64,000 nucleotides of DNA from Chloroflexota bacterium (GTDB lineage: Bacteria; Chloroflexota; UBA11872), in NCBI GenBank assembly GCA_022826485.1, contig JAJDUU010000026.1, positions 1-64,000 of the forward strand, read 5' to 3'. Below are positions 1 to 64,000 of this stretch, piece after piece. Position 1 is the first letter of the stretch. Each line of letters begins with the position of its first letter. The notes below the pieces were generated by a model that ran no database searches, was not told the origin of the DNA, and saw nothing but the letters and a program-made list of their open reading frames with translations. The translations under genes and the position numbers were made by a program.

Positions 1-425
1 GGACCACACTCCACTCTCTTCCCCTGGGGAGACGGCGCCGGACGACCTTCCGCGCCTGCGACACGAGTCCGCCACGACGGTGACGGGGTTGCCATCATGC
101 GCGTCGGCAATGGCGTCCCCGCAACCCAACCTTCTCCCCAAGGGAGAAGGAGCCGGACCACATCCCACCCTTTTCCCCTGGGGAGAAGGAGCCGGACCAC
201 ACTCCACTCTCTTCCCCTGGGGAGACGGCGCCGGACGACCTTCCGCGCCTGCGACACGAGTCCGCCACGACGGTGACGGGGTTGCCATCATGCGCGTCGG
301 CAATGGCGTCCCCTCATCCCAACCTTCTCCCCAAGGGAGAAGGAGCCGGAGCACACTCCACCCTTTTCCCCTGGGGAGAAGGAGCCGGACGACCTTCCGC
401 GCCTGCGACACGAGTCCGCCACGAG
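1..425. repeat. 193-bp tandem repeat, two copies plus a partial third
   Basis: Positions 1-193 and 194-386 are two nearly identical copies of a 193-bp unit; a partial third copy (387-424) matches positions 40-77 and 233-270. The first copy may be cut by the window edge. Inside each unit are smaller palindromes of the type CTTCTCCCCAAGGGAGAAGG and CCCCTGGGGAGA. Short open frames run through the repeats (80-496 and 273-491), but their products are low-complexity and repetitive, so I do not call a gene. Confidence 0.9.
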
Positions 426-460
426 TGTTCAGCCTTCGCTGGCGGGCCGGGTGCGACGGT

Positions 461-500
461 CCGGTCCCCTCTCCTTGTGGGAGAGGGTTAGGGTGAGGGT
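461..500. repeat. Dispersed palindrome, family A
   Basis: An inverted repeat built of CCCCTCTCC, a short loop and GGAGAGGG, followed by TTAGGGTGAGGGT. The same element occurs at 5338-5380, 7643-7682 (degenerate), 10863-10903 and 58021-58060. It lies between genes here, 65 bp before the start of the GHL10-like gene. Confidence 0.8.
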
Positions 501-564
501 GAAGTAGCAAGGGGCCACGCCCCAGCAACCGGCGGCGGCAAGCAGTACCCAAAAGGACTCCTCG

Positions 565-2337
565 ATGTCTGAAACGCCCAGGGACGGATTCACGGACCGG
601 TGGCTGCGGGCGCCGGCGGACTACCGCTGCGATTTGGACCGGTGCCAGCCGTCGGATGCGATCAGCGCCAGCGCCGTCCGGGGCCGCTGGCGCACGGTGT
701 CCTACACCGCCGGCGACCTCGCCGGGACGCTGCTGATCGCCGGCCCGGAGACCGACGCGCCGCCGATCAGCTATCCGCTGAACGCACGGGGCTGGCACGC
801 CATTTCCATCGGGTCGTACACGTTTCCGGACGCCACCATCCGGCTGGCGGTGCGACTGAGCGGCGACTCGGCGTTTTCCATTCTCCAGGTGCCGGAACTG
901 GAGCCCGGCTGGACCACGCACTCGGCCGACAACGAAGAATTCACCGAGTTGTTCTGGACGGTCGCGGACCTGACGGATAAGCAGCTCGAAATCCGCCAGA
1001 TCAACTGGCGGGTGACGCCGGGCGATGCGCCGGGCGCGGTGCAGGGCTCCGACGCGACCATTGCTTATGTCAAGCTAGTGCCGCTCGCCGACGACGAGGT
1101 CCGCGCGCTCCAGCATGACCGCGACGACGCCAGCCGCCGGCGCCTCTTCGCGCATAACGATGCGCACGGGCCGCACTGGTCGTACCGGCTCACCGAAGCC
1201 GACGAGATTCGCCGCGAGCTGGAGCCGTACCGCGATTCGGACTTCGGCCGCGTCTACTGGGAATTCGCCGCGGGCGACCGCACCAACTACCTCAGCGCCA
1301 TCGGTCAGCCGGCGACGTGCGACACAGCGCAGGACTTTGGACGCCAGGGCGACCGTTTCGTGGCGGAAAGCTGGCGCATCTTTCGCGAGAAGGGCATCGA
1401 CCCGCTGCGCATCGCCGTGGAGCACGCGCACGACGTGGGCCTAGAGCTGCACGCCAGCTACCGGGTCGCGGGGTTCCACGAGCCGCCGCCGCTGCCGGAC
1501 CTGCACGACGCCTCGTACATGGCCGCCCATCCCGAGCAGCGCGGCATGGACCGGCAGGGCCGCCCGACGCCGCGCATCTCCTACAGCCACCCCGCGGCGC
1601 GCGCTTTCGTGCTCAGCCTGTTTCGGGAGATCGCCGCCTACGGCGTCGACGGGGTGTGCCTGTTCTACAACCGGCGCATGCCGGTGCTGGAGTACGAGAC
1701 GCCACTGGTGGAAGGGTTCCGGCAACGGTATGGGCAGGACCCGCGCGAGCTCGATCCACGCGATCCCCGCTGGCTGGCCTATCGCGCCGAAACGCTGACG
1801 CAGTTCATGCGCGAGCTGCGGGCGACGCTCGACGAGGAGGCGGCCCGGCTGGGTCGCACGACCCGAATCGCCGTGTCGGCCATCGTGACGGGATTCGAGG
1901 ACGAAAACCTGTTCTACGGCATCGACGCGCCCACCTGGGTGCGCGAGGGCCTGGTGGACACGCTGATTCCCTACTCGTCGCATCCGGCGTGGGGCAGCGT
2001 GCAGCAGTCGTGGACGGACCCGTCCGACATCGAGCCGTGGGTGAGCCTGACCAAGGGCACCGGCACGCGTCTGGCGCCCAACGTGATGCCGCGCGGGCTG
2101 GCCTCGGCCGACTACCGGCGGCGGGCCGGAGGGCTCTACGACGCCGGCGTGGAGAACCTGTACTTCTGGGACACGAGCCCCTACAAGCCGGGGTCCTGGG
2201 AGGGGCTGCGGCGCCTGGGCCATGTCGACGAGATTCGCGCCTGGCGCGCGTCCGGCGAGCCGGAGCTGGCGCCAGCCACCAACCGCATCCGCGACCTGGA
2301 CGGCTGGAGCTTCGAGACCTACGGGACGGGGGAGTAG
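565..2337 (+). CDS. GHL10-like glycoside hydrolase (TIM barrel)
   Basis: A 590-residue protein. The first 190 residues are beta-rich and may form a carbohydrate-binding-like domain. From about residue 215 (VYWEFAAGDRTNYLS) the protein reads like a family-10-like hydrolase barrel: EHAHDVGLELHASYR (an inner strand with H and E), IAAYGVDGVCLFYNRR, and later VDTLIPYSSHP and NLYFWDTSPY. The last resembles the end of barrels that place aromatic and acidic residues in a sugar-binding cleft. No signal peptide is visible, so it is probably cytoplasmic. The ATG is preceded by AAAGGACTCC, a good ribosome binding site. It stands alone on the + strand, facing the cupin gene. The substrate cannot be read from the sequence; a sugar or glycan substrate is inferred from the fold. 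Confidence 0.7.
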   Translation: MSETPRDGFTDRWLRAPADYRCDLDRCQPSDAISASAVRGRWRTVSYTAGDLAGTLLIAGPETDAPPISYPLNARGWHAISIGSYTFPDATIRLAVRLSGDSAFSILQVPELEPGWTTHSADNEEFTELFWTVADLTDKQLEIRQINWRVTPGDAPGAVQGSDATIAYVKLVPLADDEVRALQHDRDDASRRRLFAHNDAHGPHWSYRLTEADEIRRELEPYRDSDFGRVYWEFAAGDRTNYLSAIGQPATCDTAQDFGRQGDRFVAESWRIFREKGIDPLRIAVEHAHDVGLELHASYRVAGFHEPPPLPDLHDASYMAAHPEQRGMDRQGRPTPRISYSHPAARAFVLSLFREIAAYGVDGVCLFYNRRMPVLEYETPLVEGFRQRYGQDPRELDPRDPRWLAYRAETLTQFMRELRATLDEEAARLGRTTRIAVSAIVTGFEDENLFYGIDAPTWVREGLVDTLIPYSSHPAWGSVQQSWTDPSDIEPWVSLTKGTGTRLAPNVMPRGLASADYRRRAGGLYDAGVENLYFWDTSPYKPGSWEGLRRLGHVDEIRAWRASGEPELAPATNRIRDLDGWSFETYGTGE

Positions 2338-2390
2338 GCAAGGCTACCCAAAGTAACTCCGGCTGCCGCCTATGGCCGAACTATCCAACC

Positions 2391-2475
2391 TGTCATTTCG
2401 AGCGGAGCGAGAAATCTAAGGGTAGAGGAGATGGCGCAGCGTCCTTAGATTCCTCACGTTCGTTCGGAATGACAT
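2391..2475. repeat. Composite inverted repeat (family C), possible bidirectional terminator
   Basis: The left arm (2391-2421) and right arm (2443-2475) are imperfect reverse complements, beginning TGTCATTTCGAGC and ending GGAATGACAT. Each arm also folds on itself. It sits between two convergent genes, where it could end transcription from both sides. Single-arm relatives occur at 4513-4542 and 57900-57930. Confidence 0.75.
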
Positions 2476-2546
2476 TTGGCGGAGTTCGGAGCGACAAGAA
2501 ACGGGGCGATGAGGCTTTGAACGCTTGCCCGACGGCCCAGCCGCGC

Positions 2547-2897
2547 CTACAGCATCTCGGTCCAGGGGTCGAGCGCGGGGTACATGTAGACGCAGTGCAG
2601 CGTCTCGCCGTCGCCGGTGCGGAAGCCGTGTGGGGTCCATGCCGGCGCGAGGAGAAAGTCGCCGGCCGCCACCTGGTGCTCCTCGTCGCGAATCAGCAGC
2701 GTGCCCGTGCCTGCGACGACGTAGAAACCTTCCTCGATGCGGTGACGGTGCACCGGCAGCTCGCTGTTGGGGCGCAGGAGGAAGGCGCCCGCGGTGAGCG
2801 CGCCCGACTCGGCTTCGGCGTTGAGCGCCTCGCAGGCCTCGAGTCCGGGCATGTCGGTCGGAGCGAGAGGCTTGGATTCCGCGCGTACGATGGTCAT
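2547..2897 (-). CDS. Single-domain cupin protein
   Basis: A small beta-barrel protein of about 116 residues. Cupin motif 1 reads PVHRHRIEEGFYVVAGTG (two His and a Glu as metal ligands) and motif 2 reads GDFLLAPAWTPHGF (the third His). It therefore probably binds one divalent metal. Cupins of this size are isomerases, dioxygenases or sensors of small molecules; nothing here selects among them. The open frame extends to a GTG at 2909, but the ATG at 2897 has GGAG six bases upstream and is the better start. It is divergent from the ATP-grasp-like gene, with about 180 bp between them. Confidence 0.8.
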   Translation of the reverse strand: MTIVRAESKPLAPTDMPGLEACEALNAEAESGALTAGAFLLRPNSELPVHRHRIEEGFYVVAGTGTLLIRDEEHQVAAGDFLLAPAWTPHGFRTGDGETLHCVYMYPALDPWTEML

Positions 2898-3079
2898 TGG
2901 TGTCTCCACGGGCTACTGCCCGGATACGATAACCGGCCTGCCGGAGGCCCTTTGCTAGACTCCCCGCGGCTGCCGCGGAACGCTGGCCGCACGGCGCAAC
3001 GGCGCCAACGCGTGAGACGCATCTGCTGAACACTCGCACGTCCTCCCTTCGAGAACAGTCGCTCTACCTCGCCAGCGAC

Positions 3080-4432
3080 GTGCCAAGCGTCCGACCCGAC
3101 GCGGCGGTCGTCCCGTGGCGAGTGTCACCAGAGCCCTTCCCGCTGCGGCCGGATACCGTGGAACGACTGCGCGTGCTGGGGCACGACCTGCTGGCGTTCT
3201 ATCAGGCGGTCAATCGCCTGTATCTGAGCGCCGCGCGCGGGAAACAGCCGCCGTGGGTCCTGCGCCTGCTCAACCAGGGCAAGCCGGAGCGCGTCCGCGA
3301 GCTGGGCCAGTTGCGCCGAATGCGGTCGCAGCTGCCGCGCATCATCCGGCCCGACCTGATGGCGGGCGACGACGGCACGCTGCGCGCGACGGAGCTGGAC
3401 TCCGTGCCCGGCGGATTCGGCACGCTGGCGGCGCTCACCCGGCGCTACGCCCACCTGGGATTCGATCCGGTCGGCGGTTCCGAGGGCATTCCGCAGGCGC
3501 TGGCGGCCATGTTCCGCGAGGTGGCCGAGGGCGACGATCCGACCGTGGCCATCGTGGTGGCGGACGAGTCCGAGGACTATCGCCCCGAGATGATCTCGAT
3601 TGCCGACGACCTGCGGGCGCTGGGACTCGACGCGCACGCGGTGCATCCGCGGGACCTCTCCCTGGAAGGCGACGCGCTGTGCTTCGGCGACGACGCGCGG
3701 CGGGTGGACGTGGTGTATCGCTTCCTGGAGCTGCACGACCTGCCAAACATTCCCAAGATCGATTTGCTGATCTACGCGATGAAGCAGCGGCTGGCCGTGG
3801 TCACGCCGCCGTTCAAGGCCCATCTGGAAGAGAAGCTGCTGATGGCGCTCTTTCGGCACGCGGCCTTGCATGACTTCTGGCGCGGTGAGCTGGGCAGGGA
3901 CGTGATGGACCGCCTGGGCGAATCCCTGGCGCCAACCTGGGTGCTCGATCCGGCGCCCCTGCCCCCGTTCGCCGCGGTCGATCCGGCATTGGTGACGGCG
4001 GGCCGGCAGGTGCGGACGTGGGACGAGCTGTCGGAGTTGACCCAGCGGCAGCGGCGGCTGGTGATCAAGCCGTCGGGATTCTCGGAGCTGGCCTGGGGCG
4101 CGCGCGGGGTCACCGTGGGACACGACGTATCCGCCGATGATTGGGGACGGGCCGTGCGGCAAGCGCTGGAGAACTTCCCCAACAGCCCCTACGTCATCCA
4201 GCCCTACCACGAGAGCCGCCGGGTGCGGGTGCCCTATTTCGATTTCGAGGCGGATGAGGTGCGGGAGATGAACGGACGCACGCGCATTTCGCCCTTCTAC
4301 ATCGTGGCGAATGACGACGTGACGCTGGCCGGGGTGCTGGTGACGGTGGTGCCGGCGGCGAACAAGGTGATCCATGGCACGCCGCAGTCGGTGCTGGCGC
4401 CGGCGGTGGCGTCGGAGGAGGCGGTCGTTTAG
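3080..4432 (+). CDS. ATP-grasp-like (glutathionylspermidine synthase-like) protein
   Basis: A 450-residue soluble protein. The stretch IIRPDLMAGDDGTLRATELD, with SVPGGFG shortly after (about residues 90-120), resembles the circularly permuted ATP-grasp proteins related to glutathionylspermidine synthase, where such a segment forms the substrate-binding part. Later LVIKPSGFSELAWGARGV (about 334-351) looks like the nucleotide-binding lysine and glycine-rich loop of an ATP-grasp fold, and YVIQPYHESR like the following strand. If so, it makes an amide or peptide bond using ATP. The partners are unknown. The start is the GTG at 3080; no clear ribosome binding site is visible and the frame stays open upstream, so the N-terminus is uncertain. 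Confidence 0.6.
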   Translation: MPSVRPDAAVVPWRVSPEPFPLRPDTVERLRVLGHDLLAFYQAVNRLYLSAARGKQPPWVLRLLNQGKPERVRELGQLRRMRSQLPRIIRPDLMAGDDGTLRATELDSVPGGFGTLAALTRRYAHLGFDPVGGSEGIPQALAAMFREVAEGDDPTVAIVVADESEDYRPEMISIADDLRALGLDAHAVHPRDLSLEGDALCFGDDARRVDVVYRFLELHDLPNIPKIDLLIYAMKQRLAVVTPPFKAHLEEKLLMALFRHAALHDFWRGELGRDVMDRLGESLAPTWVLDPAPLPPFAAVDPALVTAGRQVRTWDELSELTQRQRRLVIKPSGFSELAWGARGVTVGHDVSADDWGRAVRQALENFPNSPYVIQPYHESRRVRVPYFDFEADEVREMNGRTRISPFYIVANDDVTLAGVLVTVVPAANKVIHGTPQSVLAPAVASEEAVV

Positions 4433-4512
4433 CCGCCTCGGTCATGCCCGCCCCGAGTCGGCTGCACGGTCAGATTGTCGATGCTTCATTCCCGGCGCCT
4501 GGGTCGAGCGCT

Positions 4513-4605
4513 CTAGATTTCTCGCTTCGCTCGAAATGACATCTCGGGGGCCGCGGAGTGATGCCTTGGGCGCGAACCGGGCGCCCACAAGGGGCGCCCC
4601 TACAC
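4513..4605. repeat. Dispersed palindromes between convergent genes
   Basis: Two small palindromes lie here. Positions 4513-4542 are a family C hairpin (TTTCTCGCTTCGCTCGAAA). Positions 4577-4605 are GGGCGCC-type arms around ACAAG, followed by CTACA. They fill the gap between the ends of the ATP-grasp-like gene and the siroheme gene. Confidence 0.7.
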
Positions 4606-5316
4606 GGAGTCCTCTGCACCGCCGCGGTGGCGGGCGATGGCGGCGTCGACGAGGTGGCTTGCGGCTTCGGGGCCGTCATTTAGCAGTACGTTGTAGAGTC
4701 CCGCCGCCCGCAGTTCGCGCCAGAGCCGTTCGCGCGACCCGAAGCCGGACACCGTACGGCGCACGCGCTCGCGCCAATGCACGTAGTGCTCCAGATGCTG
4801 CTCGATTTCCGGCCCGAGCTCGTCGTCGAGGCGCTCGCGCAGCGCCGACGTGAACGCCGGACTGCGTCCGCCGGTGCTGACGGCCACGGCCACCGGGCCT
4901 CGGCGTACGTAGCCGACGGCGAAGACATCGCAAGCGTCGGGATCGTCCACGACGTTGACGATCGCGCCGCGACCGCGCGCGTCCTCGGCGATGGCTCGAT
5001 CGCGCGTGCGGTCGCCGGTGGCGATGATCACCAGCCCATGGCCATCAAGGTGCGTCGGATCGTAGGGCGCGTGGCGCAGCTCGACTTGCTCCGCGTCCGC
5101 GAGCGCCTGGAGGCCGTCGTCGACGGCTGATTCCGGATCGACGAGCACCGTTGGCTGGATGCCGAAATCGACGAGGTAGGCGGCCTTGTCGGCTGCCGCC
5201 GGGCCGCCGCCCACGATGAGCGCCGTACGCCCCTGCATGTTGAGGACGACGGGCAGGTAGGCGCGTTCGCTCACGGTCGCACCCGGTGCGGACACTCTTG
5301 CGAGGCTGGTGGCCAT
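4600..5316 (-). CDS. Precorrin-2 dehydrogenase / sirohydrochlorin ferrochelatase-like
   Basis: A 238-residue protein with the fold of the N-terminal part of CysG/Met8p. It oxidises precorrin-2 with NAD and, in some members, inserts iron to make siroheme, the cofactor of sulfite and nitrite reductases. A Rossmann motif, ALIVGGGPAAADKAAYLVDFG in outline (about residues 32-52), is followed by VIIATGDRTRD, NVVDDPDACDVF and the family hallmark AVSTGGRSPAF, then the helix ALRERLDDELGP. The methyltransferase half of CysG is absent, as in stand-alone enzymes. The ATG is preceded by GGGAGCGGG. No other siroheme or cobalamin gene lies nearby. The last bases overlap a palindromic repeat. Confidence 0.88.
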   Translation of the reverse strand: MATSLARVSAPGATVSERAYLPVVLNMQGRTALIVGGGPAAADKAAYLVDFGIQPTVLVDPESAVDDGLQALADAEQVELRHAPYDPTHLDGHGLVIIATGDRTRDRAIAEDARGRGAIVNVVDDPDACDVFAVGYVRRGPVAVAVSTGGRSPAFTSALRERLDDELGPEIEQHLEHYVHWRERVRRTVSGFGSRERLWRELRAAGLYNVLLNDGPEAASHLVDAAIARHRGGAEDSV

Positions 5317-5337
5317 CCCGCTCCCAAGCGCCGGATC

Positions 5338-5380
5338 ACCCTCACCCTAACCCTCTCCCATCGAGGGAGAGGGGACCGGA
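5338..5380. repeat. Dispersed palindrome, family A
   Basis: Arms CCCTCTCCC and GGGAGAGGG around ATCGA, with the conserved lead CCCTCACCCTAA and tail GACCGGA. It lies just upstream of the siroheme gene, on the side of its promoter and of the divergent transporter gene. Confidence 0.85.
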
Positions 5381-5502
5381 CCCGCTATCCGATTGCCGGA
5401 GGAAGGGCTGCGCAAGGGTCGTCGACCGGGCGCGATCGCCGCAGACGCAGCGCAGACCATGCGTTGATCCTTCGGTTGTCGGGGCCTTGCTACCGTCACC
5501 CG

Positions 5503-6708
5503 ATGCCTGCCAGCGAGCGCGTCGCGCCCGAGCCCGCCAGTCTACGCACTCGGGGCTTCGCGACCTTTGCGCTGGTCGCGGCGCTGGGCGTGGCGGGGTG
5601 GCTGCCGACGTCGTACTTCATGTCGCTGCTGGTGCGCGAGCAGCTTGGGGGCGGCATCGCGGGGGCGGCGCTGGTGATCGGCACGATGCACTTGGCGCGC
5701 TCGATCGGGGCCACAGTCACGGGACGCTGGGTCACGCGGCTCGAAAGCCGCGGCGTGTATGCCCTGGGACTCGCCGGCATGACGGCCCTGATGGTGGTGC
5801 TGGTCGTCACGCCGGACGTCGGCTGGGTGATCGTGGCCGCCCCGGTCGCGGGTCTGGCGATGGCCTTTTTCTGGACAGGGCTGCAGACCTACCTCATCGA
5901 GATTGCGCCGGAGTCCCGGCGCGGGGCCGCAGTCGGCCTCATCGGCTTCGTCGTGGTCCTGGTTCCCGGCATCGCGGGCGTGGCCCAGGGATTCGTGGCG
6001 GATGCGTTTGGCTTTCGCGTGTTTGCCATCGGCGCGGGAACGGCGCTGGCAGCCGCGCTGGCGCTCACGCTCGGGGTCTTGCCGCGGCCACCGGCTGTCC
6101 GGACGCGGCGGTTGGCCGCCGGAATCAGCTTCGTCCGGCTGGTGCGATTCCGGGGTGTGGCGGCCGTCGTGGTCGTGCGGATTGCGTCGACGGTTGCCTA
6201 TGCGGCGATGATCTTGCTGGCGGGGCCGCGACTGGTGGAGGTCGGCGGCGACCTGCGCGCGGTCGGCGCCATGACGCTGGTCGCGTCGGTGGGCGGCGCG
6301 GTGGCGCAACTGGCGATCGGACGGCTTTCGGATCGGTTCAGCCGGCGCGCCGTGCTGGCCGCAATCCTGGCGCTGGCCGTGCCGGCCACGGCCGCGTTTG
6401 GATTCGTCGACAGCGTGCCCGGACTGCTGGTCGTCGCCACCGTCTGGGCGGTGGCGATGTGGGGCATCAACACCATGGCGGTGAGCCTGTGCGGCGACGT
6501 CGCGCCGTCGGGCTCGCTGAGCCGCGTGATGGTGCTGGATGGGACTGCCTATTCCATTGGGGCGGTGATAGGAGCGGCCGTGGTGTTTGCAACCGCGGCA
6601 ACGGATCTGGTTACGGCGTTCTATGTGGGCGCAGCGGCGATGGTGGTTGGGCTGGCCGCGCTGCCGTTGGCGGCAGCAGCACAGACGCCTGCCGAGGACG
6701 AGACCTAG
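5503..6708 (+). CDS. Major facilitator superfamily transporter
   Basis: A membrane protein of about 401 residues with some twelve hydrophobic segments in two halves, the layout of the MFS. The cytoplasmic loop between segments 2 and 3 (VTGRWVTRLESRG) fits the family's G-x-x-x-D/R-R-x-G-type motif, and the matching loop of the second half reads IGRLSDRFSRR. Such proteins exchange a small solute against protons; the substrate cannot be told. The frame is open from a TTG at 5464, but the ATG at 5503 starts a hydrophilic tail followed at once by the first membrane segment, so I chose it. The stop codon shares the four bases CTAG (6705-6708) with the stop of the convergent SDR gene. Confidence 0.85.
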   Translation: MPASERVAPEPASLRTRGFATFALVAALGVAGWLPTSYFMSLLVREQLGGGIAGAALVIGTMHLARSIGATVTGRWVTRLESRGVYALGLAGMTALMVVLVVTPDVGWVIVAAPVAGLAMAFFWTGLQTYLIEIAPESRRGAAVGLIGFVVVLVPGIAGVAQGFVADAFGFRVFAIGAGTALAAALALTLGVLPRPPAVRTRRLAAGISFVRLVRFRGVAAVVVVRIASTVAYAAMILLAGPRLVEVGGDLRAVGAMTLVASVGGAVAQLAIGRLSDRFSRRAVLAAILALAVPATAAFGFVDSVPGLLVVATVWAVAMWGINTMAVSLCGDVAPSGSLSRVMVLDGTAYSIGAVIGAAVVFATAATDLVTAFYVGAAAMVVGLAALPLAAAAQTPAEDET

Positions 6709-7547
6709 TAGGGCGGCTGCGTCTCCGGGTGGCGGCGCATGAAGTTGGCCTGCTGGACGCCGATATTCTCTTGGAGTTGGATGGACAGGCCACCGTCGAC
6801 GACGAGGGCGTGGCCGGTGACGAACGAGGCGTCATCGGAGCATAGGAAGGACACGGCCGAAGCGATTTCCTCCGGCTTGCCGGTGCGGCGCAGCGGGTAC
6901 TGATCGGCGAAGAGCTTCAGCCCTTCGGGGTTGTCGTCCCACATCACGCGCTGGATGTTCTCGGTGACCATGTGTCCCGGGCAGATAGCGTTGACGCGGA
7001 TGTTGTCAGGGCCGTGCTGGATGGCCATCTGCTTGGTGACGCCGATAGCGGCGGACTTGCCGGCTTCGTAGACCAGGTAGTCCTTGGCCATCAGCAGGCC
7101 GTGGACGGAGGCGATGTTGACGATGTGGCCGCCGCCGACGCGGCGCATCTCCGGCACGGCGTACTTGGCGCCCAGGAACAGGGCCTTGACTAGGAGCGAC
7201 ATGCCGAAGTCCCATTGCTCTTCGGTGACTTCTTCCACGCCGCCCGGCAGCGCTTCCATCGCGGGAAAGGCGTTGTTGACCAGGATGTCCAGGCGGCCCC
7301 AGCGATCGACGGCGTCCTGGATCATTTCCCGAATGTCGTCATGGCGGGACACGTCGGAGTGGATCGCGGCGGCGGTGCCGCCGGCGGCCTCGATTTGGGC
7401 GACGTTCGAGGCCGATAGCTCGTCGGCGATGTCCGCGATGAGCACGCGCTCGCCGTCCGCGGCCAGGCGGCGGGCGATGGCGCCGCCGATGCCGGTGGCG
7501 CCCCCGGTCACGATTGCTACACGAGGTTCAGCCATGGTCATGGTCAT
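6705..7547 (-). CDS. Short-chain dehydrogenase/reductase (SDR)
   Basis: An NAD(P)-dependent oxidoreductase of 280 residues with all classical SDR marks: TGGATGIG cofactor loop near the N-terminus, the NNA turn, catalytic Ser in NIASVHG, and Tyr/Lys in YEAGK. The C-terminus ends with the usual VVDGGLS. The alcohol or ketone substrate is unknown. Three ATG codons follow each other in frame; GGAG lies seven bases before the second (7541), which is likely used. The C-terminal 25 residues (ENIGVQQANFMRRHPETQ) extend past the normal end of the family. The gene follows uvrA on the same strand after a 312-bp repeat-filled gap. Confidence 0.9.
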   Translation of the reverse strand: MTMTMAEPRVAIVTGGATGIGGAIARRLAADGERVLIADIADELSASNVAQIEAAGGTAAAIHSDVSRHDDIREMIQDAVDRWGRLDILVNNAFPAMEALPGGVEEVTEEQWDFGMSLLVKALFLGAKYAVPEMRRVGGGHIVNIASVHGLLMAKDYLVYEAGKSAAIGVTKQMAIQHGPDNIRVNAICPGHMVTENIQRVMWDDNPEGLKLFADQYPLRRTGKPEEIASAVSFLCSDDASFVTGHALVVDGGLSIQLQENIGVQQANFMRRHPETQPPY

Positions 7548-7859
7548 GCTCCTGGGGAAGGTCTAGTCAACTCCTCGTATTGGGCAATTTCGCGGCGTAC
7601 CAACGGGGTGCCGGCCAGCCCGACTGGGGTCGGCCGGATTGACCCCCATCCTAACCTTCCCCCTTTCAGGTGGAAGGGACCGAATCAGAGCTCAGACCTT
7701 GCCTTTCATTTGGACGCTTGCCTAAACGTGGAAGGGTGAGTCTGAGACCCGCCCTCCCCAACCTCCGGGCGCGCCTCTTGGTTTGGCCGGACTGGATTCC
7801 GGCTTCCGCCGGAATGACGAATGGGCAAGGTGGCGAAAAGGGACCGGACCGGAGGTCTT
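7548..7859. repeat. 312-bp intergenic region with family A and composite B repeats
   Basis: No gene is visible. A degenerate family A element lies at 7643-7682. A composite element of about 80 bp at 7737-7820 runs from CTGAGACCCGCC to a hairpin with arms ATTCCGGC and GCCGGAAT plus GACG. The same composite occurs at 56925-57012, and a divergent copy ends at 25631. The region separates the stop of uvrA from the start of the SDR gene. Confidence 0.75.
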
Positions 7860-10754
<2,895 letters not shown>

Positions 10755-10862
10755 AACGGTCCAGCTTAAGCGATTTGCGATGTGGCTGTGACGCGGGACC
10801 GGCAGTGGCCTGGCCTCGTTGTGGGGCCCATCCCAAGCTGCTCGAAGCGTGGGTCACCGGGT

Positions 10863-10903
10863 ACCCTCACCCTATCCCTCTCCCAGCGGGAGAGGGGACC
10901 GGA
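10863..10903. repeat. Dispersed palindrome, family A
   Basis: Lead CCCTCACCCTA, arms CCCTCTCCC and GGGAGAGGGG, tail GACCGGA. It lies between the DUF402 gene and uvrA, both on the - strand. Confidence 0.85.
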
Positions 10904-10917
10904 TGTGGGCCACCGGA

Positions 10918-11553
10918 CTACTTGATTTGATCCCAGTTCGAGGGAAGCGGCGGGATTGGCCATGCGGGGTCGGGGCGCCACGTCTCCCAGCCGTCGGCGA
11001 ACGGCGAGCGCTTGGCCGCCAGCCTTGCGATTGCGCGCTTGCCCTCGGCATAGCAGGCGTTGGCCTGGACCTGGGTGACCAGTCCAAGCGCGACCGCCCG
11101 TCGCAGCTCCTCTTGGTCCTTCCACTGCCAGCCCGCCAGGTCGGGCAGGGCGACGATGTCCAGAACGTGATCGGTGAAGTCGAAGCCGATGGGCGTGCGC
11201 TCGTAGGCGCTTTCGAGGTTGATATACCAGCGGTGGAAGCGGTCGCCCCGCCACATGGCGTAGTAGGCGTGGGCGTCGCCGGCGAACTTGATGCGGACCA
11301 GGTCGTCTCGCCAGACGTCGTCGACGATCTCCCAGTCTCCCAGCGGCAAGTGGTCGGAACCGTAGGTGCTCCTGTTCTTGATTGGGGTGCCGGCGGCCAG
11401 GTAGAGCGCGGTGAGACGCTCGGTGTCGGCGATGACCGTCATCGGCATGGCGATTTGAATCTTGTCGCCCCACACGCTGCGCACGACCACGTGGTCGCCG
11501 GATCGCCAACGCTGGGAGGTCACGGCAGGTCCGCTTGGATTTCGGAACGACAC
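10918..11553 (-). CDS. DUF402 domain protein
   Basis: A 211-residue protein of the DUF402 family, whose characterised members are nucleotide phosphatases/hydrolases such as FomD-type enzymes. The family pattern is clear: GDHVVVRSVWGDK at the N-terminus, then WYINLESAYERTPIGFDFTD, shortly followed by LDIVALPDLAGW and WKDQEELRRA. In characterised members the acidic residues of this part bind two metal ions next to the nucleotide. The substrate here is unknown. It follows a VOC gene after 22 bp on the same strand, so the two and the membrane gene before them look like one operon. A GTG at 11553 is used here; the GTG at 11523 is an alternative that would remove ten residues. Confidence 0.8.
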   Translation of the reverse strand: MSFRNPSGPAVTSQRWRSGDHVVVRSVWGDKIQIAMPMTVIADTERLTALYLAAGTPIKNRSTYGSDHLPLGDWEIVDDVWRDDLVRIKFAGDAHAYYAMWRGDRFHRWYINLESAYERTPIGFDFTDHVLDIVALPDLAGWQWKDQEELRRAVALGLVTQVQANACYAEGKRAIARLAAKRSPFADGWETWRPDPAWPIPPLPSNWDQIK

Positions 11554-11575
11554 ATCGACTCGCCCCGGCCGGCGC

Positions 11576-11962
11576 CTATCCGATTAGCTGATGGAAGTAC
11601 CAGCAGAGCCCGCCGGGCGCGACGACGAAGAACACCTGCAGTTTCTGCCCATCGCGTTCGTCCACACGCCAGTTCGTGATGGCCACGCCGTTGGCCTCGA
11701 GCTCCTGCTTGGCGCGGTGAATGTCGCTGACCAGGATGGCCGCGCCGTCGGCCTCGGCGTCGCCACCGTTGACGGCAAAGCCGAGCCGCACGCCCTCGCG
11801 CTCCATGAACACGGTTGGCACCGGATTGTCGCGGCGTTCCGCCTCGGTGAGGTCGAAGGCCCGGCCATACCACTCCGCCGCCTGATCAAGGTCCGTCACC
11901 GGCAACGCCAGCACGTCGTCCTGGAAGGGATAGGCGGCTTCGAACAGGGGCCTGTCAGCCAT
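11576..11962 (-). CDS. VOC (glyoxalase-like) family protein
   Basis: A 128-residue protein with the paired beta-alpha-beta-beta-beta units of the vicinal oxygen chelate fold: DVLALPVTDLDQAAEWYGRA (first unit), RLGFAVNG, AAILVSDIHRAKQELEANG (second unit) and a closing VVAPGGLCWYFHQ. Proteins like this are dioxygenases, isomerases, drug-binding proteins or resistance enzymes; the metal ligands are not complete enough to decide. Its start codon overlaps the end of the membrane gene by eight bases, which points to coupled translation. Confidence 0.8.
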   Translation of the reverse strand: MADRPLFEAAYPFQDDVLALPVTDLDQAAEWYGRAFDLTEAERRDNPVPTVFMEREGVRLGFAVNGGDAEADGAAILVSDIHRAKQELEANGVAITNWRVDERDGQKLQVFFVVAPGGLCWYFHQLIG

Positions 11963-12533
11963 TGCCGGTCTCGCGGGGTTGCGCGTCCAGCTGCAACGCC
12001 GCGAAGGCCCACACTAGGAAGACCAGGACCTGCAGCGGGTTCAGCGCCTCCCAGAGGATGCCGTGGTTGACGAAGTAGGCGTTGATGAACAGCACGGTAC
12101 CGAGGGCGGCGAAGACCGCGGCGCCGATTCCGTCCCAGAAGCCGCCGCGGCTCCAGAGGGCGGCCACGGCCACGGTGGCGCATCCCAGGAATATCGGATT
12201 GATGGCTTTCCACACGTTTCCAACGTGGTCGCCGAACAGGGCGTCGGTATAGGCGTTGAGGAAGACGACGACGGCCAAGACAGTCAGGACCAGGCTGCGA
12301 GTCCATGTCACGCGGTGGGTCCCGCGCCAGATCCACCAGACGCCGGAGATGCCCATGAGCAACGCGCCGATCTGCCAGAGCCGCCAGGTCCAGTTGTCGG
12401 TCGAGGCGAGATCCGGTCGGCTGAACAAGTGGGTCTGATCGCCCCAGGCGAACAGCGCAACGCCGAGCACGGCCGCGGCGAGCAGCGCCTGGGCGGCGCC
12501 CAGATCACGTCGGCGGAAAAAGCCGGTCATCAC
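11955..12533 (-). CDS. Small polytopic membrane protein, function unknown
   Basis: 192 residues with about six hydrophobic segments (AQALLAAAVLGVALFAWG, IGALLMGISGVWWIW, SLVLTVLAVVVFLNAY, IFLGCATVAVAALW, AAVFAALGTVLFINAY, LQVLVFLVWAFAAL). The half starting FLNAYTDALFGDHVGNVWKA resembles the later FINAYFVNHGILWEALNP, which suggests an internal duplication. GAGG precedes the start. It is the first gene of a - strand operon with a VOC and a DUF402 protein and is divergent from the SAF-domain dehydrogenase. Confidence 0.65.
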   Translation of the reverse strand: MMTGFFRRRDLGAAQALLAAAVLGVALFAWGDQTHLFSRPDLASTDNWTWRLWQIGALLMGISGVWWIWRGTHRVTWTRSLVLTVLAVVVFLNAYTDALFGDHVGNVWKAINPIFLGCATVAVAALWSRGGFWDGIGAAVFAALGTVLFINAYFVNHGILWEALNPLQVLVFLVWAFAALQLDAQPRETGNG

Positions 12534-12759
12534 ATGGCCCTCAATTCACGACTGTGACGGGTATGGTCCCATGCTTCACGCCGCGTGAGCCAACGGGCGA
12601 GAGTTGTGCCGTGGCGCGAACCGGATGACGATGGACGGCGCGGGCGTCGTGTCCAAGACTGGGGCAGATTCGTCCAGGCTCCCGGCAAATGAAGCAGATT
12701 CCGCAGGAACAGTCCGAGCGGGCGGTTCGCGAACCGCCCCTACCCCCGACGCCGGCCCC
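12534..12759. promoter_or_regulatory. Divergent intergenic region with a 20-bp palindrome
   Basis: 226 bp between divergent genes, expected to hold both promoters, though no clear -35/-10 pair is visible. Positions 12720-12739 form a perfect palindrome, GGGCGGTTCGCGAACCGCCC. Its CTACCCC tail resembles other dispersed repeats, so it is more likely a mobile repeat than an operator. The frame of the dehydrogenase is open through it from a TTG at 12604. Confidence 0.5.
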
Positions 12760-14109
12760 ATGATGCGTCCGTTGCTCGAGCAGTTGGAGGCGCGGGCGTC
12801 GGCCGGCCGGCCTGTGTCGGTGGCGCTGGCGGGCGCCGGTCGGTTTGGGACGAGCATCGCGGCACAGATATCGCAAATGGACGGTCTGCGGCTGGCGGCG
12901 GTGGCCGATCCCGATGCGCAGAACGGCGCGGATGCCCTGCGCGCCGCAGGCTGGGCTGACGACCAATGGGAGCGCTGCGAGAGCCCCGCCGCGGTGCAGG
13001 CAGCCGTCGAGGCAGGCAATGCCGCGCTGGCGCCCGACGCCGACGCGTTGGCGTCCGCGCCGATCGAGGTGTTCGTGGACGCGACCGGCCTTCCGGACGT
13101 GGCTGCGCGCAACGCCCGGGAGGCGATGCGCCGAGGTCGCCACGTGGTGATGGTCACGGTCGAGGCGGACGTGAGCTGCGGCTGGGCCCTGGCGCGCGAG
13201 GCGCGACGGCAGGACGTGGTCTACACGCTGGCCGCCGGCGATCAGCCAATCGCCATCATGGAGCTGTTCGACTGGGCCGTCGCGCTGGGCTTGGATCCGG
13301 TAGCGGTGGGACGCGGGACGCGGCTCTATCCGCAGGATCGACATGGGGACGCCGACCAGGCCCTGGCACGGCTCGGCTACAACGCGGAAACTGCAAGTCG
13401 CCTGCGGCTGAACGCGCAGATGTACAACTCGTTCCGCGACGGCACGAAGTCTCAGATCGAGATGTGCTCGGTGTCCAACATGACGGGGCTGCCGCCGGAT
13501 TGCCGTGGCATGCACGAGCCGTCGGCGGGCTTGAACGAGTTGCCGAATCTCTTCGCGCGGCGCGACGCCGGCGGTCTGCTGGACCGGACGGGCGTGGTGG
13601 ACCTGGCGAACGCGGTGGCGCCCGACGGGACGTCCGAGATGCCGGAGCACATCGCCACCGGCGTGTGGGCCGTGGTCACCTGCGGCGACCGGCGCGTGCG
13701 CGAGGATCTGCGCATTCACGGCACGCGGGTCTCGCGCGACGGGGAGCGAATGCTGCTGTTCCGCGAGTACCACCTGTGCGGCGTGGAGACGCCGCTGAGC
13801 ATCGCCCAGGCGGCGCTGCTGGGCGCGACGTCGGGCGCGCCGCGCGAGACGCCGACTTCGGAAGTGTTGGCATACGCCAAGCGGGATTTGCATCCCGGCG
13901 ACACGCTCGATGGGTCCGGCGGGCAGCTGGTCTACGGGTTGATCGATCGGGCGAAAGCAGTGAGCGCCGACGGCGTGCTGCCGCTGGGGCTCGCCTACGG
14001 CGCCACCGTGGGCGCGCCGGTGGCCGCCGATGAGCCGATTCCCTTGGATGCGGTGAGCGTCGTCCGCGACTCGTTCGTGGCGCGGCTGCGCGACGAGGCT
14101 TGCGCGTAG
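12760..14109 (+). CDS. NAD(P)-dependent dehydrogenase with C-terminal SAF domain
   Basis: A 449-residue protein of the homoserine-dehydrogenase-like group with an SAF domain (COG4091 type). The Rossmann fold starts with VSVALAGAGRFGTSIAAQIS (about residues 19-38), followed by FVDATGLPDVAARNA and VVMVTVEADVSCG. The SAF part at the C-terminus reads AKRDLHPGDTLDG through DGVLPLGLAYGA to ADEPIPLDAV, the small beta-clip domain that closes on anionic sugars or acids. It is expected to act on a sugar acid or similar compound. I chose the ATG at 12760 because upstream codons pass through a palindromic repeat. Its 3' end overlaps the truncated unit 1 by 115 bp in the opposite direction. Confidence 0.75.
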   Translation: MMRPLLEQLEARASAGRPVSVALAGAGRFGTSIAAQISQMDGLRLAAVADPDAQNGADALRAAGWADDQWERCESPAAVQAAVEAGNAALAPDADALASAPIEVFVDATGLPDVAARNAREAMRRGRHVVMVTVEADVSCGWALAREARRQDVVYTLAAGDQPIAIMELFDWAVALGLDPVAVGRGTRLYPQDRHGDADQALARLGYNAETASRLRLNAQMYNSFRDGTKSQIEMCSVSNMTGLPPDCRGMHEPSAGLNELPNLFARRDAGGLLDRTGVVDLANAVAPDGTSEMPEHIATGVWAVVTCGDRRVREDLRIHGTRVSRDGERMLLFREYHLCGVETPLSIAQAALLGATSGAPRETPTSEVLAYAKRDLHPGDTLDGSGGQLVYGLIDRAKAVSADGVLPLGLAYGATVGAPVAADEPIPLDAVSVVRDSFVARLRDEACA

Positions 14110-16538
14110 ACCGCGATCCCGTCGGCGGCGTCCATCCAAACGAGACGCCAGGCCACGGTCGGAAACATCGCCGGACGCATCGACGCCGGCAGGACCACCA
14201 ACTCGGGCGCACGCTCGCCCAGCGGCTCGACCGTCCAGGGCGCGGGCGCCTGAAGGTGCAGGTGCTGGGTGTCGATTTGGCCGGTAAGGCGCGTGTGCGA
14301 GAGCACCGACGCGACCCGCAACCCGTCCAACCAGCCGAGCTCCGGCGCGAGGTGCACGACCGTCGATGACGGCACCGAGCGGAGCGCCTCGAAGGACGCT
14401 GGGTGCGGCTCGACTGCCAGCGCGAGGAACGCCGGCCGCACGCGGTACAGCGATTCCGCGCCATCGCGCGCCGACGGCTCGAAGAGGTCCGGATCGGCCA
14501 GCCAGGCCTGCGCCCGCGGCGGCAGGGCGGTTGCCCAGGCATCCGTCGCGTGGATCCATTCGATGCCCAGGCGTCGGATGGCGGCGGGCTCCAGATGGGT
14601 GACGGCGTCCAGGTAGTCCGGTCCGGTGAAGTAGATCAGATGGGCCAGGTCGGAAAAGCCTGCGCTGCTGGGACGGCCCGTTGCCGCTGAGACTGCCCAA
14701 TAGGGCCACTCGGGCGTGAGCACGCGGGCATGCAGTGGGATGTGGTCGCGGATGTGGGTTGCCAGGCGATCGGACATGGCGGGCATCTGAAATCGCCGCT
14801 GCGGGGGCGTCGGGGTTTGGCCGTGGACCCAGCCGGCGTTCGCCAGCTGCACACCGCTCCCAACGGCCTGTCCCAGGCTGCGCACGGGCGCGGCGACTGT
14901 GGGCCAGAGGATCAGCCCCACCAGCAGCGCGGCGCCTGCGTGGCGCGGGCGCACGCTCGCCAGGCCCGCAAGGGCGACGATTGCGTTGCGTAGTCGGGGC
15001 AAGGTTTTCTGGGGAGCACCGTTGGAGGTTTCAGGTTGACTTGGGCGTGGATTCCCGCCTCCGCGGGAATGACGGTCATACAGTGGTCTCCCGTCGCGGG
15101 AATGACGGAGAGGTTTCGCGAACGTCTCGGAAAGGCGGGGGACTGTCGCGAGCAGGAGCGCCATCAGAGCGAGATTGCGGGCGTGCCCTGCGAGGCGGCT
15201 GACCACCCAGGGCGCCGGTGGATAGCTGAGAACCAGCCACGCCGCCACCAGCACGGCGGCGCCCAGCGCCAGCGTCACGACCAGGCGATCACGCCGCGCC
15301 AGGAGCACGGCGAGTCCCGCGACGACCAGTGGGCCGAGGCTCAGCAATCCAACGCCGCCCGGTCGCTCGTCGAACGAACCGAGGGCCAGCCAGTCGGTCT
15401 GACCGAAGTCCCACGTGAGCGCCAGGCCTGATGCAGGCCCGCCGTCGAGGATGGCAGTGAAGGCGCCCCCGCCGACGAGCAGCAGCAGGGCCGCCAGTCC
15501 CAGCCCCGCGCCCCAGCGGAGCGCCGCGCCGGCACGTCGTTCCCGTGTGACATGGACCGCTGCCAGACCCGCCCACAGGACGAGGACCACCGGCGCAAGC
15601 GAGGTGACGAGGATGCCCAGGAAGCCGACGAGCGCGGCGAGTGTCAGTACGCCGGGCCATGGGGCGCCCTCGGGCCGCGCCGCGCGTTCCAGCACGACGA
15701 ACGCCAGGGCGTAGCCGAGGGTGAAGGCCGGCGTCCAGATATCGTGCAGCGCCGACGTTTCCGTCGGCCACGACGGCCCGAGCGATGGCCAGTAGACCTG
15801 GGCGAGTGACCCGCCGAGTCCGGCGGCCGCCAGCCCGGCCGGCACGGGACCTTGCAAAATCCCCCCGCCCAGGCCGGTCCAGGTCCAGGCGCCGGCGGTG
15901 AGCAGCAGCGGGGCGATCATAAGCGCGACGGTCCACGACCCGCGCGCCAGGAGCGCCGTCACCACGACCAGCGCGAAGGCCGTCCAGCCGTAGGCGCCGA
16001 GCAACTCCTGCACGAACGCCAGGTCGGGGCCGACCGGCGGCGTGAGCAGTCCGACCATCAGATCGACGCCATGGTGATAGCGCACGAGATGACCCGGATT
16101 CCAGGGCGCTTCCGGCGGGAATCCGCCCGCCCGAATCCATGCCGCCAAGCCGAGGTGCAGCGTTGGGTCCGGGCTTTCGAGCAGTTGCCGGCTGGCGAGC
16201 GTCAGCCAAAGGAGCGCCAGGACGGCCAGGGCGAACACCGCCGCGACCCGCGGCCGCGGACGGATGGGTAGGGGCGCGCGCCACACGAGGACCGCGCCGA
16301 GCGCCAGCGTGATCCCCCACGCAATCGCCGCCCCGGCGAGTCCTGGCACGGCGTAGAGCACGAAGTTCGCAATCAACCCCAAAATCGCGGGGCCGACCAC
16401 CAACCCCTGCGCCAGAGCCGCGCGCTCGTCGGATTGCCGCAGCGCCACGCGGACGACGACGTAGCCCACCGCGGCCAGCGTCGCCAGCTGCGCCGCCAGG
16501 AGCAGAAGTCCCGGGATGACGGCCGGTTCAACGATCAC
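13995..16538 (-). CDS. Array unit 1: truncated GT-C-like membrane protein
   Basis: The most distal and only shortened member, 847 residues against about 945. The membrane part keeps the conserved Asp in SPDPTLHLGL and the YHHG motif, then RLAGHARN and AATGRPSSAGF. Two things are abnormal. First, between LLLATVPRLS and GAALLVGLILWPT there are some 55 extra residues including RHSRGGGNPRP; they are encoded by two copies of a dispersed palindrome (15050-15108). Second, similarity to the family stops at IAVYA (about base 14105), exactly at the stop of the convergent dehydrogenase gene; the last 37 codons are antisense to that gene and the whole C-terminal beta domain is missing. GTG start. It may be a decaying copy or a form without the outer domain. 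Confidence 0.75.
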   Translation of the reverse strand: MIVEPAVIPGLLLLAAQLATLAAVGYVVVRVALRQSDERAALAQGLVVGPAILGLIANFVLYAVPGLAGAAIAWGITLALGAVLVWRAPLPIRPRPRVAAVFALAVLALLWLTLASRQLLESPDPTLHLGLAAWIRAGGFPPEAPWNPGHLVRYHHGVDLMVGLLTPPVGPDLAFVQELLGAYGWTAFALVVVTALLARGSWTVALMIAPLLLTAGAWTWTGLGGGILQGPVPAGLAAAGLGGSLAQVYWPSLGPSWPTETSALHDIWTPAFTLGYALAFVVLERAARPEGAPWPGVLTLAALVGFLGILVTSLAPVVLVLWAGLAAVHVTRERRAGAALRWGAGLGLAALLLLVGGGAFTAILDGGPASGLALTWDFGQTDWLALGSFDERPGGVGLLSLGPLVVAGLAVLLARRDRLVVTLALGAAVLVAAWLVLSYPPAPWVVSRLAGHARNLALMALLLATVPRLSETFAKPLRHSRDGRPLYDRHSRGGGNPRPSQPETSNGAPQKTLPRLRNAIVALAGLASVRPRHAGAALLVGLILWPTVAAPVRSLGQAVGSGVQLANAGWVHGQTPTPPQRRFQMPAMSDRLATHIRDHIPLHARVLTPEWPYWAVSAATGRPSSAGFSDLAHLIYFTGPDYLDAVTHLEPAAIRRLGIEWIHATDAWATALPPRAQAWLADPDLFEPSARDGAESLYRVRPAFLALAVEPHPASFEALRSVPSSTVVHLAPELGWLDGLRVASVLSHTRLTGQIDTQHLHLQAPAPWTVEPLGERAPELVVLPASMRPAMFPTVAWRLVWMDAADGIAVYAQASSRSRATNESRTTLTASKGIGSSAATGAPTVAP
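15050..15108. repeat. Two family B palindromes inside array unit 1
   Basis: ATTCCCGCCTCCGCGGGAAT with GACGG (15051-15075) and a shorter CTCCCGTCGCGGGAATGACGG relative (15088-15108). The element is normally intergenic in this window (7794-7819, 25594-25631, 56986-57012, 57738-57764). Here it lies inside a long open frame without breaking it. Confidence 0.85.
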
Positions 16539-16632
16539 TCGCCCACCCTCGCCAAATGCGCCGGAGCTTGCGGCCGGTTACATCCTGCTAAACGCCGTCG
16601 CCGCCGGCACGGAGCTCCGCCACTGCAAAGCC

Positions 16633-19470
16633 CTATGGCGGCGATTCGCCGCGGACGTCCTCGTAGACCGAGTAGCTAATCTCGCCGGTGTCGGAGATGT
16701 CGATCCGCATCACCGGAATGAAGGCGGCCTCCCGCCAGTAGCCTGGCTGCCACTCGTGCCGCAGGCGAAGCGCCAGGACCCAGGATCCCGGCCCGATTTC
16801 ACCGTCCGATGAGTCGAGCGGCACGAAGGCTCCGATATCGTTCCGCACGGCCAGGCTGGACGCCGGCAGGTCGAACCTGTAGGTGTGTGAGCTCGTCGCC
16901 GACCCCGATGAAATCAGTCCGGCAAACCATTTGGCGACTTCAGGTCCGCGGCCTCGCCCAAGGAATCTCCTAGGGATCGCCCAGGGGCCGTCGTCCACAT
17001 GGACCACGACCCAGTCCTGGCCTGTCCAGCGTTCAGGGGCGTGCTCCCCGTAGTTCGCAGTAAACGTGATTCGACCATTCTCAATGTGCGCTTCCGGCAC
17101 CTTGACCGTAACCGGCGGCGCGTCTGGAGCTGCGCGCTGGGGCGAGATTGGCTCCACCGCGCCGTCGGGCGCATAGACGGCAACCTCACCGTTTTGCCAA
17201 ATGGGTTGCCGGGCTCCGGGCGGAAACGCCCAGGTCCACCGCTCGACGGACGCCGGCAGGACCACAAGATCCGGCGCCTGCTGGCCCAGCGGCTCGACCA
17301 CCCACGACTCGGGCGTCCGCAAGTGGAGGGGCTCGGCGGTGACGGCGCCTACCAGCCGCGCATGGGGCAGCACCGACGCGACGCGGAGTCGATGCAACCA
17401 CAGGGTCTGCGGGGCCAGGTGCACCACTGTCGACGGCGGCACGGACCGCAGCGCCTCGAACGACTCCGGATGCGGCGGCACATCGAGCTCCAGGAGCGCG
17501 CGGCGCACCCGATACAGCGACTGATCGCCGTCGCGGATCAACAGCTCGAACAGTCCAGGGTCGTTGAGCCGTTGCACCGCCGGGTCGGGTAGGTCATCAA
17601 TCCACGCATCAGGCGCATGCACGTATCCGATGCCCAGCCGCCGAATAGCCGCCGCTTCGAGATAGCGCGCGACGTCTAGATACTCAGGGCCGGTGTAGAC
17701 ATGCATGTGGACGTGCCCGCGGAACCCCGACGCGTTCGGGCGGCCGGTGGCCACTGACATCGCCGCCGGGCTAGGCGAGAAGATTCGGTCGGCAACCGCC
17801 GTGTGGTCGCGGATATACGCGGCAATGCGTTCGGATGGGAAACGCTCGATCGGATGGCGGCCCATGGGCTGCGGGCCGAGGTCGTGCTGCTCGGCCTCGG
17901 CATTCGCAAGGTGCGTGCCGTGACCAACCGCCAGGGCAAAGTTGCGGAGCGGCGCCATGATCGTCGGCCAGACCACGAGGGCGACAACCAACGCGGCGGC
18001 CGCATAGCGCCAGCGGGGCCGCAGGCCGGCCAGTCGCGCGCCGAGCGCGAGCAGCAGCGCCAGCAACGCAAAGTTGCGCGCGTGTCCGTCCAGCCGGGTA
18101 ATGTCGCCGGAGAACTCATACTGCAGGGTGAGAGCGGCGAGCAGGAACGCACCGCCGGCCACGGCGAGCGCCAGCACCAGCCGGTCCCGCCAGCCCATGA
18201 GCGCGGCGGCGCCCGCCACAACGAATGGGCCGAGACCCAGCAGGCCAACTCCGCCTGGTCGCTCAGCGATTCCCGCCAGCGGGGTGCGGCTACCTGGGTC
18301 GTCGATCCACCCAAATGAGAGGCCGGACCCTCCGGCGTCGCGCACGACGCTCGTGAGCACGCCACCGCCAACGACTAGGAGTAACGTGGCGAGGGCCGGT
18401 CCCGCGACGGCGCCCCACGCGGTGCGAGCGCCTCCCGTCGACCGGGTGGCCCAGAACTTCGCGACCTCCATCGCCACCCACAGGGCGAGCACGATTGGGG
18501 CGACGGCTTCATCGACCAGGCCCAGGAATCCGATCAGCAGCGCAAGCACCATGTCGCGAGGCCACCGGCGATCCGTGCAGGCTGCCGCCCGCTCCAGCAC
18601 CACGAAGGCCAGCGCGTACCCGAGTGTGAAGAAGGGCTTGAAGATGTTTGGCGGCGACGCGGTCGCGAGGCCGTCCGACTCGCGCCCCGGCCAATCCCAT
18701 GGCAGCTGCACGGCGGGCCAATACAAATCCGCCAGTGACTCGCGTAGCCCAGCGGATGGGATCGCTGCCGGGAAAGGGATCTGGAGAATGTACGGCGGCG
18801 GCACAAACACGAGCGTCCAGGCGCCGGCTGTCAGCAGGAGCGGCGCCAGGAACAGCGCAATGAGCCAGGAGCCGCGCTGGATGAGCATCGTCACCGCGAT
18901 GAGCGCAAAGCTCATCCAGATGTAGGCGCTCAGCAGCTCCGTCACGAACGCCAGATCTGGTCCGACGGGTGGAGCTAGCAATCCGACCAAGAGGTTGAAG
19001 CCGTAGTGGTAGGGAGTCGGAACGCCGGGAGACCAGGGGAGAACCGGCGGAATCTCGCCGGCCCTCAGCGAGGCGGTCAGCCCAAGATGGACCGGCCAAT
19101 CCGGAATGGTCAGCAACTGGCGGCTGGCGAGGGCCATCCATACGAGCACGAGGGCTGCAACGGCGAAGCCCGCCGTCGTGCGTAGTCGGGGGCGAACGGG
19201 AGCCGGCGAACGCCAGGCCAGAACCGCTCCCAGGATGAGGGTCACGCCCCAGCTCACGGCCGCGCCCGCTACTCCCGGTACGGCGTAGAGCACGAAGTTG
19301 GCAATCACCCCCCAGAGTGCGGGGCCAACCACCAAGCCTTGCGCCAGCGCCATGCGATCGTCGCGTTGCCGCAGCGTCACTCGGACCACGACAAAGCCGA
19401 CAGCGGCCAGCGCCACAAGCTCGGCCGCTACCAGCAGCAGCCCTGGAATCACCGCCGGATCAATGATCAT
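16633..19470 (-). CDS. Array unit 2: GT-C-like polytopic membrane protein
   Basis: 945 residues, complete. The first outer loop reads IPDWPVHLGL and PYHYGFN. The segment around the invariant motif is MSVATGRPNASGFRGHVHMH, whose GHVHM matches unit 6 but none of its neighbours. The pre-motif FSPSP also resembles units 5 and 6, while the following part (VVHLAPQTLWLHRLRVASVL) matches units 3 and 4, so the gene looks mosaic. The C-terminal domain has the HEWQPGYWR signature of units 2-6. ATG start at 19470; the ribosome binding site is weak. It ends 94 bp before unit 1. Sugar transfer from a lipid carrier on the outer membrane face is inferred from the layout only. Confidence 0.8.
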   Translation of the reverse strand: MIIDPAVIPGLLLVAAELVALAAVGFVVVRVTLRQRDDRMALAQGLVVGPALWGVIANFVLYAVPGVAGAAVSWGVTLILGAVLAWRSPAPVRPRLRTTAGFAVAALVLVWMALASRQLLTIPDWPVHLGLTASLRAGEIPPVLPWSPGVPTPYHYGFNLLVGLLAPPVGPDLAFVTELLSAYIWMSFALIAVTMLIQRGSWLIALFLAPLLLTAGAWTLVFVPPPYILQIPFPAAIPSAGLRESLADLYWPAVQLPWDWPGRESDGLATASPPNIFKPFFTLGYALAFVVLERAAACTDRRWPRDMVLALLIGFLGLVDEAVAPIVLALWVAMEVAKFWATRSTGGARTAWGAVAGPALATLLLVVGGGVLTSVVRDAGGSGLSFGWIDDPGSRTPLAGIAERPGGVGLLGLGPFVVAGAAALMGWRDRLVLALAVAGGAFLLAALTLQYEFSGDITRLDGHARNFALLALLLALGARLAGLRPRWRYAAAALVVALVVWPTIMAPLRNFALAVGHGTHLANAEAEQHDLGPQPMGRHPIERFPSERIAAYIRDHTAVADRIFSPSPAAMSVATGRPNASGFRGHVHMHVYTGPEYLDVARYLEAAAIRRLGIGYVHAPDAWIDDLPDPAVQRLNDPGLFELLIRDGDQSLYRVRRALLELDVPPHPESFEALRSVPPSTVVHLAPQTLWLHRLRVASVLPHARLVGAVTAEPLHLRTPESWVVEPLGQQAPDLVVLPASVERWTWAFPPGARQPIWQNGEVAVYAPDGAVEPISPQRAAPDAPPVTVKVPEAHIENGRITFTANYGEHAPERWTGQDWVVVHVDDGPWAIPRRFLGRGRGPEVAKWFAGLISSGSATSSHTYRFDLPASSLAVRNDIGAFVPLDSSDGEIGPGSWVLALRLRHEWQPGYWREAAFIPVMRIDISDTGEISYSVYEDVRGESPP

Positions 19471-19606
19471 TCGCCCAATCCCACCCGATGGGTCCGAGCC
19501 TTCGGGCGCTCACATTCTGCTAGTCGTTGCTTCAGCCAGGTGATATTCCGCTGCTTGCGTGCGCGATGCCCGTACCGATTGGCTCACGTCACAACGCCGC
19601 ACGACG

Positions 19607-22441
19607 CTACGGATGCGGACCGCGACTGACGTCGTCGTAGACCGAGTACCTGATCTCGCCGGTGTCGGAGATGTCGATCCGCATCACCGGGACGAAGGCG
19701 GCCTCCCGCCAGTAGCCTGGCTGCCATTCGTGCCGCAGGCGAAGCGCCAGAACCCAGGATCCCGGCCCGATTTCGCCGTCCGACGCGTCGAGCCGTACCA
19801 ATTCTCCGCTCTGGTTGCGCACCGCCAAGCTGGTCGCCGGCACGTCAAGCTCGTAGGCGTGCGCGCCGCGGACCAGGTTGGGCGAGATCAACCCGGCGAA
19901 CCACCGCGCGATCTCCGGCCCACGGTCCTGGCCGAGAAATGCGGCGGGAAGCTCCCAGGGCGATGTGTCCACGGGCACTACCACCCAGTCCTGGCCCGTC
20001 CAGCGCTCCGGCGCCACATTCTCGAAACTCGCCGTGAAGGCAATGCGTCCGTCGTCAAGGCGGGCATCGGCTATCTCGACGTCTACCGGCGGCGCGGCAA
20101 GCTCGACTCGCGGCGGCGTGATGGGCGCGACCGCCCCGTCCGGTGCGTAGACCGCGATCTCGGAGTTCTGCCAGATGGGCTGCCGGGCGCCGGGCGGAAA
20201 CGCCCAGGTCCACGGTTCCACCGACGCCGGCAGGACGACGAGATCAGGCGCCTGCTCGCCCAGTGGCTCCACCGTCCAAGGCTCCAGTGAACGCAAGTGG
20301 AGTTTCTGCGCGCTGATGGCGCCCACCAGACGGGCGCGCGGCAGCACGGACGCAACACGGAGCCGCTCCAGCCACAGGGTCTGCGGTGCGAGGTATATCG
20401 CCGTGGACGGCGGGACGGACCGCAAGGCCTCGAACGACTCGGGATGCGGCGCAACCTCAAGCTCGAGGAAGGCCGGCCGAATGCGATAGAGCGCCTCGTC
20501 GCCGTCGCGGATGAGGAGCTCAAACAGGCCCGGATCCGATAGCCAAGCCTTGGCACGGTCGGGCAATCTCGCAGCCCAGACGTCTGTCGCATGAACGTAC
20601 TCAAGGCCCAATCGCCGAATCGCGGCCGGCTCGAGATAGTGACGCGCGTCCCAATACTCCGGGCCTGAGTAGTAGTTCTGGTGATAGTTCACATCGCGAA
20701 AGCCGGCGTTGTTTGGGCGGCCGGTGCCGAGGAATACATTCCAATACGGCCACTCGGTGGCGAGCACGCGCGCATCCACGCTGGTGTGGTCCCGGATGTA
20801 GGCCGCGACCGGTCCCGTCAAGGCCCGAAGTTGAAACCGGCGCATGGGCAGCGTCTCGCCCTGATCGATCAGCTCCTGTTGCACCCACCGCGCATTGGCC
20901 AGTTGCACACCGTTGCCGATCGCGAGGCCGACATTGCGCGCGGGCGCCACGACCGTGGGCCAGGTGATCAGTGCAACCAGCACCGCGCCGGCGGCGTAGC
21001 GCAAGCGTCCCGGCGGGAGGTTGGACAGGCGTGAGCTCATCGCCAGCAGCAGCGCCACGAGCGACAGGTTGCGGGCATGCCCCGCCATACGGCTGATATC
21101 CCAAGGGGCCGGGGGATAGGTCAGCGCGATCCAGACGAGCACCAGCAAGCCGGCGCATGCCGCCAGCGCCAGCACCAACCGGTCGCGCCGGTCCAGCGCC
21201 ACCGCCACGCCCGCGAGCGCCAGCGGCCCCAGGCCGAGCACGGCCACGCCGCCGGGACGCGCGTCGAAGGTTCCAAGCGCCTCCCAGTGCTTCGGTTCAA
21301 GGTCCCAAGCCAGCCCCAGGCCTGACGGCGGCGCACCGTCAAGGAACCCGGTGAACGCGCCCCCGGCAAAGAGGAGCAGCAGACCGGCCACCAAGGGCCC
21401 CACGCCCAGGCGCAGCACCGCCCGCGTCGCCCCCTCGGCCCGTCGAGCGCGGATGCCATGCGCCAGCGCCAGACCGGCCCATACGACCAGCACCACCGGC
21501 ACGAACGTGGTCGAGAGCAGGCTCAGGAAGCCGACGAGTCCCGCCAGCGTCAGCGTCGCTTGCCACGACCAGCGTTCGTGGCTGGCCGCATGCTGCAGCA
21601 CCACGAACGCCACTGCGTAACTCAGCGGGAATCCCGGCTTCCAGATGTTCGACAGGACGTCGAAGACTTTCGCGGACAGCTCGACGTGCGGCCAATAGAT
21701 GTCGGTCAACGACGCGCGCAGGCCGGCCTCCGGCAGCCCGGCCGGAATGAGCAGCTGCAAGACGCCAAACTCGACGTCGGTGAAGGTCAGGAGGCCGGTG
21801 CTGAGCATGAGCGGGGCCATGACGATCACACCGACAGGCGAGGCCCGCTGGAGCAGCGCCGTGATCACGATCAGGACCAAGGTCGTCCAGGCATAAGCCC
21901 CCAACAGCTCGGAGACGAACGCGAGGTCCGGTCCGAACGGCGGCGTCAGCAGTCCCACGAGCAGGTCGGTCGCGTGGTGATAGCGCGCCAGTGTGCCGGC
22001 GTGCCAGGGCAACTCGGGGGGAAAGCCGCCTGCCCGGAGCGTGGCGGCCAGCCCCAGATGGATGGGCGGATCCGGGATCAACATGATCTGGCGGGTGGCG
22101 AGCGCCGCCCAGCCCAGCGCCAGGGCCGCAACGGCTAATCCCGCCACCACTCGTGGTCGTGGGCGAATCGAGCGACGCGCGCGCCACGCCAGGACCGTGC
22201 CCAGCGTGAGCATGACGCCCCAGCCGACGATGGCCCCGGCGAGGCCGGGAACCACGTACATCACGAAGTTGACGATCACGCCCCAGAGCGCGAGCCCCAC
22301 CACCAGACCCTGGGCAAGGGCGACCCGCTCGTCGTCTTGGCGCAACACCACCCGCGCGACGATGTAGCCCACCGCGGCCAGCGCGACCAGCTCAGCCGCG
22401 AGGAGCAGGAGGCCCGGGATTACGCTCGGATCAATGGTCAC
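19607..22441 (-). CDS. Array unit 3: GT-C-like polytopic membrane protein
   Basis: 944 residues when started at the GTG at 22441. The open frame begins five codons earlier (22456), but at 22441 the protein starts MTIDPSVIPG like its sisters and GGAGG lies eight bases upstream, so the inner start is right. First loop IPDPPIHLGL and YHHATD; end of membrane part RMAGHARN. The variable segment reads WPYWNVFLGTGRPNNAGF followed by RDVNYHQNYY. It is very close to unit 4 over its whole length, which suggests the pair arose by a recent duplication. C-terminal signature HEWQPGYWR. A 136-bp spacer without recognisable signals separates it from unit 2. Confidence 0.8.
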   Translation of the reverse strand: MTIDPSVIPGLLLLAAELVALAAVGYIVARVVLRQDDERVALAQGLVVGLALWGVIVNFVMYVVPGLAGAIVGWGVMLTLGTVLAWRARRSIRPRPRVVAGLAVAALALGWAALATRQIMLIPDPPIHLGLAATLRAGGFPPELPWHAGTLARYHHATDLLVGLLTPPFGPDLAFVSELLGAYAWTTLVLIVITALLQRASPVGVIVMAPLMLSTGLLTFTDVEFGVLQLLIPAGLPEAGLRASLTDIYWPHVELSAKVFDVLSNIWKPGFPLSYAVAFVVLQHAASHERWSWQATLTLAGLVGFLSLLSTTFVPVVLVVWAGLALAHGIRARRAEGATRAVLRLGVGPLVAGLLLLFAGGAFTGFLDGAPPSGLGLAWDLEPKHWEALGTFDARPGGVAVLGLGPLALAGVAVALDRRDRLVLALAACAGLLVLVWIALTYPPAPWDISRMAGHARNLSLVALLLAMSSRLSNLPPGRLRYAAGAVLVALITWPTVVAPARNVGLAIGNGVQLANARWVQQELIDQGETLPMRRFQLRALTGPVAAYIRDHTSVDARVLATEWPYWNVFLGTGRPNNAGFRDVNYHQNYYSGPEYWDARHYLEPAAIRRLGLEYVHATDVWAARLPDRAKAWLSDPGLFELLIRDGDEALYRIRPAFLELEVAPHPESFEALRSVPPSTAIYLAPQTLWLERLRVASVLPRARLVGAISAQKLHLRSLEPWTVEPLGEQAPDLVVLPASVEPWTWAFPPGARQPIWQNSEIAVYAPDGAVAPITPPRVELAAPPVDVEIADARLDDGRIAFTASFENVAPERWTGQDWVVVPVDTSPWELPAAFLGQDRGPEIARWFAGLISPNLVRGAHAYELDVPATSLAVRNQSGELVRLDASDGEIGPGSWVLALRLRHEWQPGYWREAAFVPVMRIDISDTGEIRYSVYDDVSRGPHP

Positions 22442-22613
22442 GTCCGAGACCTCCACGTCCTATCCAGCGGTTGTCCTCAATCTTCGGCGGCCAGACCGCG
22501 GCGCTCCACGCGAGCCGACGGCTCACCGAGGCCCGCAGGGTCCTCACTAGCCCAAACGCCGCGAGTATGTCTGTGGTCGATCTCAGGCATTAAGCCGATC
22601 CTGGCCCGACTTG

Positions 22614-25472
22614 TCACGGCGTCGCTGGAGTCCTTGAACGCTGTGTGTCGCCGGGCACGGCTTCGTAGATCGAGAAGGAAACGTCGCCGGCGTCGGAAAC
22701 GTTGATCGTCACCACTGGAATGAAGGCGACCTCGCGCCAATGTTCAGGCTGCCACTCGTGCTGCAGGCGAAGCGCCAAGACCCAGGTTCCGACACCCAGG
22801 TCACCCTCCGACGCCGTGAGCGGAACCAAGGCGCCACTGTCATGGCGCACCGCCAGGCTGGGAGCGTGGACATCAAGCTCATAGGTGTGCGAGCTCGTCG
22901 CCGCCCCCGAACTGAAGAGCCCGTCAAACCACTTGGCGATCTCGGGTCCACGGCCGTGGTCATGGAATCTGGTGGGAATCGCCCAGGGTCCGTCGTCGAC
23001 CTGGACGATGACCCAATCCTGGCCCGTCCAGCGCTCCGGCGACTGGTTGGCGAACGCGCCGGTGAAGGCAATGCGCCCATCGGCAACGCCGTCCGCGGAC
23101 ACCCGCACGGTGACCGGCGGAGCTTCCAGCGCGGCTTGCGGCGGCGTGATTGGCGCGACCGCCCCGTCCGGCGCATAGACCGCGATCTCATCGTTTCGCC
23201 AGATGGGCTGCCGGGCGCTGGGCGGAAACGCCCAGGTCCACAGTTCGACCGACGCCGGTAGCACAATGAGGTCAGGCGCCTGCTCGTCCAACGGCTCCAC
23301 CGTCCACGGTTCTGGCGTGCGCACGTGCAGCGGCAGCGCGCTGATCGCGCCAACCAGGCGGGCGTGCGGCAGCACCGACGCAACCCGGAGCCGCTCCAGC
23401 CACAGGGTCTGCGGAGCGAGATAGACCACCGTGGACGGTGGGACGGCACGCAGCGCTTCGAACGACTCGGGATGCGGCGCAACCTCGAGGTCCAGGAAGG
23501 CCGGCCGAATGCGATACAACGCCTCGTCGTCGGCGCGGATCAATAGCTCGAACATGCTCGGGTCGGCCAGCCAGTCCTTGGCGCGGTCGGGCAACTCCGC
23601 GGCCCAGGTGTCCGTGGCGTGGACGTACTCGAGGCCCAATCGCCGAATGGCGGCGGGATCGAGGTAGTGGCGCGCGTCCCAATACTCCGGTCCTGGGTGG
23701 TAGAGCAGGTAGACCACATCGGCAAAGCCCGCGTTGTTCGGGCGGCCGGTGGCAAGGAATACGTTCGTATAGGGCCATTCGGTGGCGAGCACGCGGGCAT
23801 TCACGTCCGTGTGGTCCCGGATGTAGTCCGCCACGGGACCCGTCAACGCCCGAAGCTGAAACCGGCGCATGGGCACGGTCTCGCCCCGGTCAATCAACTC
23901 GTGTTGGACCCATCGGGCGTTTGCCAGCTGCACGCCGTTGCCGATCGCGAGGCCGAGATTTCGTGCGGGCGTCACCACCGTGGGCCAGACGACCAGACCC
24001 ACGAGCAGCGCGCCCACGGCGGCACGCCAACGCCCGGGCGGCAGCTCGGCCAGGCGCGAGCTCATCGCGAGCAGCAGCGCCATGAGCGACAGATTGCGCG
24101 CGTGCCCCGCCAGGCGGTTGATATCCCAGGGCGCCGGCGGATACGTCAGCGCGAGCCAGACGGCCACAAATAGGACCGACCCGGCCGCCAGCGAGAGCAC
24201 CAGACGGTCGCGCCGCGCCAGCGCAATGGCCACGCCCGCGAGCGCCAACGGCCCCAAGCCCAAGAGGCCCAGGCCGCCGGGACGCGCGTCGAACGAGCCG
24301 AGCACGTGCCATTGGGTGGAGTCGAGGCCGGGCGCGACTTCCAATCCGGAAGGCGGCGCGCCGTCGAGCACCCCGGTGAACGCGCCCCCGCCGCCGAGGA
24401 GCAGCAGCACCGCCAGCGCCGGCCCCAGGACTGACTCCAGCGCGGCGGACGACGTCGGGCCAATGCGCCGTAGGCGAAGGAAGTGCAGGGCGGCCAGGCC
24501 AGCCCAGAGCAGCCCCACCACGGGCACCAGCGTGGTCGACAGCAGACCCAGAAAGCCCACCATTGCCGCCAGCGCGACGTTCGCGCCTCGCGACCAGCGG
24601 TCGGACTGCGCCGCATGGCTGAGCACGATGAAGGTCACGGCGTAGCTGAGCGGGAATCCCGGCTTCCAGATGTCGGCCAAGACGTCGGAGCTGTGCGCGG
24701 TCGAGGACAGCTCGACGTGCGGCCAATAGACATCGCCGAGCGACGCGCGCAGGCCGGCCTCGGGCAGACCGGCCGGAATGGGCAGCTGCACCACGCCGGG
24801 ACCGACGTTGGTGAACGTCCACAGTCCGCTGCTCAGCATGAGCGGCACAGCGACAAGCGCCCCGACCAGCGATCCCCGCTGCAGCACCGCCGCGGCGACT
24901 ATCAGGAACAGGCTTGTCCAGGCGTAGGCGCCGAGCAACTCGGAAACGAACGCGAGGTCCGGTCCGAACGGCGGAGCCAGCAGGCCGACCAGCAGGTCCG
25001 TGCCGTGGTGATAGCGGACGAGCGTGTCCGCATGCCAGGGCAGCTCCGGTGGGAATCCGCCCGCGCGGATCGTGGCCGCCAGTCCGAGGTGGATTGGCGG
25101 GTCAGGAATCACTATCAACTGGCGGCTGGCGAGCGCCGCCCACATGAGCGCGAGGACCACCACGGCGAAGCCCGCGGCCACGCGCGGACGGGGCCGAACG
25201 GGGCGCGGCGCGCGCCGCGCCAGGACCGCGCCCAGGGCGAGCATGACGCCCCAACCGACGAGGGCCCCGGCGAGGCCGGGAACCACGTAAATGACGAAGT
25301 TGACGATCAGGCCCCAGAGGGCGAGGCCCACGACCAACCCCTGGGCAAGGGCCACGCGGTCGTCGCCTTGCCGCAGCACCACCCGGACGATGATGTAGCC
25401 CACCGCGGCCAGCGCCACGAGCTCCGCCGCGAGGAGGAGCAGGCCGGGGATGACCGCCGGATCCACGATCAC
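22614..25472 (-). CDS. Array unit 4: GT-C-like polytopic membrane protein
   Basis: 952 residues, the longest unit because of a short hydrophilic tail after the C-terminal domain (GDTQRSRTPATP). First loop IPDPPIHLGL and YHHGTD; RLAGHARN; variable segment WPYTNVFLATGRPNNAGF then ADVVYLLYHP. Outer domain with ERWTGQDWVIVQVDDGPWAI and HEWQPEHWR. GTG start with GGAGG nine bases upstream. It is the last of the units 4-1 block and follows the unrelated 513-residue membrane gene after 217 bp. Confidence 0.8.
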   Translation of the reverse strand: MIVDPAVIPGLLLLAAELVALAAVGYIIVRVVLRQGDDRVALAQGLVVGLALWGLIVNFVIYVVPGLAGALVGWGVMLALGAVLARRAPRPVRPRPRVAAGFAVVVLALMWAALASRQLIVIPDPPIHLGLAATIRAGGFPPELPWHADTLVRYHHGTDLLVGLLAPPFGPDLAFVSELLGAYAWTSLFLIVAAAVLQRGSLVGALVAVPLMLSSGLWTFTNVGPGVVQLPIPAGLPEAGLRASLGDVYWPHVELSSTAHSSDVLADIWKPGFPLSYAVTFIVLSHAAQSDRWSRGANVALAAMVGFLGLLSTTLVPVVGLLWAGLAALHFLRLRRIGPTSSAALESVLGPALAVLLLLGGGGAFTGVLDGAPPSGLEVAPGLDSTQWHVLGSFDARPGGLGLLGLGPLALAGVAIALARRDRLVLSLAAGSVLFVAVWLALTYPPAPWDINRLAGHARNLSLMALLLAMSSRLAELPPGRWRAAVGALLVGLVVWPTVVTPARNLGLAIGNGVQLANARWVQHELIDRGETVPMRRFQLRALTGPVADYIRDHTDVNARVLATEWPYTNVFLATGRPNNAGFADVVYLLYHPGPEYWDARHYLDPAAIRRLGLEYVHATDTWAAELPDRAKDWLADPSMFELLIRADDEALYRIRPAFLDLEVAPHPESFEALRAVPPSTVVYLAPQTLWLERLRVASVLPHARLVGAISALPLHVRTPEPWTVEPLDEQAPDLIVLPASVELWTWAFPPSARQPIWRNDEIAVYAPDGAVAPITPPQAALEAPPVTVRVSADGVADGRIAFTGAFANQSPERWTGQDWVIVQVDDGPWAIPTRFHDHGRGPEIAKWFDGLFSSGAATSSHTYELDVHAPSLAVRHDSGALVPLTASEGDLGVGTWVLALRLQHEWQPEHWREVAFIPVVTINVSDAGDVSFSIYEAVPGDTQRSRTPATP

Positions 25473-25689
25473 GCGCGGCGCCTCCGCGTCGTCTCGAACA
25501 TTGGCGGTTCCACGGCCATCCCGCCGTTCGAGACGCCTGCATGGCCTCGTCCGGTCAGGACGGCGCTGGGAGTCCCCGGCGCCGTTTCACGTTGGCCGGA
25601 TTCTGGATTTCGGCTTCCGCCGGAATGACGCGCGGTTTCGCGCATTGCTCTATTCGATGGCCAGTTGCGACGCCTGCGGGCCAGGGTAG
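25473..25689. repeat. Spacer with a family B repeat
   Basis: The 217 bp between the 513-residue gene and unit 4 hold one divergent composite B element ending at 25631 (arms TTTCGGC/GCCGGAAT-like, tail GACGCG). It is the largest gap inside the 39-kb co-directional run. I see no promoter or terminator with confidence. Confidence 0.6.
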
Positions 25690-27231
25690 TCATGCGAGTT
25701 GCGTCGGCGAACGCAGGGCGATGTAGGCAAACGTGACCAGGACGATGTCGGCGGTCACAAGGGCGCTGATGAGCACCGAGGGCCAAACCACGCGTCGTCC
25801 GAATCGCGGCCAGGGTCCCGAAAGCCGGGTCGCGGCGAGCACGACGGCAAGCACCCACAGAAAGACGTTGAAGATCACCTCGCCGATCAATCCCCAGAGT
25901 CGCAGGTCGCGCGGATACATGCCGTCGATGAAGCGTCCGCTCCAGGCTGTCCGCATGGCCAGATCATTCCCATGGGGAGTGGCCTCGCCATTGACCACGG
26001 CGGCGCCTTCGGGAATCAGATCGCCGCGGGTCAGGCCAAGGAATACGAAGGGTTGCGGACCGCCCAGAAGACCGACGGTCAGCGTATAGCGTTGGCCGCT
26101 GCTATCGGGGATGGGTTCGAAGTCAAAGGAGACCGTCGCGTTCCTGTGGCGGGCGCCGCGGACTTCCGCCCGGCTCTCGCGGATGGGCCGGGCGGAACCT
26201 TCGGGCGTGAGGCGGGCAAAGACCTCGGCCGGCATGCCGGCCGGACCGCCGTCGATGAAAGCCCAGACGTCGATGCGCCGGAGGTAGTCCTGGTTGGCCT
26301 GAAACGGCTGCTCGACGAGGGCGATGGGACCGGCGTAGGACCAGGGAGCGACGGTGTCCCAGCCGTCGCCCTTGTGGACGCGGTGGCTCGCCAGCGGGAA
26401 CGCGCTGGCCACGATCAGTCCCACGGACACGACGAGCGCCACCGCCAGCGGGCGGCGGCTGGTGGACACGCGAACGGCGCGCGGCCGCGCCGCCAACATC
26501 TCGACCAGGACCACGGCCAGAGCCGCGGCCGCCATCTGCTCCGAGGCCTCTTCGAACACCTCATAGAAACCCGGAGGACTGGGCGGGAATCCGAACCATC
26601 CGACCAGGCCCCGATACAGCAGCAGGTGTCCGCTGGTGGCGTCCAGGAGCAGTCCGATCAGCGCCAGCGCGACCGCCAGCACCGTGAGCAGCGCCCGCGC
26701 GGGGTGGCCGCGCTGGGCGCTGAAAAGCACCCAGGCCGCTGCCGCGGCCGGCACGATGGCCAGGGGGCCGGCCACGAGCACCCAGCGAAAACCCTCGTCT
26801 AGCTCCCTGAGCCCCAGGAGCGGCGCGGTGAACGATCCGACGTCCACTTGCCGCTGCAGCTCTTCGCGCGCCACCAGGGCAATGAAGCAGGCGGCGCTGA
26901 GCCACCCGAATACCCAGAGCCAGCGTGGAATGCTGCGGGGAGCCGGCCGCCGCAGCGCCTGGGCCGCGGCCAGCGCGGCCACGATGCCGAAGAGCACGCC
27001 CGAGAATCGGTCCATGCTGCCGCGCTCGTAGGTGGCGTCGAGCTCGGCGAGCCACTCGCCCGCCAGCCAGCGCCAGCCAAGGGCGTCAACCAGGGCCAAC
27101 AGCACCGCCGCGAGGCTGCCGACCATGAACGCCGCCAAGAGCCAGCGCCGGATGTCCGAGTCGATCGTGGGACGCAGGCGCACGCCGCGCCGAACGGCCG
27201 TCACCAGATTCGCCGGTTCCGTCATCGCCAT
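25690..27231 (-). CDS. Unrelated 513-residue membrane protein inside the array
   Basis: Not a member of the repeated family. About seven N-terminal hydrophobic segments (from WLLAAFMVGSLAAVLLALVDA, to LAVALVVSVGLIVASAFPLAS) are followed by an outer domain of some 150 residues and two or three more segments at the end (LIGEVIFNVFLWVLAVVLAA, VLISALVTADIVLVTFAYIAL). The outer domain contains LVEQPFQANQDYLRRIDVW and VSFDFEPIPDSSGQRYTLTV, a pattern I associate with extracytoplasmic beta-sandwich domains that sit on polysaccharide-assembly membrane proteins. It shares strand and tight spacing (94 bp to unit 5) with the array, so it may work with it. The second Met codon (27225) is also a possible start. 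Confidence 0.6.
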   Translation of the reverse strand: MAMTEPANLVTAVRRGVRLRPTIDSDIRRWLLAAFMVGSLAAVLLALVDALGWRWLAGEWLAELDATYERGSMDRFSGVLFGIVAALAAAQALRRPAPRSIPRWLWVFGWLSAACFIALVAREELQRQVDVGSFTAPLLGLRELDEGFRWVLVAGPLAIVPAAAAAWVLFSAQRGHPARALLTVLAVALALIGLLLDATSGHLLLYRGLVGWFGFPPSPPGFYEVFEEASEQMAAAALAVVLVEMLAARPRAVRVSTSRRPLAVALVVSVGLIVASAFPLASHRVHKGDGWDTVAPWSYAGPIALVEQPFQANQDYLRRIDVWAFIDGGPAGMPAEVFARLTPEGSARPIRESRAEVRGARHRNATVSFDFEPIPDSSGQRYTLTVGLLGGPQPFVFLGLTRGDLIPEGAAVVNGEATPHGNDLAMRTAWSGRFIDGMYPRDLRLWGLIGEVIFNVFLWVLAVVLAATRLSGPWPRFGRRVVWPSVLISALVTADIVLVTFAYIALRSPTQLA

Positions 27232-27325
27232 GCCGCATCGACTGGCGCCGGTAGCACGGCTTCTCGGGCGTCACCCATGTGCACCGCCAAAGTCTCGCGG
27301 GCTGCCCGGCGGTCGCCCCAAGGGC

Positions 27326-30157
27326 CTAGCGGCGCGAACCGGCGACCACATCGTCGAAGACGTCATAGGCAATCTCACCGGCCTCGGAAACGCGGATCCG
27401 CAGCACGGGAATCAGGCCCGCGTGCCGCCAGTAGTTTGGCTGCCATTCATGCTGCAGGCGGACCGCGAGCGTCCAGGCCCCCGCCCCGAGCGCTTGCGCC
27501 GATCCGCCGGCCGGGGTGAACACGCCATTCGCATCCCCCACGGCCAGGCTGGGCGCGAGAATATCGAACTGGTAGACGAATGTGTTCGTCGCCATGCCGG
27601 GCGCGAGCTGACCCGGGAACCACGCCACGGATCCCAGGTTGCGCCCACCAGGATCCACGTGCATCGGAATGGCCCACGGCGAGCTGTCGCCCAGCAGGAG
27701 GACCCATTCCTGGCCCGTCCACTGCTCAGGCGCGCGGTTGTCGAAGCTGGCGGTAAAGGCGATGCGCCCATCCGCGATACGCACGTCCGTCACCTGCACT
27801 CCGACCGGGGCAGGCTCGGACGCCGGCGGCGGCGGCATGATCGGCGCCACGGCGCCGTCGGGCGCGTAGACGGCAATCTCGTCGTTCCACCAGATGGGTT
27901 GACGCCCGGCTGGCGGGAACATCCACGGCGCGACCTCGGGCCACAGGATCACCAGATCCGCCGCTTGCCCGGCGAACCGCTCATACGGCCAGGGCGTCAG
28001 CAGATGCAACATGGTGGGGTCCACGAAGCCGAGCAACTGGGCGTGGGAGAGCGTCGCGGCCACGCGGAGCGCCGGCACCGTGCGGAAGGGCGCGGGCATG
28101 TACACCGTGGCGTCGGCGGGCACCGCCCGGCGCAGCGCCTCGTAGGAGGTCGGCGCCGGCGACACGTCCAGCAAGAAAAACGCGGGCCTAATCCGGTACA
28201 GCGCCTCGGCGCCGTCGCGGATCAGGAGCTCGAATAGGTTCGAGTCCGCGAGCCAGCGCGCCGCCCGCTCCGGCAGACCGGCCACCCAATCGTCCGTGGC
28301 ATGGATGTAGTCAAGCTCCAGCCGACGAACCGCCGCCGGTTCGAGATGGTGCAGCACGTCGAGGTATTCGGGACCGGTGTGCGACAGGAAGTATTGGCGG
28401 TCGAGAAATCCCGACGCATTGGGGCGGCCGGTGGCGAATGCCACGGCGGCGAAGGATAGATCAGCGGGCGTGGGCGAGAAGACTCGCGCGTCAACCGCGG
28501 TGTGGTCCCAGACGTACGCGGCGACTCGGCTGGACATAGCCGGCATGGCAAATCTGCCTTCACCGGCGAAGGCCGCGTCGGGCTGCCGCGGCGTCGGCGC
28601 GGCGTTTGCCAGGGCGACGCCCTGCCCGATCGCGAGTCCCAGGTTTCGCACCGGGGCCACGAGCGTCGGCCAGGCGACGAGGACGACGAGCAGGGCGCCA
28701 GCAGCATAGCGCCAGCGCACCGATGGCAAGCGGGACAGGCACGGCGCGAGCGCCAGCAGCAGGGCCAGCAGCGCGAGGTTGCGCGCGTGCCCAAAGAAGC
28801 GGCTTAGCACCCAGGGCGCGGCGTCGTACCGGAGCGCCACCCCGGCCAGCACCAGCAGGCCAACGCCCACCACCAGCGCCAGGACCAGGCGGTTGCGCCA
28901 GGCGAGGAGCGCCGCAATACCGGCGATGACCACCGGGCCGCCGCGCAGCAGACCAACCCCGCCGGGCAACACATCGAAGGCGCCCAGCGGTCGATAGAAC
29001 CCCGGATGGTCGGCCCACCCAAACGACAAGCCGGACGATCCCGAACCCGTGAGCGCCGACGCCAGCGAGCCACCGCCGAACGCGAGCAGCAGCAGCGCGA
29101 GCACCGGCCCGGCTCCCGATCGCACGGCGGCTTTTCCGAGCGCCGCACGATCACCCCTGGATCGCACCAGAGTCGCGGCTTCCAATCCACCCCAGAGGAC
29201 AAGCAGGATCGGGGCCAGCGTGGTGGCGAGCAATCCCACGAAACCAACCAGGCCGGCCAGCGTAAGCATGGCGAGCCAGGTGCGGCGCTCCGCCCGCGCG
29301 GCGTGCTCCAGCACCACGAACGCCAGAGCGTAGGACAGCGTGTAGACGAATCTCCAGATATCCGGCAACGCCGCTCGCTCCGACTCCCACGGCAACTCCA
29401 CCAGCGGCCAGTAGATCCCGGTCAGCGAGGCGCGGATTCCAGCCGCCGGAATCCCCGCCGGGAGCGGAACCTGCACGATGTCGACGGCGTCGCCGATAAA
29501 GGTCCAAGCCCCGGCGGTGAGCAGCAACGGCGCCGTGAGCAGCACCGCGAACTTCGAGGCGTACCGGAGGAGCGCCGTCACGACCACCAGGAAGAATCCC
29601 GTCCACAGCCACACATCCAGGACTTCGGTGGTCAGGGCCAGATCCGGGCCAAACGGCGGCGCCAGCAGGCCGATCAAAAGGCCGGTGCCGTGGTGGTAGG
29701 ACGCCGGCAGGTCGGGAGTCCAGAAGAACACCGGCGGGAACCCGCCGGCGCGGATCGAGGCGGCCAGCCCCAGGTGGTTGATGGCGTCGGGAATCGACAG
29801 GATTTGCCGGCTGGCAATCGCCACCCAACAGAGCGCCAGAACGGCGACCGCGAAGGCGGCGACCGTGCGCGGCCTGAGGTGGAGGCGGTCAGGGAAGCGC
29901 CAGGCGAGCACCGCAGCGGCAGCGACGACGAGGACCCAGGCCACGGCCGCCCCGGCGAGCCCGGGGACGACGTACATGATGAAGTTCGCCAGCAAGCCCC
30001 AGAGCGCCGGACCGACCACCAGGCCCTGGGCCAGCGCCATGCGATCGTCGGTCTGGCGGAGCGCCACGCGAACCACGGCGTACCCGACCGCGGCCAGCAC
30101 CAGGAGCTCCGCCAGCAACAGCAACAGGCCCGGAATCACCGTCGGATCGACCGTCAC
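27326..30157 (-). CDS. Array unit 5: GT-C-like polytopic membrane protein
   Basis: 943 residues. First loop IPDAINHLGL and YHHGTG; membrane part ends RFFGHARN, the only unit with two Phe here. Variable segment FAAVAFATGRPNASGF then LDRQYFLSH, with a few extra residues before the invariant core. The C-terminal domain differs in EQWTGQEWVLLLGDSSPWAI, where Glu replaces the usual Asp. Signature HEWQPNYWR. GTG start with GGAG ten bases upstream. It is the last gene before the array is broken by the 513-residue membrane gene, and its 158-bp upstream spacer is not like the 68-bp spacers of units 6-9. Confidence 0.8.
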   Translation of the reverse strand: MTVDPTVIPGLLLLLAELLVLAAVGYAVVRVALRQTDDRMALAQGLVVGPALWGLLANFIMYVVPGLAGAAVAWVLVVAAAAVLAWRFPDRLHLRPRTVAAFAVAVLALCWVAIASRQILSIPDAINHLGLAASIRAGGFPPVFFWTPDLPASYHHGTGLLIGLLAPPFGPDLALTTEVLDVWLWTGFFLVVVTALLRYASKFAVLLTAPLLLTAGAWTFIGDAVDIVQVPLPAGIPAAGIRASLTGIYWPLVELPWESERAALPDIWRFVYTLSYALAFVVLEHAARAERRTWLAMLTLAGLVGFVGLLATTLAPILLVLWGGLEAATLVRSRGDRAALGKAAVRSGAGPVLALLLLAFGGGSLASALTGSGSSGLSFGWADHPGFYRPLGAFDVLPGGVGLLRGGPVVIAGIAALLAWRNRLVLALVVGVGLLVLAGVALRYDAAPWVLSRFFGHARNLALLALLLALAPCLSRLPSVRWRYAAGALLVVLVAWPTLVAPVRNLGLAIGQGVALANAAPTPRQPDAAFAGEGRFAMPAMSSRVAAYVWDHTAVDARVFSPTPADLSFAAVAFATGRPNASGFLDRQYFLSHTGPEYLDVLHHLEPAAVRRLELDYIHATDDWVAGLPERAARWLADSNLFELLIRDGAEALYRIRPAFFLLDVSPAPTSYEALRRAVPADATVYMPAPFRTVPALRVAATLSHAQLLGFVDPTMLHLLTPWPYERFAGQAADLVILWPEVAPWMFPPAGRQPIWWNDEIAVYAPDGAVAPIMPPPPASEPAPVGVQVTDVRIADGRIAFTASFDNRAPEQWTGQEWVLLLGDSSPWAIPMHVDPGGRNLGSVAWFPGQLAPGMATNTFVYQFDILAPSLAVGDANGVFTPAGGSAQALGAGAWTLAVRLQHEWQPNYWRHAGLIPVLRIRVSEAGEIAYDVFDDVVAGSRR

Positions 30158-30315
30158 TCAGACAATCTCCACGGACCCGTCGGCGGTTCGCGATGCAGGA
30201 TCACGCTGGGCGACGTCGGTCTGGGGTCGCCACATCCTGGCGCCTGCGGTCGTGCGGCACATAGCTCTGACCTCAGCATGACACTCGGCGGGCGCGACGC
30301 GATGAGACGGCGAGC

Positions 30316-33150
30316 CTATGGCAGCGGTCTCACCTGCATGGGGCTGTCGACGGGCGCATAGGACGCCACGCCATCGTCCGTGATCGTGATCCGCACGAGC
30401 GGAATGAACGCCGCGTCGCGCCAGGAGTTCGGTCGCCACTCGTGCCGCAGTCGGACCGCGAGGGTCCAGGCGCCGGAATCGAGGCTGCCTTCGGTGGATG
30501 CCACCGCGACCCACCGGCCATCGGCCTGCCGCACCTCCAGCCTTGGCTCGCGGGGGTCGAACGCATACGTGTGGGCCACCGCCCCCGACCCGGGCGCGAC
30601 CTGGCCGGCAAACCACCGAACCTGCGCCGGGATGCGGCCGCCATGCAGAAACGCGGTTGGAATGGCCCAGGGCGATTCGTCTCCGTTAACGATCACCCAA
30701 TCCTGGCCGGACCATTGCCGTGAATCCTGAGTGTCCCAGTTCACCGTGAAGACGAAGCGTTGATCCTGGGCTTGGGCGTCGGACACACGAATGCCGACGA
30801 GCGGCGGCGCGGGCTCGACCGCTGGCGGCGGCATGATCGGGGCCACGGCTCCGTCGGGCGCATAGACCGCAATCGCGTCGGTCCACCAGATGGGCTGACG
30901 ACCGTCGGGCGGGAACATCCAGGGCGCAAACTGCGCCGACGTGATCACGAGGTCGGGGGCATGTCCGTCCACCGGTTCGACCGGCCAGGGCGACAAGAGG
31001 TGCAGCAGCGTCCCGGGCACGGCGCCGAACAGCCGGGCATGGGACAGGGTCGATGCCACCTGGAGCGCTTCCACCGTCCCGAAGGAGGGCGGCAGATACA
31101 CCGTCGCGGTGGCGGGAACCGCCTGCCGCAGCGTCTCGAACGACGCCGGCGTCGGCGGCACGTCCAGCGCCAGAAACGCCGGACGCACGCGATAGAGCGC
31201 CTCCGATCCGTCTCGCACCACGGGCTCGAACAGCTCGGAGTCGGCCAGCCAGCGCTGCGCCCGAGGCGCCAGAACCGACACCCAGCCATCCGTCGCGTGG
31301 ACGAACTCGATGCCGAGCCGCCGGATGGCGCCCGGCTCGAGATACCTGGCGATGTCGAGGTATTCGGGACCGAGCCGGGGATACATGTGCACGTGCCCGA
31401 AGAACCCGGACGCGCTTGGACGGCCGGTGGCAAAGGCCACGGCGCCGAATCCCGGCGTGGGCGAGAACACGCGCGCGTCTACCGGCGTGCGGTCGCGGAG
31501 GTAGGCGGCAATGCGGTCGGCCACGGACGGCAGCTCATAGCGGCCCTGGTGCGAGTAGCGCGCGGCGGCCTCCGCCGGCGGGATGCGTGCATTGGCGACC
31601 TCGACCCCCTGCCCCAGGGTCAGGCCGAGATTGCGAACGGAGGGCGAGATCGTGGGCCATACGACGAGCGCCACGAGCAGCCCGGCGGCGGCGTAGCGCA
31701 GGCGCGGGGGCTGCAATTTGGCGAGACGCACACTGAGCGCCAGCAGCAACGCCAGCAGCGCGAAGTTTCGGGCGTGGCCGTCGAAGCGCGCCAGGTCCCA
31801 GGGGGCAGGCTCATAGCGCAGCACCAGCTTGGCCAGCATCAGCGCCCCGACGCCGGCGACCAGTGCCAGCACCAGGCGGTCGCGCCACGCCAGCGCCACG
31901 GCCATGGCGGCGACGATGATCGGGCTTCCAGCCGTGCCCAGCAGGCCGATGCCGCCGGGCCGCGACTGGATCGACCCCTGCACCCACGAGCGCCACTCAT
32001 GGCCGTTCCACCCGAAGGAGATCCCGATCAACTCCGTGTTGGCGAGGTTCGACTTGAGCGTGCCGCCGCCGATGGCCAGCAGGACCAGCCCCAGTGCCAG
32101 TCCGACGCCCGATCGCAGCAGCGCCATGCGTCGCCCGGCGTGGGCAGCTTCCGGCTTGACGAGATGCGCCAGCTCGAGCGCGCCCCACGCAGCCAGGATC
32201 ACCGGAGCGACGGTGGCCGAGAGCACGCCGACGAAGCCGATCATCCCGGCGAGCGCCAGCGACGCGGACCACGAACGACCGCCGGGATCCGCGGCGCGTT
32301 CGAGCACCACCAACGTGAGCGCATAGGACAGGGGATGCCGCGGCAGCCAGATATCCGGAACCCCGATAAACGGCGACGGCAACGGCCACTCCACGGACGG
32401 CCAGTAGATCTCCCCCAGCGACGCGCGAATTCCGGCGGAGGGAATGCCTGTCGGGACGGGAACTTGCAGGATGTTGGCGAAGAGTCCGGTTTGAGTCCAG
32501 GCGCCATACCCGAGCAGAAGCGGCACGGTGACCAGCACGGCGAATCGCGACGAGCGCCGCAGGAGCGCCGTCACCACCACCAGGATGAAGCTCGTCCAGG
32601 CATACGCGCCGAGCAGCTCGGTGACGAACGCGAGGTTGGGTCCGAATGGCGGCGTCAGCGCCGCCACCAGGAGGTCCGAGCCGTAGTGATAGGGCGCGGC
32701 GACGCCCGGACTCCAGAAGAAGCTGGGCGGAAAGCTGCCCGCGCGAATCGCGCCGGACATGCCCAGGTGGTCCGGCGCGTCGGGAATGGTGAGGGCCTGA
32801 CGGGCGGCGAGGCCGACCCACAGCAGCGCCAGCACGACGACGGCAAACCCCGCCAGCATGCGCGGCTCCGGTCGAATGCGCTCCGGCGCGCGCCAGGAAA
32901 GCACCGCGCCCAGCCCTAGCGTGATCCCCCAGCCGACGGCCGCGCCGGTGAGCCCCGGCCACAGGTACATGAGCAGGTTGACCACCACGCCCCACAGCGC
33001 CAGGCCGACCACCAGGCCCTGCGCTACGGCCATGCGGTCGTCGCTCTGACGGAGCACGACACGAACGACGATGAAGCCCACCGCGGCCAGCGCCATGAAC
33101 TCGCCCGCGAGGAGTAGCAGTCCCGGGAGGACGGCCGGATCGACGGTCAT
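30316..33150 (-). CDS. Array unit 6: GT-C-like polytopic membrane protein
   Basis: 944 residues. First loop IPDAPDHLGM and PYHYGSD; RFDGHARN. The loop near residues 365-400 differs from all others (TLKSNLANTELIGISFGWNG, then SWVQGSIQSRPGGIGLL), so this outer loop is also diversified. Variable segment GFGAVAFATGRPSASGF then FGHVHMYPR, shared with unit 2. Outer domain signature HEWRPNSWR, the last unit of that type: units 7-12 have another sequence there. ATG start with TTGAGGAA eight bases upstream. The 68-bp spacer after unit 7 closely resembles the two next spacers. Confidence 0.8.
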   Translation of the reverse strand: MTVDPAVLPGLLLLAGEFMALAAVGFIVVRVVLRQSDDRMAVAQGLVVGLALWGVVVNLLMYLWPGLTGAAVGWGITLGLGAVLSWRAPERIRPEPRMLAGFAVVVLALLWVGLAARQALTIPDAPDHLGMSGAIRAGSFPPSFFWSPGVAAPYHYGSDLLVAALTPPFGPNLAFVTELLGAYAWTSFILVVVTALLRRSSRFAVLVTVPLLLGYGAWTQTGLFANILQVPVPTGIPSAGIRASLGEIYWPSVEWPLPSPFIGVPDIWLPRHPLSYALTLVVLERAADPGGRSWSASLALAGMIGFVGVLSATVAPVILAAWGALELAHLVKPEAAHAGRRMALLRSGVGLALGLVLLAIGGGTLKSNLANTELIGISFGWNGHEWRSWVQGSIQSRPGGIGLLGTAGSPIIVAAMAVALAWRDRLVLALVAGVGALMLAKLVLRYEPAPWDLARFDGHARNFALLALLLALSVRLAKLQPPRLRYAAAGLLVALVVWPTISPSVRNLGLTLGQGVEVANARIPPAEAAARYSHQGRYELPSVADRIAAYLRDRTPVDARVFSPTPGFGAVAFATGRPSASGFFGHVHMYPRLGPEYLDIARYLEPGAIRRLGIEFVHATDGWVSVLAPRAQRWLADSELFEPVVRDGSEALYRVRPAFLALDVPPTPASFETLRQAVPATATVYLPPSFGTVEALQVASTLSHARLFGAVPGTLLHLLSPWPVEPVDGHAPDLVITSAQFAPWMFPPDGRQPIWWTDAIAVYAPDGAVAPIMPPPAVEPAPPLVGIRVSDAQAQDQRFVFTVNWDTQDSRQWSGQDWVIVNGDESPWAIPTAFLHGGRIPAQVRWFAGQVAPGSGAVAHTYAFDPREPRLEVRQADGRWVAVASTEGSLDSGAWTLAVRLRHEWRPNSWRDAAFIPLVRITITDDGVASYAPVDSPMQVRPLP

Positions 33151-33218
33151 TCAGCGTTCCTCAACGGCAGCTTCCGGGTTTGCGACGTGTTGCTTCCCGC
33201 GTGGCGCCGGCGCCCACG
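33151..33218. repeat. Conserved 68-bp inter-unit spacer
   Basis: This spacer and those at 36051-36118 and 38957-39024 are all exactly 68 bp and clearly homologous (CTCAACGGC near one end, TTTGCGACGTG or TCTGCGACGTG in the middle, CACGCTA at the stop of the upstream unit). On the coding strand they give the downstream ribosome binding site. They show that the duplicated module is gene plus spacer. Confidence 0.85.
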
Positions 33219-36050
33219 CTAGGGTTCGAGCAGGTCATCGTAGACCTCGTACGACACGGCGCCGTCCTCGGTTATCGTCGCCTTCAGCACTGGAATGAAT
33301 GCCGCTACCTCGTGCGCCAGGTAGGTGCCGCGGTCCACCTCCTGCCGCAGCCGCAGCGCCAGCGTCCAAGAGCCGGGTCCGATCATCCCAGCGGACGATT
33401 CCTCAGTCCTGAATCCCCCGTCGCCGGTACGCACCGCCAGGGTCGACGACGCGGCATCGTAGACATACCCGTGCGTCGTGGTCCCTCGTCCCCGCACGAC
33501 CTGGCCGGCGAACCACTGCTCCACCACCGGCTTGCCGCCATCCAGATGTTGCGGGATTGTCCACGGTGATTCATCGACATTGATAAGCACCCAATCCTGT
33601 CCCGCCCAGCGTTCGGGCGAGTGATCGTCGACCGTCAGGGTGAAGCTGATCTGCCCCGCCGCCTGCCGCACGTCCGACACCCCCACGCTGATTGGCGGCG
33701 GTTCCGGCGGCGCACTGTCGGGCGGCGGCATGATCGGCGGAACGGCTCCGCCGGGCGCGTAGACGGCCATCTCGTGTTTCCACCAGATAGGTTGCCGGCT
33801 CTCCGGCGGGAACATCCACGGCTCCTGCTCTCGCGGCAGGATCACCAGGTCCGGCGTCTGCGCGCCGAGCGGTTCGGCGGACAACGAGCTCAGGGCGTGC
33901 GCCCTTCGCTGCATGTACTTCAGCACACCAAATAGTTCGGCCTCAGGCGAAAGCACCGACGCAATGCGCAGGGTGGTGTCGGTCTCGAAGGGCGCGCCGG
34001 TCGGCCAGTACACCAGGGCGCCTGGGGGCACGGCCTGCAGCAGCGCCTCGAACGACGCGGGCGTCGGAGGCGCCTCCAGCGCCAGGAACGCCGGGCGCAC
34101 GCGGTAGAGCACCACGTCGCCATCCCGCACCACGGGCTCAAACAACTCGGGGTCGGCCAGCCAGCGCCGCGCCCGCTCCGGCAGCCCCTCGACCCAAGCG
34201 TCCGTGGCGTAGACGTAGTCGAAACCGAGCCGCTCGATGGCCCCCGGCTCCAGATAGTCGCGGGCATCCATGAACTCCGGGCCAATGACGTATCGCTGAT
34301 GGGGCATGTTGGCGTAACCCACGCCGTTCGGGCGGCCGGTGGCGAAGAGCACGTTCCAGTGAGGCGGCTCGGGCACGAGCACGCGCGCGTTCAGCGCGGC
34401 GTGGTCCCGGACGTAGGTCACAACTCGTTCGGATACGGCGGGCATCGCCGCCCGCCCCCATCCATAGATCTCGGTGGCTGCCGGCCGCAGCGACCCGGCG
34501 TTGGCCACCTCGACCCCCTGGCCCAACGCCAGCGCAAGATTTCGGCCCGGCGTCACGACCGTCGGCCAGACGATCAGTCCCACCAGCAGCGCGCCCGCGG
34601 CATAGCGCCAGCGAGGACGCAGGGTCACCAGGCGCGCGCTCAGGGCCAGCAGCAGCGCCACCAGGGCAAGGTTGCGCGCGTGACCCGCCATCCGGTTGAT
34701 GTTCACCGGATAGGACTCATAGCGAAGCAGCAGCCAGGCCAGCGTCAGTAGAGCCGCGCCAACGGCCAGTGTCAGCACCAGACGGTCGCGTCGCGCCAGC
34801 AGCGCGGCAATGCCCGCCACGGCCACCGGTCCCAGCGCCAACAGGGCCACGCCGCCGGGGCGTGGATCAAACACGCCCAACACGCGCCAGTCGCCCGGGC
34901 TGCCGTCCCACCAGAACGAGAGTCCGGGGGACGCGGAGCCCAGGAGCATTCCCGTAAACGCGCCGCCGCCGGCCAGCAGCAGGGCCACGGCCAGCGCCAG
35001 GCCGGCGCTCGGCGCGACCACGGCTCGCCACGTCAAGGCTCGCGCGCGCCAGGCTTGCCCGAGCGGCGCCGCCTCGAGACCCGCCCAGAGCAGCAAGCTC
35101 ACCGGCGCCATGGTCGTCGACAACAGGCCAATCCACCCCACCAGCCCCGCCAGTGTCAGGTGTGCCCGCCACGACCGGCGCTTGCCCTGCGCCGCGCGCT
35201 CCGCCACCACGATCGTCAGCGCGTACGCCAGTGGAAATTGGGGCTTCCAAACGTTGGGCAGCACAGCCTCCGTGCGCCGCCAGGGCTGATCCGCGGTCGG
35301 CCAGTAGATTTCGGCCAGCGAGGCGCGCAGGCCCGCCTCCGGGAGCCCGGACGGGAATGGTCCCTGCAATATCCCTGGGCCCACGGCCGCCCACGTCCAG
35401 AGGCCGCCGGTGAGCAGCAGCGGGGCGAGCACCAGCGCCACTCGCCACGAGCCGCGCGCCGCCAGCAGCGTCACCACCACCAGCGTGAAGCTCGTCCACC
35501 CATAGACGCCCAGCAGCTCCGAAACGAATGCCAGGTCGGGCCCCACCGGCGGCGTCAGCAATCCAACGAGGAGCTCGGTGGCATGGTGATAGGGCAAGAG
35601 CACGCCCGGATTCCAGGGCGCCTCCGGCGGGAATCCGCCCGCTTGCATCCAGGCCGACACCCCCAGATATACGTGTGGGTCGGAGATGGTCAGTTGCTGC
35701 CGGCTGGCGAGCGCTACCCACATGAGTGCAAGGACCGCCAGGGCGAATCCCGCCGCCACGCGAGGCCGCGGACCAATGGGTTTGGGCGCGCGCCACGCCA
35801 GCACCGCGCCGAGCGTCAGCGTGAGACCCCAGCCCACGGCTGCGCCGGCGAGCCCCGGCACGGCGTAGAGCACGAAGTTGGTGATCAGGCCCCACAGCGC
35901 CGGGCCAACCACCAGCCCCTGCGCCAGGGCCACGCGGTCGTCGGCCTGGCGGAGCACGACCCGCGCCACGATGAAGCCCACCACGGCGAGGGCGGCGAGC
36001 TCGGCCAGAAGCAGGAGAAAGCCCGGCACGACCGCCGGATCGACGGTCAT
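33219..36050 (-). CDS. Array unit 7: GT-C-like polytopic membrane protein (reference member)
   Basis: 943 residues, used here for family numbering. About 12 hydrophobic segments fill residues 8-510. A cytoplasmic loop LRQADDRVALAQGLVVG (33-49) follows the first. The first outer loop has Asp124 (ISDPHVYLG) and Tyr154-His155-His156; the family's His128 is Tyr in this unit only. RMAGHARN is at 453-460, WNVLFATGRPNGVGY at 565-579, YATDAW at 614-619. A Pro-rich linker (771-787) leads to the C-terminal beta domain with ERWAGQDWVLINVDESPWTI and the clade signature EVDRGTYLAHE. ATG start. Over residues 705-790 it is nearly identical to unit 11, four places away. Confidence 0.82.
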   Translation of the reverse strand: MTVDPAVVPGFLLLLAELAALAVVGFIVARVVLRQADDRVALAQGLVVGPALWGLITNFVLYAVPGLAGAAVGWGLTLTLGAVLAWRAPKPIGPRPRVAAGFALAVLALMWVALASRQQLTISDPHVYLGVSAWMQAGGFPPEAPWNPGVLLPYHHATELLVGLLTPPVGPDLAFVSELLGVYGWTSFTLVVVTLLAARGSWRVALVLAPLLLTGGLWTWAAVGPGILQGPFPSGLPEAGLRASLAEIYWPTADQPWRRTEAVLPNVWKPQFPLAYALTIVVAERAAQGKRRSWRAHLTLAGLVGWIGLLSTTMAPVSLLLWAGLEAAPLGQAWRARALTWRAVVAPSAGLALAVALLLAGGGAFTGMLLGSASPGLSFWWDGSPGDWRVLGVFDPRPGGVALLALGPVAVAGIAALLARRDRLVLTLAVGAALLTLAWLLLRYESYPVNINRMAGHARNLALVALLLALSARLVTLRPRWRYAAGALLVGLIVWPTVVTPGRNLALALGQGVEVANAGSLRPAATEIYGWGRAAMPAVSERVVTYVRDHAALNARVLVPEPPHWNVLFATGRPNGVGYANMPHQRYVIGPEFMDARDYLEPGAIERLGFDYVYATDAWVEGLPERARRWLADPELFEPVVRDGDVVLYRVRPAFLALEAPPTPASFEALLQAVPPGALVYWPTGAPFETDTTLRIASVLSPEAELFGVLKYMQRRAHALSSLSAEPLGAQTPDLVILPREQEPWMFPPESRQPIWWKHEMAVYAPGGAVPPIMPPPDSAPPEPPPISVGVSDVRQAAGQISFTLTVDDHSPERWAGQDWVLINVDESPWTIPQHLDGGKPVVEQWFAGQVVRGRGTTTHGYVYDAASSTLAVRTGDGGFRTEESSAGMIGPGSWTLALRLRQEVDRGTYLAHEVAAFIPVLKATITEDGAVSYEVYDDLLEP

Positions 36051-36118
36051 TCAGCCTGTCTCAACGGCAGTCTCTGGTTCTGCGACGTGTTGCTTTCCGC
36101 CTGGCGCCGACGTCCACG
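36051..36118. repeat. Conserved 68-bp inter-unit spacer
   Basis: Second copy of the spacer described at 33151-33218, between units 7 and 8. Small substitutions only. The ribosome binding site it supplies to unit 7 is weaker than in the other two copies. Confidence 0.85.
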
Positions 36119-38956
36119 CTAGGGGCTGCGAAGGTCATCGTAGACCTCGTACACGACCGCACCGTCCTCGGAGACCGTCACCTTCAGCACTGGAATGAAT
36201 GCCGCTTCCTCATGCGCAAGGTACGTGCCACGGTCTACCTCCTGCCGCAGGCGCAGCGCCAGCGTCCACGAGCCGGGGCCGATCATCCCAGCGGACGATT
36301 CTTCGGTCCTGAATCCCCCGTCGCCCGTGCGCACGTGCAGCGAGGACGCCACGGCATCGAAGACATATCCATGCGTCGAAGTCCCTCGCCCCCGCACCAC
36401 CTGGCCGGCGAACCATTGCTCCACGACCGGCGTGCGTTGATCGGACTCCAGGTGCTTGGGGATCGCCCAGGGCGACTCGTCGACGCTGATGAGCACCCAA
36501 TCCTGTCCCGACCAGCGGTCCGGCGAGTGATCCTCGACCGTGATCGTGAAGGCCAGCCGCCCGTCCGAGACCCGCACGTCCGACATCCGCAAGCTGATGG
36601 GTGGAGGCTCGTGCGGTCGCCAGGCGTCCGGCGGCGGCATGATCGGCGCCACGGTCCCGTGCGGCGCGTAGATGGCCATCGACTCATGCCACCAGATCGG
36701 TTGCCTGCCTTCCGGCGGGAACATCCACGGATCGAGTCCCACGGGCACGATCACCAGGTCCGGCGTCTGCTCGCCAAGCGACTCGACCGGTACCGGCGTG
36801 AGCGCATGCAATCGCCGCAGCGCGTATTTGAGCACGCCGTACAGTTGCGCCTCCGGCGCCAGCACCGAGGCTACCCGCATGGTGGTATCCGTCTCGAATG
36901 GCGCGCCGGAAGGCCAGTACACCTTGGCGCCCGCGGGCACCGTCCGCCGGAGGGCCTCGAACGACGCCGGCGTCGGCGGCACGTCCAGCGCCAGAAATGC
37001 CGGCGTCACCCGATAGAGCGCCTCGGCGCCGTCGCGCACCAGCAACTCGAACAACGCCGGATCGGCCAACCAGAGCCGCGCCCGGACCGGCAAGCTCGCC
37101 GACCATTCGTCCGTGGCATAGAGATAATCGAATCCCAGCCGCCGCGCAGCGCCCGGCTCCAAAGAGTTGCGCACATCCAGGTACTCGGGACCAAAGACGA
37201 ATTGCTGGTGGCGCAGATTGGGGAAACCCGCGCTGTTTGGGCGGCCGGTAGCTGACGTGATCTTCCACACGAACTGTCCCGGCACGAACACGCGTGCGTC
37301 GACCTCGGTATGGTCGCGAATGTAGGCCGCAACTCGCGCCGAAACTGGGGGCAACGCCGTTCGCCTTAGCGCGGCTGACTCGCCGGCTGACGGCGGCGCC
37401 CATTCAGCATTCGCCACCTCGATGCCTTGTGCGAGCGCCATCCCCAAGTTGCGCACCGGTTCCACGCTCGTCGGCCAGATGACCAGGCCGGCGAGCAGCG
37501 CGCCGGCGGCGTAGCGCCAGCGGGGTCGCAACCGCGCGAGGCGCACGCTCACGGCCAGCACAAGCGCCAGCAGCGCGAAGTTGAATGCGTGCCCCGCCAG
37601 CCGGTTGATGTCGAACGGATGGAGCTCGTAGCGCAGCACGAGCCAGGCCAACCCCAGCAGGCCGGCGCCCACGGCGAGCGCCGTCACCAGGCGGTCGCGC
37701 CACACCAGCAGCGCGGCGAGCGCCGCCCCAACCACCGGGCCAATCGTGACCAGGCCCACCCCGCCCGGCCGAGCGTCGAACGCGCCCAACAGCCGCCAGG
37801 ACTGTGGATTGCCCTCCCACCAGAACACGAGGCCGGAGGACAGGGAACCCTGGAGCATTCCCGTAAACCTGCCGCCGCCGGCCAGCAGCAGGACCACCGC
37901 CAGCGCCAGGCCGGCGACCGGCCGCAGCACGGCCCGCCAGGTCAGTGCTCGCGTGCGCCGGACCTGCCCGAGAAGTGGCAGCGCCTCAACGCCCGCCCAG
38001 AGCGCGAGCACCAGCGGGGTGAGCGATGTGGCCAGCAGGCCGATCCAGCCGACCAAGCCTGCCAGCGCCACGGTCGCCGGCCACGACCGACCCGCGCCCT
38101 TCGCCGCACACCCCAGCACCACAAGCGTCAACGCATACGCCAGCGGGTACTGGGGATTTCGAAGATTGGGCAATGCCGTATCCCAGATCAGCGACTGGCC
38201 CGAGGTCGGCCAGAACACCTCGGCTAGCGACGCGCGCAAGCCCGCCTCGGGCAGCCCCGCCGGAATCGGACCATGGAGAATCCCGCTTCCCAACGAGGTA
38301 CCCGTCCAGAGACCGGGCGAAAGCAGGAGCGGCGCGAGCAACAGCGCCACTCGCCAGGAACTGCGCACCAAGAGCATCGTTACCACCAACACCGCGAGGC
38401 TTGTCCAGGCGTAGACGCCCAACAACTCCTTCACAAAAGCCAGATCAGGCCCAAACGGCGGCGCCAACAGCCCGATGAGAAGGTCGACGCCGTGGTGGTA
38501 ACGGAGGGGCGCGCCGGGACTCCAGGACAGCTCCGGCGGAAACCCACCCGCTCGGAATGCCGCGGCCATTCCCAGGTGGAGCGCCGGATCGGCAACGCTC
38601 ACGAGCTGATGACTCGCGAGCGCCACCCACGAGAGCGCCAGGACCAACGCGGCAAACCCGGCCGCCAGGCGCACCCGCGGCCAGGCGGGGCGCCCGCGCC
38701 ACGCCAGGATTACGCCGAGCGTCAGCGTCACGCTCCAGCCCACGGCTGCGCCGGCGAGCCCCGGCACGGCGTAGAGCGCGAAGTTGGTGATCAGGCCCCA
38801 CAGCGCCGGGCCAACCACCAGCCCCTGCGCCAGCGCCATGCGGTCGTCGGCCTGGCGGAGCACGACCCGCGCCACGATGAAGCCCACCGCGGCGAGGACG
38901 GCGAACTCGGCCAGAAGCAAGAGAAAGCCCGGCACGACCGCCGGATCGACGGTCAC
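36119..38956 (-). CDS. Array unit 8: GT-C-like polytopic membrane protein
   Basis: 945 residues. First loop VADPALHLGM and YHHGVD; LASHQ replaces the usual LASRQ before the Asp; RLAGHAFN with Phe instead of Arg. Variable segment FVWKITSATGRPNSAGF then PNLRHQQFVF, whose KIT motif is shared only with unit 12. The segment ALRRLHALTPVPVESLG and LVIVPVGLDPWMFPP also pair it with unit 12, and the latter with unit 9. Signature EVDRGTYLAHE. GTG start with GAGGAAAG five bases upstream. Confidence 0.82.
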   Translation of the reverse strand: MTVDPAVVPGFLLLLAEFAVLAAVGFIVARVVLRQADDRMALAQGLVVGPALWGLITNFALYAVPGLAGAAVGWSVTLTLGVILAWRGRPAWPRVRLAAGFAALVLALSWVALASHQLVSVADPALHLGMAAAFRAGGFPPELSWSPGAPLRYHHGVDLLIGLLAPPFGPDLAFVKELLGVYAWTSLAVLVVTMLLVRSSWRVALLLAPLLLSPGLWTGTSLGSGILHGPIPAGLPEAGLRASLAEVFWPTSGQSLIWDTALPNLRNPQYPLAYALTLVVLGCAAKGAGRSWPATVALAGLVGWIGLLATSLTPLVLALWAGVEALPLLGQVRRTRALTWRAVLRPVAGLALAVVLLLAGGGRFTGMLQGSLSSGLVFWWEGNPQSWRLLGAFDARPGGVGLVTIGPVVGAALAALLVWRDRLVTALAVGAGLLGLAWLVLRYELHPFDINRLAGHAFNFALLALVLAVSVRLARLRPRWRYAAGALLAGLVIWPTSVEPVRNLGMALAQGIEVANAEWAPPSAGESAALRRTALPPVSARVAAYIRDHTEVDARVFVPGQFVWKITSATGRPNSAGFPNLRHQQFVFGPEYLDVRNSLEPGAARRLGFDYLYATDEWSASLPVRARLWLADPALFELLVRDGAEALYRVTPAFLALDVPPTPASFEALRRTVPAGAKVYWPSGAPFETDTTMRVASVLAPEAQLYGVLKYALRRLHALTPVPVESLGEQTPDLVIVPVGLDPWMFPPEGRQPIWWHESMAIYAPHGTVAPIMPPPDAWRPHEPPPISLRMSDVRVSDGRLAFTITVEDHSPDRWSGQDWVLISVDESPWAIPKHLESDQRTPVVEQWFAGQVVRGRGTSTHGYVFDAVASSLHVRTGDGGFRTEESSAGMIGPGSWTLALRLRQEVDRGTYLAHEEAAFIPVLKVTVSEDGAVVYEVYDDLRSP

Positions 38957-39024
38957 TCAGCTTTCCTCAACGGCGGGTTCCGGGTTTGCGACGTGCCGCG
39001 TCCCGCTTGGCGTCGGCGCGCACG
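38957..39024. repeat. Conserved 68-bp inter-unit spacer
   Basis: Third copy of the same spacer, between units 8 and 9. The next spacers (41863-41931, 44773-44839) are of nearly equal length (69 and 67 bp) and keep CCACGCTA at the upstream stop, but are otherwise diverged. Confidence 0.85.
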
Positions 39025-41862
39025 CTACGGGTCGAGCAGGTCATCGTAGATCTCATACACGATCGCGCCGTCCTCGGAGACCGTCACGTTCAGCACCGGT
39101 ATCACCGCGGCATGCTCGTGCGTGACATAGGCGCCGCGGTCCACTTCGCGCAACAGCCGCAACGCCAGCGTCCACCTGCCCGGGCCGGTCACCCCGGCCG
39201 ACGATGCTTCCGTCCGATACGCACCGTCGCCACTCCGCACCGCCAATGTGGACGACGCGGCATCGTAGACGTAGGCGTGCGTCGTGGCCCCTCGTCCCCG
39301 CACGATCTGGCCCGCGAACCATTGCTCCACGACCGGTGTGCGTTGATCGGACTCCAAGCGCCTGGGGATCGCCCAGGGCGATTTGTCGACGCTGAGAAGC
39401 ACCCAGTCCTGTCCCGACCAGAGGTCCGGCGAGTGATCGTCGACGGTGAGCGTGAAGGCCATCCGCCCGTTTGCCGCGCGCACGTCCGACGCCCGCACGC
39501 TGATTGGCGGCGGCTCAGGCGGCGCGACATCCGGCGACTGCATGACCGGCGCCATGGCCCCATGCGGCGCGTAGACGGCCATCTCGTCGTTCCACCAGAT
39601 CGGCTGGCGGCTCTCCGGCGGGAACATCCACGGATCAAGTCCCACCGGCACGATCACCAAGTCCGGCGTCTGGTCACCCAGGCGTTCCGACGACATCGGC
39701 GTCAGCGCGTAGGTCTTCCTGCGCATATACGTCAGCACACCGAACAGGCGAGCATCGGGAGACAGCACCGACGCCACCCGCAGCGTGGTCTCGGTTTCGA
39801 AGGGCGCGCCGCTTGGCCAATACACCATCGTGCCCGCGGGCACCGCCTGCCGCAGCGCCTCGAACGAGGCCGGGCTCGGGGAAACCTCCAGCGCCAGGAA
39901 CGCGGGCCGCACCCGATAGAGCGCCTCGGCGCCGTCGCGCACCAGCAGCTCGAACAACGCCGGATCCGCCAGCCAGCGCCGCGCACGATCAGGCAATCCC
40001 GCGATCCAATCGTCGGTGGCATAGATGTAGTCGAAGCCCAGTCGCCGCAGGGCCGCCGGCTCCAGATAGTGGCGGGCATCAACGAACTCAGGACCGTTCT
40101 TGGCCAGCAAGTGCCGCACGTTGGGGTATCCCGCGGCGTTCGGGCGTCCCGTGGCGTATGTCACCGAGAGATAGGGCCACTCGGGCACGAGGACCCGCGC
40201 ATCGACCGCGGTGTGGTCCCGAATATGGGCGGCGACGCGCGTGGAGATGACAGGCAACGTGGATCGCCCTCGCGCGTCAGTCTTTGAAATTGCCGGCCGC
40301 AGCGATCCGGCATTGGCCAGGTCGACGCCTTGGCCGAGCGCCAATCCCACGTAGCGGACCGGTCCCACGGCCGTCGGCCAGATGACCAGGCTCAACAGCA
40401 ACGTGCCCGCGGCAATCCGCCAACGGGGCCGCAGAGCCGCCAGGCGGGGGCTCAGGGCCAGCAGCATTGCCAGCAGGGCGAAGTTGCGCGCGTGCCCGGC
40501 GAGCCGCTTGAGATCGATCGGATAGGGCTCGTAGCGCAGCACCAGCCAGGCCACGGCCAGCATTGCGGCGCCGACCGCCAGCGCCAGCACCAAGCGGTCG
40601 CGCCGCGCCAGCAGCACGCCGATCCCCGCCACCACCACCGCGCCAATTTCCAACAGGCCCATGCCGCCTGGCCGGACGTCTAACGTGCCCAGCAATTGCC
40701 AGTTGCGCGGGTCGCCGTCCCACCAGAACACGAGACCCGAAGACGCCGAGCCGTCCAAGAGCTCGGTAAATTTGCCGCCGCCGATCAGCAGCAGCGCCAC
40801 GGCCAGCCCGAGCCCCACGCCGGGCCGCAGCATTCGACGCCAGGTCAAGGCCGTCGCGCGCCAGGCCTTCGCGAGAGGTATCGCCTCAAGGCCCGCCCAG
40901 AGCACCAGCACCACTGGGGCCAGCGTCGTTGACACCAGGCCCATAAAGCCAACCAACCCCGCCAGCGTCAGGGTCGCCGGCCATGAGCGGACGGCGTCCC
41001 GCGCCACGCGCTCCAGCACCACGACCGCGAGCGCGTACGCCATGGTGAACGAGGGCTTCCAGATGTCGGGCAGCGCGGCGAACGGCGTGGACAGCGGCAA
41101 CTCGGCGGTCGGCCAGTAAATCTGGGCCAGTGAGGCGCGCAGCCCCGCCGCGGGCAGACCGGCCGGGACCGGCCCCTGCAGAATCCCCGGCGCCCAGCCC
41201 TGCCAGGTCCAGAGGCTGGTTGAGAGCATGAGCGGCGCGAGCAGCAGGGCGATTGGCCACGACGCCCGGGACGCCAGCGCGGTCACCACAATCAGCACAA
41301 AGCTGGTCCAGGCGTAGACGCCCATCAGCTCGGTCACGAATGCGAGATCGGGACCGACCGGCGGGGTCAGCAGACCGATGAGCAGATCAATCCCGTGGTG
41401 GTAGCGCACGAAAATGCCCGGGCTCCAGGGCAACTCCGGCGGAAACCCGCCCGCCCGCAGCGTGGCCGCCAGGCCCAGGTGAATCGCGTCGTCAGGAATC
41501 ACCAGGAGCTGACGGCTGGCAAGGCCCGCCCAGAGCAGCGCCAGAACCACGGCCGCGAACCCCGCCAACATCCGCGGCTCCGGTCGAATGCGTTCGGGCG
41601 CGCGCCAGGCCAGCACGGCGCCCAGCGCCAGCGTGACGCCCCACCCAATCGCCGCGCCTGCGAGTCCCGGCACGGCGTAGAGAACGAGATTCGTGATCAG
41701 GCCCCAGAGCGCGAGGCCGACGACCATGCCCTGCGCCAGCGCCATGCGGTCGTCGGTCTGGCGGAGCGCCACGCGAACCACGATGAAGCCCACGCCGGCC
41801 AGCGCCACGAGCTCTGCCAGGAGCAGCAGGAAGCCCGGCAGGACCGTCGGGTCAACGATCAT
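39025..41862 (-). CDS. Array unit 9: GT-C-like polytopic membrane protein
   Basis: 945 residues. First loop IPDDAIHLGL and RYHHGID; RLAGHARN. Variable segment WPYLSVTYATGRPNAAGY then PNVRHLLAKN, close to unit 11. It has LVIVPVGLDPWMFPP like units 8 and 12, and in its outer domain a stretch (39,320-39,385) almost identical in DNA to unit 8 (36,415-36,480). Signature EVDRGAYVTHE. N-terminal parts (ERIRPEPRMLAGFA) match unit 6 instead, again a mosaic. ATG start with GGGGAGAG five bases upstream. Confidence 0.82.
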   Translation of the reverse strand: MIVDPTVLPGFLLLLAELVALAGVGFIVVRVALRQTDDRMALAQGMVVGLALWGLITNLVLYAVPGLAGAAIGWGVTLALGAVLAWRAPERIRPEPRMLAGFAAVVLALLWAGLASRQLLVIPDDAIHLGLAATLRAGGFPPELPWSPGIFVRYHHGIDLLIGLLTPPVGPDLAFVTELMGVYAWTSFVLIVVTALASRASWPIALLLAPLMLSTSLWTWQGWAPGILQGPVPAGLPAAGLRASLAQIYWPTAELPLSTPFAALPDIWKPSFTMAYALAVVVLERVARDAVRSWPATLTLAGLVGFMGLVSTTLAPVVLVLWAGLEAIPLAKAWRATALTWRRMLRPGVGLGLAVALLLIGGGKFTELLDGSASSGLVFWWDGDPRNWQLLGTLDVRPGGMGLLEIGAVVVAGIGVLLARRDRLVLALAVGAAMLAVAWLVLRYEPYPIDLKRLAGHARNFALLAMLLALSPRLAALRPRWRIAAGTLLLSLVIWPTAVGPVRYVGLALGQGVDLANAGSLRPAISKTDARGRSTLPVISTRVAAHIRDHTAVDARVLVPEWPYLSVTYATGRPNAAGYPNVRHLLAKNGPEFVDARHYLEPAALRRLGFDYIYATDDWIAGLPDRARRWLADPALFELLVRDGAEALYRVRPAFLALEVSPSPASFEALRQAVPAGTMVYWPSGAPFETETTLRVASVLSPDARLFGVLTYMRRKTYALTPMSSERLGDQTPDLVIVPVGLDPWMFPPESRQPIWWNDEMAVYAPHGAMAPVMQSPDVAPPEPPPISVRASDVRAANGRMAFTLTVDDHSPDLWSGQDWVLLSVDKSPWAIPRRLESDQRTPVVEQWFAGQIVRGRGATTHAYVYDAASSTLAVRSGDGAYRTEASSAGVTGPGRWTLALRLLREVDRGAYVTHEHAAVIPVLNVTVSEDGAIVYEIYDDLLDP

Positions 41863-41931
41863 TCGACTCTCCCCACCCGACGACGCGGACCTTGCGACGG
41901 GGGCGTTTCGTATTCAGCGGCGGCGCCCACG

Positions 41932-44772
41932 CTACCCGGCGCGGACCTCATCGTAGACCTGATATGCCACCTTGCCGTCTGGGAGGACAGTCGCCTTGAG
42001 CACCGGGATCAACGCGGCTGGTTCATGCGTCACATAGGTCCCGCGGTCCACCTCCCGCAGCAGGCGCAGCGCCAGCATCCAACTGCCGGAGCCCTGCACT
42101 GGGGTTGACGACGCCTCGGTCCGATATTGTCCGTCGCCACCCCGCACCGCCAGGCTGGACGCGCCCGCATCGTAGACGTAGCCGTGGACCGTCGTCCCCC
42201 GCCCTCGCACCATCTGGCCGGCAAACCACTGCTCGACGACCGGCGTGCGCCGGTCGGCTTCCAGGTGCGTGGGGATTCCCCACGGCGACTCATCGACGTC
42301 GATGAGCACCCAGTCCTGCCCGGACCATTGGTCGGGCGAGTGATCGTCGACGATGACGGTGAAAGCCAGCCGCCCGTCCGCCTCGCGTACGTCCGACACC
42401 CGCACGCTGATCGGCGGCGGCTCTGACGGCGCGGCATCCGGCGGCGGCATGACCGGCGCCACGGCCCCGTGCGGCGCATAGACGGCCATCTCGTCGTTCC
42501 ACCAGATCGGCTGCCGGCCCGCCGGCGGAAACATCCATGGCTCCTGCTCTCGGGGCAGGATCACCAGGTCCGGCGACTGGCCACCGAGCGGTTCGGTCGG
42601 CAACGACGTGAGCGCGTATATCCGTCGGCCCGCATATTTGAGCACGCCGATCAACCGGGTCTCCGGCGTCAGCACCGAGGCGACGCGCAGCGTCGTGTCG
42701 GTCTCGAACGGAGCGCCGGTTGGCCAGTACAGGGTGGCGCCCGACGGAACGGCCCGCCGCAGGGCCTCGAACGACGCGGGGGTGGGCGGCGCGTCCAGCG
42801 ACGCGAACCCCGGCCGCACGCGGTAGAGGGCCGCCGCGCCGTCGCGCACCAGCAGCTCGAACAACTCGGGGTCGGCCAGCCAGCGCCGCGCGCGATCAGG
42901 CAGCCCAGCCACCCAATCGTCGGTGGCATAGATGTACTCGAAGCCCAGCCGCCGCACGGCGCCCGGCTCCAGATAGTCGCGGGCATCCAGAAACTCGGGG
43001 CCAAGGGGCTGATACAGATGCAGCACGTTGGCGTATCCGACGCTGTTCGGGCGGCCCGTGGCGTAGGCGACGGTCAGGTAGGGCGGCTCAGGCACGAGCA
43101 CTCGCGCATCAACCGCGGTGTGGTCATGGATATAGGTCACGATGCGCGCGGACACGGCGGGCAATACCGTTCGCCCCATCCACGACGGAGCCCCGCCGTT
43201 GGCGGTCGTTCCCGACGGGTCAGCGTTGGCTAGCTCGATCCCTTGGCCAATTGCGAACCCCAGGTTGCGAACCGGCGCCACGACCGTCGGCCAGATGACC
43301 AAACCCAGCAACAGCGCGCTCGCGGCATAGCGCCAGCGAGGACGCAGCACCGCCAGATGGGCGCTCAGCGCCAGCAGCACCGCCACCAATGCGAAGTTGC
43401 GCGCGTGTCCCGCCAGGCGGTGAATGTCCCTGGGAAACGGCTCATGGCGCAACACCAACCAGGCGACGGCCAGCAGCGCGGCGCCCACCGCCAACGTCAG
43501 CGCCAAGCGGTCGCGCCGCCCGAGGAACGCCGCAACTCCGGCCAGGGCCACCGGCCCGATCTCCAACAGGCCGACGCCACCCAGCCGCCCGTCGAGTGCG
43601 CCCAGCAATTGCCAATCGCCTGGATCACCGTCCCACCCGAACACGAGGCCCGAGGACCCGGAGCCGTCCAACAGCCCCGTGAACCTTCCACCGCCGGCCA
43701 GCAGCAGCGCGACGGCGAGCACGAGCCCCGCGCCCGGCCGCAGCACCTGGCGCCACCGGAAGGCGCGTGCGCGCCAGGTCTTTGCAAGCGGCAGCGCCGC
43801 CAGGCCCGCCCAGAGCACGAGCACCACCGGCGTGAGCGATGTCGACACCAAGCCCATGAAGCCGACCACACCCGCCAGCGACAGGATCGCCGGCCACGAG
43901 CGGTCCGTCCCCTGCGCCGCACGCTCGAGGACCGATACCGCGAGTGCGTAGGCCAGCGTGTATGACGGCCCCCAGATGTTCGGCACCACGCGTCCCCAGT
44001 GGAGGGTCTCTCCCTCGGTCGGCCAGTAGATCTCTCCCAGTGACGCGCGCAGCCCCGCCGCGGGCAGCCCGGCAGGGACCGGCCCTTGCAGGATTGCCGG
44101 GCTCAGGCCGGTCCAGCCCCAGAGGCCGCTGGTGAGCAGCAGCGGCGTGAGCAGCAGCGCAAGGCGCCACGACCCGCGCGCCAGCAGCGCGGTCGCCGCC
44201 ACCAGCACGTAGCAGATCCAGGCGTAGGCACTCAGCAACTCGTGCACGAACGCGAGATCGGGTCCACCCGGCGGGGCCAGAAGGCCGATCAGCAGATCGA
44301 GGCCGTGGTGATAGCGCACGGGCATACCCGGATTCCAGGGCAGTTCGGGCGGAAACCCGCCCGCGCGAATCGCGGCGGACAGCCCCAGATGAAGCTCATC
44401 GTCCGGAATCGCCAAGAGCTGGCGGCTCGCCAGCCCCACCCAGAACAGCGCCACGACCACCGTGGCGAATCCCGCCACGGTGCGCCGGCTTGGTCCAATG
44501 GGTTTCGGCGCGCGCCACCACAGCACCGCGCCCAGGGTCAGCGTGACGCCCCAGCCCACCGCCGCGCCCGCCAGCCCGGGGACGGCGTAGAGGACGAAAT
44601 TCGTGATGAGGCCCCAGAGGGCGAGGCCGACCACCATGCCTTGCGCCAAGGCCATGCGGTCGTCGGTCTGTCGGAGCGCCACGCGCACGACAATGAAGCC
44701 GACGCCGGCCAGCACCACGAGCTCCGCCAGGAGCAGGATGAATCCCGGCAGGACCGCCGGATCAACGGTCAT
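41932..44772 (-). CDS. Array unit 10: GT-C-like polytopic membrane protein
   Basis: 946 residues. First loop IPDDELHLGL and RYHHGLD; the next membrane segment carries GGPDLAFVHELLSAYAWICY, with a Cys that other units lack. RLAGHARN. Variable segment PPYLTVAYATGRPNSVGY then ANVLHLYQPL. It has LVILPREQEPWMFPP, as do units 7 and 11. Outer domain DQWSGQDWVLIDVDESPWGI and EVDRGTYVTHE. ATG start with a weak ribosome binding site. Spacer of 67 bp to unit 11 and 69 bp to unit 9. Confidence 0.82.
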   Translation of the reverse strand: MTVDPAVLPGFILLLAELVVLAGVGFIVVRVALRQTDDRMALAQGMVVGLALWGLITNFVLYAVPGLAGAAVGWGVTLTLGAVLWWRAPKPIGPSRRTVAGFATVVVALFWVGLASRQLLAIPDDELHLGLSAAIRAGGFPPELPWNPGMPVRYHHGLDLLIGLLAPPGGPDLAFVHELLSAYAWICYVLVAATALLARGSWRLALLLTPLLLTSGLWGWTGLSPAILQGPVPAGLPAAGLRASLGEIYWPTEGETLHWGRVVPNIWGPSYTLAYALAVSVLERAAQGTDRSWPAILSLAGVVGFMGLVSTSLTPVVLVLWAGLAALPLAKTWRARAFRWRQVLRPGAGLVLAVALLLAGGGRFTGLLDGSGSSGLVFGWDGDPGDWQLLGALDGRLGGVGLLEIGPVALAGVAAFLGRRDRLALTLAVGAALLAVAWLVLRHEPFPRDIHRLAGHARNFALVAVLLALSAHLAVLRPRWRYAASALLLGLVIWPTVVAPVRNLGFAIGQGIELANADPSGTTANGGAPSWMGRTVLPAVSARIVTYIHDHTAVDARVLVPEPPYLTVAYATGRPNSVGYANVLHLYQPLGPEFLDARDYLEPGAVRRLGFEYIYATDDWVAGLPDRARRWLADPELFELLVRDGAAALYRVRPGFASLDAPPTPASFEALRRAVPSGATLYWPTGAPFETDTTLRVASVLTPETRLIGVLKYAGRRIYALTSLPTEPLGGQSPDLVILPREQEPWMFPPAGRQPIWWNDEMAVYAPHGAVAPVMPPPDAAPSEPPPISVRVSDVREADGRLAFTVIVDDHSPDQWSGQDWVLIDVDESPWGIPTHLEADRRTPVVEQWFAGQMVRGRGTTVHGYVYDAGASSLAVRGGDGQYRTEASSTPVQGSGSWMLALRLLREVDRGTYVTHEPAALIPVLKATVLPDGKVAYQVYDEVRAG

Positions 44773-44839
44773 TCATCGACCCTGACCGAAGGCGTCCGAG
44801 CTCGGGATCGAGGGCGTCGGAGCGTCGCTGGCATCCACG

Positions 44840-47671
44840 CTAGCGGCCGAGGACGTCGTCGACGACCCGATACGTCACGTCGCCGTCCTCGGATACCGCC
44901 ACCGTCAGCACCGGAATCAATGCGGCTTCCTCATGCGCGAGGTAGGCGCCGCGGTCCACCTCTTGCCGCAGCCGCAGCGCCAGCGTCCACGTGCCAGAGC
45001 CGGTCACGTCAGCCGACAATTCTTCCGTGCGGTACGCGCCATCGCCACTCCGCACTGCAAGTTTCGACGCCGCTGCATCGTAGACGTAGCTGTGCGTCGT
45101 CAGGCCTCGTCCCCGAACGACCTGACCGGCGAACCACTGCTCCACCACGGGCTTTCCGCCATCCAAATTCCTCGGGATCGCCCACGGTGATTCATCGACA
45201 TTGATGAGCACCCAGTCTTGTCCCGTCCATCGCTCGGGCGAGTGATCGTCGACGATCACGGTGAATGCGATTCGCCCGTCAGCGATCCGCACGTCGGAAA
45301 CCCTCACACTGATCGGCGGCGGTTCCGGCGGCGCACTGTCGGGCGGCGGCATGATCGGCGCGACGGCCCCATGCGGCGCGTAGACGGCCATCTCGTGGTT
45401 CCACCAGATCGGCTGCCGGCCCTCCGGCGGGAACATCCACGGCTCCTGCTCTCGCGGCAGGATCACCAGGTCCGGCGTCTGCGCGCCGAGCGGTTCGGCG
45501 GACAGCGAGCTCAGGACGTGCGCCCTTCGCTGCATGTACGTGAGCACACCGAATAGTCGGGCCTCTGGCGAGAGCACCGACGCAATGCGCAGGGTGGTGT
45601 CGGTCTCGAAGGGCGCGCCGCTCGGCCAGTACACCAGGGCGCCCGGGGACACGGCCTGCCGCAGCGCCTCGAATGAGGCCAGTGTCGGCGGCACGTCCAG
45701 TGTCAAGAATGCCGGCCGCACGCGGTAGAGGGCCACCGCGCCGTCGCGCACCAGCAGCTCGAACAGCTCGGGGTCCGCCAGCCAGCGCCGCGCCCGCTCC
45801 GGCAGCCCCGCCACCCAGTCCTCCGTGGCGTAGATGTAGTCAATGCCCAATCGCCGCATGGCGTTCGGTTCGAGGTGGTCGCGGGCATCCACGAACGCCG
45901 GACCGACCTTCGGCAGCAGATGCCGCACATTGAGGTATCCCGCGCCGTTCGGGCGGCCGGTGGCGTACGCCACGGACAGGAGCGGCGGCTCTGGCACGAG
46001 CACGCGCGCGTCCACCGCCGTGTGGTCCCGGATATAGCCCGCGACGCGCGCCGACACCGCCGGCATGGCAAATCGCCCGTGGCCATAGGGCTCGGTCGCC
46101 GCGGGGCGAAGCTGACCGGCATTGGCCACCTCGATGCCGCGCCCCAGCGCGCGGCCCAGGTGGCGCGCCGGCGCCACGATGGTCGGCCAGATGACCAGGC
46201 CCAGCAGCAGCGCGCCTACGGCAAGGCGCCAGCGCGGCCGCAGTGCCATGAGGCGGGGACTAAGGGCCAGGAGCAGCGCCACGAGCGCGAAGTTGCGCGC
46301 GTGCCCCGCGAGGCGGTGGATGTCTTTGGGCACTGGCTCATAGCGCAGCACCAGCCAGCCCAGCGCCAGCATTGCGGCGCCCACGGCCAGCGCTAGAACC
46401 AGGCGGTCGCGCCGTGCCAGCAGGACGGCGATCCCCGCCACGACGACCGGCCCCAGCGCCAGAAGACCCACGCCGCCCGGCTGCGGGTCGAGCGCGCCCA
46501 GCAGCCGCCAGGATGCCGGATCGCCTTCCCACCACCACACGAGGCCCGACGATGCCGAGCCCTCTAAGAGTCCCGTGAACCTGCCGCCGCTGCCCAGGAG
46601 CAGGAGCGCGGCCAGCGCCAGACTCGTGCCCGGCCGCAGCGCGGCGCGCCAGGCGAGTGTCCTCCCACGCCAGGCCTGCCCGAGACGAAGCATCTCAAGG
46701 CCCGCCCACAAGACCAGCATCAGGGGCGCCAAGATCGTGGCCACCAGTCCGATCCACCCAACCAGCCCCGCGAGCGTGAGGCTTGCCGGCCACGACCGGC
46801 CTTCGGCCCGTGTCGCGCGCTCCAACACCACGAAAGCCACCGCATATGCCAGCGGGAAGGAGGGCTTCCAGATGTTTGGGAGCGCCGCTTCCTTCGGCTC
46901 CCAAATCTGTCCCACCTCGGGCCAGTAGATATCGGCCAACGAGGCGCGCAGGCCTGCCTCCGGCAGCCCGGCGGGGACCGCGATCCGCACGATGCCGGGA
47001 GCGCTGGCGGTCCACGTCCAGAGTCCCGCCGTGAGCAACAGCGGCGTGAGCAGCAACGCCGCTTGCCAAGACCCGCGCGCCACCAGCGCCGTCACGACCA
47101 CCAGCACGGCGCTCGCCCAGGCATAGACGCTCAACAACTCGTGCACGAAGGCAAGGTCGGGCCCAACCGGTGGAGCCAACAGGCCAATCAGCAGGTAGGC
47201 GCCGTGATGGAAGTGCGCCGGCATGCCCGGATTCCAAGCCATCTCGGGCGGAAAGCCGCCCGCCCGCAACGAGGCGGCCAAACCCAGGTGCGAGTGTGGA
47301 TCGGGAATGGTGACTTGCTGCCGACTCGCGAGCGCGACCAGGAAGAGCGCGAGCACCAAGAGGACGAATCCCGCCGCCGTGCGCGGCTGAAGTCCGAGGG
47401 GCTGCGGCGCGCGCCACGCCAGGACTGCCCCCAGCATCAGCGTGACGCCCCAGCCCACGGCCGCGCCCGCAAGCCCCGGCACGGCGTAGAGGACAAAATT
47501 CGTGATCAGGCCCCAGAGGGCGAGGCCGACCACCATGCCTTGCGCCAGAGCCATGCGGTCGTCGGTCTGTCGGAGCACCACGCGGACGACGATGAAGCCC
47601 ACCACCGCCAAGGCGACGAACTCCACCAGGAGCAGCAGGAAGCCCGGAACGACCGCCGGATCAACGATCAC
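44840..47671 (-). CDS. Array unit 11: GT-C-like polytopic membrane protein
   Basis: 943 residues. First loop IPDPHSHLGL and HFHHGAY: it is the only unit with Phe in place of Tyr154. RLAGHARN; variable segment PPLLSVAYATGRPNGAGY then LNVRHLLPKV. YATEDW replaces YATDxW. The DNA of 45,490-45,620 is nearly the same as 33,865-33,990 in unit 7, a copy shared across 11.6 kb. Signature EVDRGAYLAHE. GTG start with GGAGG eight bases upstream. Confidence 0.82.
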   Translation of the reverse strand: MIVDPAVVPGFLLLLVEFVALAVVGFIVVRVVLRQTDDRMALAQGMVVGLALWGLITNFVLYAVPGLAGAAVGWGVTLMLGAVLAWRAPQPLGLQPRTAAGFVLLVLALFLVALASRQQVTIPDPHSHLGLAASLRAGGFPPEMAWNPGMPAHFHHGAYLLIGLLAPPVGPDLAFVHELLSVYAWASAVLVVVTALVARGSWQAALLLTPLLLTAGLWTWTASAPGIVRIAVPAGLPEAGLRASLADIYWPEVGQIWEPKEAALPNIWKPSFPLAYAVAFVVLERATRAEGRSWPASLTLAGLVGWIGLVATILAPLMLVLWAGLEMLRLGQAWRGRTLAWRAALRPGTSLALAALLLLGSGGRFTGLLEGSASSGLVWWWEGDPASWRLLGALDPQPGGVGLLALGPVVVAGIAVLLARRDRLVLALAVGAAMLALGWLVLRYEPVPKDIHRLAGHARNFALVALLLALSPRLMALRPRWRLAVGALLLGLVIWPTIVAPARHLGRALGRGIEVANAGQLRPAATEPYGHGRFAMPAVSARVAGYIRDHTAVDARVLVPEPPLLSVAYATGRPNGAGYLNVRHLLPKVGPAFVDARDHLEPNAMRRLGIDYIYATEDWVAGLPERARRWLADPELFELLVRDGAVALYRVRPAFLTLDVPPTLASFEALRQAVSPGALVYWPSGAPFETDTTLRIASVLSPEARLFGVLTYMQRRAHVLSSLSAEPLGAQTPDLVILPREQEPWMFPPEGRQPIWWNHEMAVYAPHGAVAPIMPPPDSAPPEPPPISVRVSDVRIADGRIAFTVIVDDHSPERWTGQDWVLINVDESPWAIPRNLDGGKPVVEQWFAGQVVRGRGLTTHSYVYDAAASKLAVRSGDGAYRTEELSADVTGSGTWTLALRLRQEVDRGAYLAHEEAALIPVLTVAVSEDGDVTYRVVDDVLGR

Positions 47672-47759
47672 GCCGGAGGCCTCCCCGCGACCGCCGCGCG
47701 TCTACTCAATGCGGCCGCGCTCTCGATCCATCAAGTTCCGATGATTGCCGACGCCAATG

Positions 47760-50594
47760 CTACTCATCACCCACGGCGTCGTAGACCTCATACGACACCT
47801 CGCCGGCCGGGGACACGGTGATCTTCAGCACCGGGATCAACGCCGCTTGCTCGTGCGCCACGTACGTGCCGCGGTCTTCCTCCCGCAGCAACCGCAACGC
47901 CAGCGCCCAGGTGCCCGGGCCTTCGTCTCCGCCCGACGAGGTCTCGGTCCGGTACGTGCCGTCGCCGCTCCGCACGGCGAGGCTGGACGCCAGCGCATCG
48001 TAAACATAGGCGTGCGTGGTGGTCCCCCGCCCCCGCACGATCTGGCCGACGAACCACTGCTCCGCCACCAGCGTGCGTTGATCGCTCTCCAGGCGCCGGG
48101 GAATCGACCACGGTCCCCCGTCCACGGCCACCAGCGCCCAGTCTTGTCCCGTCCATCGCTCCGGCGAGTGATCGTCCACGGTCAGACTGAACGCTATCTG
48201 CCCATTCGCCACCCGCACGTCCGACACCCGTACGTCGATTGGCGCCGGCTCGGAGGGCGCAGCCTCCGCCGGCGGCCTCACCGGCGCCACGGCGCCGTCG
48301 GGCGCGTAGATAGCCATTTCCTCATTCCACCAGATCGGTTGCCGACCCTCTGGCGGAAACATCCACGGATCAAGCCCCACCGGCACCAGCACGAGGTCTG
48401 GGATCCGATCGCCGAGCGGTTCGACCGGCACGGAGGTCAGCGCGTGCAATCGCCGCAGCGCATACTTGAGCTCGCCGTGCAGTTCGGCCTCTGGGGCCAG
48501 CACCGACGCCACCCGCAGCGTCGTGTCCGTCTCGAAGGGCGCACCGGAAGGCCAGTACACCGCGGTTTCCGCGGGCACCGCCTGTCGCAGCGCCTCGAAC
48601 GTCGCCGGTGCGGGCGGCACATCGAGGGCCAGGAACGCCGGCTGCACGCGGTAGAGCGACTCGGCGCCGTCGCGCACCACCAGCTCGAATAGCTCGGGGT
48701 CCCCCAGCCAGCCCCGCGCCCGATCCGGCAGGCCCGCCACCCACGCGTCCGGCGCATAGAGATAGTCAATCCCGAGCCGCCGCATGGCGCCTGGCTCCAG
48801 GTGGTCACGCACATCCAGATACTCGGGGCCAAAGGCGTATCGCATATAGCTCAAGTTGGGGTAGCCCGCGCTGTTCGGGCGGCCGGTGGCGGCCGTGATC
48901 TTCCAGAAGTACTCCTCCGGCACGAACACGCGCGCATCCACCGCGGTGCGGTCCCGGATAAAGGCCACGACGCGCGCGGACACCGGGGGCAACGCCCCCC
49001 GCCCCGGCCAGGTTCGAGCGGTTGGCGCTTCGGCCCACGTCGCGTTACTCACCTCAATCCCTTGGGCCACCGCAAGTCCGAGGTTGCGCACCGGCACCAC
49101 GCTCGTGGGCCAGATGATCAAGCCCACGAGCAATGCGCTGGCGGCATAGCGCCAACGGGGTCGCAGTCCCGCGAGGCGCGCGCTCATGGCTAGCAAGAGC
49201 GCCAGCAGCGCGAAGTTTTGCGCGTGCCCCATCAGCCGATTGAGGTCGGCTGGATGCGGCTCGTAGCGCAGCACCAGCCAGCCCAAAGCCAGCAGGCCGG
49301 CACCCATGGCTAGCGCCACCACCAGGCGATCGCGCCAGGCAAGCAGCGCCGCGATCGCCGCCGCGACTACAGGGCCAATCGAGACCAGGCCCAGGCCGCC
49401 GGGCTGCGCATTGAACCCGCCCAGTAGCCGCCAAGACTCCGCGTTGTCTTCCCACCAGAACGCGAGACCGGAGGACGCGGCGCCCTCCAACATGCCCGTG
49501 AACCGGCCACCGCCGGCCAGGAGCAGGACCACGGCCAGCACAAGGCCGGCGCCTGGCCGCAGCACAGTGCGCCAGGCCGGATGTCGCCCGCGCCAGGCCC
49601 TCCTCACATCCAGCGCCTCGAATCCCGCCCAGAGCCCCAGCACCAGCGGCGTCAAGGGTGTGGACAGCAGGCCGAGGCCGCCCACCAAGCCGGCGAGCGT
49701 CCCGACCGAGCGCCACGACCGGCCTCCTGGTCGCGCCGCGCGCTCAAGCACGATCATCGCCAATGCGTACGCCAGCAGGAATGAGGGCTTCCGGATATTC
49801 GGCAGCGCCGCTTCAAAGCGGGACCACGTCTCCCCTGTCGACGACCAGTAGGTCTCCGCCAGTGACGCGCGCAGGCCCGCCTCCGGAAGCCCCGCCGGGA
49901 CGGGAGCCTGCAAAATCCCGCTGCCCACGGTCGTACCCGTCCACAGACCGGGCGCAAGCAGCAGCGGCGAAAGGAGCAGCGCAACTTGCCAGGACCCGCG
50001 CGCCAGCAGCAGCGTCACCACCACTAGCGCAAAGCCGGTCCAGGCATAGGCGCCCAGCACCTCGGCGGCGAACGCCAGGTCAGGTCCAAATGGCGGCGCC
50101 AATAGTCCGACGAGCAGCTGCGCGGCGTAGTGATATCGCAGGGGCTCGCCGGGACTCCAGGACAGCTCCGGTGGGAATCCGCCGGCCCGGAACGCGCCGG
50201 CCATGCCCAGGTGCAGCTGCGGATCGGAGAAGGTCAGGAGCTGCCGACTCGCCAGCGCGATCCAAAACAGCGCCAGGACAGCCGCCACGAACCCCGCCAG
50301 CACGCGCGGCGTCGGGCGAATCCGCGCCGGCGCGCGCCACGCCAGGACCGCCCCCAGCCCGAGGGTCAGGCCCCAGCCGATCGCCGCACCCGCCATCCCG
50401 GGGACGGCATACAGCACGAAGTTGGTGATCAGACCCCAGAGGGCGAGGCCGATCACCAGGCCTTGCGCGAGGGCCATGCGCACGTCGTCCTGGCGCAGCG
50501 CCACTCGCGCCACCACATAGCCCACGGCGGCCAGCGCGGCGAACTCCGCCAGCAGCAGCACGAAGCCCGGCACGACCGTGAGATCAACGCTCAC
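47760..50594 (-). CDS. Array unit 12: GT-C-like polytopic membrane protein, promoter-proximal
   Basis: 944 residues and the first unit in the direction of transcription. First loop FSDPQLHLGM and RYHYAAQ; RLMGHAQN with Gln in place of Arg. ETYWSS replaces the common YWP motif. Variable segment YFWKITAATGRPNSAGY then PNLSYMRYAF, paired with unit 8. Signature EEDRGTYVAHE. GTG start; GGTGG lies eight bases upstream. Only 43 bp separate it from the dehydrogenase gene before it, so a shared transcript is likely. The 88-bp spacer to unit 11 is not like the 68-bp spacers. Confidence 0.82.
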   Translation of the reverse strand: MSVDLTVVPGFVLLLAEFAALAAVGYVVARVALRQDDVRMALAQGLVIGLALWGLITNFVLYAVPGMAGAAIGWGLTLGLGAVLAWRAPARIRPTPRVLAGFVAAVLALFWIALASRQLLTFSDPQLHLGMAGAFRAGGFPPELSWSPGEPLRYHYAAQLLVGLLAPPFGPDLAFAAEVLGAYAWTGFALVVVTLLLARGSWQVALLLSPLLLAPGLWTGTTVGSGILQAPVPAGLPEAGLRASLAETYWSSTGETWSRFEAALPNIRKPSFLLAYALAMIVLERAARPGGRSWRSVGTLAGLVGGLGLLSTPLTPLVLGLWAGFEALDVRRAWRGRHPAWRTVLRPGAGLVLAVVLLLAGGGRFTGMLEGAASSGLAFWWEDNAESWRLLGGFNAQPGGLGLVSIGPVVAAAIAALLAWRDRLVVALAMGAGLLALGWLVLRYEPHPADLNRLMGHAQNFALLALLLAMSARLAGLRPRWRYAASALLVGLIIWPTSVVPVRNLGLAVAQGIEVSNATWAEAPTARTWPGRGALPPVSARVVAFIRDRTAVDARVFVPEEYFWKITAATGRPNSAGYPNLSYMRYAFGPEYLDVRDHLEPGAMRRLGIDYLYAPDAWVAGLPDRARGWLGDPELFELVVRDGAESLYRVQPAFLALDVPPAPATFEALRQAVPAETAVYWPSGAPFETDTTLRVASVLAPEAELHGELKYALRRLHALTSVPVEPLGDRIPDLVLVPVGLDPWMFPPEGRQPIWWNEEMAIYAPDGAVAPVRPPAEAAPSEPAPIDVRVSDVRVANGQIAFSLTVDDHSPERWTGQDWALVAVDGGPWSIPRRLESDQRTLVAEQWFVGQIVRGRGTTTHAYVYDALASSLAVRSGDGTYRTETSSGGDEGPGTWALALRLLREEDRGTYVAHEQAALIPVLKITVSPAGEVSYEVYDAVGDE

Positions 50595-50637
50595 TCAGGC
50601 CACCGCCGCCAGACCGCCGCCGACCCGCACTTCAGAC

Positions 50638-51894
50638 TCAATCGATGAGGCCGAGCTTTCGATCCGTAACGTCCTGATAGGCGCTGACGCGTCCGCTGCG
50701 CACGTCGTCCAGCGTGACGATCGCGCCGGCCTGGCTGGACTCGTGCACGGCCAGCACCAGCGCCACCGCCGCCTCGCCGGCGTCGAGGTCCACTTCGACG
50801 GGGTTGCCGGAGTCAATGGCTTCGGCCAGCTCGCCAAGCTCGTGGGCAATCAGCTTGCGGTCGGCCTGGGGGAACGCAAAGTCGTAGCGCGCCAGGCGGT
50901 CGCTGCCGAACAAGTCGGTCGTCATGGGATCGAGCGCAAAGTCGGGCACCAGGGCGAGCACCTCGTCGTCGTCGAGCGGTTCCGCGCCGCCGCGCCAGAC
51001 TTTCAGCGGCCGGCCGCTGCGCACCCCGAACGTTTCGAGCCGGCCCTCCGAACCCAGCACGGCGCTCAGGTTTTGGCCCGCGTCCGGGGCCGAGAGCTCG
51101 AGTCCCCAGGTGCCCGCGGCGCCGGAGGCGAACCCGAGCATGGCCTGCAGCGAATCGGGCGCCGTGGCCTCAAAGGTGTCGGGCAACTCCGCGCGGAATC
51201 GCGCGTACATGCCGCTCGGCGATTCGTCGATGCGGCCGGTGGTCCGCACCGGCTCCAGCAGCCGGGTGATGCCGGCCACGCGATCAACCGGACCCATGAG
51301 GTACACGATCATGTCGGCGTAGTGCACGCCCACGTCCATCAACGGGCCGCCGTCCTCGCGGAAGTGCCGCCAGGGGGTGATGAGCATGGCGTCGCTGCCG
51401 CTGGCCCGCAGCTCGACGATGGAGCGCGGCTCGCCGATGGCGCCGGCATCCAGCAGCGCGCGGGCGAGACGGAGGATCGGATCGCGCCGGTAGTTTTCCG
51501 CCACCGAGACCATGCAGCCGGAGCGCGACGCGGCGGCGCGAATCCGGGCGCAACCTCGCATGGTGACGGCCAGCGGCTTTTCGACGAGCACGTGAAGCCC
51601 GGCATCCAGCGCCTCTGCCGCCGCGACGTGATGCGCGCCTGCGGTGGTGACGATGTCCGCCGCCTCGAGCTCGGGCCGCTGAGACTTGGCCTCGGCAATG
51701 CTGGTGCAGGCGGCAGGCCGGTTCCCCAGGAACTCTTCGACCTCGCCCGCGACAAACTCGGCCCGCTCGCGGTCCACGTCCACCACCGCGGCAAGCTCGA
51801 CGAGGCCGGGACGCACCCGCGCCAACTCGACGAATCCCCGCAGATGTCGACGGCCCATGCCGCCGCAACCGACCAACGCAAACTGGTGCGCCAT
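50638..51894 (-). CDS. Gfo/Idh/MocA family oxidoreductase
   Basis: A 418-residue NAD(P)-dependent dehydrogenase or dehydratase of sugars, inositols or related compounds. The Rossmann start reads FALVGCGGMGRRHLRG (residues 5-20). The family's catalytic EKP is seen in LHVLVEKPLAV (about 104), and the second-domain signature in GGPLMDVGVHYADMI (about 188-202; Asp and His for catalysis). GGAGG lies seven bases before the ATG. It sits 43 bp upstream of array unit 12 and 49 bp downstream of the propeller gene, all on the same strand. If co-transcribed, it could make or modify a sugar used by the array proteins; this is inference from position only. Confidence 0.88.
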   Translation of the reverse strand: MAHQFALVGCGGMGRRHLRGFVELARVRPGLVELAAVVDVDRERAEFVAGEVEEFLGNRPAACTSIAEAKSQRPELEAADIVTTAGAHHVAAAEALDAGLHVLVEKPLAVTMRGCARIRAAASRSGCMVSVAENYRRDPILRLARALLDAGAIGEPRSIVELRASGSDAMLITPWRHFREDGGPLMDVGVHYADMIVYLMGPVDRVAGITRLLEPVRTTGRIDESPSGMYARFRAELPDTFEATAPDSLQAMLGFASGAAGTWGLELSAPDAGQNLSAVLGSEGRLETFGVRSGRPLKVWRGGAEPLDDDEVLALVPDFALDPMTTDLFGSDRLARYDFAFPQADRKLIAHELGELAEAIDSGNPVEVDLDAGEAAVALVLAVHESSQAGAIVTLDDVRSGRVSAYQDVTDRKLGLID

Positions 51895-51943
51895 GACACC
51901 CCCTCCTGCCCCCTTGGACCCGATGATACGTAGGACTTGAGAC

Positions 51944-53509
51944 TTAGGAGAGGGCGCGGAGTCGCAGCAGGAGGCCCTGGTCGTCGGTTATGTAAAGCTC
52001 GCCGGCTTCGTCCTCACCAAACGACGTGATGCGGGCGTCCAACTCGCCCTGCAACCGCATCTGCCAGGCGCCCGCGGCATCGCGCCGCAGCGTCCAGACG
52101 TTGCCGCTGCAGTAGTCGCCGAAGACGTAGGCGCCGGCAAGCGCCGGGTAGGCCGAGCCGCGATAGACGTAGCCGCCGGTCACCGAGCAGCCGCCGTCCC
52201 GGCCATAGACGGCGATCGGGGGCGTGAAGCGCGGCGAGTTGCATTCGGCACTGCCCTCGACGAAGCAGATGAAGCCCTCCATGAGCTTCCAGCCGTAGTT
52301 CTCCCCGCCGGGAGACGAGGCCAGGGCAAAGTCGATCTCCTCGAAGCTGTTCTGGCCGACGTCGGCGATGTAGAGGTCCCCGGTGGCTCGGTCGAAGGAA
52401 AAGCGCCAGGGGTTGCGCAGGCCGTAGGCCCAGATCTCGGCGCGCGCGTCGGGCACGCCCACGAACGGATTGTCGGACGGCACGCGATAGACGCCCGGCT
52501 CGCTCACGTCCAAACGCAGCAGCGTGCCCAGCCAGGTGTCGAGCCGTTGGGCGTGATTCTGCGGATCGCCCGCCGCCCCGCCGTCGCCCAAGGCCACGTA
52601 GAGCATGCCGTCGGGCCCGAACGCCAGCATGCCGCCGTTGTGATTGGCAAACGGCTGCGCTTGCGTGAGCAGCACCTGCGCCGACGTGGGATCGGCGCGA
52701 TTGGGATCGGCCGAGACTCCGTACTCAGCGACCACCGTGGCGCCCCGCAATTCCGTGTAGTACACGAAGAAGCGCCCGTTCGAGGCGTAGTCCGGATGAA
52801 ACGCCAGCCCCAGCAACCCGCGCTCGTTGGCGCGGGAGTTGACGATGCCGGTGAGGTCCAGGAATGGGTCCGGGACGAGCTGGCCGTCGACGACGATGCG
52901 AATGCGGCCTTCCTTCTCGATGACGAACAGGCGACCGGAGCCGTCGCCGGCATGGCCGGCATAGACGGGACGGATGAGGCCGCCGACCACACGGTCGGCC
53001 GTGAGGCCGCGGAGCGGGGGCGGCGCGGGCGTGAGGGTTGGGGTCGGCGCCGGCGTTGGGGACGGAGTCGGCGCGGGCGTGGGAGTCGGTGTTGGTTCGG
53101 GGACGGGTGTTGGTGGTGGCGAGGTGGCCGGCGTTGGTGGTGGTTGGGTTGGAGTGGGCGCCGGCGGGGTGGCCGGAGCCGGGGTGACGGCGGGAGTTGC
53201 CGGCGGGGATGTCGTGGGCGCTACGGTCGGTGCTGGCGCGGGCGTCGGCGTCGGCGCGGGTGACGACGCGATTTCGGCGACGCGCGGTGGAGTTGGTGTC
53301 GCCGCGGGCGTGGCGGTCGGTTCGGGCGCTGGAGGCGGCGCCGTCGGTCGGGCGACGACTGCCGCCGGCGTTGCGACCGCTGTCGGAGCAATCACCGGTG
53401 CGGCTGCGAGGGTCGGCGTGACGGCGGCTGGCTCGGCGACCTCGTCGCAGGCGCCACCGGCCATCAGCGCGAGCAGGAGCGCAGCCAACGCCAGCCGGGC
53501 AATGCTCAT
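51944..53509 (-). CDS. Secreted glucose/sorbosone dehydrogenase-like beta-propeller
   Basis: 521 residues. An N-terminal signal (LALAALLLALMAGGACDE) ends in a Cys that may be lipidated, although the preceding residues are not a perfect lipobox. A low-complexity Pro/Thr/Ala linker follows (about residues 25-175), spanning the wall or surface layer. The rest is a six-bladed propeller of the soluble PQQ-glucose-dehydrogenase type: ERGLLGLAFHPDYASNGRFF, NHNGGMLAFGPDGMLYVALG, AYGLRNPWRFSFD, DLYIADVGQNSFEEID and ALAGAYVFGDYCSG. It is expected to oxidise an aldose outside the cell, if PQQ is available. The frame is open to 53809, but the ATG at 53509 opens the signal peptide and is the true start. 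Confidence 0.85.
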   Translation of the reverse strand: MSIARLALAALLLALMAGGACDEVAEPAAVTPTLAAAPVIAPTAVATPAAVVARPTAPPPAPEPTATPAATPTPPRVAEIASSPAPTPTPAPAPTVAPTTSPPATPAVTPAPATPPAPTPTQPPPTPATSPPPTPVPEPTPTPTPAPTPSPTPAPTPTLTPAPPPLRGLTADRVVGGLIRPVYAGHAGDGSGRLFVIEKEGRIRIVVDGQLVPDPFLDLTGIVNSRANERGLLGLAFHPDYASNGRFFVYYTELRGATVVAEYGVSADPNRADPTSAQVLLTQAQPFANHNGGMLAFGPDGMLYVALGDGGAAGDPQNHAQRLDTWLGTLLRLDVSEPGVYRVPSDNPFVGVPDARAEIWAYGLRNPWRFSFDRATGDLYIADVGQNSFEEIDFALASSPGGENYGWKLMEGFICFVEGSAECNSPRFTPPIAVYGRDGGCSVTGGYVYRGSAYPALAGAYVFGDYCSGNVWTLRRDAAGAWQMRLQGELDARITSFGEDEAGELYITDDQGLLLRLRALS

Positions 53510-53615
53510 GCGGCGGCGCTTCCAAACGTGTGCACATGTGGCCTGGTCACGAGTGAGAGAATATCCGCCGTGAGCCGGAGCCACGACGGCCGGCAGCGCA
53601 ATCTGGCGGAAACAC
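53510..53615. promoter_or_regulatory. Divergent promoter region
   Basis: 106 bp between the start of the - strand propeller gene, head of the long run that includes the array, and the + strand SDR gene. It should hold both promoters. A partial palindrome CGTGTGCACATGTG (about 53,528) is the only structured element I notice; its role is unknown. The SDR ATG is preceded by GGCGGAAACAC. Confidence 0.4.
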
Positions 53616-54383
53616 ATGGGAAGACTCAACGGTAAGGCCGCGCTGATCACGGGAGGCGGCACCGGCATCGGGCGCGCCATCGCGCTGCGATTCGCGGCGG
53701 AGGGCGCGCGCGTCGTGATCGCGCAGCGCAACGCCGGAGCGCTCGACGCCACCGTCGCCGACATCGAGGCGGACGGCGGCTGGGCCAGGGCCGTCCCGAC
53801 GGACATCACGCAGACCGACCAGGTGCTCGCGCTGGTCGATCAGGCGATCGAGGCCACCGGACGGCTGGACATCCTGGTCAACAACGCCGGGCGCACGGGC
53901 CGCGCCGGGGCGTTTCTGGACGTCGATCTGGATGTCTGGCGCGATTTCATCGAAACCAATCTCACCGGGCCGTTCGTGATCGCCCAGGCGGTGGCGCGTC
54001 ACATGGTGTCGGCCGGCGTCGCGGGCCGGATCATCAACACGGGCTCGGTGGACTCGTTCGCCTCGGAGATGCAGGCCGCGCCCTACGCCGCCAGCAAGGG
54101 CGGCCTGCTGATGCTCACGCGCAGCATGGCCATCGAGCTGGGCGGTCACGGCATCGCGGTCAATCTGCTGGCGCCGGGTCCGATCCTGGTCGACAAGAAC
54201 GCGCCGCGCTACCAGGATCCGGCGCTGGTGGCCAAACGCACCGAGGCCATTCCCCTGGGTCCCTTCGGACGGGTCGAGGACGTGGCCGCGGCGGCGCTGT
54301 TCCTGGCCAGCGACGAGTGTCAATACGTGACCGGGAGCGCCATCACCATCGATGGCGGCACGCTGGCCAAGGCGCACTTCTAG
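53616..54383 (+). CDS. Short-chain dehydrogenase/reductase (SDR)
   Basis: 255 residues, the classical length. Cofactor loop TGGGTGIG (about residues 13-20), NNAG turn, catalytic Ser in NTGSVDSF, Tyr and Lys in YAASKGG, C-terminal TIDGGTL. It reduces or oxidises a carbonyl or alcohol; the substrate is not readable. It is a different subgroup from the SDR at 6705-7547. The stop shares the bases CTAG (54380-54383) with that of the convergent M81 gene, an arrangement also found at 6705-6708. Confidence 0.92.
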   Translation: MGRLNGKAALITGGGTGIGRAIALRFAAEGARVVIAQRNAGALDATVADIEADGGWARAVPTDITQTDQVLALVDQAIEATGRLDILVNNAGRTGRAGAFLDVDLDVWRDFIETNLTGPFVIAQAVARHMVSAGVAGRIINTGSVDSFASEMQAAPYAASKGGLLMLTRSMAIELGGHGIAVNLLAPGPILVDKNAPRYQDPALVAKRTEAIPLGPFGRVEDVAAAALFLASDECQYVTGSAITIDGGTLAKAHF

Positions 54384-55855
54384 AGCGCGACATCGTCCAG
54401 CGGCCAGATCGGCCGGCGCAGGCGGGTGTAGGAGTGCTCGCGCGGGTCGAAGCGGTGCTGCGCCGGGAAGGCGACCCGATGCACGCTGCCGGCGATGGGC
54501 TCGTAGGCGCCGCGAAAATGGTTGGCCGACTTGACGCCGATCCACGACAGGCGCTCCGGGTCGAATCCGAGCATGCGCGGTCCCTCCAGGTCGAACACCT
54601 GCATGCGGAGCGTCGTGACCGCGACGTGGACGCCGCCGATGCGCAGCAGCGCCGACGGACCGAAGTCCTGCACCATGCCCGTGTACATCGGGCCCGTGAT
54701 CGAAAAGCGCAGGTCCAGCAAGCGCTCCACCACTACGGCGGCGTGCACCGGCGGTCCCTGGTCGGGCGCCGACTTGCCGCCGATGTCCACGGTGATTTCG
54801 GCGCCCTCGCCGGCCTGCTGGGCGATGCCCACGGCCTCCGGATCGCAGAGGGTGACGATGAGGGCGTTGGTCAGGCCCGCGTCCAGAAACGCCCGCAGCA
54901 TGCCCACCGAGTCGCCCGGCGCGCCGCCGCCGGGGTTGTCCTGCGGATCGCCGAACACGGCCGGCCAGCGGTTGACGGCACGCGCCGACCGCAGCGCGTC
55001 GTCCCAGGAATCGAGGTCGGGCAGGAACTTCTCGCGCTGGGCGTAGATCCAGCCGCCGAGCGCGTCGGCCTCCCGCCGCGCCAGGTCCGGATCGCCGTCG
55101 GCGACGACAATGACCGACGCCCCGGCGTCGTGAATGTCGGCCCAGGGGAATCCGGGCGCCACGGACGCGGTGAGGATCCCGGGCTGCGTCTCCAGCGCGT
55201 GGGCGCGGGCGACTATGGAGTCGAACGGCTCGCGTCCGGTGAACTGGCCGCCAGTCCACAGCATCGGGAGCTGCCGCCACGCCATTACCGGGGATAGCTC
55301 GCCGCGCAGCGTGCCGACGATCATTTCCGAGGCTTCGAGGCCGCGTTCCAGGAAGTCGGTGTGCGGGTAGTTGTCGCAGGGAATCAGCGCGGTGGCGGCG
55401 TCGCACATGCGCTGGGTGATGTTGCCGTGCAGGTCGAGCGTGGAGATAACCGGCGGGTCGTCGCCGATCACCTCGCGGATGCCGCTGAGCAGATCGCCCT
55501 CGCCGTCCTCAACGTCCTCAATGACCATCGCGCCGTGCAGATCGAGCAGCACACCGTCCACCGGACCCAGGTTCGCCAGCCGCTCCAGGAACTCGCCCTT
55601 CAGGCGCCGCCAGGCGTCCGATTCGACCGGCGCCGACGGCTCGGCGAAGGTCCACAGCACGGGCGCCAGCTCGAAGCCGAACTCCTCGGCGCCCGCGATG
55701 AATCCCCCGGCGCCGGAGTTGACGCCGCGATGGACATCGATGATCTCGTCACCGCGCAGCAGCCCGCGTCCAGTCTCCGAAAACGCCTCGTAGGGCGTCG
55801 CGACGGGCGTAAACGAGCTGGATTCGTGCGCGATGGCGCCGATGGCAATCCGCAT
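54380..55855 (-). CDS. M81 family (MlrC/microcystinase-like) protein
   Basis: A protein of 491 residues with the MlrC N-terminal domain (DUF1485) and C-terminal domain. Family marks: IGAIAHESSSF at the N-terminus, DGVLLDLHGAM, STLDLHGNIT and CDNYPHTDF, which provide Asp and His ligands for a metal; later PVMAWRQLPML, NPGGGAPGDSVGML (the glycine-rich turn) and IGGVHVAVTTLRMQ. MlrC opens linear microcystin peptides, but most relatives act on unknown amides. The open frame starts at 55903; the ATG at 55855 (MRIAIGAIAHESSSF) matches the usual start and has AAGG upstream. Confidence 0.85.
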   Translation of the reverse strand: MRIAIGAIAHESSSFTPVATPYEAFSETGRGLLRGDEIIDVHRGVNSGAGGFIAGAEEFGFELAPVLWTFAEPSAPVESDAWRRLKGEFLERLANLGPVDGVLLDLHGAMVIEDVEDGEGDLLSGIREVIGDDPPVISTLDLHGNITQRMCDAATALIPCDNYPHTDFLERGLEASEMIVGTLRGELSPVMAWRQLPMLWTGGQFTGREPFDSIVARAHALETQPGILTASVAPGFPWADIHDAGASVIVVADGDPDLARREADALGGWIYAQREKFLPDLDSWDDALRSARAVNRWPAVFGDPQDNPGGGAPGDSVGMLRAFLDAGLTNALIVTLCDPEAVGIAQQAGEGAEITVDIGGKSAPDQGPPVHAAVVVERLLDLRFSITGPMYTGMVQDFGPSALLRIGGVHVAVTTLRMQVFDLEGPRMLGFDPERLSWIGVKSANHFRGAYEPIAGSVHRVAFPAQHRFDPREHSYTRLRRPIWPLDDVAL

Positions 55856-56029
55856 GGGCAGGGCCTTGCGCGGGCATACGGGCATGCCGCCGAACCGTGG
55901 CACGCCGCCGCGCCGACCGTCAACGGGAGGGGAGGTGCCCCTGGCGGCGTCTCACGATGCCACTGCCCCGCCCAGGTCGGCCCGCCGCGTTTGGGGCGAC
56001 CGGTTCTGGCTCATCGTTGGCAGTCGCGG

Positions 56030-56449
56030 CTATTGGTATTCCCAGGGGTTGACGAGGTCGATGTCCATTCCTTCGAAGTCTCGGACGTTGCGGGTGGCGA
56101 TCGCTAAGCCATTTGCCTTGGCCGTCCCGGCAATGAGGGCGTCACCGACGTCGACGGCTCGTCCCGCGTGTCTCGCCTGCGCCCGGAGCTCGGCTGCCCA
56201 TCGGGCGGCCACGCGGTCCAACGGCACGATGCGCGCGGCGTGCATTGCCACGATGCTCGACTGTGCGGCTCGCAATCGGCTGCGGCGAGCTCCAGGAGGA
56301 AGCAGCTGCAAACCGTACTCGAGTTCATATAACGCCACCGCTGACAGCCAAAAGTCGTCTTGCTGACGCAGGAACCGAATTACGCCCGGATGCGGCTGCT
56401 CCCTGGTCGTCTCCGACAGCACGTTGCTGTCAAGGAGATAGGCGGTCAT
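56030..56449 (-). CDS. PIN-domain toxin (VapC-like)
   Basis: A 139-residue ribonuclease of the PIN family. The acidic cluster is complete: Asp in AYLLDSNVLSE (residue 7), Glu in ALYELEYG, Asp in VDVGDALIAGTA and the last Asp in ATRNVRDF. Toxins of this group cut tRNA or rRNA loops and are held in check by the partner encoded just upstream. It overlaps the antitoxin gene by four bases (start codon in the antitoxin's stop), as in most such pairs. Confidence 0.9.
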   Translation of the reverse strand: MTAYLLDSNVLSETTREQPHPGVIRFLRQQDDFWLSAVALYELEYGLQLLPPGARRSRLRAAQSSIVAMHAARIVPLDRVAARWAAELRAQARHAGRAVDVGDALIAGTAKANGLAIATRNVRDFEGMDIDLVNPWEYQ

Positions 56450-56724
56450 TCGGGATCGTCGTCGATGAAGGGGATAGCCCGCGTGGACTTTCGGTCCCTA
56501 GGGATCTCCAGATTCGTGCCGCGCGGCATGTTTTCGACTAGCCATCGGCCCAAGTGCTTCTCGGGGGGAGATTTCTCGCGCCACACGCTCTCAGGTACGA
56601 CGACAAAGGGCCGCCGCAGGCCGATGCGTTGCGGTCCCTCCTCCTCCGCCAGCCGCAGGATTTCAGACAGCTTGGCCTTGGCCTCGGCGACGGTCCAGGT
56701 GTGAACGGACTTGTCGTGCTCCAT
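56446..56724 (-). CDS. Phd/YefM-type antitoxin
   Basis: 92 residues. The N-terminal part HTWTVAEAKAKLSEILRLAE has the helix arrangement of Phd/YefM DNA-binding antitoxins and the following GPQRIGLRRPFVVVPESVW is their beta hairpin. The C-terminal tail is probably unfolded until it binds the toxin. GGGAGC lies just before the start. A palindromic site lies 26-48 bp upstream, fitting autoregulation. Confidence 0.85.
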   Translation of the reverse strand: MEHDKSVHTWTVAEAKAKLSEILRLAEEEGPQRIGLRRPFVVVPESVWREKSPPEKHLGRWLVENMPRGTNLEIPRDRKSTRAIPFIDDDPE

Positions 56725-56749
56725 GGCCCATGCTCCCGTCGTGGATCTG

Positions 56750-56772
56750 GTCTAGACTAGACTAGTCTAGAC
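56750..56772. promoter_or_regulatory. Probable operator of the toxin-antitoxin pair
   Basis: Two copies of the perfect 8-bp palindrome GTCTAGAC (56750-56757 and 56765-56772), with centres 15 bp apart, and a further 16-bp palindrome TCTAGACTAGTCTAGA across the second. The two sites lie on nearly opposite DNA faces by one and a half turns. Directly upstream of the antitoxin start, this is where the complex should bind. Confidence 0.75.
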
Positions 56773-57179
56773 TATCTCTGCGATTGTTGGTCCCACCGGG
56801 CGGTGGGCAGCTTTGACATCCGAGCGCCACCTGGCGACTCGGCACTGGCGGGCACCCTGGATTCGTCAGTTGCCTTGCGGGGATGGATTCCCGCCTTCGG
56901 AGTCATTTGCATAAGTCTGCAGGGGCGGGCCTGAGACCCGCCCGACGCCAAGCATCCGGCGCGCTTTCAGGTTCGACCGGACTGGATTCCGGCCTTCGCC
57001 GGAATGACGGAAGGGTCTCCCCCGTATCGAGTACGGGGCAGGCTCTTCACGGGAATGACGGACGCAAAGTGACCCACTGCCTCCCACTGGAATACGGGGT
57101 TGCGCGATTCGAAGACCACCCCGCGGACGGGACGAGTTGTCGCAGGGCGTGATCCGACGCAGCGACCATCGGGCGGGAT
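56773..57179. repeat. Repeat-filled intergenic region
   Basis: No gene is seen. Elements from left to right: a hairpin GGGCGGGC/GCCCGCCC-like at 56924-56945, the composite B element at 56925-57012 (second copy of that at 7737-7820), and the palindrome CCCGTATCGAGTACGGG at 57023-57039, which recurs at 57820-57836, followed by ACGGGAATGACGG. Confidence 0.7.
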
Positions 57180-58025
57180 TCAGCGCGCGGGCGCCTGCTC
57201 CTGGCGAGACCTCGCGCGCGCTCGTCGCTTGCGGCCGGTGTGGACGTGGGCGGCGACGGCGAGGGCGAAGGCCACCCCAACGGCAATCGTGGGCCAGACC
57301 CAGGTGCCCGGGGTGATTTGCAGGCGGTGGGCGTAGGTGGTCGCGCCGGGGCCTCCGGTGACATCGACCTGGATGGTCCAGTCCACGTCGTCCGGCGCGC
57401 GTTCGATCATTTCGTAGACGGTGCCGGTGTAGATCGCGTCCCAGGGGCCGAGCAGACCTTCGGGCGTGAGGGCCATGATCGAGATCTGGGCGCCGGTGAC
57501 CCGCTCGCCGCTGCCGAGCTCGCGCAGGTCGATGGAATAGTCGAGCAAGCCGTCGTAGAGGACGGCGAAGGCTCGGATCTGATAGGGGCCGCGGTCGCCG
57601 CTGAAGACCAGGCTGCCGCCGTGGGCGGCGGCGGCGCTGGGGAAGACGAGCAGGACCATGGTCACGGCCGCCAGGGCTAGTAGGCGCCACGAGATGGCGC
57701 GGATGCCGCGCGGTTCGGCTGTCGTGGGTGGGGGCGTGGATTCCCGCCTGCGCGGGAATGACGGAGGGGTGGGGAATGACGGCGGAGAGGGGAGTGGCGG
57801 ACGGATTGTGGATTCCGGCCCCGTATCGAGTACGGAGCAGGCCGTTCGCCGGAGTGACGGATGGGGGGATGCGCCAGGCTGGGCGGCCGTGGTTGTGCGT
57901 CTGAGATTCCTCGCTGCGCTCGGAATGACAGAGGGGGCGGGAATGACAGACATGGTCGGAATGACAGAGGGGGCGGGAATCACAGAGAGGCGACGCGCCA
58001 CGCTTGAGGATCGGATGCCCCTCAC
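57180..58025 (-). CDS. Membrane-anchored secreted protein; N-terminus made of repeats
   Basis: Open frame of 281 codons. The gene-like part is the last 180: a signal sequence (SWRLLALAAVTMVLLVFPSAAAAHGG), an outer beta-rich domain (RGPYQIRAFAVLYDGLLDYS, then RVTGAQISIMAL), a membrane helix (WVWPTIAVGVAFALAVAAHV) and a basic tail. The domain loosely resembles YtkA/CopC-like secreted proteins; I do not assign a function. The first 95 codons are translated palindromic repeats (VIPAPSVIP, SAARNL, FPRRREST). No ATG, GTG or TTG lies in frame between these repeats and the signal sequence; the GTG at 57665 would cut the signal short. The GTG at 58025 overlaps the upstream stop as GTGA, so coupling to it is possible. 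Confidence 0.55.
   Translation of the reverse strand: MRGIRSSSVARRLSVIPAPSVIPTMSVIPAPSVIPSAARNLRRTTTAAQPGASPHPSLRRTACSVLDTGPESTIRPPLPSPPSFPTPPSFPRRRESTPPPTTAEPRGIRAISWRLLALAAVTMVLLVFPSAAAAHGGSLVFSGDRGPYQIRAFAVLYDGLLDYSIDLRELGSGERVTGAQISIMALTPEGLLGPWDAIYTGTVYEMIERAPDDVDWTIQVDVTGGPGATTYAHRLQITPGTWVWPTIAVGVAFALAVAAHVHTGRKRRARARSRQEQAPAR
57738..57930. repeat. Cluster of palindromic repeats B, E and C
   Basis: 57738-57764 is a family B hairpin (ATTCCCGCCTGCGCGGGAAT with GACGG). 57820-57836 holds CCGTATCGAGTACGG. 57900-57930 is family C (GATTCCTCGCTGCGCTCGGAAT). Further GGAATGACAGAGGGGGCGG motifs repeat at 57920-57980. They lie in frame within the reading frame of the secreted protein. Confidence 0.8.
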
Positions 58026-58060
58026 TCTAGCCCCCTCCCTTCACGGGAGAGGGAACCGGA
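58021..58060. repeat. Family A palindrome encoding a protein C-terminus
   Basis: Arms CCCTCCC and GGGAGAGGG around TTCAC, with tail AACCGGA. On the - strand it encodes the last residues SGSLSREGRGLE of the thioredoxin-like protein and its stop codon. Confidence 0.8.
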
Positions 58061-59005
58061 GTCCGTCCCGGGTGCACCGACTACGCGCTGCAGCGCGGCT
58101 TCGAGCTCGGACGCTCCGACCATTCCCTCGAATCTCGCGCTGACGACTCCTGCGCCATCGACCACGAACGTCCAGGGCTCCGTTTGCAGATTCCAGGCTT
58201 GGAAGGCCGGTGTGGGCGCCAGCCGCCCTTCGGCGCGGGCGAGGGCAAGGTCGAAGGGCTCCAGATGGATGAAGCGCACGCGGTCGCCATAGGTTTCGTG
58301 CAGCGACGCTACCTCTTCGTAGACCGGGCCGCACATGTGGGAGACGCAGAACCGCGGCGTGCTGAACTGCACGACGAGCGGGCGTGCCTCGGCAAGCGCC
58401 TCAGCCACGGTGACGGCGTACATGTCCGGCACGGGCTCCTCCGCGCTGGACAGCTGCTCGATGTCGGCGACGTCTTTGATGGTGGGGTGATCGATCGGGC
58501 GCGCGGCCGTGCCAACGCCCGGCGCCGAGGGCTGCGCGATGACATTGAACGCCGCCCGCGCCCGAAACGCATCGGCATCGGGCGGCTCGACCGTCAGCTC
58601 GGCGGACCAGATGCCCGGCGTGTCGAACTCGGCCCCCTTCACAACGTAGTAGCCCCGCCGGTCGAGGTGCATGTGGACGGAACCATCCTCGTGGATATGC
58701 GGAGTCGTGTTGCGAGTCTCATGGAAGGTTGCGGGCCGCGAGAACTTGAAGTGCGTGGACGGACCATCGAGCAGCGAGAAGCGGACATCCACCGTCGCCT
58801 GTTCGATGCCGACGCCGTCGTTCGTGACCACGGTGAACGGCAAGCGGTTGGGACCGACCACGAACTCCGTGGCCGTGAGGAAGACGTTGACGTCGTCGCG
58901 CTCGGGCGGCTCGCCGCAGGCCCCAATCGCGAGTCCCCCGACGGCGATTCCCATGCCCTGGAGCAAGCGTCGGCGCGAGATGCCGACGGGCGTTGGGCGT
59001 CTCAC
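58022..59005 (-). CDS. Tat-exported thioredoxin-like lipoprotein
   Basis: 327 residues. The N-terminus SRRRLLQGMGIAVGG is a twin-arginine signal and AIGAC a lipobox, so the folded protein is exported and lipid-anchored. Residues 35-165 form a beta domain with a His-rich stretch, TPHIHEDGSVHMHLDRRGYY, which could bind a metal. Residues 205-310 are thioredoxin-like: PLVVQFSTPRFCVSHMCGP, with the two Cys four residues apart rather than two, and YGDRVRFIHLEPFD, APTPAFQAW and PWTFVVDGAGVV with the cis-Pro region. It may be a redox or metallochaperone protein. It is divergent from the DtxR-like gene with only 46 bp between. Confidence 0.75.
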   Translation of the reverse strand: MRRPTPVGISRRRLLQGMGIAVGGLAIGACGEPPERDDVNVFLTATEFVVGPNRLPFTVVTNDGVGIEQATVDVRFSLLDGPSTHFKFSRPATFHETRNTTPHIHEDGSVHMHLDRRGYYVVKGAEFDTPGIWSAELTVEPPDADAFRARAAFNVIAQPSAPGVGTAARPIDHPTIKDVADIEQLSSAEEPVPDMYAVTVAEALAEARPLVVQFSTPRFCVSHMCGPVYEEVASLHETYGDRVRFIHLEPFDLALARAEGRLAPTPAFQAWNLQTEPWTFVVDGAGVVSARFEGMVGASELEAALQRVVGAPGTDSGSLSREGRGLE

Positions 59006-59051
59006 CGACGCCCGCAGTCCGGCGACGGCAAGCTGATACCCTCGTGGCTCA

Positions 59052-59762
59052 TTGGCACAGACGCCCTCGCACTATAGCGGGCAAGCCGGGCTGTTGGCCG
59101 CACCAAAACTGACCGAGAGCGACCAGGACCACCTCCGCGCCATCTACGACGCGGGAGGCGCGCGCGCCCAGATCGCGATGGGCCGCGTGGCCGAGGTGGC
59201 GGGCAACTCACCGGCATCGGTCACCGTGGCAGTCAAGCGCCTGCACGCCCGCGGGTTGGTGGACTATGTGCGCTACAAGGGCGTGCGGCTGACGCCCGAG
59301 GGTGAGCGCCTGGCGCTGGAAATGGTGCGGCACCACCGCCTGATCGAGCGGTTCCTGGTGGAGTTCCTCGGCTACGACTGGAATGACGTGCACGAGGAGG
59401 CCGACCGCCTGGAACACGCGATATCCGAAGAGCTGGAGCGACGCATCGCGGCCCGGGTGTCGGACCCCACGACCGATCCCCACGGGGACCCCATTCCCAC
59501 CGAGGCTCTCGAGGCCGTGGACGACGCGTCGGTGACGCTGACCACCACCGCCGCCGGGCAACGCGTGACCGTGGCCCGCGTGTCGGACCGCGACCGGGAA
59601 ATCCTGGCCTATCTCACCGAGATCGGCCTGGTGCCGGGCGTGCGCGTCCACGTGCGCGAGCACCTGCCCTTCGACGGTCCGCTCGAGATTTGCATCGGCG
59701 ACCGGATCCACCACCTGGGCCGGCCGGTCTCCGATCGCGTGTTCGTGCTGCCGGCCGAGTAG
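59052..59762 (+). CDS. DtxR/MntR-family metal-dependent regulator
   Basis: 236 residues in three parts: a winged helix (LTESDQDHLRAIYDAGG to GLVDYVRYKGVRLTPEG, about 19-82), the dimer and metal-binding domain (MVRHHRLIERFLVEF, VHEEADRLEHAISEEL) and a C-terminal FeoA/SH3-like domain (ILAYLTEIGLVPGVRVHV). These proteins bind operators when loaded with Fe(II) or Mn(II). The start is a TTG at 59052; a TTG at 59094 is possible. Its gene is divergent from the thioredoxin-like lipoprotein, so it may control that operon from the shared 46 bp. Confidence 0.88.
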   Translation: MAQTPSHYSGQAGLLAAPKLTESDQDHLRAIYDAGGARAQIAMGRVAEVAGNSPASVTVAVKRLHARGLVDYVRYKGVRLTPEGERLALEMVRHHRLIERFLVEFLGYDWNDVHEEADRLEHAISEELERRIAARVSDPTTDPHGDPIPTEALEAVDDASVTLTTTAAGQRVTVARVSDRDREILAYLTEIGLVPGVRVHVREHLPFDGPLEICIGDRIHHLGRPVSDRVFVLPAE

Positions 59763-59868
59763 GGCGCGGCCGCGGGGCCGGCGATCGATGTGTTCGAGCC
59801 GGGTGGGTTTGAACCCCGCCCCCACGTCGGATCGGTTGGCGCGTTCGAATCGGCTACGCTCGCACGCA

Positions 59869-60426
59869 ATGAACCGCCTCCCGCGCACCATCACGACGCC
59901 GCGACTGACCCTGCGGCCGTTCGAGTTGCGGGATATCGAGCCCCGCATGGTCTACTGCACCGATGCCGAGTGGGCCCGCTATTTTCCCATCGCCCAGCCG
60001 CACACCCGCCGCGACGCCGAAGAGTTCGTCGTTGGGCGGCTGCGGGATGATTGGGGCCGAGACCCGTCGTGGTGGGCGACCGATCTGGACGGGGAGCTGA
60101 TCGGCCACGTGGGGCTATGGCCCGACCCCCAGAACCGTCACGCGGAGGTCGGCTATGCCATCGCCAGGCCGCAGTGGGGCCACGGCTACGCCACGGAGGC
60201 CGTGAGCGCCGTGGTAAACGCCGTCTTCACCACCACCGACTTCGAGCGTGTCTACGCCCGCGTCGACCTGCGCAACGCCGCCTCGCAGCGGGTGCTGGAG
60301 AAGGTGGGCATGGTCCAGGTCGGCGAGGTGCGCGAAAACCGCGTGGTGCATGGCCTGCGCGTCGACGACGCCTTCTACGCGGTGCTCAAGAGCGACTGGC
60401 CGCCCGCGGGAGATGCGAGCGACTGA
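59869..60426 (+). CDS. GNAT-family N-acetyltransferase (RimJ/RimL type)
   Basis: 185 residues. N-terminal ITTPRLTLRPFELRDIEP is typical of the RimJ/RimL group, the acetyl-CoA site is VGYAIARPQWGHGYATEA (about residues 94-111) and NAASQRVLEKVGM completes the fold. It transfers an acetyl group to an amine of a protein or small molecule. The frame is open from 59788, but the ATG at 59869 starts the conserved part. It is the first of a + strand run with the dioxygenase and glycosidase genes. Confidence 0.85.
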   Translation: MNRLPRTITTPRLTLRPFELRDIEPRMVYCTDAEWARYFPIAQPHTRRDAEEFVVGRLRDDWGRDPSWWATDLDGELIGHVGLWPDPQNRHAEVGYAIARPQWGHGYATEAVSAVVNAVFTTTDFERVYARVDLRNAASQRVLEKVGMVQVGEVRENRVVHGLRVDDAFYAVLKSDWPPAGDASD

Positions 60427-60479
60427 GCCCGCGCGGCGCTATGATCGCTGCCGGCACTGATTCCAATATCGGCCGTCCG

Positions 60480-61508
60480 ATGAAGCCGTTTCGCGACTCC
60501 ACCGACCTCGTCGGCGACGCCGCCCGTCTGCGGGCCCGCGCCGAGGAGGACGGCTATCTCTTCATTCGCGGTCTGTTGCCCGTCGACCGCCTGGAGCGCA
60601 CGCGCCTGGAATTCCTCGAGGTGCTGCGCGAGGTGGGCTATGTCGATGCCGCGGGCTACCGGGACCAGCTCGTCAACCCCGCCAACATCCCGGACGGCCG
60701 CGGGAGCCTGCCCAACGAGACGTACGCGAAGCTCTACCTGCTCGAATCGTTCCATGCGCTGCAGCTCGAGCCGGCGTTGCTGGGGATCATGGAGGGCCTG
60801 CTCGATCCTCCGGTGCTGGCGCACCCCAGCATCATTGCGCGCGTGATGTTCCCCCAGCGCGAGATCTTCACCACGCCGCCGCACCAGGACTTCCCCCACG
60901 TGCAGGGCACCGCCGACGTCTACACGGCGTGGTTTCCCCTGCACGACCTGCCGGCGTCGATGGGCGGGCTGGCGGTGGCCGCCGGCTCCCACCGGCGCGG
61001 CCTCTATGACTACCGCCCGGCGCTCGGAGCAGGCGGCATGGCCGTGATCGACCCGCTGGGCGGCACCTGGGCGACCGACGAATTCCGCCAGGGCGACGTC
61101 CTTATTTTCCACAGCCTCACCGTGCATCAGGGTCTGCCGGTCACGGGCGACCGGGTCCGCATGTCCGTCGATGGCCGCTATCAGTCGGCGCGCGAACCCG
61201 TGCTCGAACGCACGCTGCTGCCGCATATGGGCGTGACGACCTGGGAAGAGGTCTACGCCGGCTGGCCGTCCGGCGGCTCGCAGTACTACTGGAGCGACCT
61301 CGAGCTAACCAGCGCACAGCCGAGTGACGCTCATCTCGAGCAGGTTGACAATCGGACGCTCGAAGAGTTCGAAGACGGCTCGTTGCCGGCGGAGCTTCTG
61401 ACGAAATCGCTCGGCGCGCTGGAGCGAATTATCGAGCGTGACGATCCAGAGCGGCGCGAGCGGGCGGCCGCGCTGCTGGCCGCACACGCCGCGTCCGATC
61501 GGAACTAA
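60480..61508 (+). CDS. Phytanoyl-CoA dioxygenase (PhyH) family protein
   Basis: 342 residues. Fe(II)/2-oxoglutarate oxygenase of the PhyH group: the first iron ligands His and Asp lie in TPPHQDFPH (about residues 136-140), the third in SLTVHQGLPV (about 215), followed by Arg in GDRVRMSVDGRY for the oxoglutarate carboxylate. AWFPLHDLPASMGGLAVAAG is the conserved core strand region. It hydroxylates an unknown organic substrate. An ATG at 60441 is also in frame; neither start has a clear ribosome binding site. Only six bases separate it from the glycosidase-like gene. Confidence 0.85.
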   Translation: MKPFRDSTDLVGDAARLRARAEEDGYLFIRGLLPVDRLERTRLEFLEVLREVGYVDAAGYRDQLVNPANIPDGRGSLPNETYAKLYLLESFHALQLEPALLGIMEGLLDPPVLAHPSIIARVMFPQREIFTTPPHQDFPHVQGTADVYTAWFPLHDLPASMGGLAVAAGSHRRGLYDYRPALGAGGMAVIDPLGGTWATDEFRQGDVLIFHSLTVHQGLPVTGDRVRMSVDGRYQSAREPVLERTLLPHMGVTTWEEVYAGWPSGGSQYYWSDLELTSAQPSDAHLEQVDNRTLEEFEDGSLPAELLTKSLGALERIIERDDPERRERAAALLAAHAASDRN

Positions 61509-61514
61509 GCGCAC

Positions 61515-63170
61515 GTGGCAGGCGAGGAATCAGTCGTTCGATCGGCCTCCGACGACGCGCAGCCGCACGACGCCCCGGCGCCCGCGGCGCACGGGCGCGG
61601 CCCGCGTCGCGTCGCAAACGTCAACACGACGGACATGCGCAGCGCCATCGAGCTGGGCACGCGCGCCATGGCCCGCTGCTTCAACGCGGACGACGACGAT
61701 CTGCCGTTCATGTACTCGCGGGTGTGGCCCGACGGCTGGTTCGGATTCAGCCCCTGGCACTGCGCCGTGCAGGTGTCGGGCCGTCACCTGGAGTCGATGC
61801 TGCGGGCCGCGGAGGTCACCGGCACGCCGGTGGACGAGGAGGCCATTGCCAAGCACACCCGGGGGGCGCTGTTCTCCTTCACCGGGCCGGTGCCGCTGCC
61901 ATGCAACCGACGTGAGGCGGGCGGGCCGTTCACGGAGGTGGACGAGCACAGCATTCGGGAGGGATTCCACGGGCTGAACGCGCTGGTACGCGACTACAAC
62001 CACGATCAAGCGGCGGAGCTGGCCGAGCGCTGCATCGCCGCGATTCAAGAGTTCTGGTCGCCGGAGCGCGGCTGGGACCTGGCGTCGCTCAATGCCCGGT
62101 CCGGCCTGGACTTTCAGGCGCGCCCGACCTTCGTCGAGGGGGTCGGTCGGGCCATCGGGCCGCTGGTCAAGTACGTGCGCACAACCGGGTCCGTCGCGGC
62201 GTTGGAGCTGGCGCAGACGCTGAAGGATCACGCCCTGGACACCGCCTTCCTGGCCGACGGCTCATATGAGTGGGAGCGATTCGGGGCGCACGGGCACTCG
62301 ACGACCTGCGTGATGTCGTCGCTGGCGCAGCTGGCCGATCTGACCGACGACGCGGCGCTGCTGGAACGCGTGCGCACCTTCTACGACCGCGGGCTATGGA
62401 CGATTCGCAACGAGATCGGCTGGGTCATGGAGCGCAGCGATCCGGGCCGCAATCCGGACCAGGGCGAGTTGAACAACACCGGCGACGTGGTGGAGACGGC
62501 GCTGATCATGGCGCGCCGCGGACATCCGCACTACTACGACGACGTCGAGCAGATTCTGCGCGCGCATTTGCTGCCGTCGCAGTTCCGGGATCTGTCATTC
62601 ACGGGGCCGCCGCCGGAAGCCGACGACAGCGACGCGCGCCGCGACGTGGCCGACCGGGCGTTGGGGATGTTCGGCTTTTGCGCTCCCTATGCCCACCGGC
62701 CAATCGGGATCGCGGAGGTTGCGCCCAGCTGGGACGTCGTGGCGGGCACTACGGGATCGCTCTGCGAGGCCTTTGTCGATGCGGTGCGCCGCGACGGCGA
62801 CGTCACGCGCGTGAACCTGTGGTTCGACCGGGACACGCCGGACGCGCGGGTGGAGTCCAACTACTCCGAGGGAACGCTGCGAATCACGCCGCGGCGTCGG
62901 GGGCCGATGGCGGTGCGAATTCCTGAATGGCTCGGCGTGGACGACATTCGCGTCGAGCCGGCCGGGATCGAGCGGCGCCTGGCGGGCGGCTACCTGGAGT
63001 TCCCCGACCCGCCGCCGAATCAGGCCATCACGCTGCACGCCGCGCTGCCCACGCGGGAGCTGGTGCTGAACCACCGCACCCGCAATATCCGCGTGCGTCT
63101 GCGTGGAGCCGCGGTCGAGGCCATGGACAGCTTCGGGACCGACTTCACCTATTTCGACCCGCTCGACTGA
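61515..63170 (+). CDS. GH127-like (alpha/alpha)6-barrel glycosidase
   Basis: 551 residues from a GTG. Helices such as VSGRHLESMLRAAEVTGT, HGLNALVRDYN and GSVAALELAQTLKDHALD point to a six-hairpin barrel. The C-terminal part, VNLWFDRDTPDARVESNY, then GTLRITPRRRGPMAVRIPEW, matches the beta domain of GH127-type beta-L-arabinofuranosidases, where RIPxW is conserved. The Cys-rich zinc site of true GH127 enzymes is not apparent, so the activity is uncertain. It is spaced six bases after the dioxygenase gene and probably co-translated with it. Confidence 0.65.
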   Translation: MAGEESVVRSASDDAQPHDAPAPAAHGRGPRRVANVNTTDMRSAIELGTRAMARCFNADDDDLPFMYSRVWPDGWFGFSPWHCAVQVSGRHLESMLRAAEVTGTPVDEEAIAKHTRGALFSFTGPVPLPCNRREAGGPFTEVDEHSIREGFHGLNALVRDYNHDQAAELAERCIAAIQEFWSPERGWDLASLNARSGLDFQARPTFVEGVGRAIGPLVKYVRTTGSVAALELAQTLKDHALDTAFLADGSYEWERFGAHGHSTTCVMSSLAQLADLTDDAALLERVRTFYDRGLWTIRNEIGWVMERSDPGRNPDQGELNNTGDVVETALIMARRGHPHYYDDVEQILRAHLLPSQFRDLSFTGPPPEADDSDARRDVADRALGMFGFCAPYAHRPIGIAEVAPSWDVVAGTTGSLCEAFVDAVRRDGDVTRVNLWFDRDTPDARVESNYSEGTLRITPRRRGPMAVRIPEWLGVDDIRVEPAGIERRLAGGYLEFPDPPPNQAITLHAALPTRELVLNHRTRNIRVRLRGAAVEAMDSFGTDFTYFDPLD

Positions 63171-63277
63171 CGGCAAGGCGGGCAGCCACCAGGGCTGGCC
63201 CTTCAGTGAGCGCTGCGCTCCCGGGGCGGTGTAGCATCGGCGTCACGCGGTACACGCGCGCGGGATGCGAGCGAGCG

Positions 63278-63625
63278 ATGAAGGTTCGAGCGGTCGACTT
63301 TGTTCAGATCCAGGTGCGCGACATGGACCGCGCGCTGGGCTTCTATCGCGACGCCCTCGGGATGCCGGTTGGCGAGGCCTGGGGCGACGAATGGGTGGAG
63401 CTGGCGGCCGGCGACACCACGATCGCGCTGGCGGCCGAAGTCGAGGGCGTGAGCGTGGCGCTGTCGGTCGATAGCGTGAGCGAGGCGGTGGCGGAGCTCA
63501 AGGCCAAGGGAGTCGAGATCGTCACGGGACCGCAGGGCAACGAATGGTGCGCCAGCGCCTCGATCAGGGACCCGGAAGGCAACCTGCTAGTGCTGCACCA
63601 GCGTCACGACGGCACGGTGGGCTAA
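63278..63625 (+). CDS. VOC (glyoxalase/bleomycin-resistance-like) protein
   Basis: 115 residues. VDFVQIQVRDMDRALGFYRD opens the first beta-alpha-beta unit and GMPVGEAWGDEWVELAAGD follows; SVALSVDSVSEAVAELKAKG is the second unit and SIRDPEGNLLVLHQ the terminal strand. The Glu and His at the strand ends could hold a metal. Function within the family is open. The ATG at 63278 is chosen because the conserved part begins five residues later; upstream codons read through a non-coding gap of 107 bp. Confidence 0.85.
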   Translation: MKVRAVDFVQIQVRDMDRALGFYRDALGMPVGEAWGDEWVELAAGDTTIALAAEVEGVSVALSVDSVSEAVAELKAKGVEIVTGPQGNEWCASASIRDPEGNLLVLHQRHDGTVG

Positions 63626-63629
63626 GCCG

Positions 63630-64000
63630 GTGACGCTGCCCAGGTTCGCGGAAGCGTTTTCGCGAAACCGTCCATCGGTTCCCGAGAATGTGGGACCGGT
63701 CCGATTCTCCGTTTCGACGGCCAACGGCCATGCGGACTTTCGCAAGGCGGCGGGCGCGCGGCGCTATGCGCCGACCGCACGTGTCCGTCGGTATCAACCG
63801 GTCGTTGCGGCACGGCCGGCGTTGCCGCGACGTCCTGTTAGGCCGCTGCGGTGGGCGGGCCTGGCGGTGACGGGCCTGCAAGCGACCCGGCGCGGCGTGC
63901 TGGGCGCCCTGAGAGGCGTCCTTCACTTGCTGCTGGACGAATCGACCACCTCATCCCGCAGCCAGCGCGTCATCACCGACGCGTCGATTCGGCACAACAT
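63630..64000 (+). CDS. Partial open frame running off the window, function unknown
   Basis: From a GTG four bases after the VOC stop codon, a frame stays open for 123 codons to the last base with no stop, and with the G/C-rich third positions of the neighbouring genes. The product begins MTLPRFAEAFSRN and has a basic Pro/Arg-rich middle (about residues 40-70), then a helix-prone stretch, LRWAGLAVTGLQATRRGVLG, and VLHLLLDESTTSS. I recognise no family. The close spacing to the VOC gene suggests the same operon. Confidence 0.45.
   Translation, partial: MTLPRFAEAFSRNRPSVPENVGPVRFSVSTANGHADFRKAAGARRYAPTARVRRYQPVVAARPALPRRPVRPLRWAGLAVTGLQATRRGVLGALRGVLHLLLDESTTSSRSQRVITDASIRHN

Follow-up and report, generated by a model that had tools for sequence, protein, structure and literature searches.

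What might a bacterium gain from a dozen large, homologous membrane proteins encoded one behind the other? The question is posed by a stretch of 64,000 nucleotides from a Chloroflexota bacterium (GCA_022826485.1 JAJDUU010000026.1:1-64000), hereafter called the window, in which 12 homologous ORFs of 2,544-2,859 bp each occupy the minus strand at 13995-50594. The units are named u1 (13995) to u4 and then u6 to u13 (50594), and transcription runs from u13 to u1. In that direction, the array and its surroundings comprise the following features:

51944-53809, minus strand: glucose/sorbosone dehydrogenase (GSDH) family protein, conserved upstream flank
50638-51894, minus strand: Gfo/Idh/MocA-type oxidoreductase, immediately upstream of the array
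47760-50594, minus strand: u13, 944 aa; first gene of the array, 43 bp past the Gfo/Idh/MocA gene
44840-47671, minus strand: u12, 943 aa
41932-44772, minus strand: u11, 946 aa
39025-41862, minus strand: u10, 945 aa; unit chosen for the model (predicted GT-C fold, pLDDT 90.5), with Asp124 at the putative catalytic position
36119-38956, minus strand: u9, 945 aa; gene-conversion tract with u8 at its 5' end
33219-36050, minus strand: u8, 943 aa; conversion tracts with u9 (residues 2-40) and u12 (711-752)
30316-33150, minus strand: u7, 944 aa
27326-30157, minus strand: u6, 943 aa; orthologue in the congener G001
25690-27231, minus strand: unrelated hydrophobic protein of 513 aa, interposed between u4 and u6
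22614-25472, minus strand: u4, 952 aa; orthologue in G001; weak PF10060 match (E 6.8e-4)
19607-22456, minus strand: u3, 949 aa; orthologue in G002
16633-19470, minus strand: u2, 945 aa; orthologue in G002
13995-16538, minus strand: u1, 847 aa; C-terminal beta domain absent, GT-C part and alpha/beta domain present
12604-14109, plus strand: convergent DRL_cat/SAF oxidoreductase, conserved 3' flank, overlapping the end of u1 by 115 bp

An array of variable length at a fixed site

The preliminary description of this DNA had reported twelve co-directional genes repeated with a regular period; the number was confirmed, whereas the period is broken once: the start-to-start steps, calculated from the coordinates, measure 2,899-3,016 bp except for one of 4,685 bp, because the non-member 513-aa ORF sits between u4 and u6. 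The interposed protein has no match in Pfam or NCBIfam, and among the congeners checked a copy of its gene (88% identical) adjoins the array in G001 only. Eleven of the units are 943-952 aa long, u1 being the exception, and pairwise identities among the 12 range over 50-74% at the amino acid and 61-77% at the nucleotide level. Intergenic gaps mostly measure 67-69 bp in the recent part of the array (defined below) and 88-158 bp elsewhere; since they are so short, a single long transcript over the array is possible, perhaps beginning in the upstream oxidoreductase genes. The gap between the Gfo/Idh/MocA gene and the array is 43-44 bp in all six congeneric genomes, and this gene is probably co-transcribed with the units. 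A search of the window against Rfam returned zero matches.

Is such an arrangement peculiar to one genome? A search of related genomes for the array and its copy number, of the kind the preliminary description had proposed, found it in all five congeners checked, in 4, 7, 8, 9 and 7 copies and in each case at the same site, bounded 5' by the Gfo/Idh/MocA and GSDH genes and 3' by the convergent DRL_cat/SAF oxidoreductase. An M81 metallopeptidase (MlrC-like) gene at 54380-55903, upstream of the array, is likewise conserved, and the flanks hold no typical glycan-cluster genes.

The last gene of the array merits separate consideration. It had been counted as the one unit that was not intact, next to eleven that were; the eleven are indeed full-length, whereas u1 is a short form that closes the array on its 3' side in each of the six congeneric genomes, always as an intact ORF. 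Its orthologues end at profile positions 765-791 of 938, and in the tree its group holds one member per genome from all six. The layout said to be common to every unit is consequently that of eleven, u1 lacking the C-terminal beta domain. TGA codons within the matches of the relatives fit natural ORF ends that the search had read through. The possibility that u1 is a decaying pseudogene was ruled out, since six genomes have orthologous copies of the short form, all of them intact. A dispersed palindromic repeat, GTCATTCCCGCGnnGGCGGGAATCCA, lies in frame within u1 at 15048-15073, near residue 475 of the protein; it has 93 matches genome-wide (with at most one mismatch), and at the same site two other u1 orthologues carry inserts of different length and three carry none.

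When the alignment of the twelve units was used as the query, further family members came to light. The genome itself contains two more full-length members outside the window (contigs C30 and C41), a distant one on C21, and one split by a frameshift (L084, G000:C45:41635-44395), whose neighbours, a GT4-type glycosyltransferase and a YfhO-family protein, form the only clear glycan context seen in this genome. The single member on C30 is followed by a second Gfo/Idh/MocA gene (L082:9341-10330), which, together with its orthologue, is 34-38% identical to those adjoining the array. A sister genus has up to 22 family matches per genome; in the four genomes examined, facing arrays surround DUF3604, acetyl-CoA synthetase and epimerase genes (L097-L099 on G008:C3, L139-L142, L145-L146) and are flanked by asparagine synthase or Nudix genes. 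Across a sample of 400 genomes drawn evenly from the phylum Chloroflexota, the family occurs in 20, belonging to three genera.

Predicted fold and family relations

No family over cut-off emerged when all units were scanned against Pfam and NCBIfam, and a profile search of PDB sequences gave nothing at E<=10, so that no sequence homology to the arabinosyltransferase AftA (GT85) was found. An AlphaFold2 model of u10, built from 84 aligned members, reached a pLDDT of 90.5 and a pTM of 0.89, and Foldseek returned eight PDB matches at E<=0.001, all of them to GT-C enzymes or OST/translocon complexes: two chains of AftA, three matches to DPY19, and one each to AglB, an OST-containing complex and a translocon complex. 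Below this set came ArnT, PMT1 and ALG9. The best match, mycobacterial AftA (8if8), has an E-value of 1.2e-5 and a TM-score of 0.48-0.50 by target length; such modest scores are expected, because the fold is shared and the loops differ. In the model, juxtamembrane helices 125-136 and 157-165 sit between TM 96-117 and TM 173-199, as in a GT-CA core. The prediction thus supports a GT-C glycosyltransferase fold, as the preliminary description had supposed, and the profile comparison with DUF2298/Chlor_Arch_YYY that it had also suggested points the same way: 22 such proteins of relatives align with the units over 584 columns (u10 residues 47-657) with a probability of 92% and an E-value of 5.5e-7.

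This remote homology covers most of the GT-C part and the alpha/beta domain, and the FPP..PW..G....Y and TG.P..G blocks are common to both groups. The array units, however, have YH[HY]G in place of YYYxG, lack the EKxM motif, add the C-terminal beta domain and score below both family cut-offs: the best of them reaches 18.5 bits against PF10060 (DUF2298; cut-off 27.8), and three of the 12 match TIGR03662 (Chlor_Arch_YYY; cut-off 300.25 bits; best E 3.8e-5, u3 at 14.5 bits). A family member from another genus scores 29.8 bits against PF10060. Moreover, the units stand in tandem, whereas the same genome has two DUF2298 genes over cut-off. They are a GT-C family of their own, related to DUF2298/YYY and amplified in tandem; a literature search on DUF2298 and Chlor_Arch_YYY found nothing on function. 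The C-terminal 291 residues, modelled separately, form a predicted beta-sandwich (pLDDT 90.4) with no PDB match at E<=0.001. An EmbC-like CBM was considered for this domain and not confirmed; the sandwich may hold the acceptor, carbohydrate binding by it being no more than a possibility, given that no confident PDB match was obtained.

A putative active site and the residues around it

In GT-CA enzymes, the tip of juxtamembrane helix 1 bears an Asp that is essential (PMC12041299). D124 of u10 lies at the N-tip of helix 125-136, straight after TM 96-117, and, as placed by sequence and secondary structure, would be the Asp of this catalytic position. It is identical in all 12 units, as are H155, E178, R453, H457, R573 and D595; H128 is replaced by Tyr in u8. 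Among the 84 aligned members, D124 is kept in 88% and E178 and R453 in 100%. One orthologue group in the congeners (G003:C24:297803-300652, L092, and G004:C2:46606-49452, L094) has His for D124 and Arg for H128. Some members may therefore be inactive or altered in their activity.

If the putative catalytic residues are shared, where do the paralogues differ? Between orthologues, no part is better conserved than the first extracytoplasmic loop (dN 0.041, omega 0.11), whereas between recent paralogues the dN of this loop is 0.236. Twenty-one sites are fixed in all nine orthologue groups (of 2-6 sequences each) and show at least three residues among the groups. Of these group-fixed sites, 15 fall among 281 positions in u10 residues 118-407 and six among 631 elsewhere (p 1.3e-4, one-sided), an enrichment for which the regions were picked once the model and the rates were known, and to which conversion at the ends could alone contribute by reducing such sites there. 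Five of them (126, 127, 145, 153, 159) lie in loop 1, beside D124, H128 and H155, and the linker and beta domain contain none. As the residues that differ between paralogues and stay fixed between orthologues cluster in residues 118-407, they may be taken as a sign of distinct specificities.

Old units, young units and exchange between them

A FastTree phylogeny of 69 members, its topology read without support values, gives u2, u3, u4 and u6 partners in other species and unites the six 5' units, u8-u13, in a group of their own, indicative of a recent expansion in their own lineage. The 3' part of the array is therefore old and the 5' part young, because u1-u4 and u6 have cross-species partners and u8-u13 group alone. 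The dN/dS comparison between units that had been proposed gave 0.17-0.36 for 18 of the 19 pairs, the remaining one standing at 0.48 (Nei-Gojobori, pairwise). The units are under purifying selection, and these values, together with the conservation of active-site residues and synteny, sustain the earlier contention that they are in use and not silently stored. On what the proteins do, dN/dS is silent.

Runs of identity at silent sites revealed two gene-conversion tracts that are significant after correction for 55 pairs and agree with sliding identities, one between u9 and u8 (residues 2-40) and one between u12 and u8 (residues 711-752). Both fall outside residues 118-407. Wholesale concerted evolution was ruled out, since, whichever segment is taken, most units (36-44 of about 50) find their best match outside their own genome.

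What could the array be for?

We consider it fairly probable that the units are GT-CA glycosyltransferases dependent on lipid-linked sugars, that they diversified by birth and death, and that their task is the construction or decoration of a surface glycan. With a polyprenyl-phosphate-sugar as donor, each unit would attach a sugar to an acceptor that lies outside the membrane. In the predicted layout, three additional helices at the N-terminus precede a GT-C core, which includes two juxtamembrane helices; an alpha/beta domain on the extracytoplasmic side and the C-terminal beta-sandwich follow. Tandem duplication at the fixed chromosomal site would have enlarged the array, the catalytic half would have diverged between paralogues, presumably with respect to the donor, the acceptor or the linkage, and retained its residues between orthologues, and recombination between copies would have exchanged sequence elsewhere. 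Acting jointly, the units would assemble or decorate a complex glycan on the cell surface, glycan assembly being the role that we would infer for the array. Donor synthases may be among the 16 matches to GT2-type transferases in the same genome. Somewhat more speculatively, one may envisage an expandable toolbox at a fixed site, in which a GT-C family outside the named ones multiplies by tandem copying, keeps a separate specificity module in each copy, undergoes gene conversion elsewhere and thereby provides each of the related symbiont species with surface-glycan linkages of its own.

Perhaps, however, the array serves as a reservoir for surface variation, the glycan changing under pressure from phages or a sponge host through copy number and recombination. 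The six-unit expansion specific to this lineage, in the 5' half of the array, and the mosaic genes would be in keeping with this idea, as would the presence of sponge MAG series among the relatives: Coscinoderma and Rhopaloeides are sponges sampled in PMC8163846, the COS and RHO series presumably derive from them, as their names suggest, and the bacterium is probably a relative of sponge symbionts. Yet no silent cassettes were seen, every frame being open with its own start, and the persistence of orthologues across species is a better fit to lasting roles, which makes this reading rather unlikely. Similarly, copies of an enzyme with one GT-C reaction could have arisen by unequal crossing over and drifted apart slowly, without distinct specificities, or been kept for dosage; copy number does range freely, from 4 to 12, at one site, gene conversion is present, and the array, with its short gaps, is probably read as a single operon. 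That the paralogues are just 50-74% identical, differ beside the catalytic position at residues that stay fixed in orthologues, and show in loop 1 the disparity in dN given above argues against this explanation, which we regard as unlikely. A non-enzymatic or non-glycan role, for instance as a lipid or sugar transporter or a scaffold derived from a GT-C protein, would accord with flanks that are not glycan genes and with the orthologue group devoid of the catalytic-position Asp, the enzymatic activity of the units being a predicted one; it is nonetheless improbable, given that all 12 units have retained this Asp together with the His, Glu and Arg residues and that the significant fold matches are enzymes. 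Finally, although the source genome is a draft of 52 contigs, an assembly duplication is virtually excluded and the array confirmed as real, because its units are far too divergent, even at the DNA level, and because five other, independent assemblies have the same array between the same flanks; in the single-contig genome G006, units adjoin the same 3' flanking gene.

Relation to known systems

How, then, would glycosyltransferases of the kind we favour compare with those already described? Of the mycobacterial arabinosyltransferases AftA, Emb and AftD, AftA is the best fold match of u10, but the units have no sequence match to any PDB chain. The emb paralogues lie adjacent to one another. 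Like the array units as predicted, the Emb proteins are GT-C paralogues of large size whose C-terminal beta domain is soluble (PMC3044687), but the C-terminal domain of the array units has no match to the EmbC CBM, and there are 12 units as opposed to three emb paralogues. In three-component periplasmic glycosylation (Gtr, GT136), a GT-C enzyme with an extracytoplasmic domain decorates a surface polysaccharide (PMC11127046). The array units resemble it in the added extracytoplasmic domain and differ in that neither donor synthase nor flippase lies beside the array, a GtrA-type flippase family that could act as a partner not having been found in the genome. The preliminary description had known of no comparable locus, and the literature searched likewise contained no account of large GT-C enzymes in a tandem array of this length.

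If the units do differ in specificity, one operon would supply a naturally occurring set of paralogues that share a scaffold and vary around the active site, on which the residues that determine GT-C specificity would be directly testable. It would also point to an undescribed, species-specific surface glycan in uncultured Chloroflexota that are probably sponge symbionts.

Follow-up and report, generated by a model that had tools for sequence, protein, structure and literature searches.

Membrane glycosyltransferases of the GT-C superfamily, among them AftA, ArnT, STT3/PglB/AglB and PMT, combine a multi-helix membrane part with an extracytoplasmic domain, and the first of their extracytoplasmic loops carries an acidic residue. 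The proteins encoded by the tandem array described here share the predicted GT-C fold and an Asp in the first loop, but they had no PDB sequence match, and no Pfam family scored above cut-off for the members tried. At the level of gene organization, the Trypanosoma brucei arrays of PMC1855330 likewise consist of tandem copies with patchy gene conversion among paralogs. Compared with those arrays, the present one is bacterial, its products are membrane glycosyltransferase-like, and the histories of its spacers and gene cores differ. A literature search of titles and the starts of abstracts found no paper on this array or family.

We analysed a stretch of 64,000 nucleotides (the window) at the start of its contig in a Chloroflexota genome of 3.17 Mb in 52 contigs. 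The minus strand carries, at positions 13995-50594, twelve homologous genes, each about 945 codons long except for a shorter final copy; we named them A to L in the order of transcription (Table 1). We consider it probable that they form a co-directional tandem array of GT-C-fold genes in which an old duplication of a module in units D, E and F was followed by patchy recombination within genes.

A tandem array of predicted GT-C-fold proteins

In the window and in all five other genomes of the genus, the array is flanked on one side by a GFO/IDH gene, which lies 43-50 bp from the first unit, and on the other by a gene for a DRL-type oxidoreductase. Copy number at the locus varies, with four units in genus genome G001 and twelve in the window. 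The last copy is shortened in all 6 genus genomes, as unit L is (profile end 765-791 of 938), which indicates that unit L is a retained shortened form and not a recent fragment. An unrelated gene of 513 codons (25690-27231) sits between units H and I; it has a G001 ortholog at the same place (88% identical), and searches of Pfam and NCBIfam gave no match for it.

Table 1 Units and spacers of the array, in order of transcription
Feature	Position	Strand	Size	Remarks
Unit A	47760..50594	-	944 aa	
Spacer A>B	47672..47759	-	88 bp	no detectable similarity to 68-bp spacers
Unit B	44840..47671	-	943 aa	residues 677-782 nearly the same as in unit F
Spacer B>C	44773..44839	-	67 bp	marginal similarity to 68-bp spacers
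Unit C	41932..44772	-	946 aa	
Spacer C>D	41863..41931	-	69 bp	marginal similarity to 68-bp spacers
Unit D	39025..41862	-	945 aa	GT-C fold in protein model
Spacer D>E	38957..39024	-	68 bp	homologous to E>F and F>G
Unit E	36119..38956	-	945 aa	residues 103-770 A-like, ends F-like
Spacer E>F	36051..36118	-	68 bp	homologous to D>E and F>G
Unit F	33219..36050	-	943 aa	5' tract in common with E, residues 677-785 in common with B
Spacer F>G	33151..33218	-	68 bp	3' flank of unit F; homology stops at G start codon
Unit G	30316..33150	-	944 aa	not in A-F clade
Unit H	27326..30157	-	943 aa	ortholog in genus genome G001, 91.7% aa identity
Unit I	22614..25472	-	952 aa	
Unit J	19607..22456	-	949 aa	
Unit K	16633..19470	-	945 aa	
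Unit L	13995..16538	-	847 aa	final copy, without C-terminal beta domain

A short dispersed repeat, ATTCCGGCGGAAGCCGGAATCC, and its variants (up to 3 mismatches) occur in the window at 7794-7815, 15049-15070, 25605-25626 and 56984-57005, with one copy within the unit L open reading frame and one in the spacer preceding unit I; the genome holds 166 copies with up to 2 mismatches, compared with 0 for a reversed control. An additional copy of the family, L030 (G000:C45:41632-44395), is split into two overlapping open reading frames.

A profile search of the class (E 1e-20) found the family in 20 of 41 genomes, each with 3-18 matches; these genomes represent 3 of 13 genera and a single order. A search with a single protein (E 0.001) gave matches in 23 of 61 genomes. 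These spanned 5 of 29 genera, two more than the profile search, and in those two the matches were weak only. Named relatives are Chloroflexi/Chloroflexota MAGs, many with the bin names COS, RHO or jk18; from the sponge species named in PMC8163846, the COS and RHO bins appear to come from Coscinoderma and Rhopaloeides. In the relatives G013, G015, G018, G020 and G023, several near-full-length copies are listed with one internal stop (TAG or TAA), and these may be broken genes, MAG errors or matches that run past the true stop.

The proteins form a family without a Pfam or NCBIfam name. When members were scanned singly against Pfam and NCBIfam, no family scored above its cut-off, and there were few weak matches over 43 members. 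The nearest named family, TIGR03662 (Chlor_Arch_YYY), reached 22.5 bits with unit L, far from its cut-off of 300.25 bits, and matched weakly in 8 of 43 aligned members, with no match in the other 35 at E 0.1. A PDB sequence search likewise returned no solved-structure relative at E 1.

A structural model of unit D, based on a 43-row alignment, was predicted with a pLDDT of 87.5 and a pTM of 0.85, and its best Foldseek match was AftA (E 5.2e-5). Structure comparison gave Z scores of 14.1 for AftA (rmsd 5.9, 481 aligned), 13.5 for ArnT (7.2, 431) and about 13 for STT3, a range of 13-14 that helical models can reach without a true relative. The likeness covers residues about 35-654, and the best 37 structure matches are all what we take to be GT-C enzymes or complexes containing one. 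Position 124 (unit D numbering), in the first loop, is Asp in 38 and Glu in 1 of the 43 aligned members, and Asp in all 11 full-length units of the window; its place in the loop suggests that it is the catalytic position. Relative to ArnT, the model and alignment ranges point to three extra N-terminal helices and an added C-terminal beta sandwich (residues about 785-930 in the unit D model). Folded alone, this C-terminal part had middling Z scores only, the best being 6.4 with the C-terminal part of OgpA; VPS26, Asf1 and the Wzt carbohydrate-binding domain scored about 5-6, and we claim no more than a beta sandwich. Judged from the model, the array proteins may be membrane glycosyltransferases that use lipid-linked (polyprenyl-phosphate) sugars, with a likely role in moving sugars from lipid carriers to cell-surface acceptors at the outer face of the membrane.

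Homologous spacers and the extent of the duplicated piece

A preliminary description of this stretch had drawn attention to three gaps of exactly 68 bp, followed by gaps of 69 and 67 bp, and these lengths, like those of the remaining gaps in the array (88, 94, 136, 157 and 158 bp), proved correct. Its claim of homology among the three 68-bp spacers also stands. In gap-free alignment, D>E and E>F agree at 50 of 68 positions, E>F and F>G at 56 and D>E and F>G at 59, giving scores of 32, 44 and 50, whereas 3000 random 68-nt stretches drawn from the flanks of the window scored 15.2 at most (0/3000 as high). A 105-nt query around F>G retrieved, in the whole genome, the three spacer copies at E <= 3.2e-26 and then a next own-genome match at E 0.006. 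The similarity thus exceeds that of random stretches, which answers the refuting condition set in the preliminary description. In the other 5 genus genomes the same query found no conserved spacer; one match in G001 (contig C39, E 1.5e-4) was put down to chance.

The 69- and 67-bp spacers belong to this set only marginally. C>D matches the 68-bp spacers at 42-46 positions over 63-67 aligned, and B>C at 41-44 over 59-65; in the three comparisons run against the null, 2-3 of 3000 random stretches equalled the score. The likeness lies mostly in a few bases past the stop codon and before the start.

Where the homology ends indicates what was duplicated. The three 68-bp spacers follow genes D, E and F, which belong to the A-F clade (support 100 in the whole-protein tree), and precede E, F and G, of which G lies outside that clade. 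F>G and D>E are about 87% alike in the spacer, but the next 60 coding nucleotides of E and G only 68%; in the genes that precede the spacers, a 60-column stretch close to the 3' end is 78-90% alike over the three pairs. Since the homology stops at the start codon of a gene from another clade, the duplicated module is the gene with its 3' spacer. That the duplicated piece for D, E and F includes non-coding DNA is supported, and to this extent the proposed module of gene plus spacer holds, whereas its recent exchange as a whole does not.

Relatives, too, have homologous spacers of equal length, and the pattern is therefore not peculiar to this locus. In G003, two spacers of exactly 178 nt, before the units at 285.9k and 282.8k (L036), are 81% identical and follow the identity of the downstream genes, which makes the polarity of gene plus 3' spacer a local feature and not a general rule. 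A general rule of either kind was rejected over 903 pairs (Spearman 0.34 with the upstream 3' end, 0.29 with the downstream 5' end); the significant pairs in this comparison were selected for similarity and do not give a rate. Several species have spacers 169-178 nt long in front of genes of the I/J type. The outer spacers had been described as older. Units G to L do represent older lineages, but the K>L and I>J spacers have recognizable counterparts in other species, 70-77% identical, and are therefore not simply eroded.

Age of the copies and exchange within genes

The gene bodies give a different picture from that of the spacers, and the claim of recent exchange over whole modules fails on them. 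Units A to F share 65-74% protein identity and 55-67% identity at fourfold sites, and differ at 23-28% of coding sites. For comparison, the single-copy GFO/IDH gene that adjoins the array has a fourfold identity of 81% with G001 and 67-75% with G002-G005, and unit H and its G001 ortholog agree at 79% of fourfold sites. As the fourfold identity among A-F is below that of the neighbouring gene between species, the duplications would be old and not recent; by this yardstick, the separation of A-F would be roughly as old as that of the species in the genus, or older. In the whole-protein tree, A-F form a clade of this genome alone with two G002 genes as sister, which could be read, against the view of an old duplication, as a later one. 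The G002 pair is nested weakly within A-F in three core regions (bootstrap 47-79) and lies outside in two 3' regions. An old duplication with later homogenization of the 3' parts would give these placements, the support in the core being weak.

Exchange was detected inside the genes. Because a 20-site window saturates in the fourfold-site test (lowest p 0.024, before correction for 21 pairs), windows of 40 and 60 sites were used. In residues 2-87, E and F are identical at 59 of 60 fourfold sites, compared with 67% gene-wide (0 of 5000 permutations). The start codon is where the shared tract begins, and of the three spacer pairs, the two directly preceding E and F have the lowest identity (50/68, 74%); the exchange thus leaves out the preceding spacers and was not of whole modules. 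Between B and F, 53 of 60 fourfold sites agree in residues 677-782 (p 0.002 before correction for 21 pairs). An exact-run (Sawyer-type) test gave a global p of 0.002 for B/F and was not significant for E/F (global p 0.106). Trees of separate regions joined E with F at residues 1-95 (100/100) and B with F at 677-785 (100/99), and united A with E in four core regions (bootstrap 86-91), with E and F joined weakly at 786-940 (62/79).

Unit E is accordingly a mosaic. Among the best 28 of 120 ordered tests in a recombination scan, E appeared A-like at residues 103-770 in an F-like frame (z 10.1, 0 of 1000 permutations). At sites that separate A from F, E favours F by 58 to 9 in residues 1-100 and by 56 to 14 in 861-945, and A by 45 to 23 in residues 101-200 and by 48 to 30 in 677-785. 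Gene and spacer relationships, whose comparison had been suggested, disagree, the genes pairing as A-E, B-F and C-D and the spacers grouping D, E and F. The spacers do not mark recent exchange of the modules. Tracts with relationships unlike the rest of the gene, as expected for patchy conversion between tandem paralogs, were thus found, and near-identity of neighbouring modules in both gene and spacer, as expected for recent whole-module concerted evolution, was not. From these comparisons, recent exchange is present but is patchy and inside genes.

A further case comes from G004, in which two copies about 21 kb apart (L038 and L039; C2:34657-37512 and 55647-58487) share an exact core of 675 bp, with outer parts mostly 59-78% identical. 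This core possibly reflects very recent core conversion or a MAG assembly error. Over within-genome pairs from six genomes, 16 of 358 reached the pre-set level, 9 of these 16 with an uncorrected permutation p under 0.02.

Competing explanations and the history of the array

One feature of the spacers exceeds what a simple old duplication predicts and counts against our preferred explanation: D>E and F>G agree at 59 of 68 positions, more than the D/F fourfold sites do (279/456; Fisher 1.9e-5). The non-significant exact-run test for E/F, the disagreement of gene and spacer relationships, the G003 spacers that follow their downstream genes and the single-genome A-F clade also count against it. 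The other two spacer pairs are mildly above gene fourfold identity (Fisher 0.044 and 0.011), and unselected ortholog spacers between species show 57-80% identity against 61-85% at the flanking fourfold sites (13 pairs). The excess may stem from short conversion reaching the spacers or from partial constraint. Conversion seems to us the better explanation, since the sequence has not been retained in B>C, C>D and A>B, which lie before genes of the same kind, and no RNA structure was apparent, though 68 bp are not decisive. A functional origin of the likeness as a whole, with the spacers preserved as a ribosome-binding leader, an RNA element or a coupled-translation junction and not through recombination, would account for spacer identity above fourfold identity and has a parallel in other spacers of constant length across species (178 and 134 nt). 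We think it unlikely, given that B>C and C>D retain little of the similarity and A>B none, and that predicted RNA folds were weaker than those of shuffled sequences in all five spacers tried (minimum free energies above shuffles, z +0.85 to +2.4), so that no structure is proposed.

The original interpretation, that whole modules in this part of the array recently underwent unequal crossing-over or gene conversion, fits the equal lengths and 74-87% identity of the three spacers and their excess over the silent sites of the genes. It is very improbable in view of the divergence of the gene bodies (65-74% of amino acids, 55-67% of fourfold sites), the one clearly recent tract beside the spacers, which leaves them out, and the core of E, which follows A and not the adjoining units. 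That short conversions limited to the 3' end and spacer homogenized D, E and F according to position, at a time when the genes were already divergent, is possible, if on balance doubtful: spacers group by adjacency and genes do not, and E and F are 87% alike at their 3' ends and 82% in the spacer with an A-like core in E, yet the D/F spacers are 87% alike and the D/F 3' ends 76%, and 68 bp is too short for placing breakpoints. That the array is a repeat-region assembly artefact is scarcely credible. The genome is in 52 contigs with the window at a contig start, and its relatives are named as MAGs, but the longest exact shared run is 83 bp (six window pairs checked), A-F differ at 23-28% of coding sites, and five other genomes have the locus with the same genes on either side.

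The history that we prefer, an old module duplication followed by patchy exchange, would run as follows. Units A to L would represent one family of large GT-C-fold membrane proteins at a fixed locus in a Chloroflexota genus. D, E and F would have arisen by tandem duplication of a gene together with non-coding DNA past its stop codon, which explains the equal length and homology of their spacers. These duplications would be old, and the copies would then have diverged. Later, non-allelic recombination within genes would have patched them, leaving E with about its first 87 codons F-like and an A-like core, and F with B-like residues 677-785 through intragenic exchange. The spacers would still reflect their shared origin, and short conversion events may have affected them as well, since the identity of D>E and F>G exceeds that of the D/F silent sites.

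The tempting inference that equal, homologous spacers imply recent duplication is thus corrected by a clock internal to the locus. More broadly, tandem arrays in Chloroflexota are filled by an unnamed GT-C-like family, found here in one order only, whose named relatives apparently come from sponge metagenomes. A tentative and rather unlikely further reading is that the array works as a diversification system, in which ends and spacers are positional and the catalytic membrane core is swapped by gene conversion, so that each genome comes to have its own set of surface glycosyltransferases; unit E and the G004 copies with the 675-bp core would then be two instances of core exchange. Should core exchange be true, such arrays would be a bacterial case in which conversion diversifies not the surface antigens themselves but membrane glycosyltransferases.
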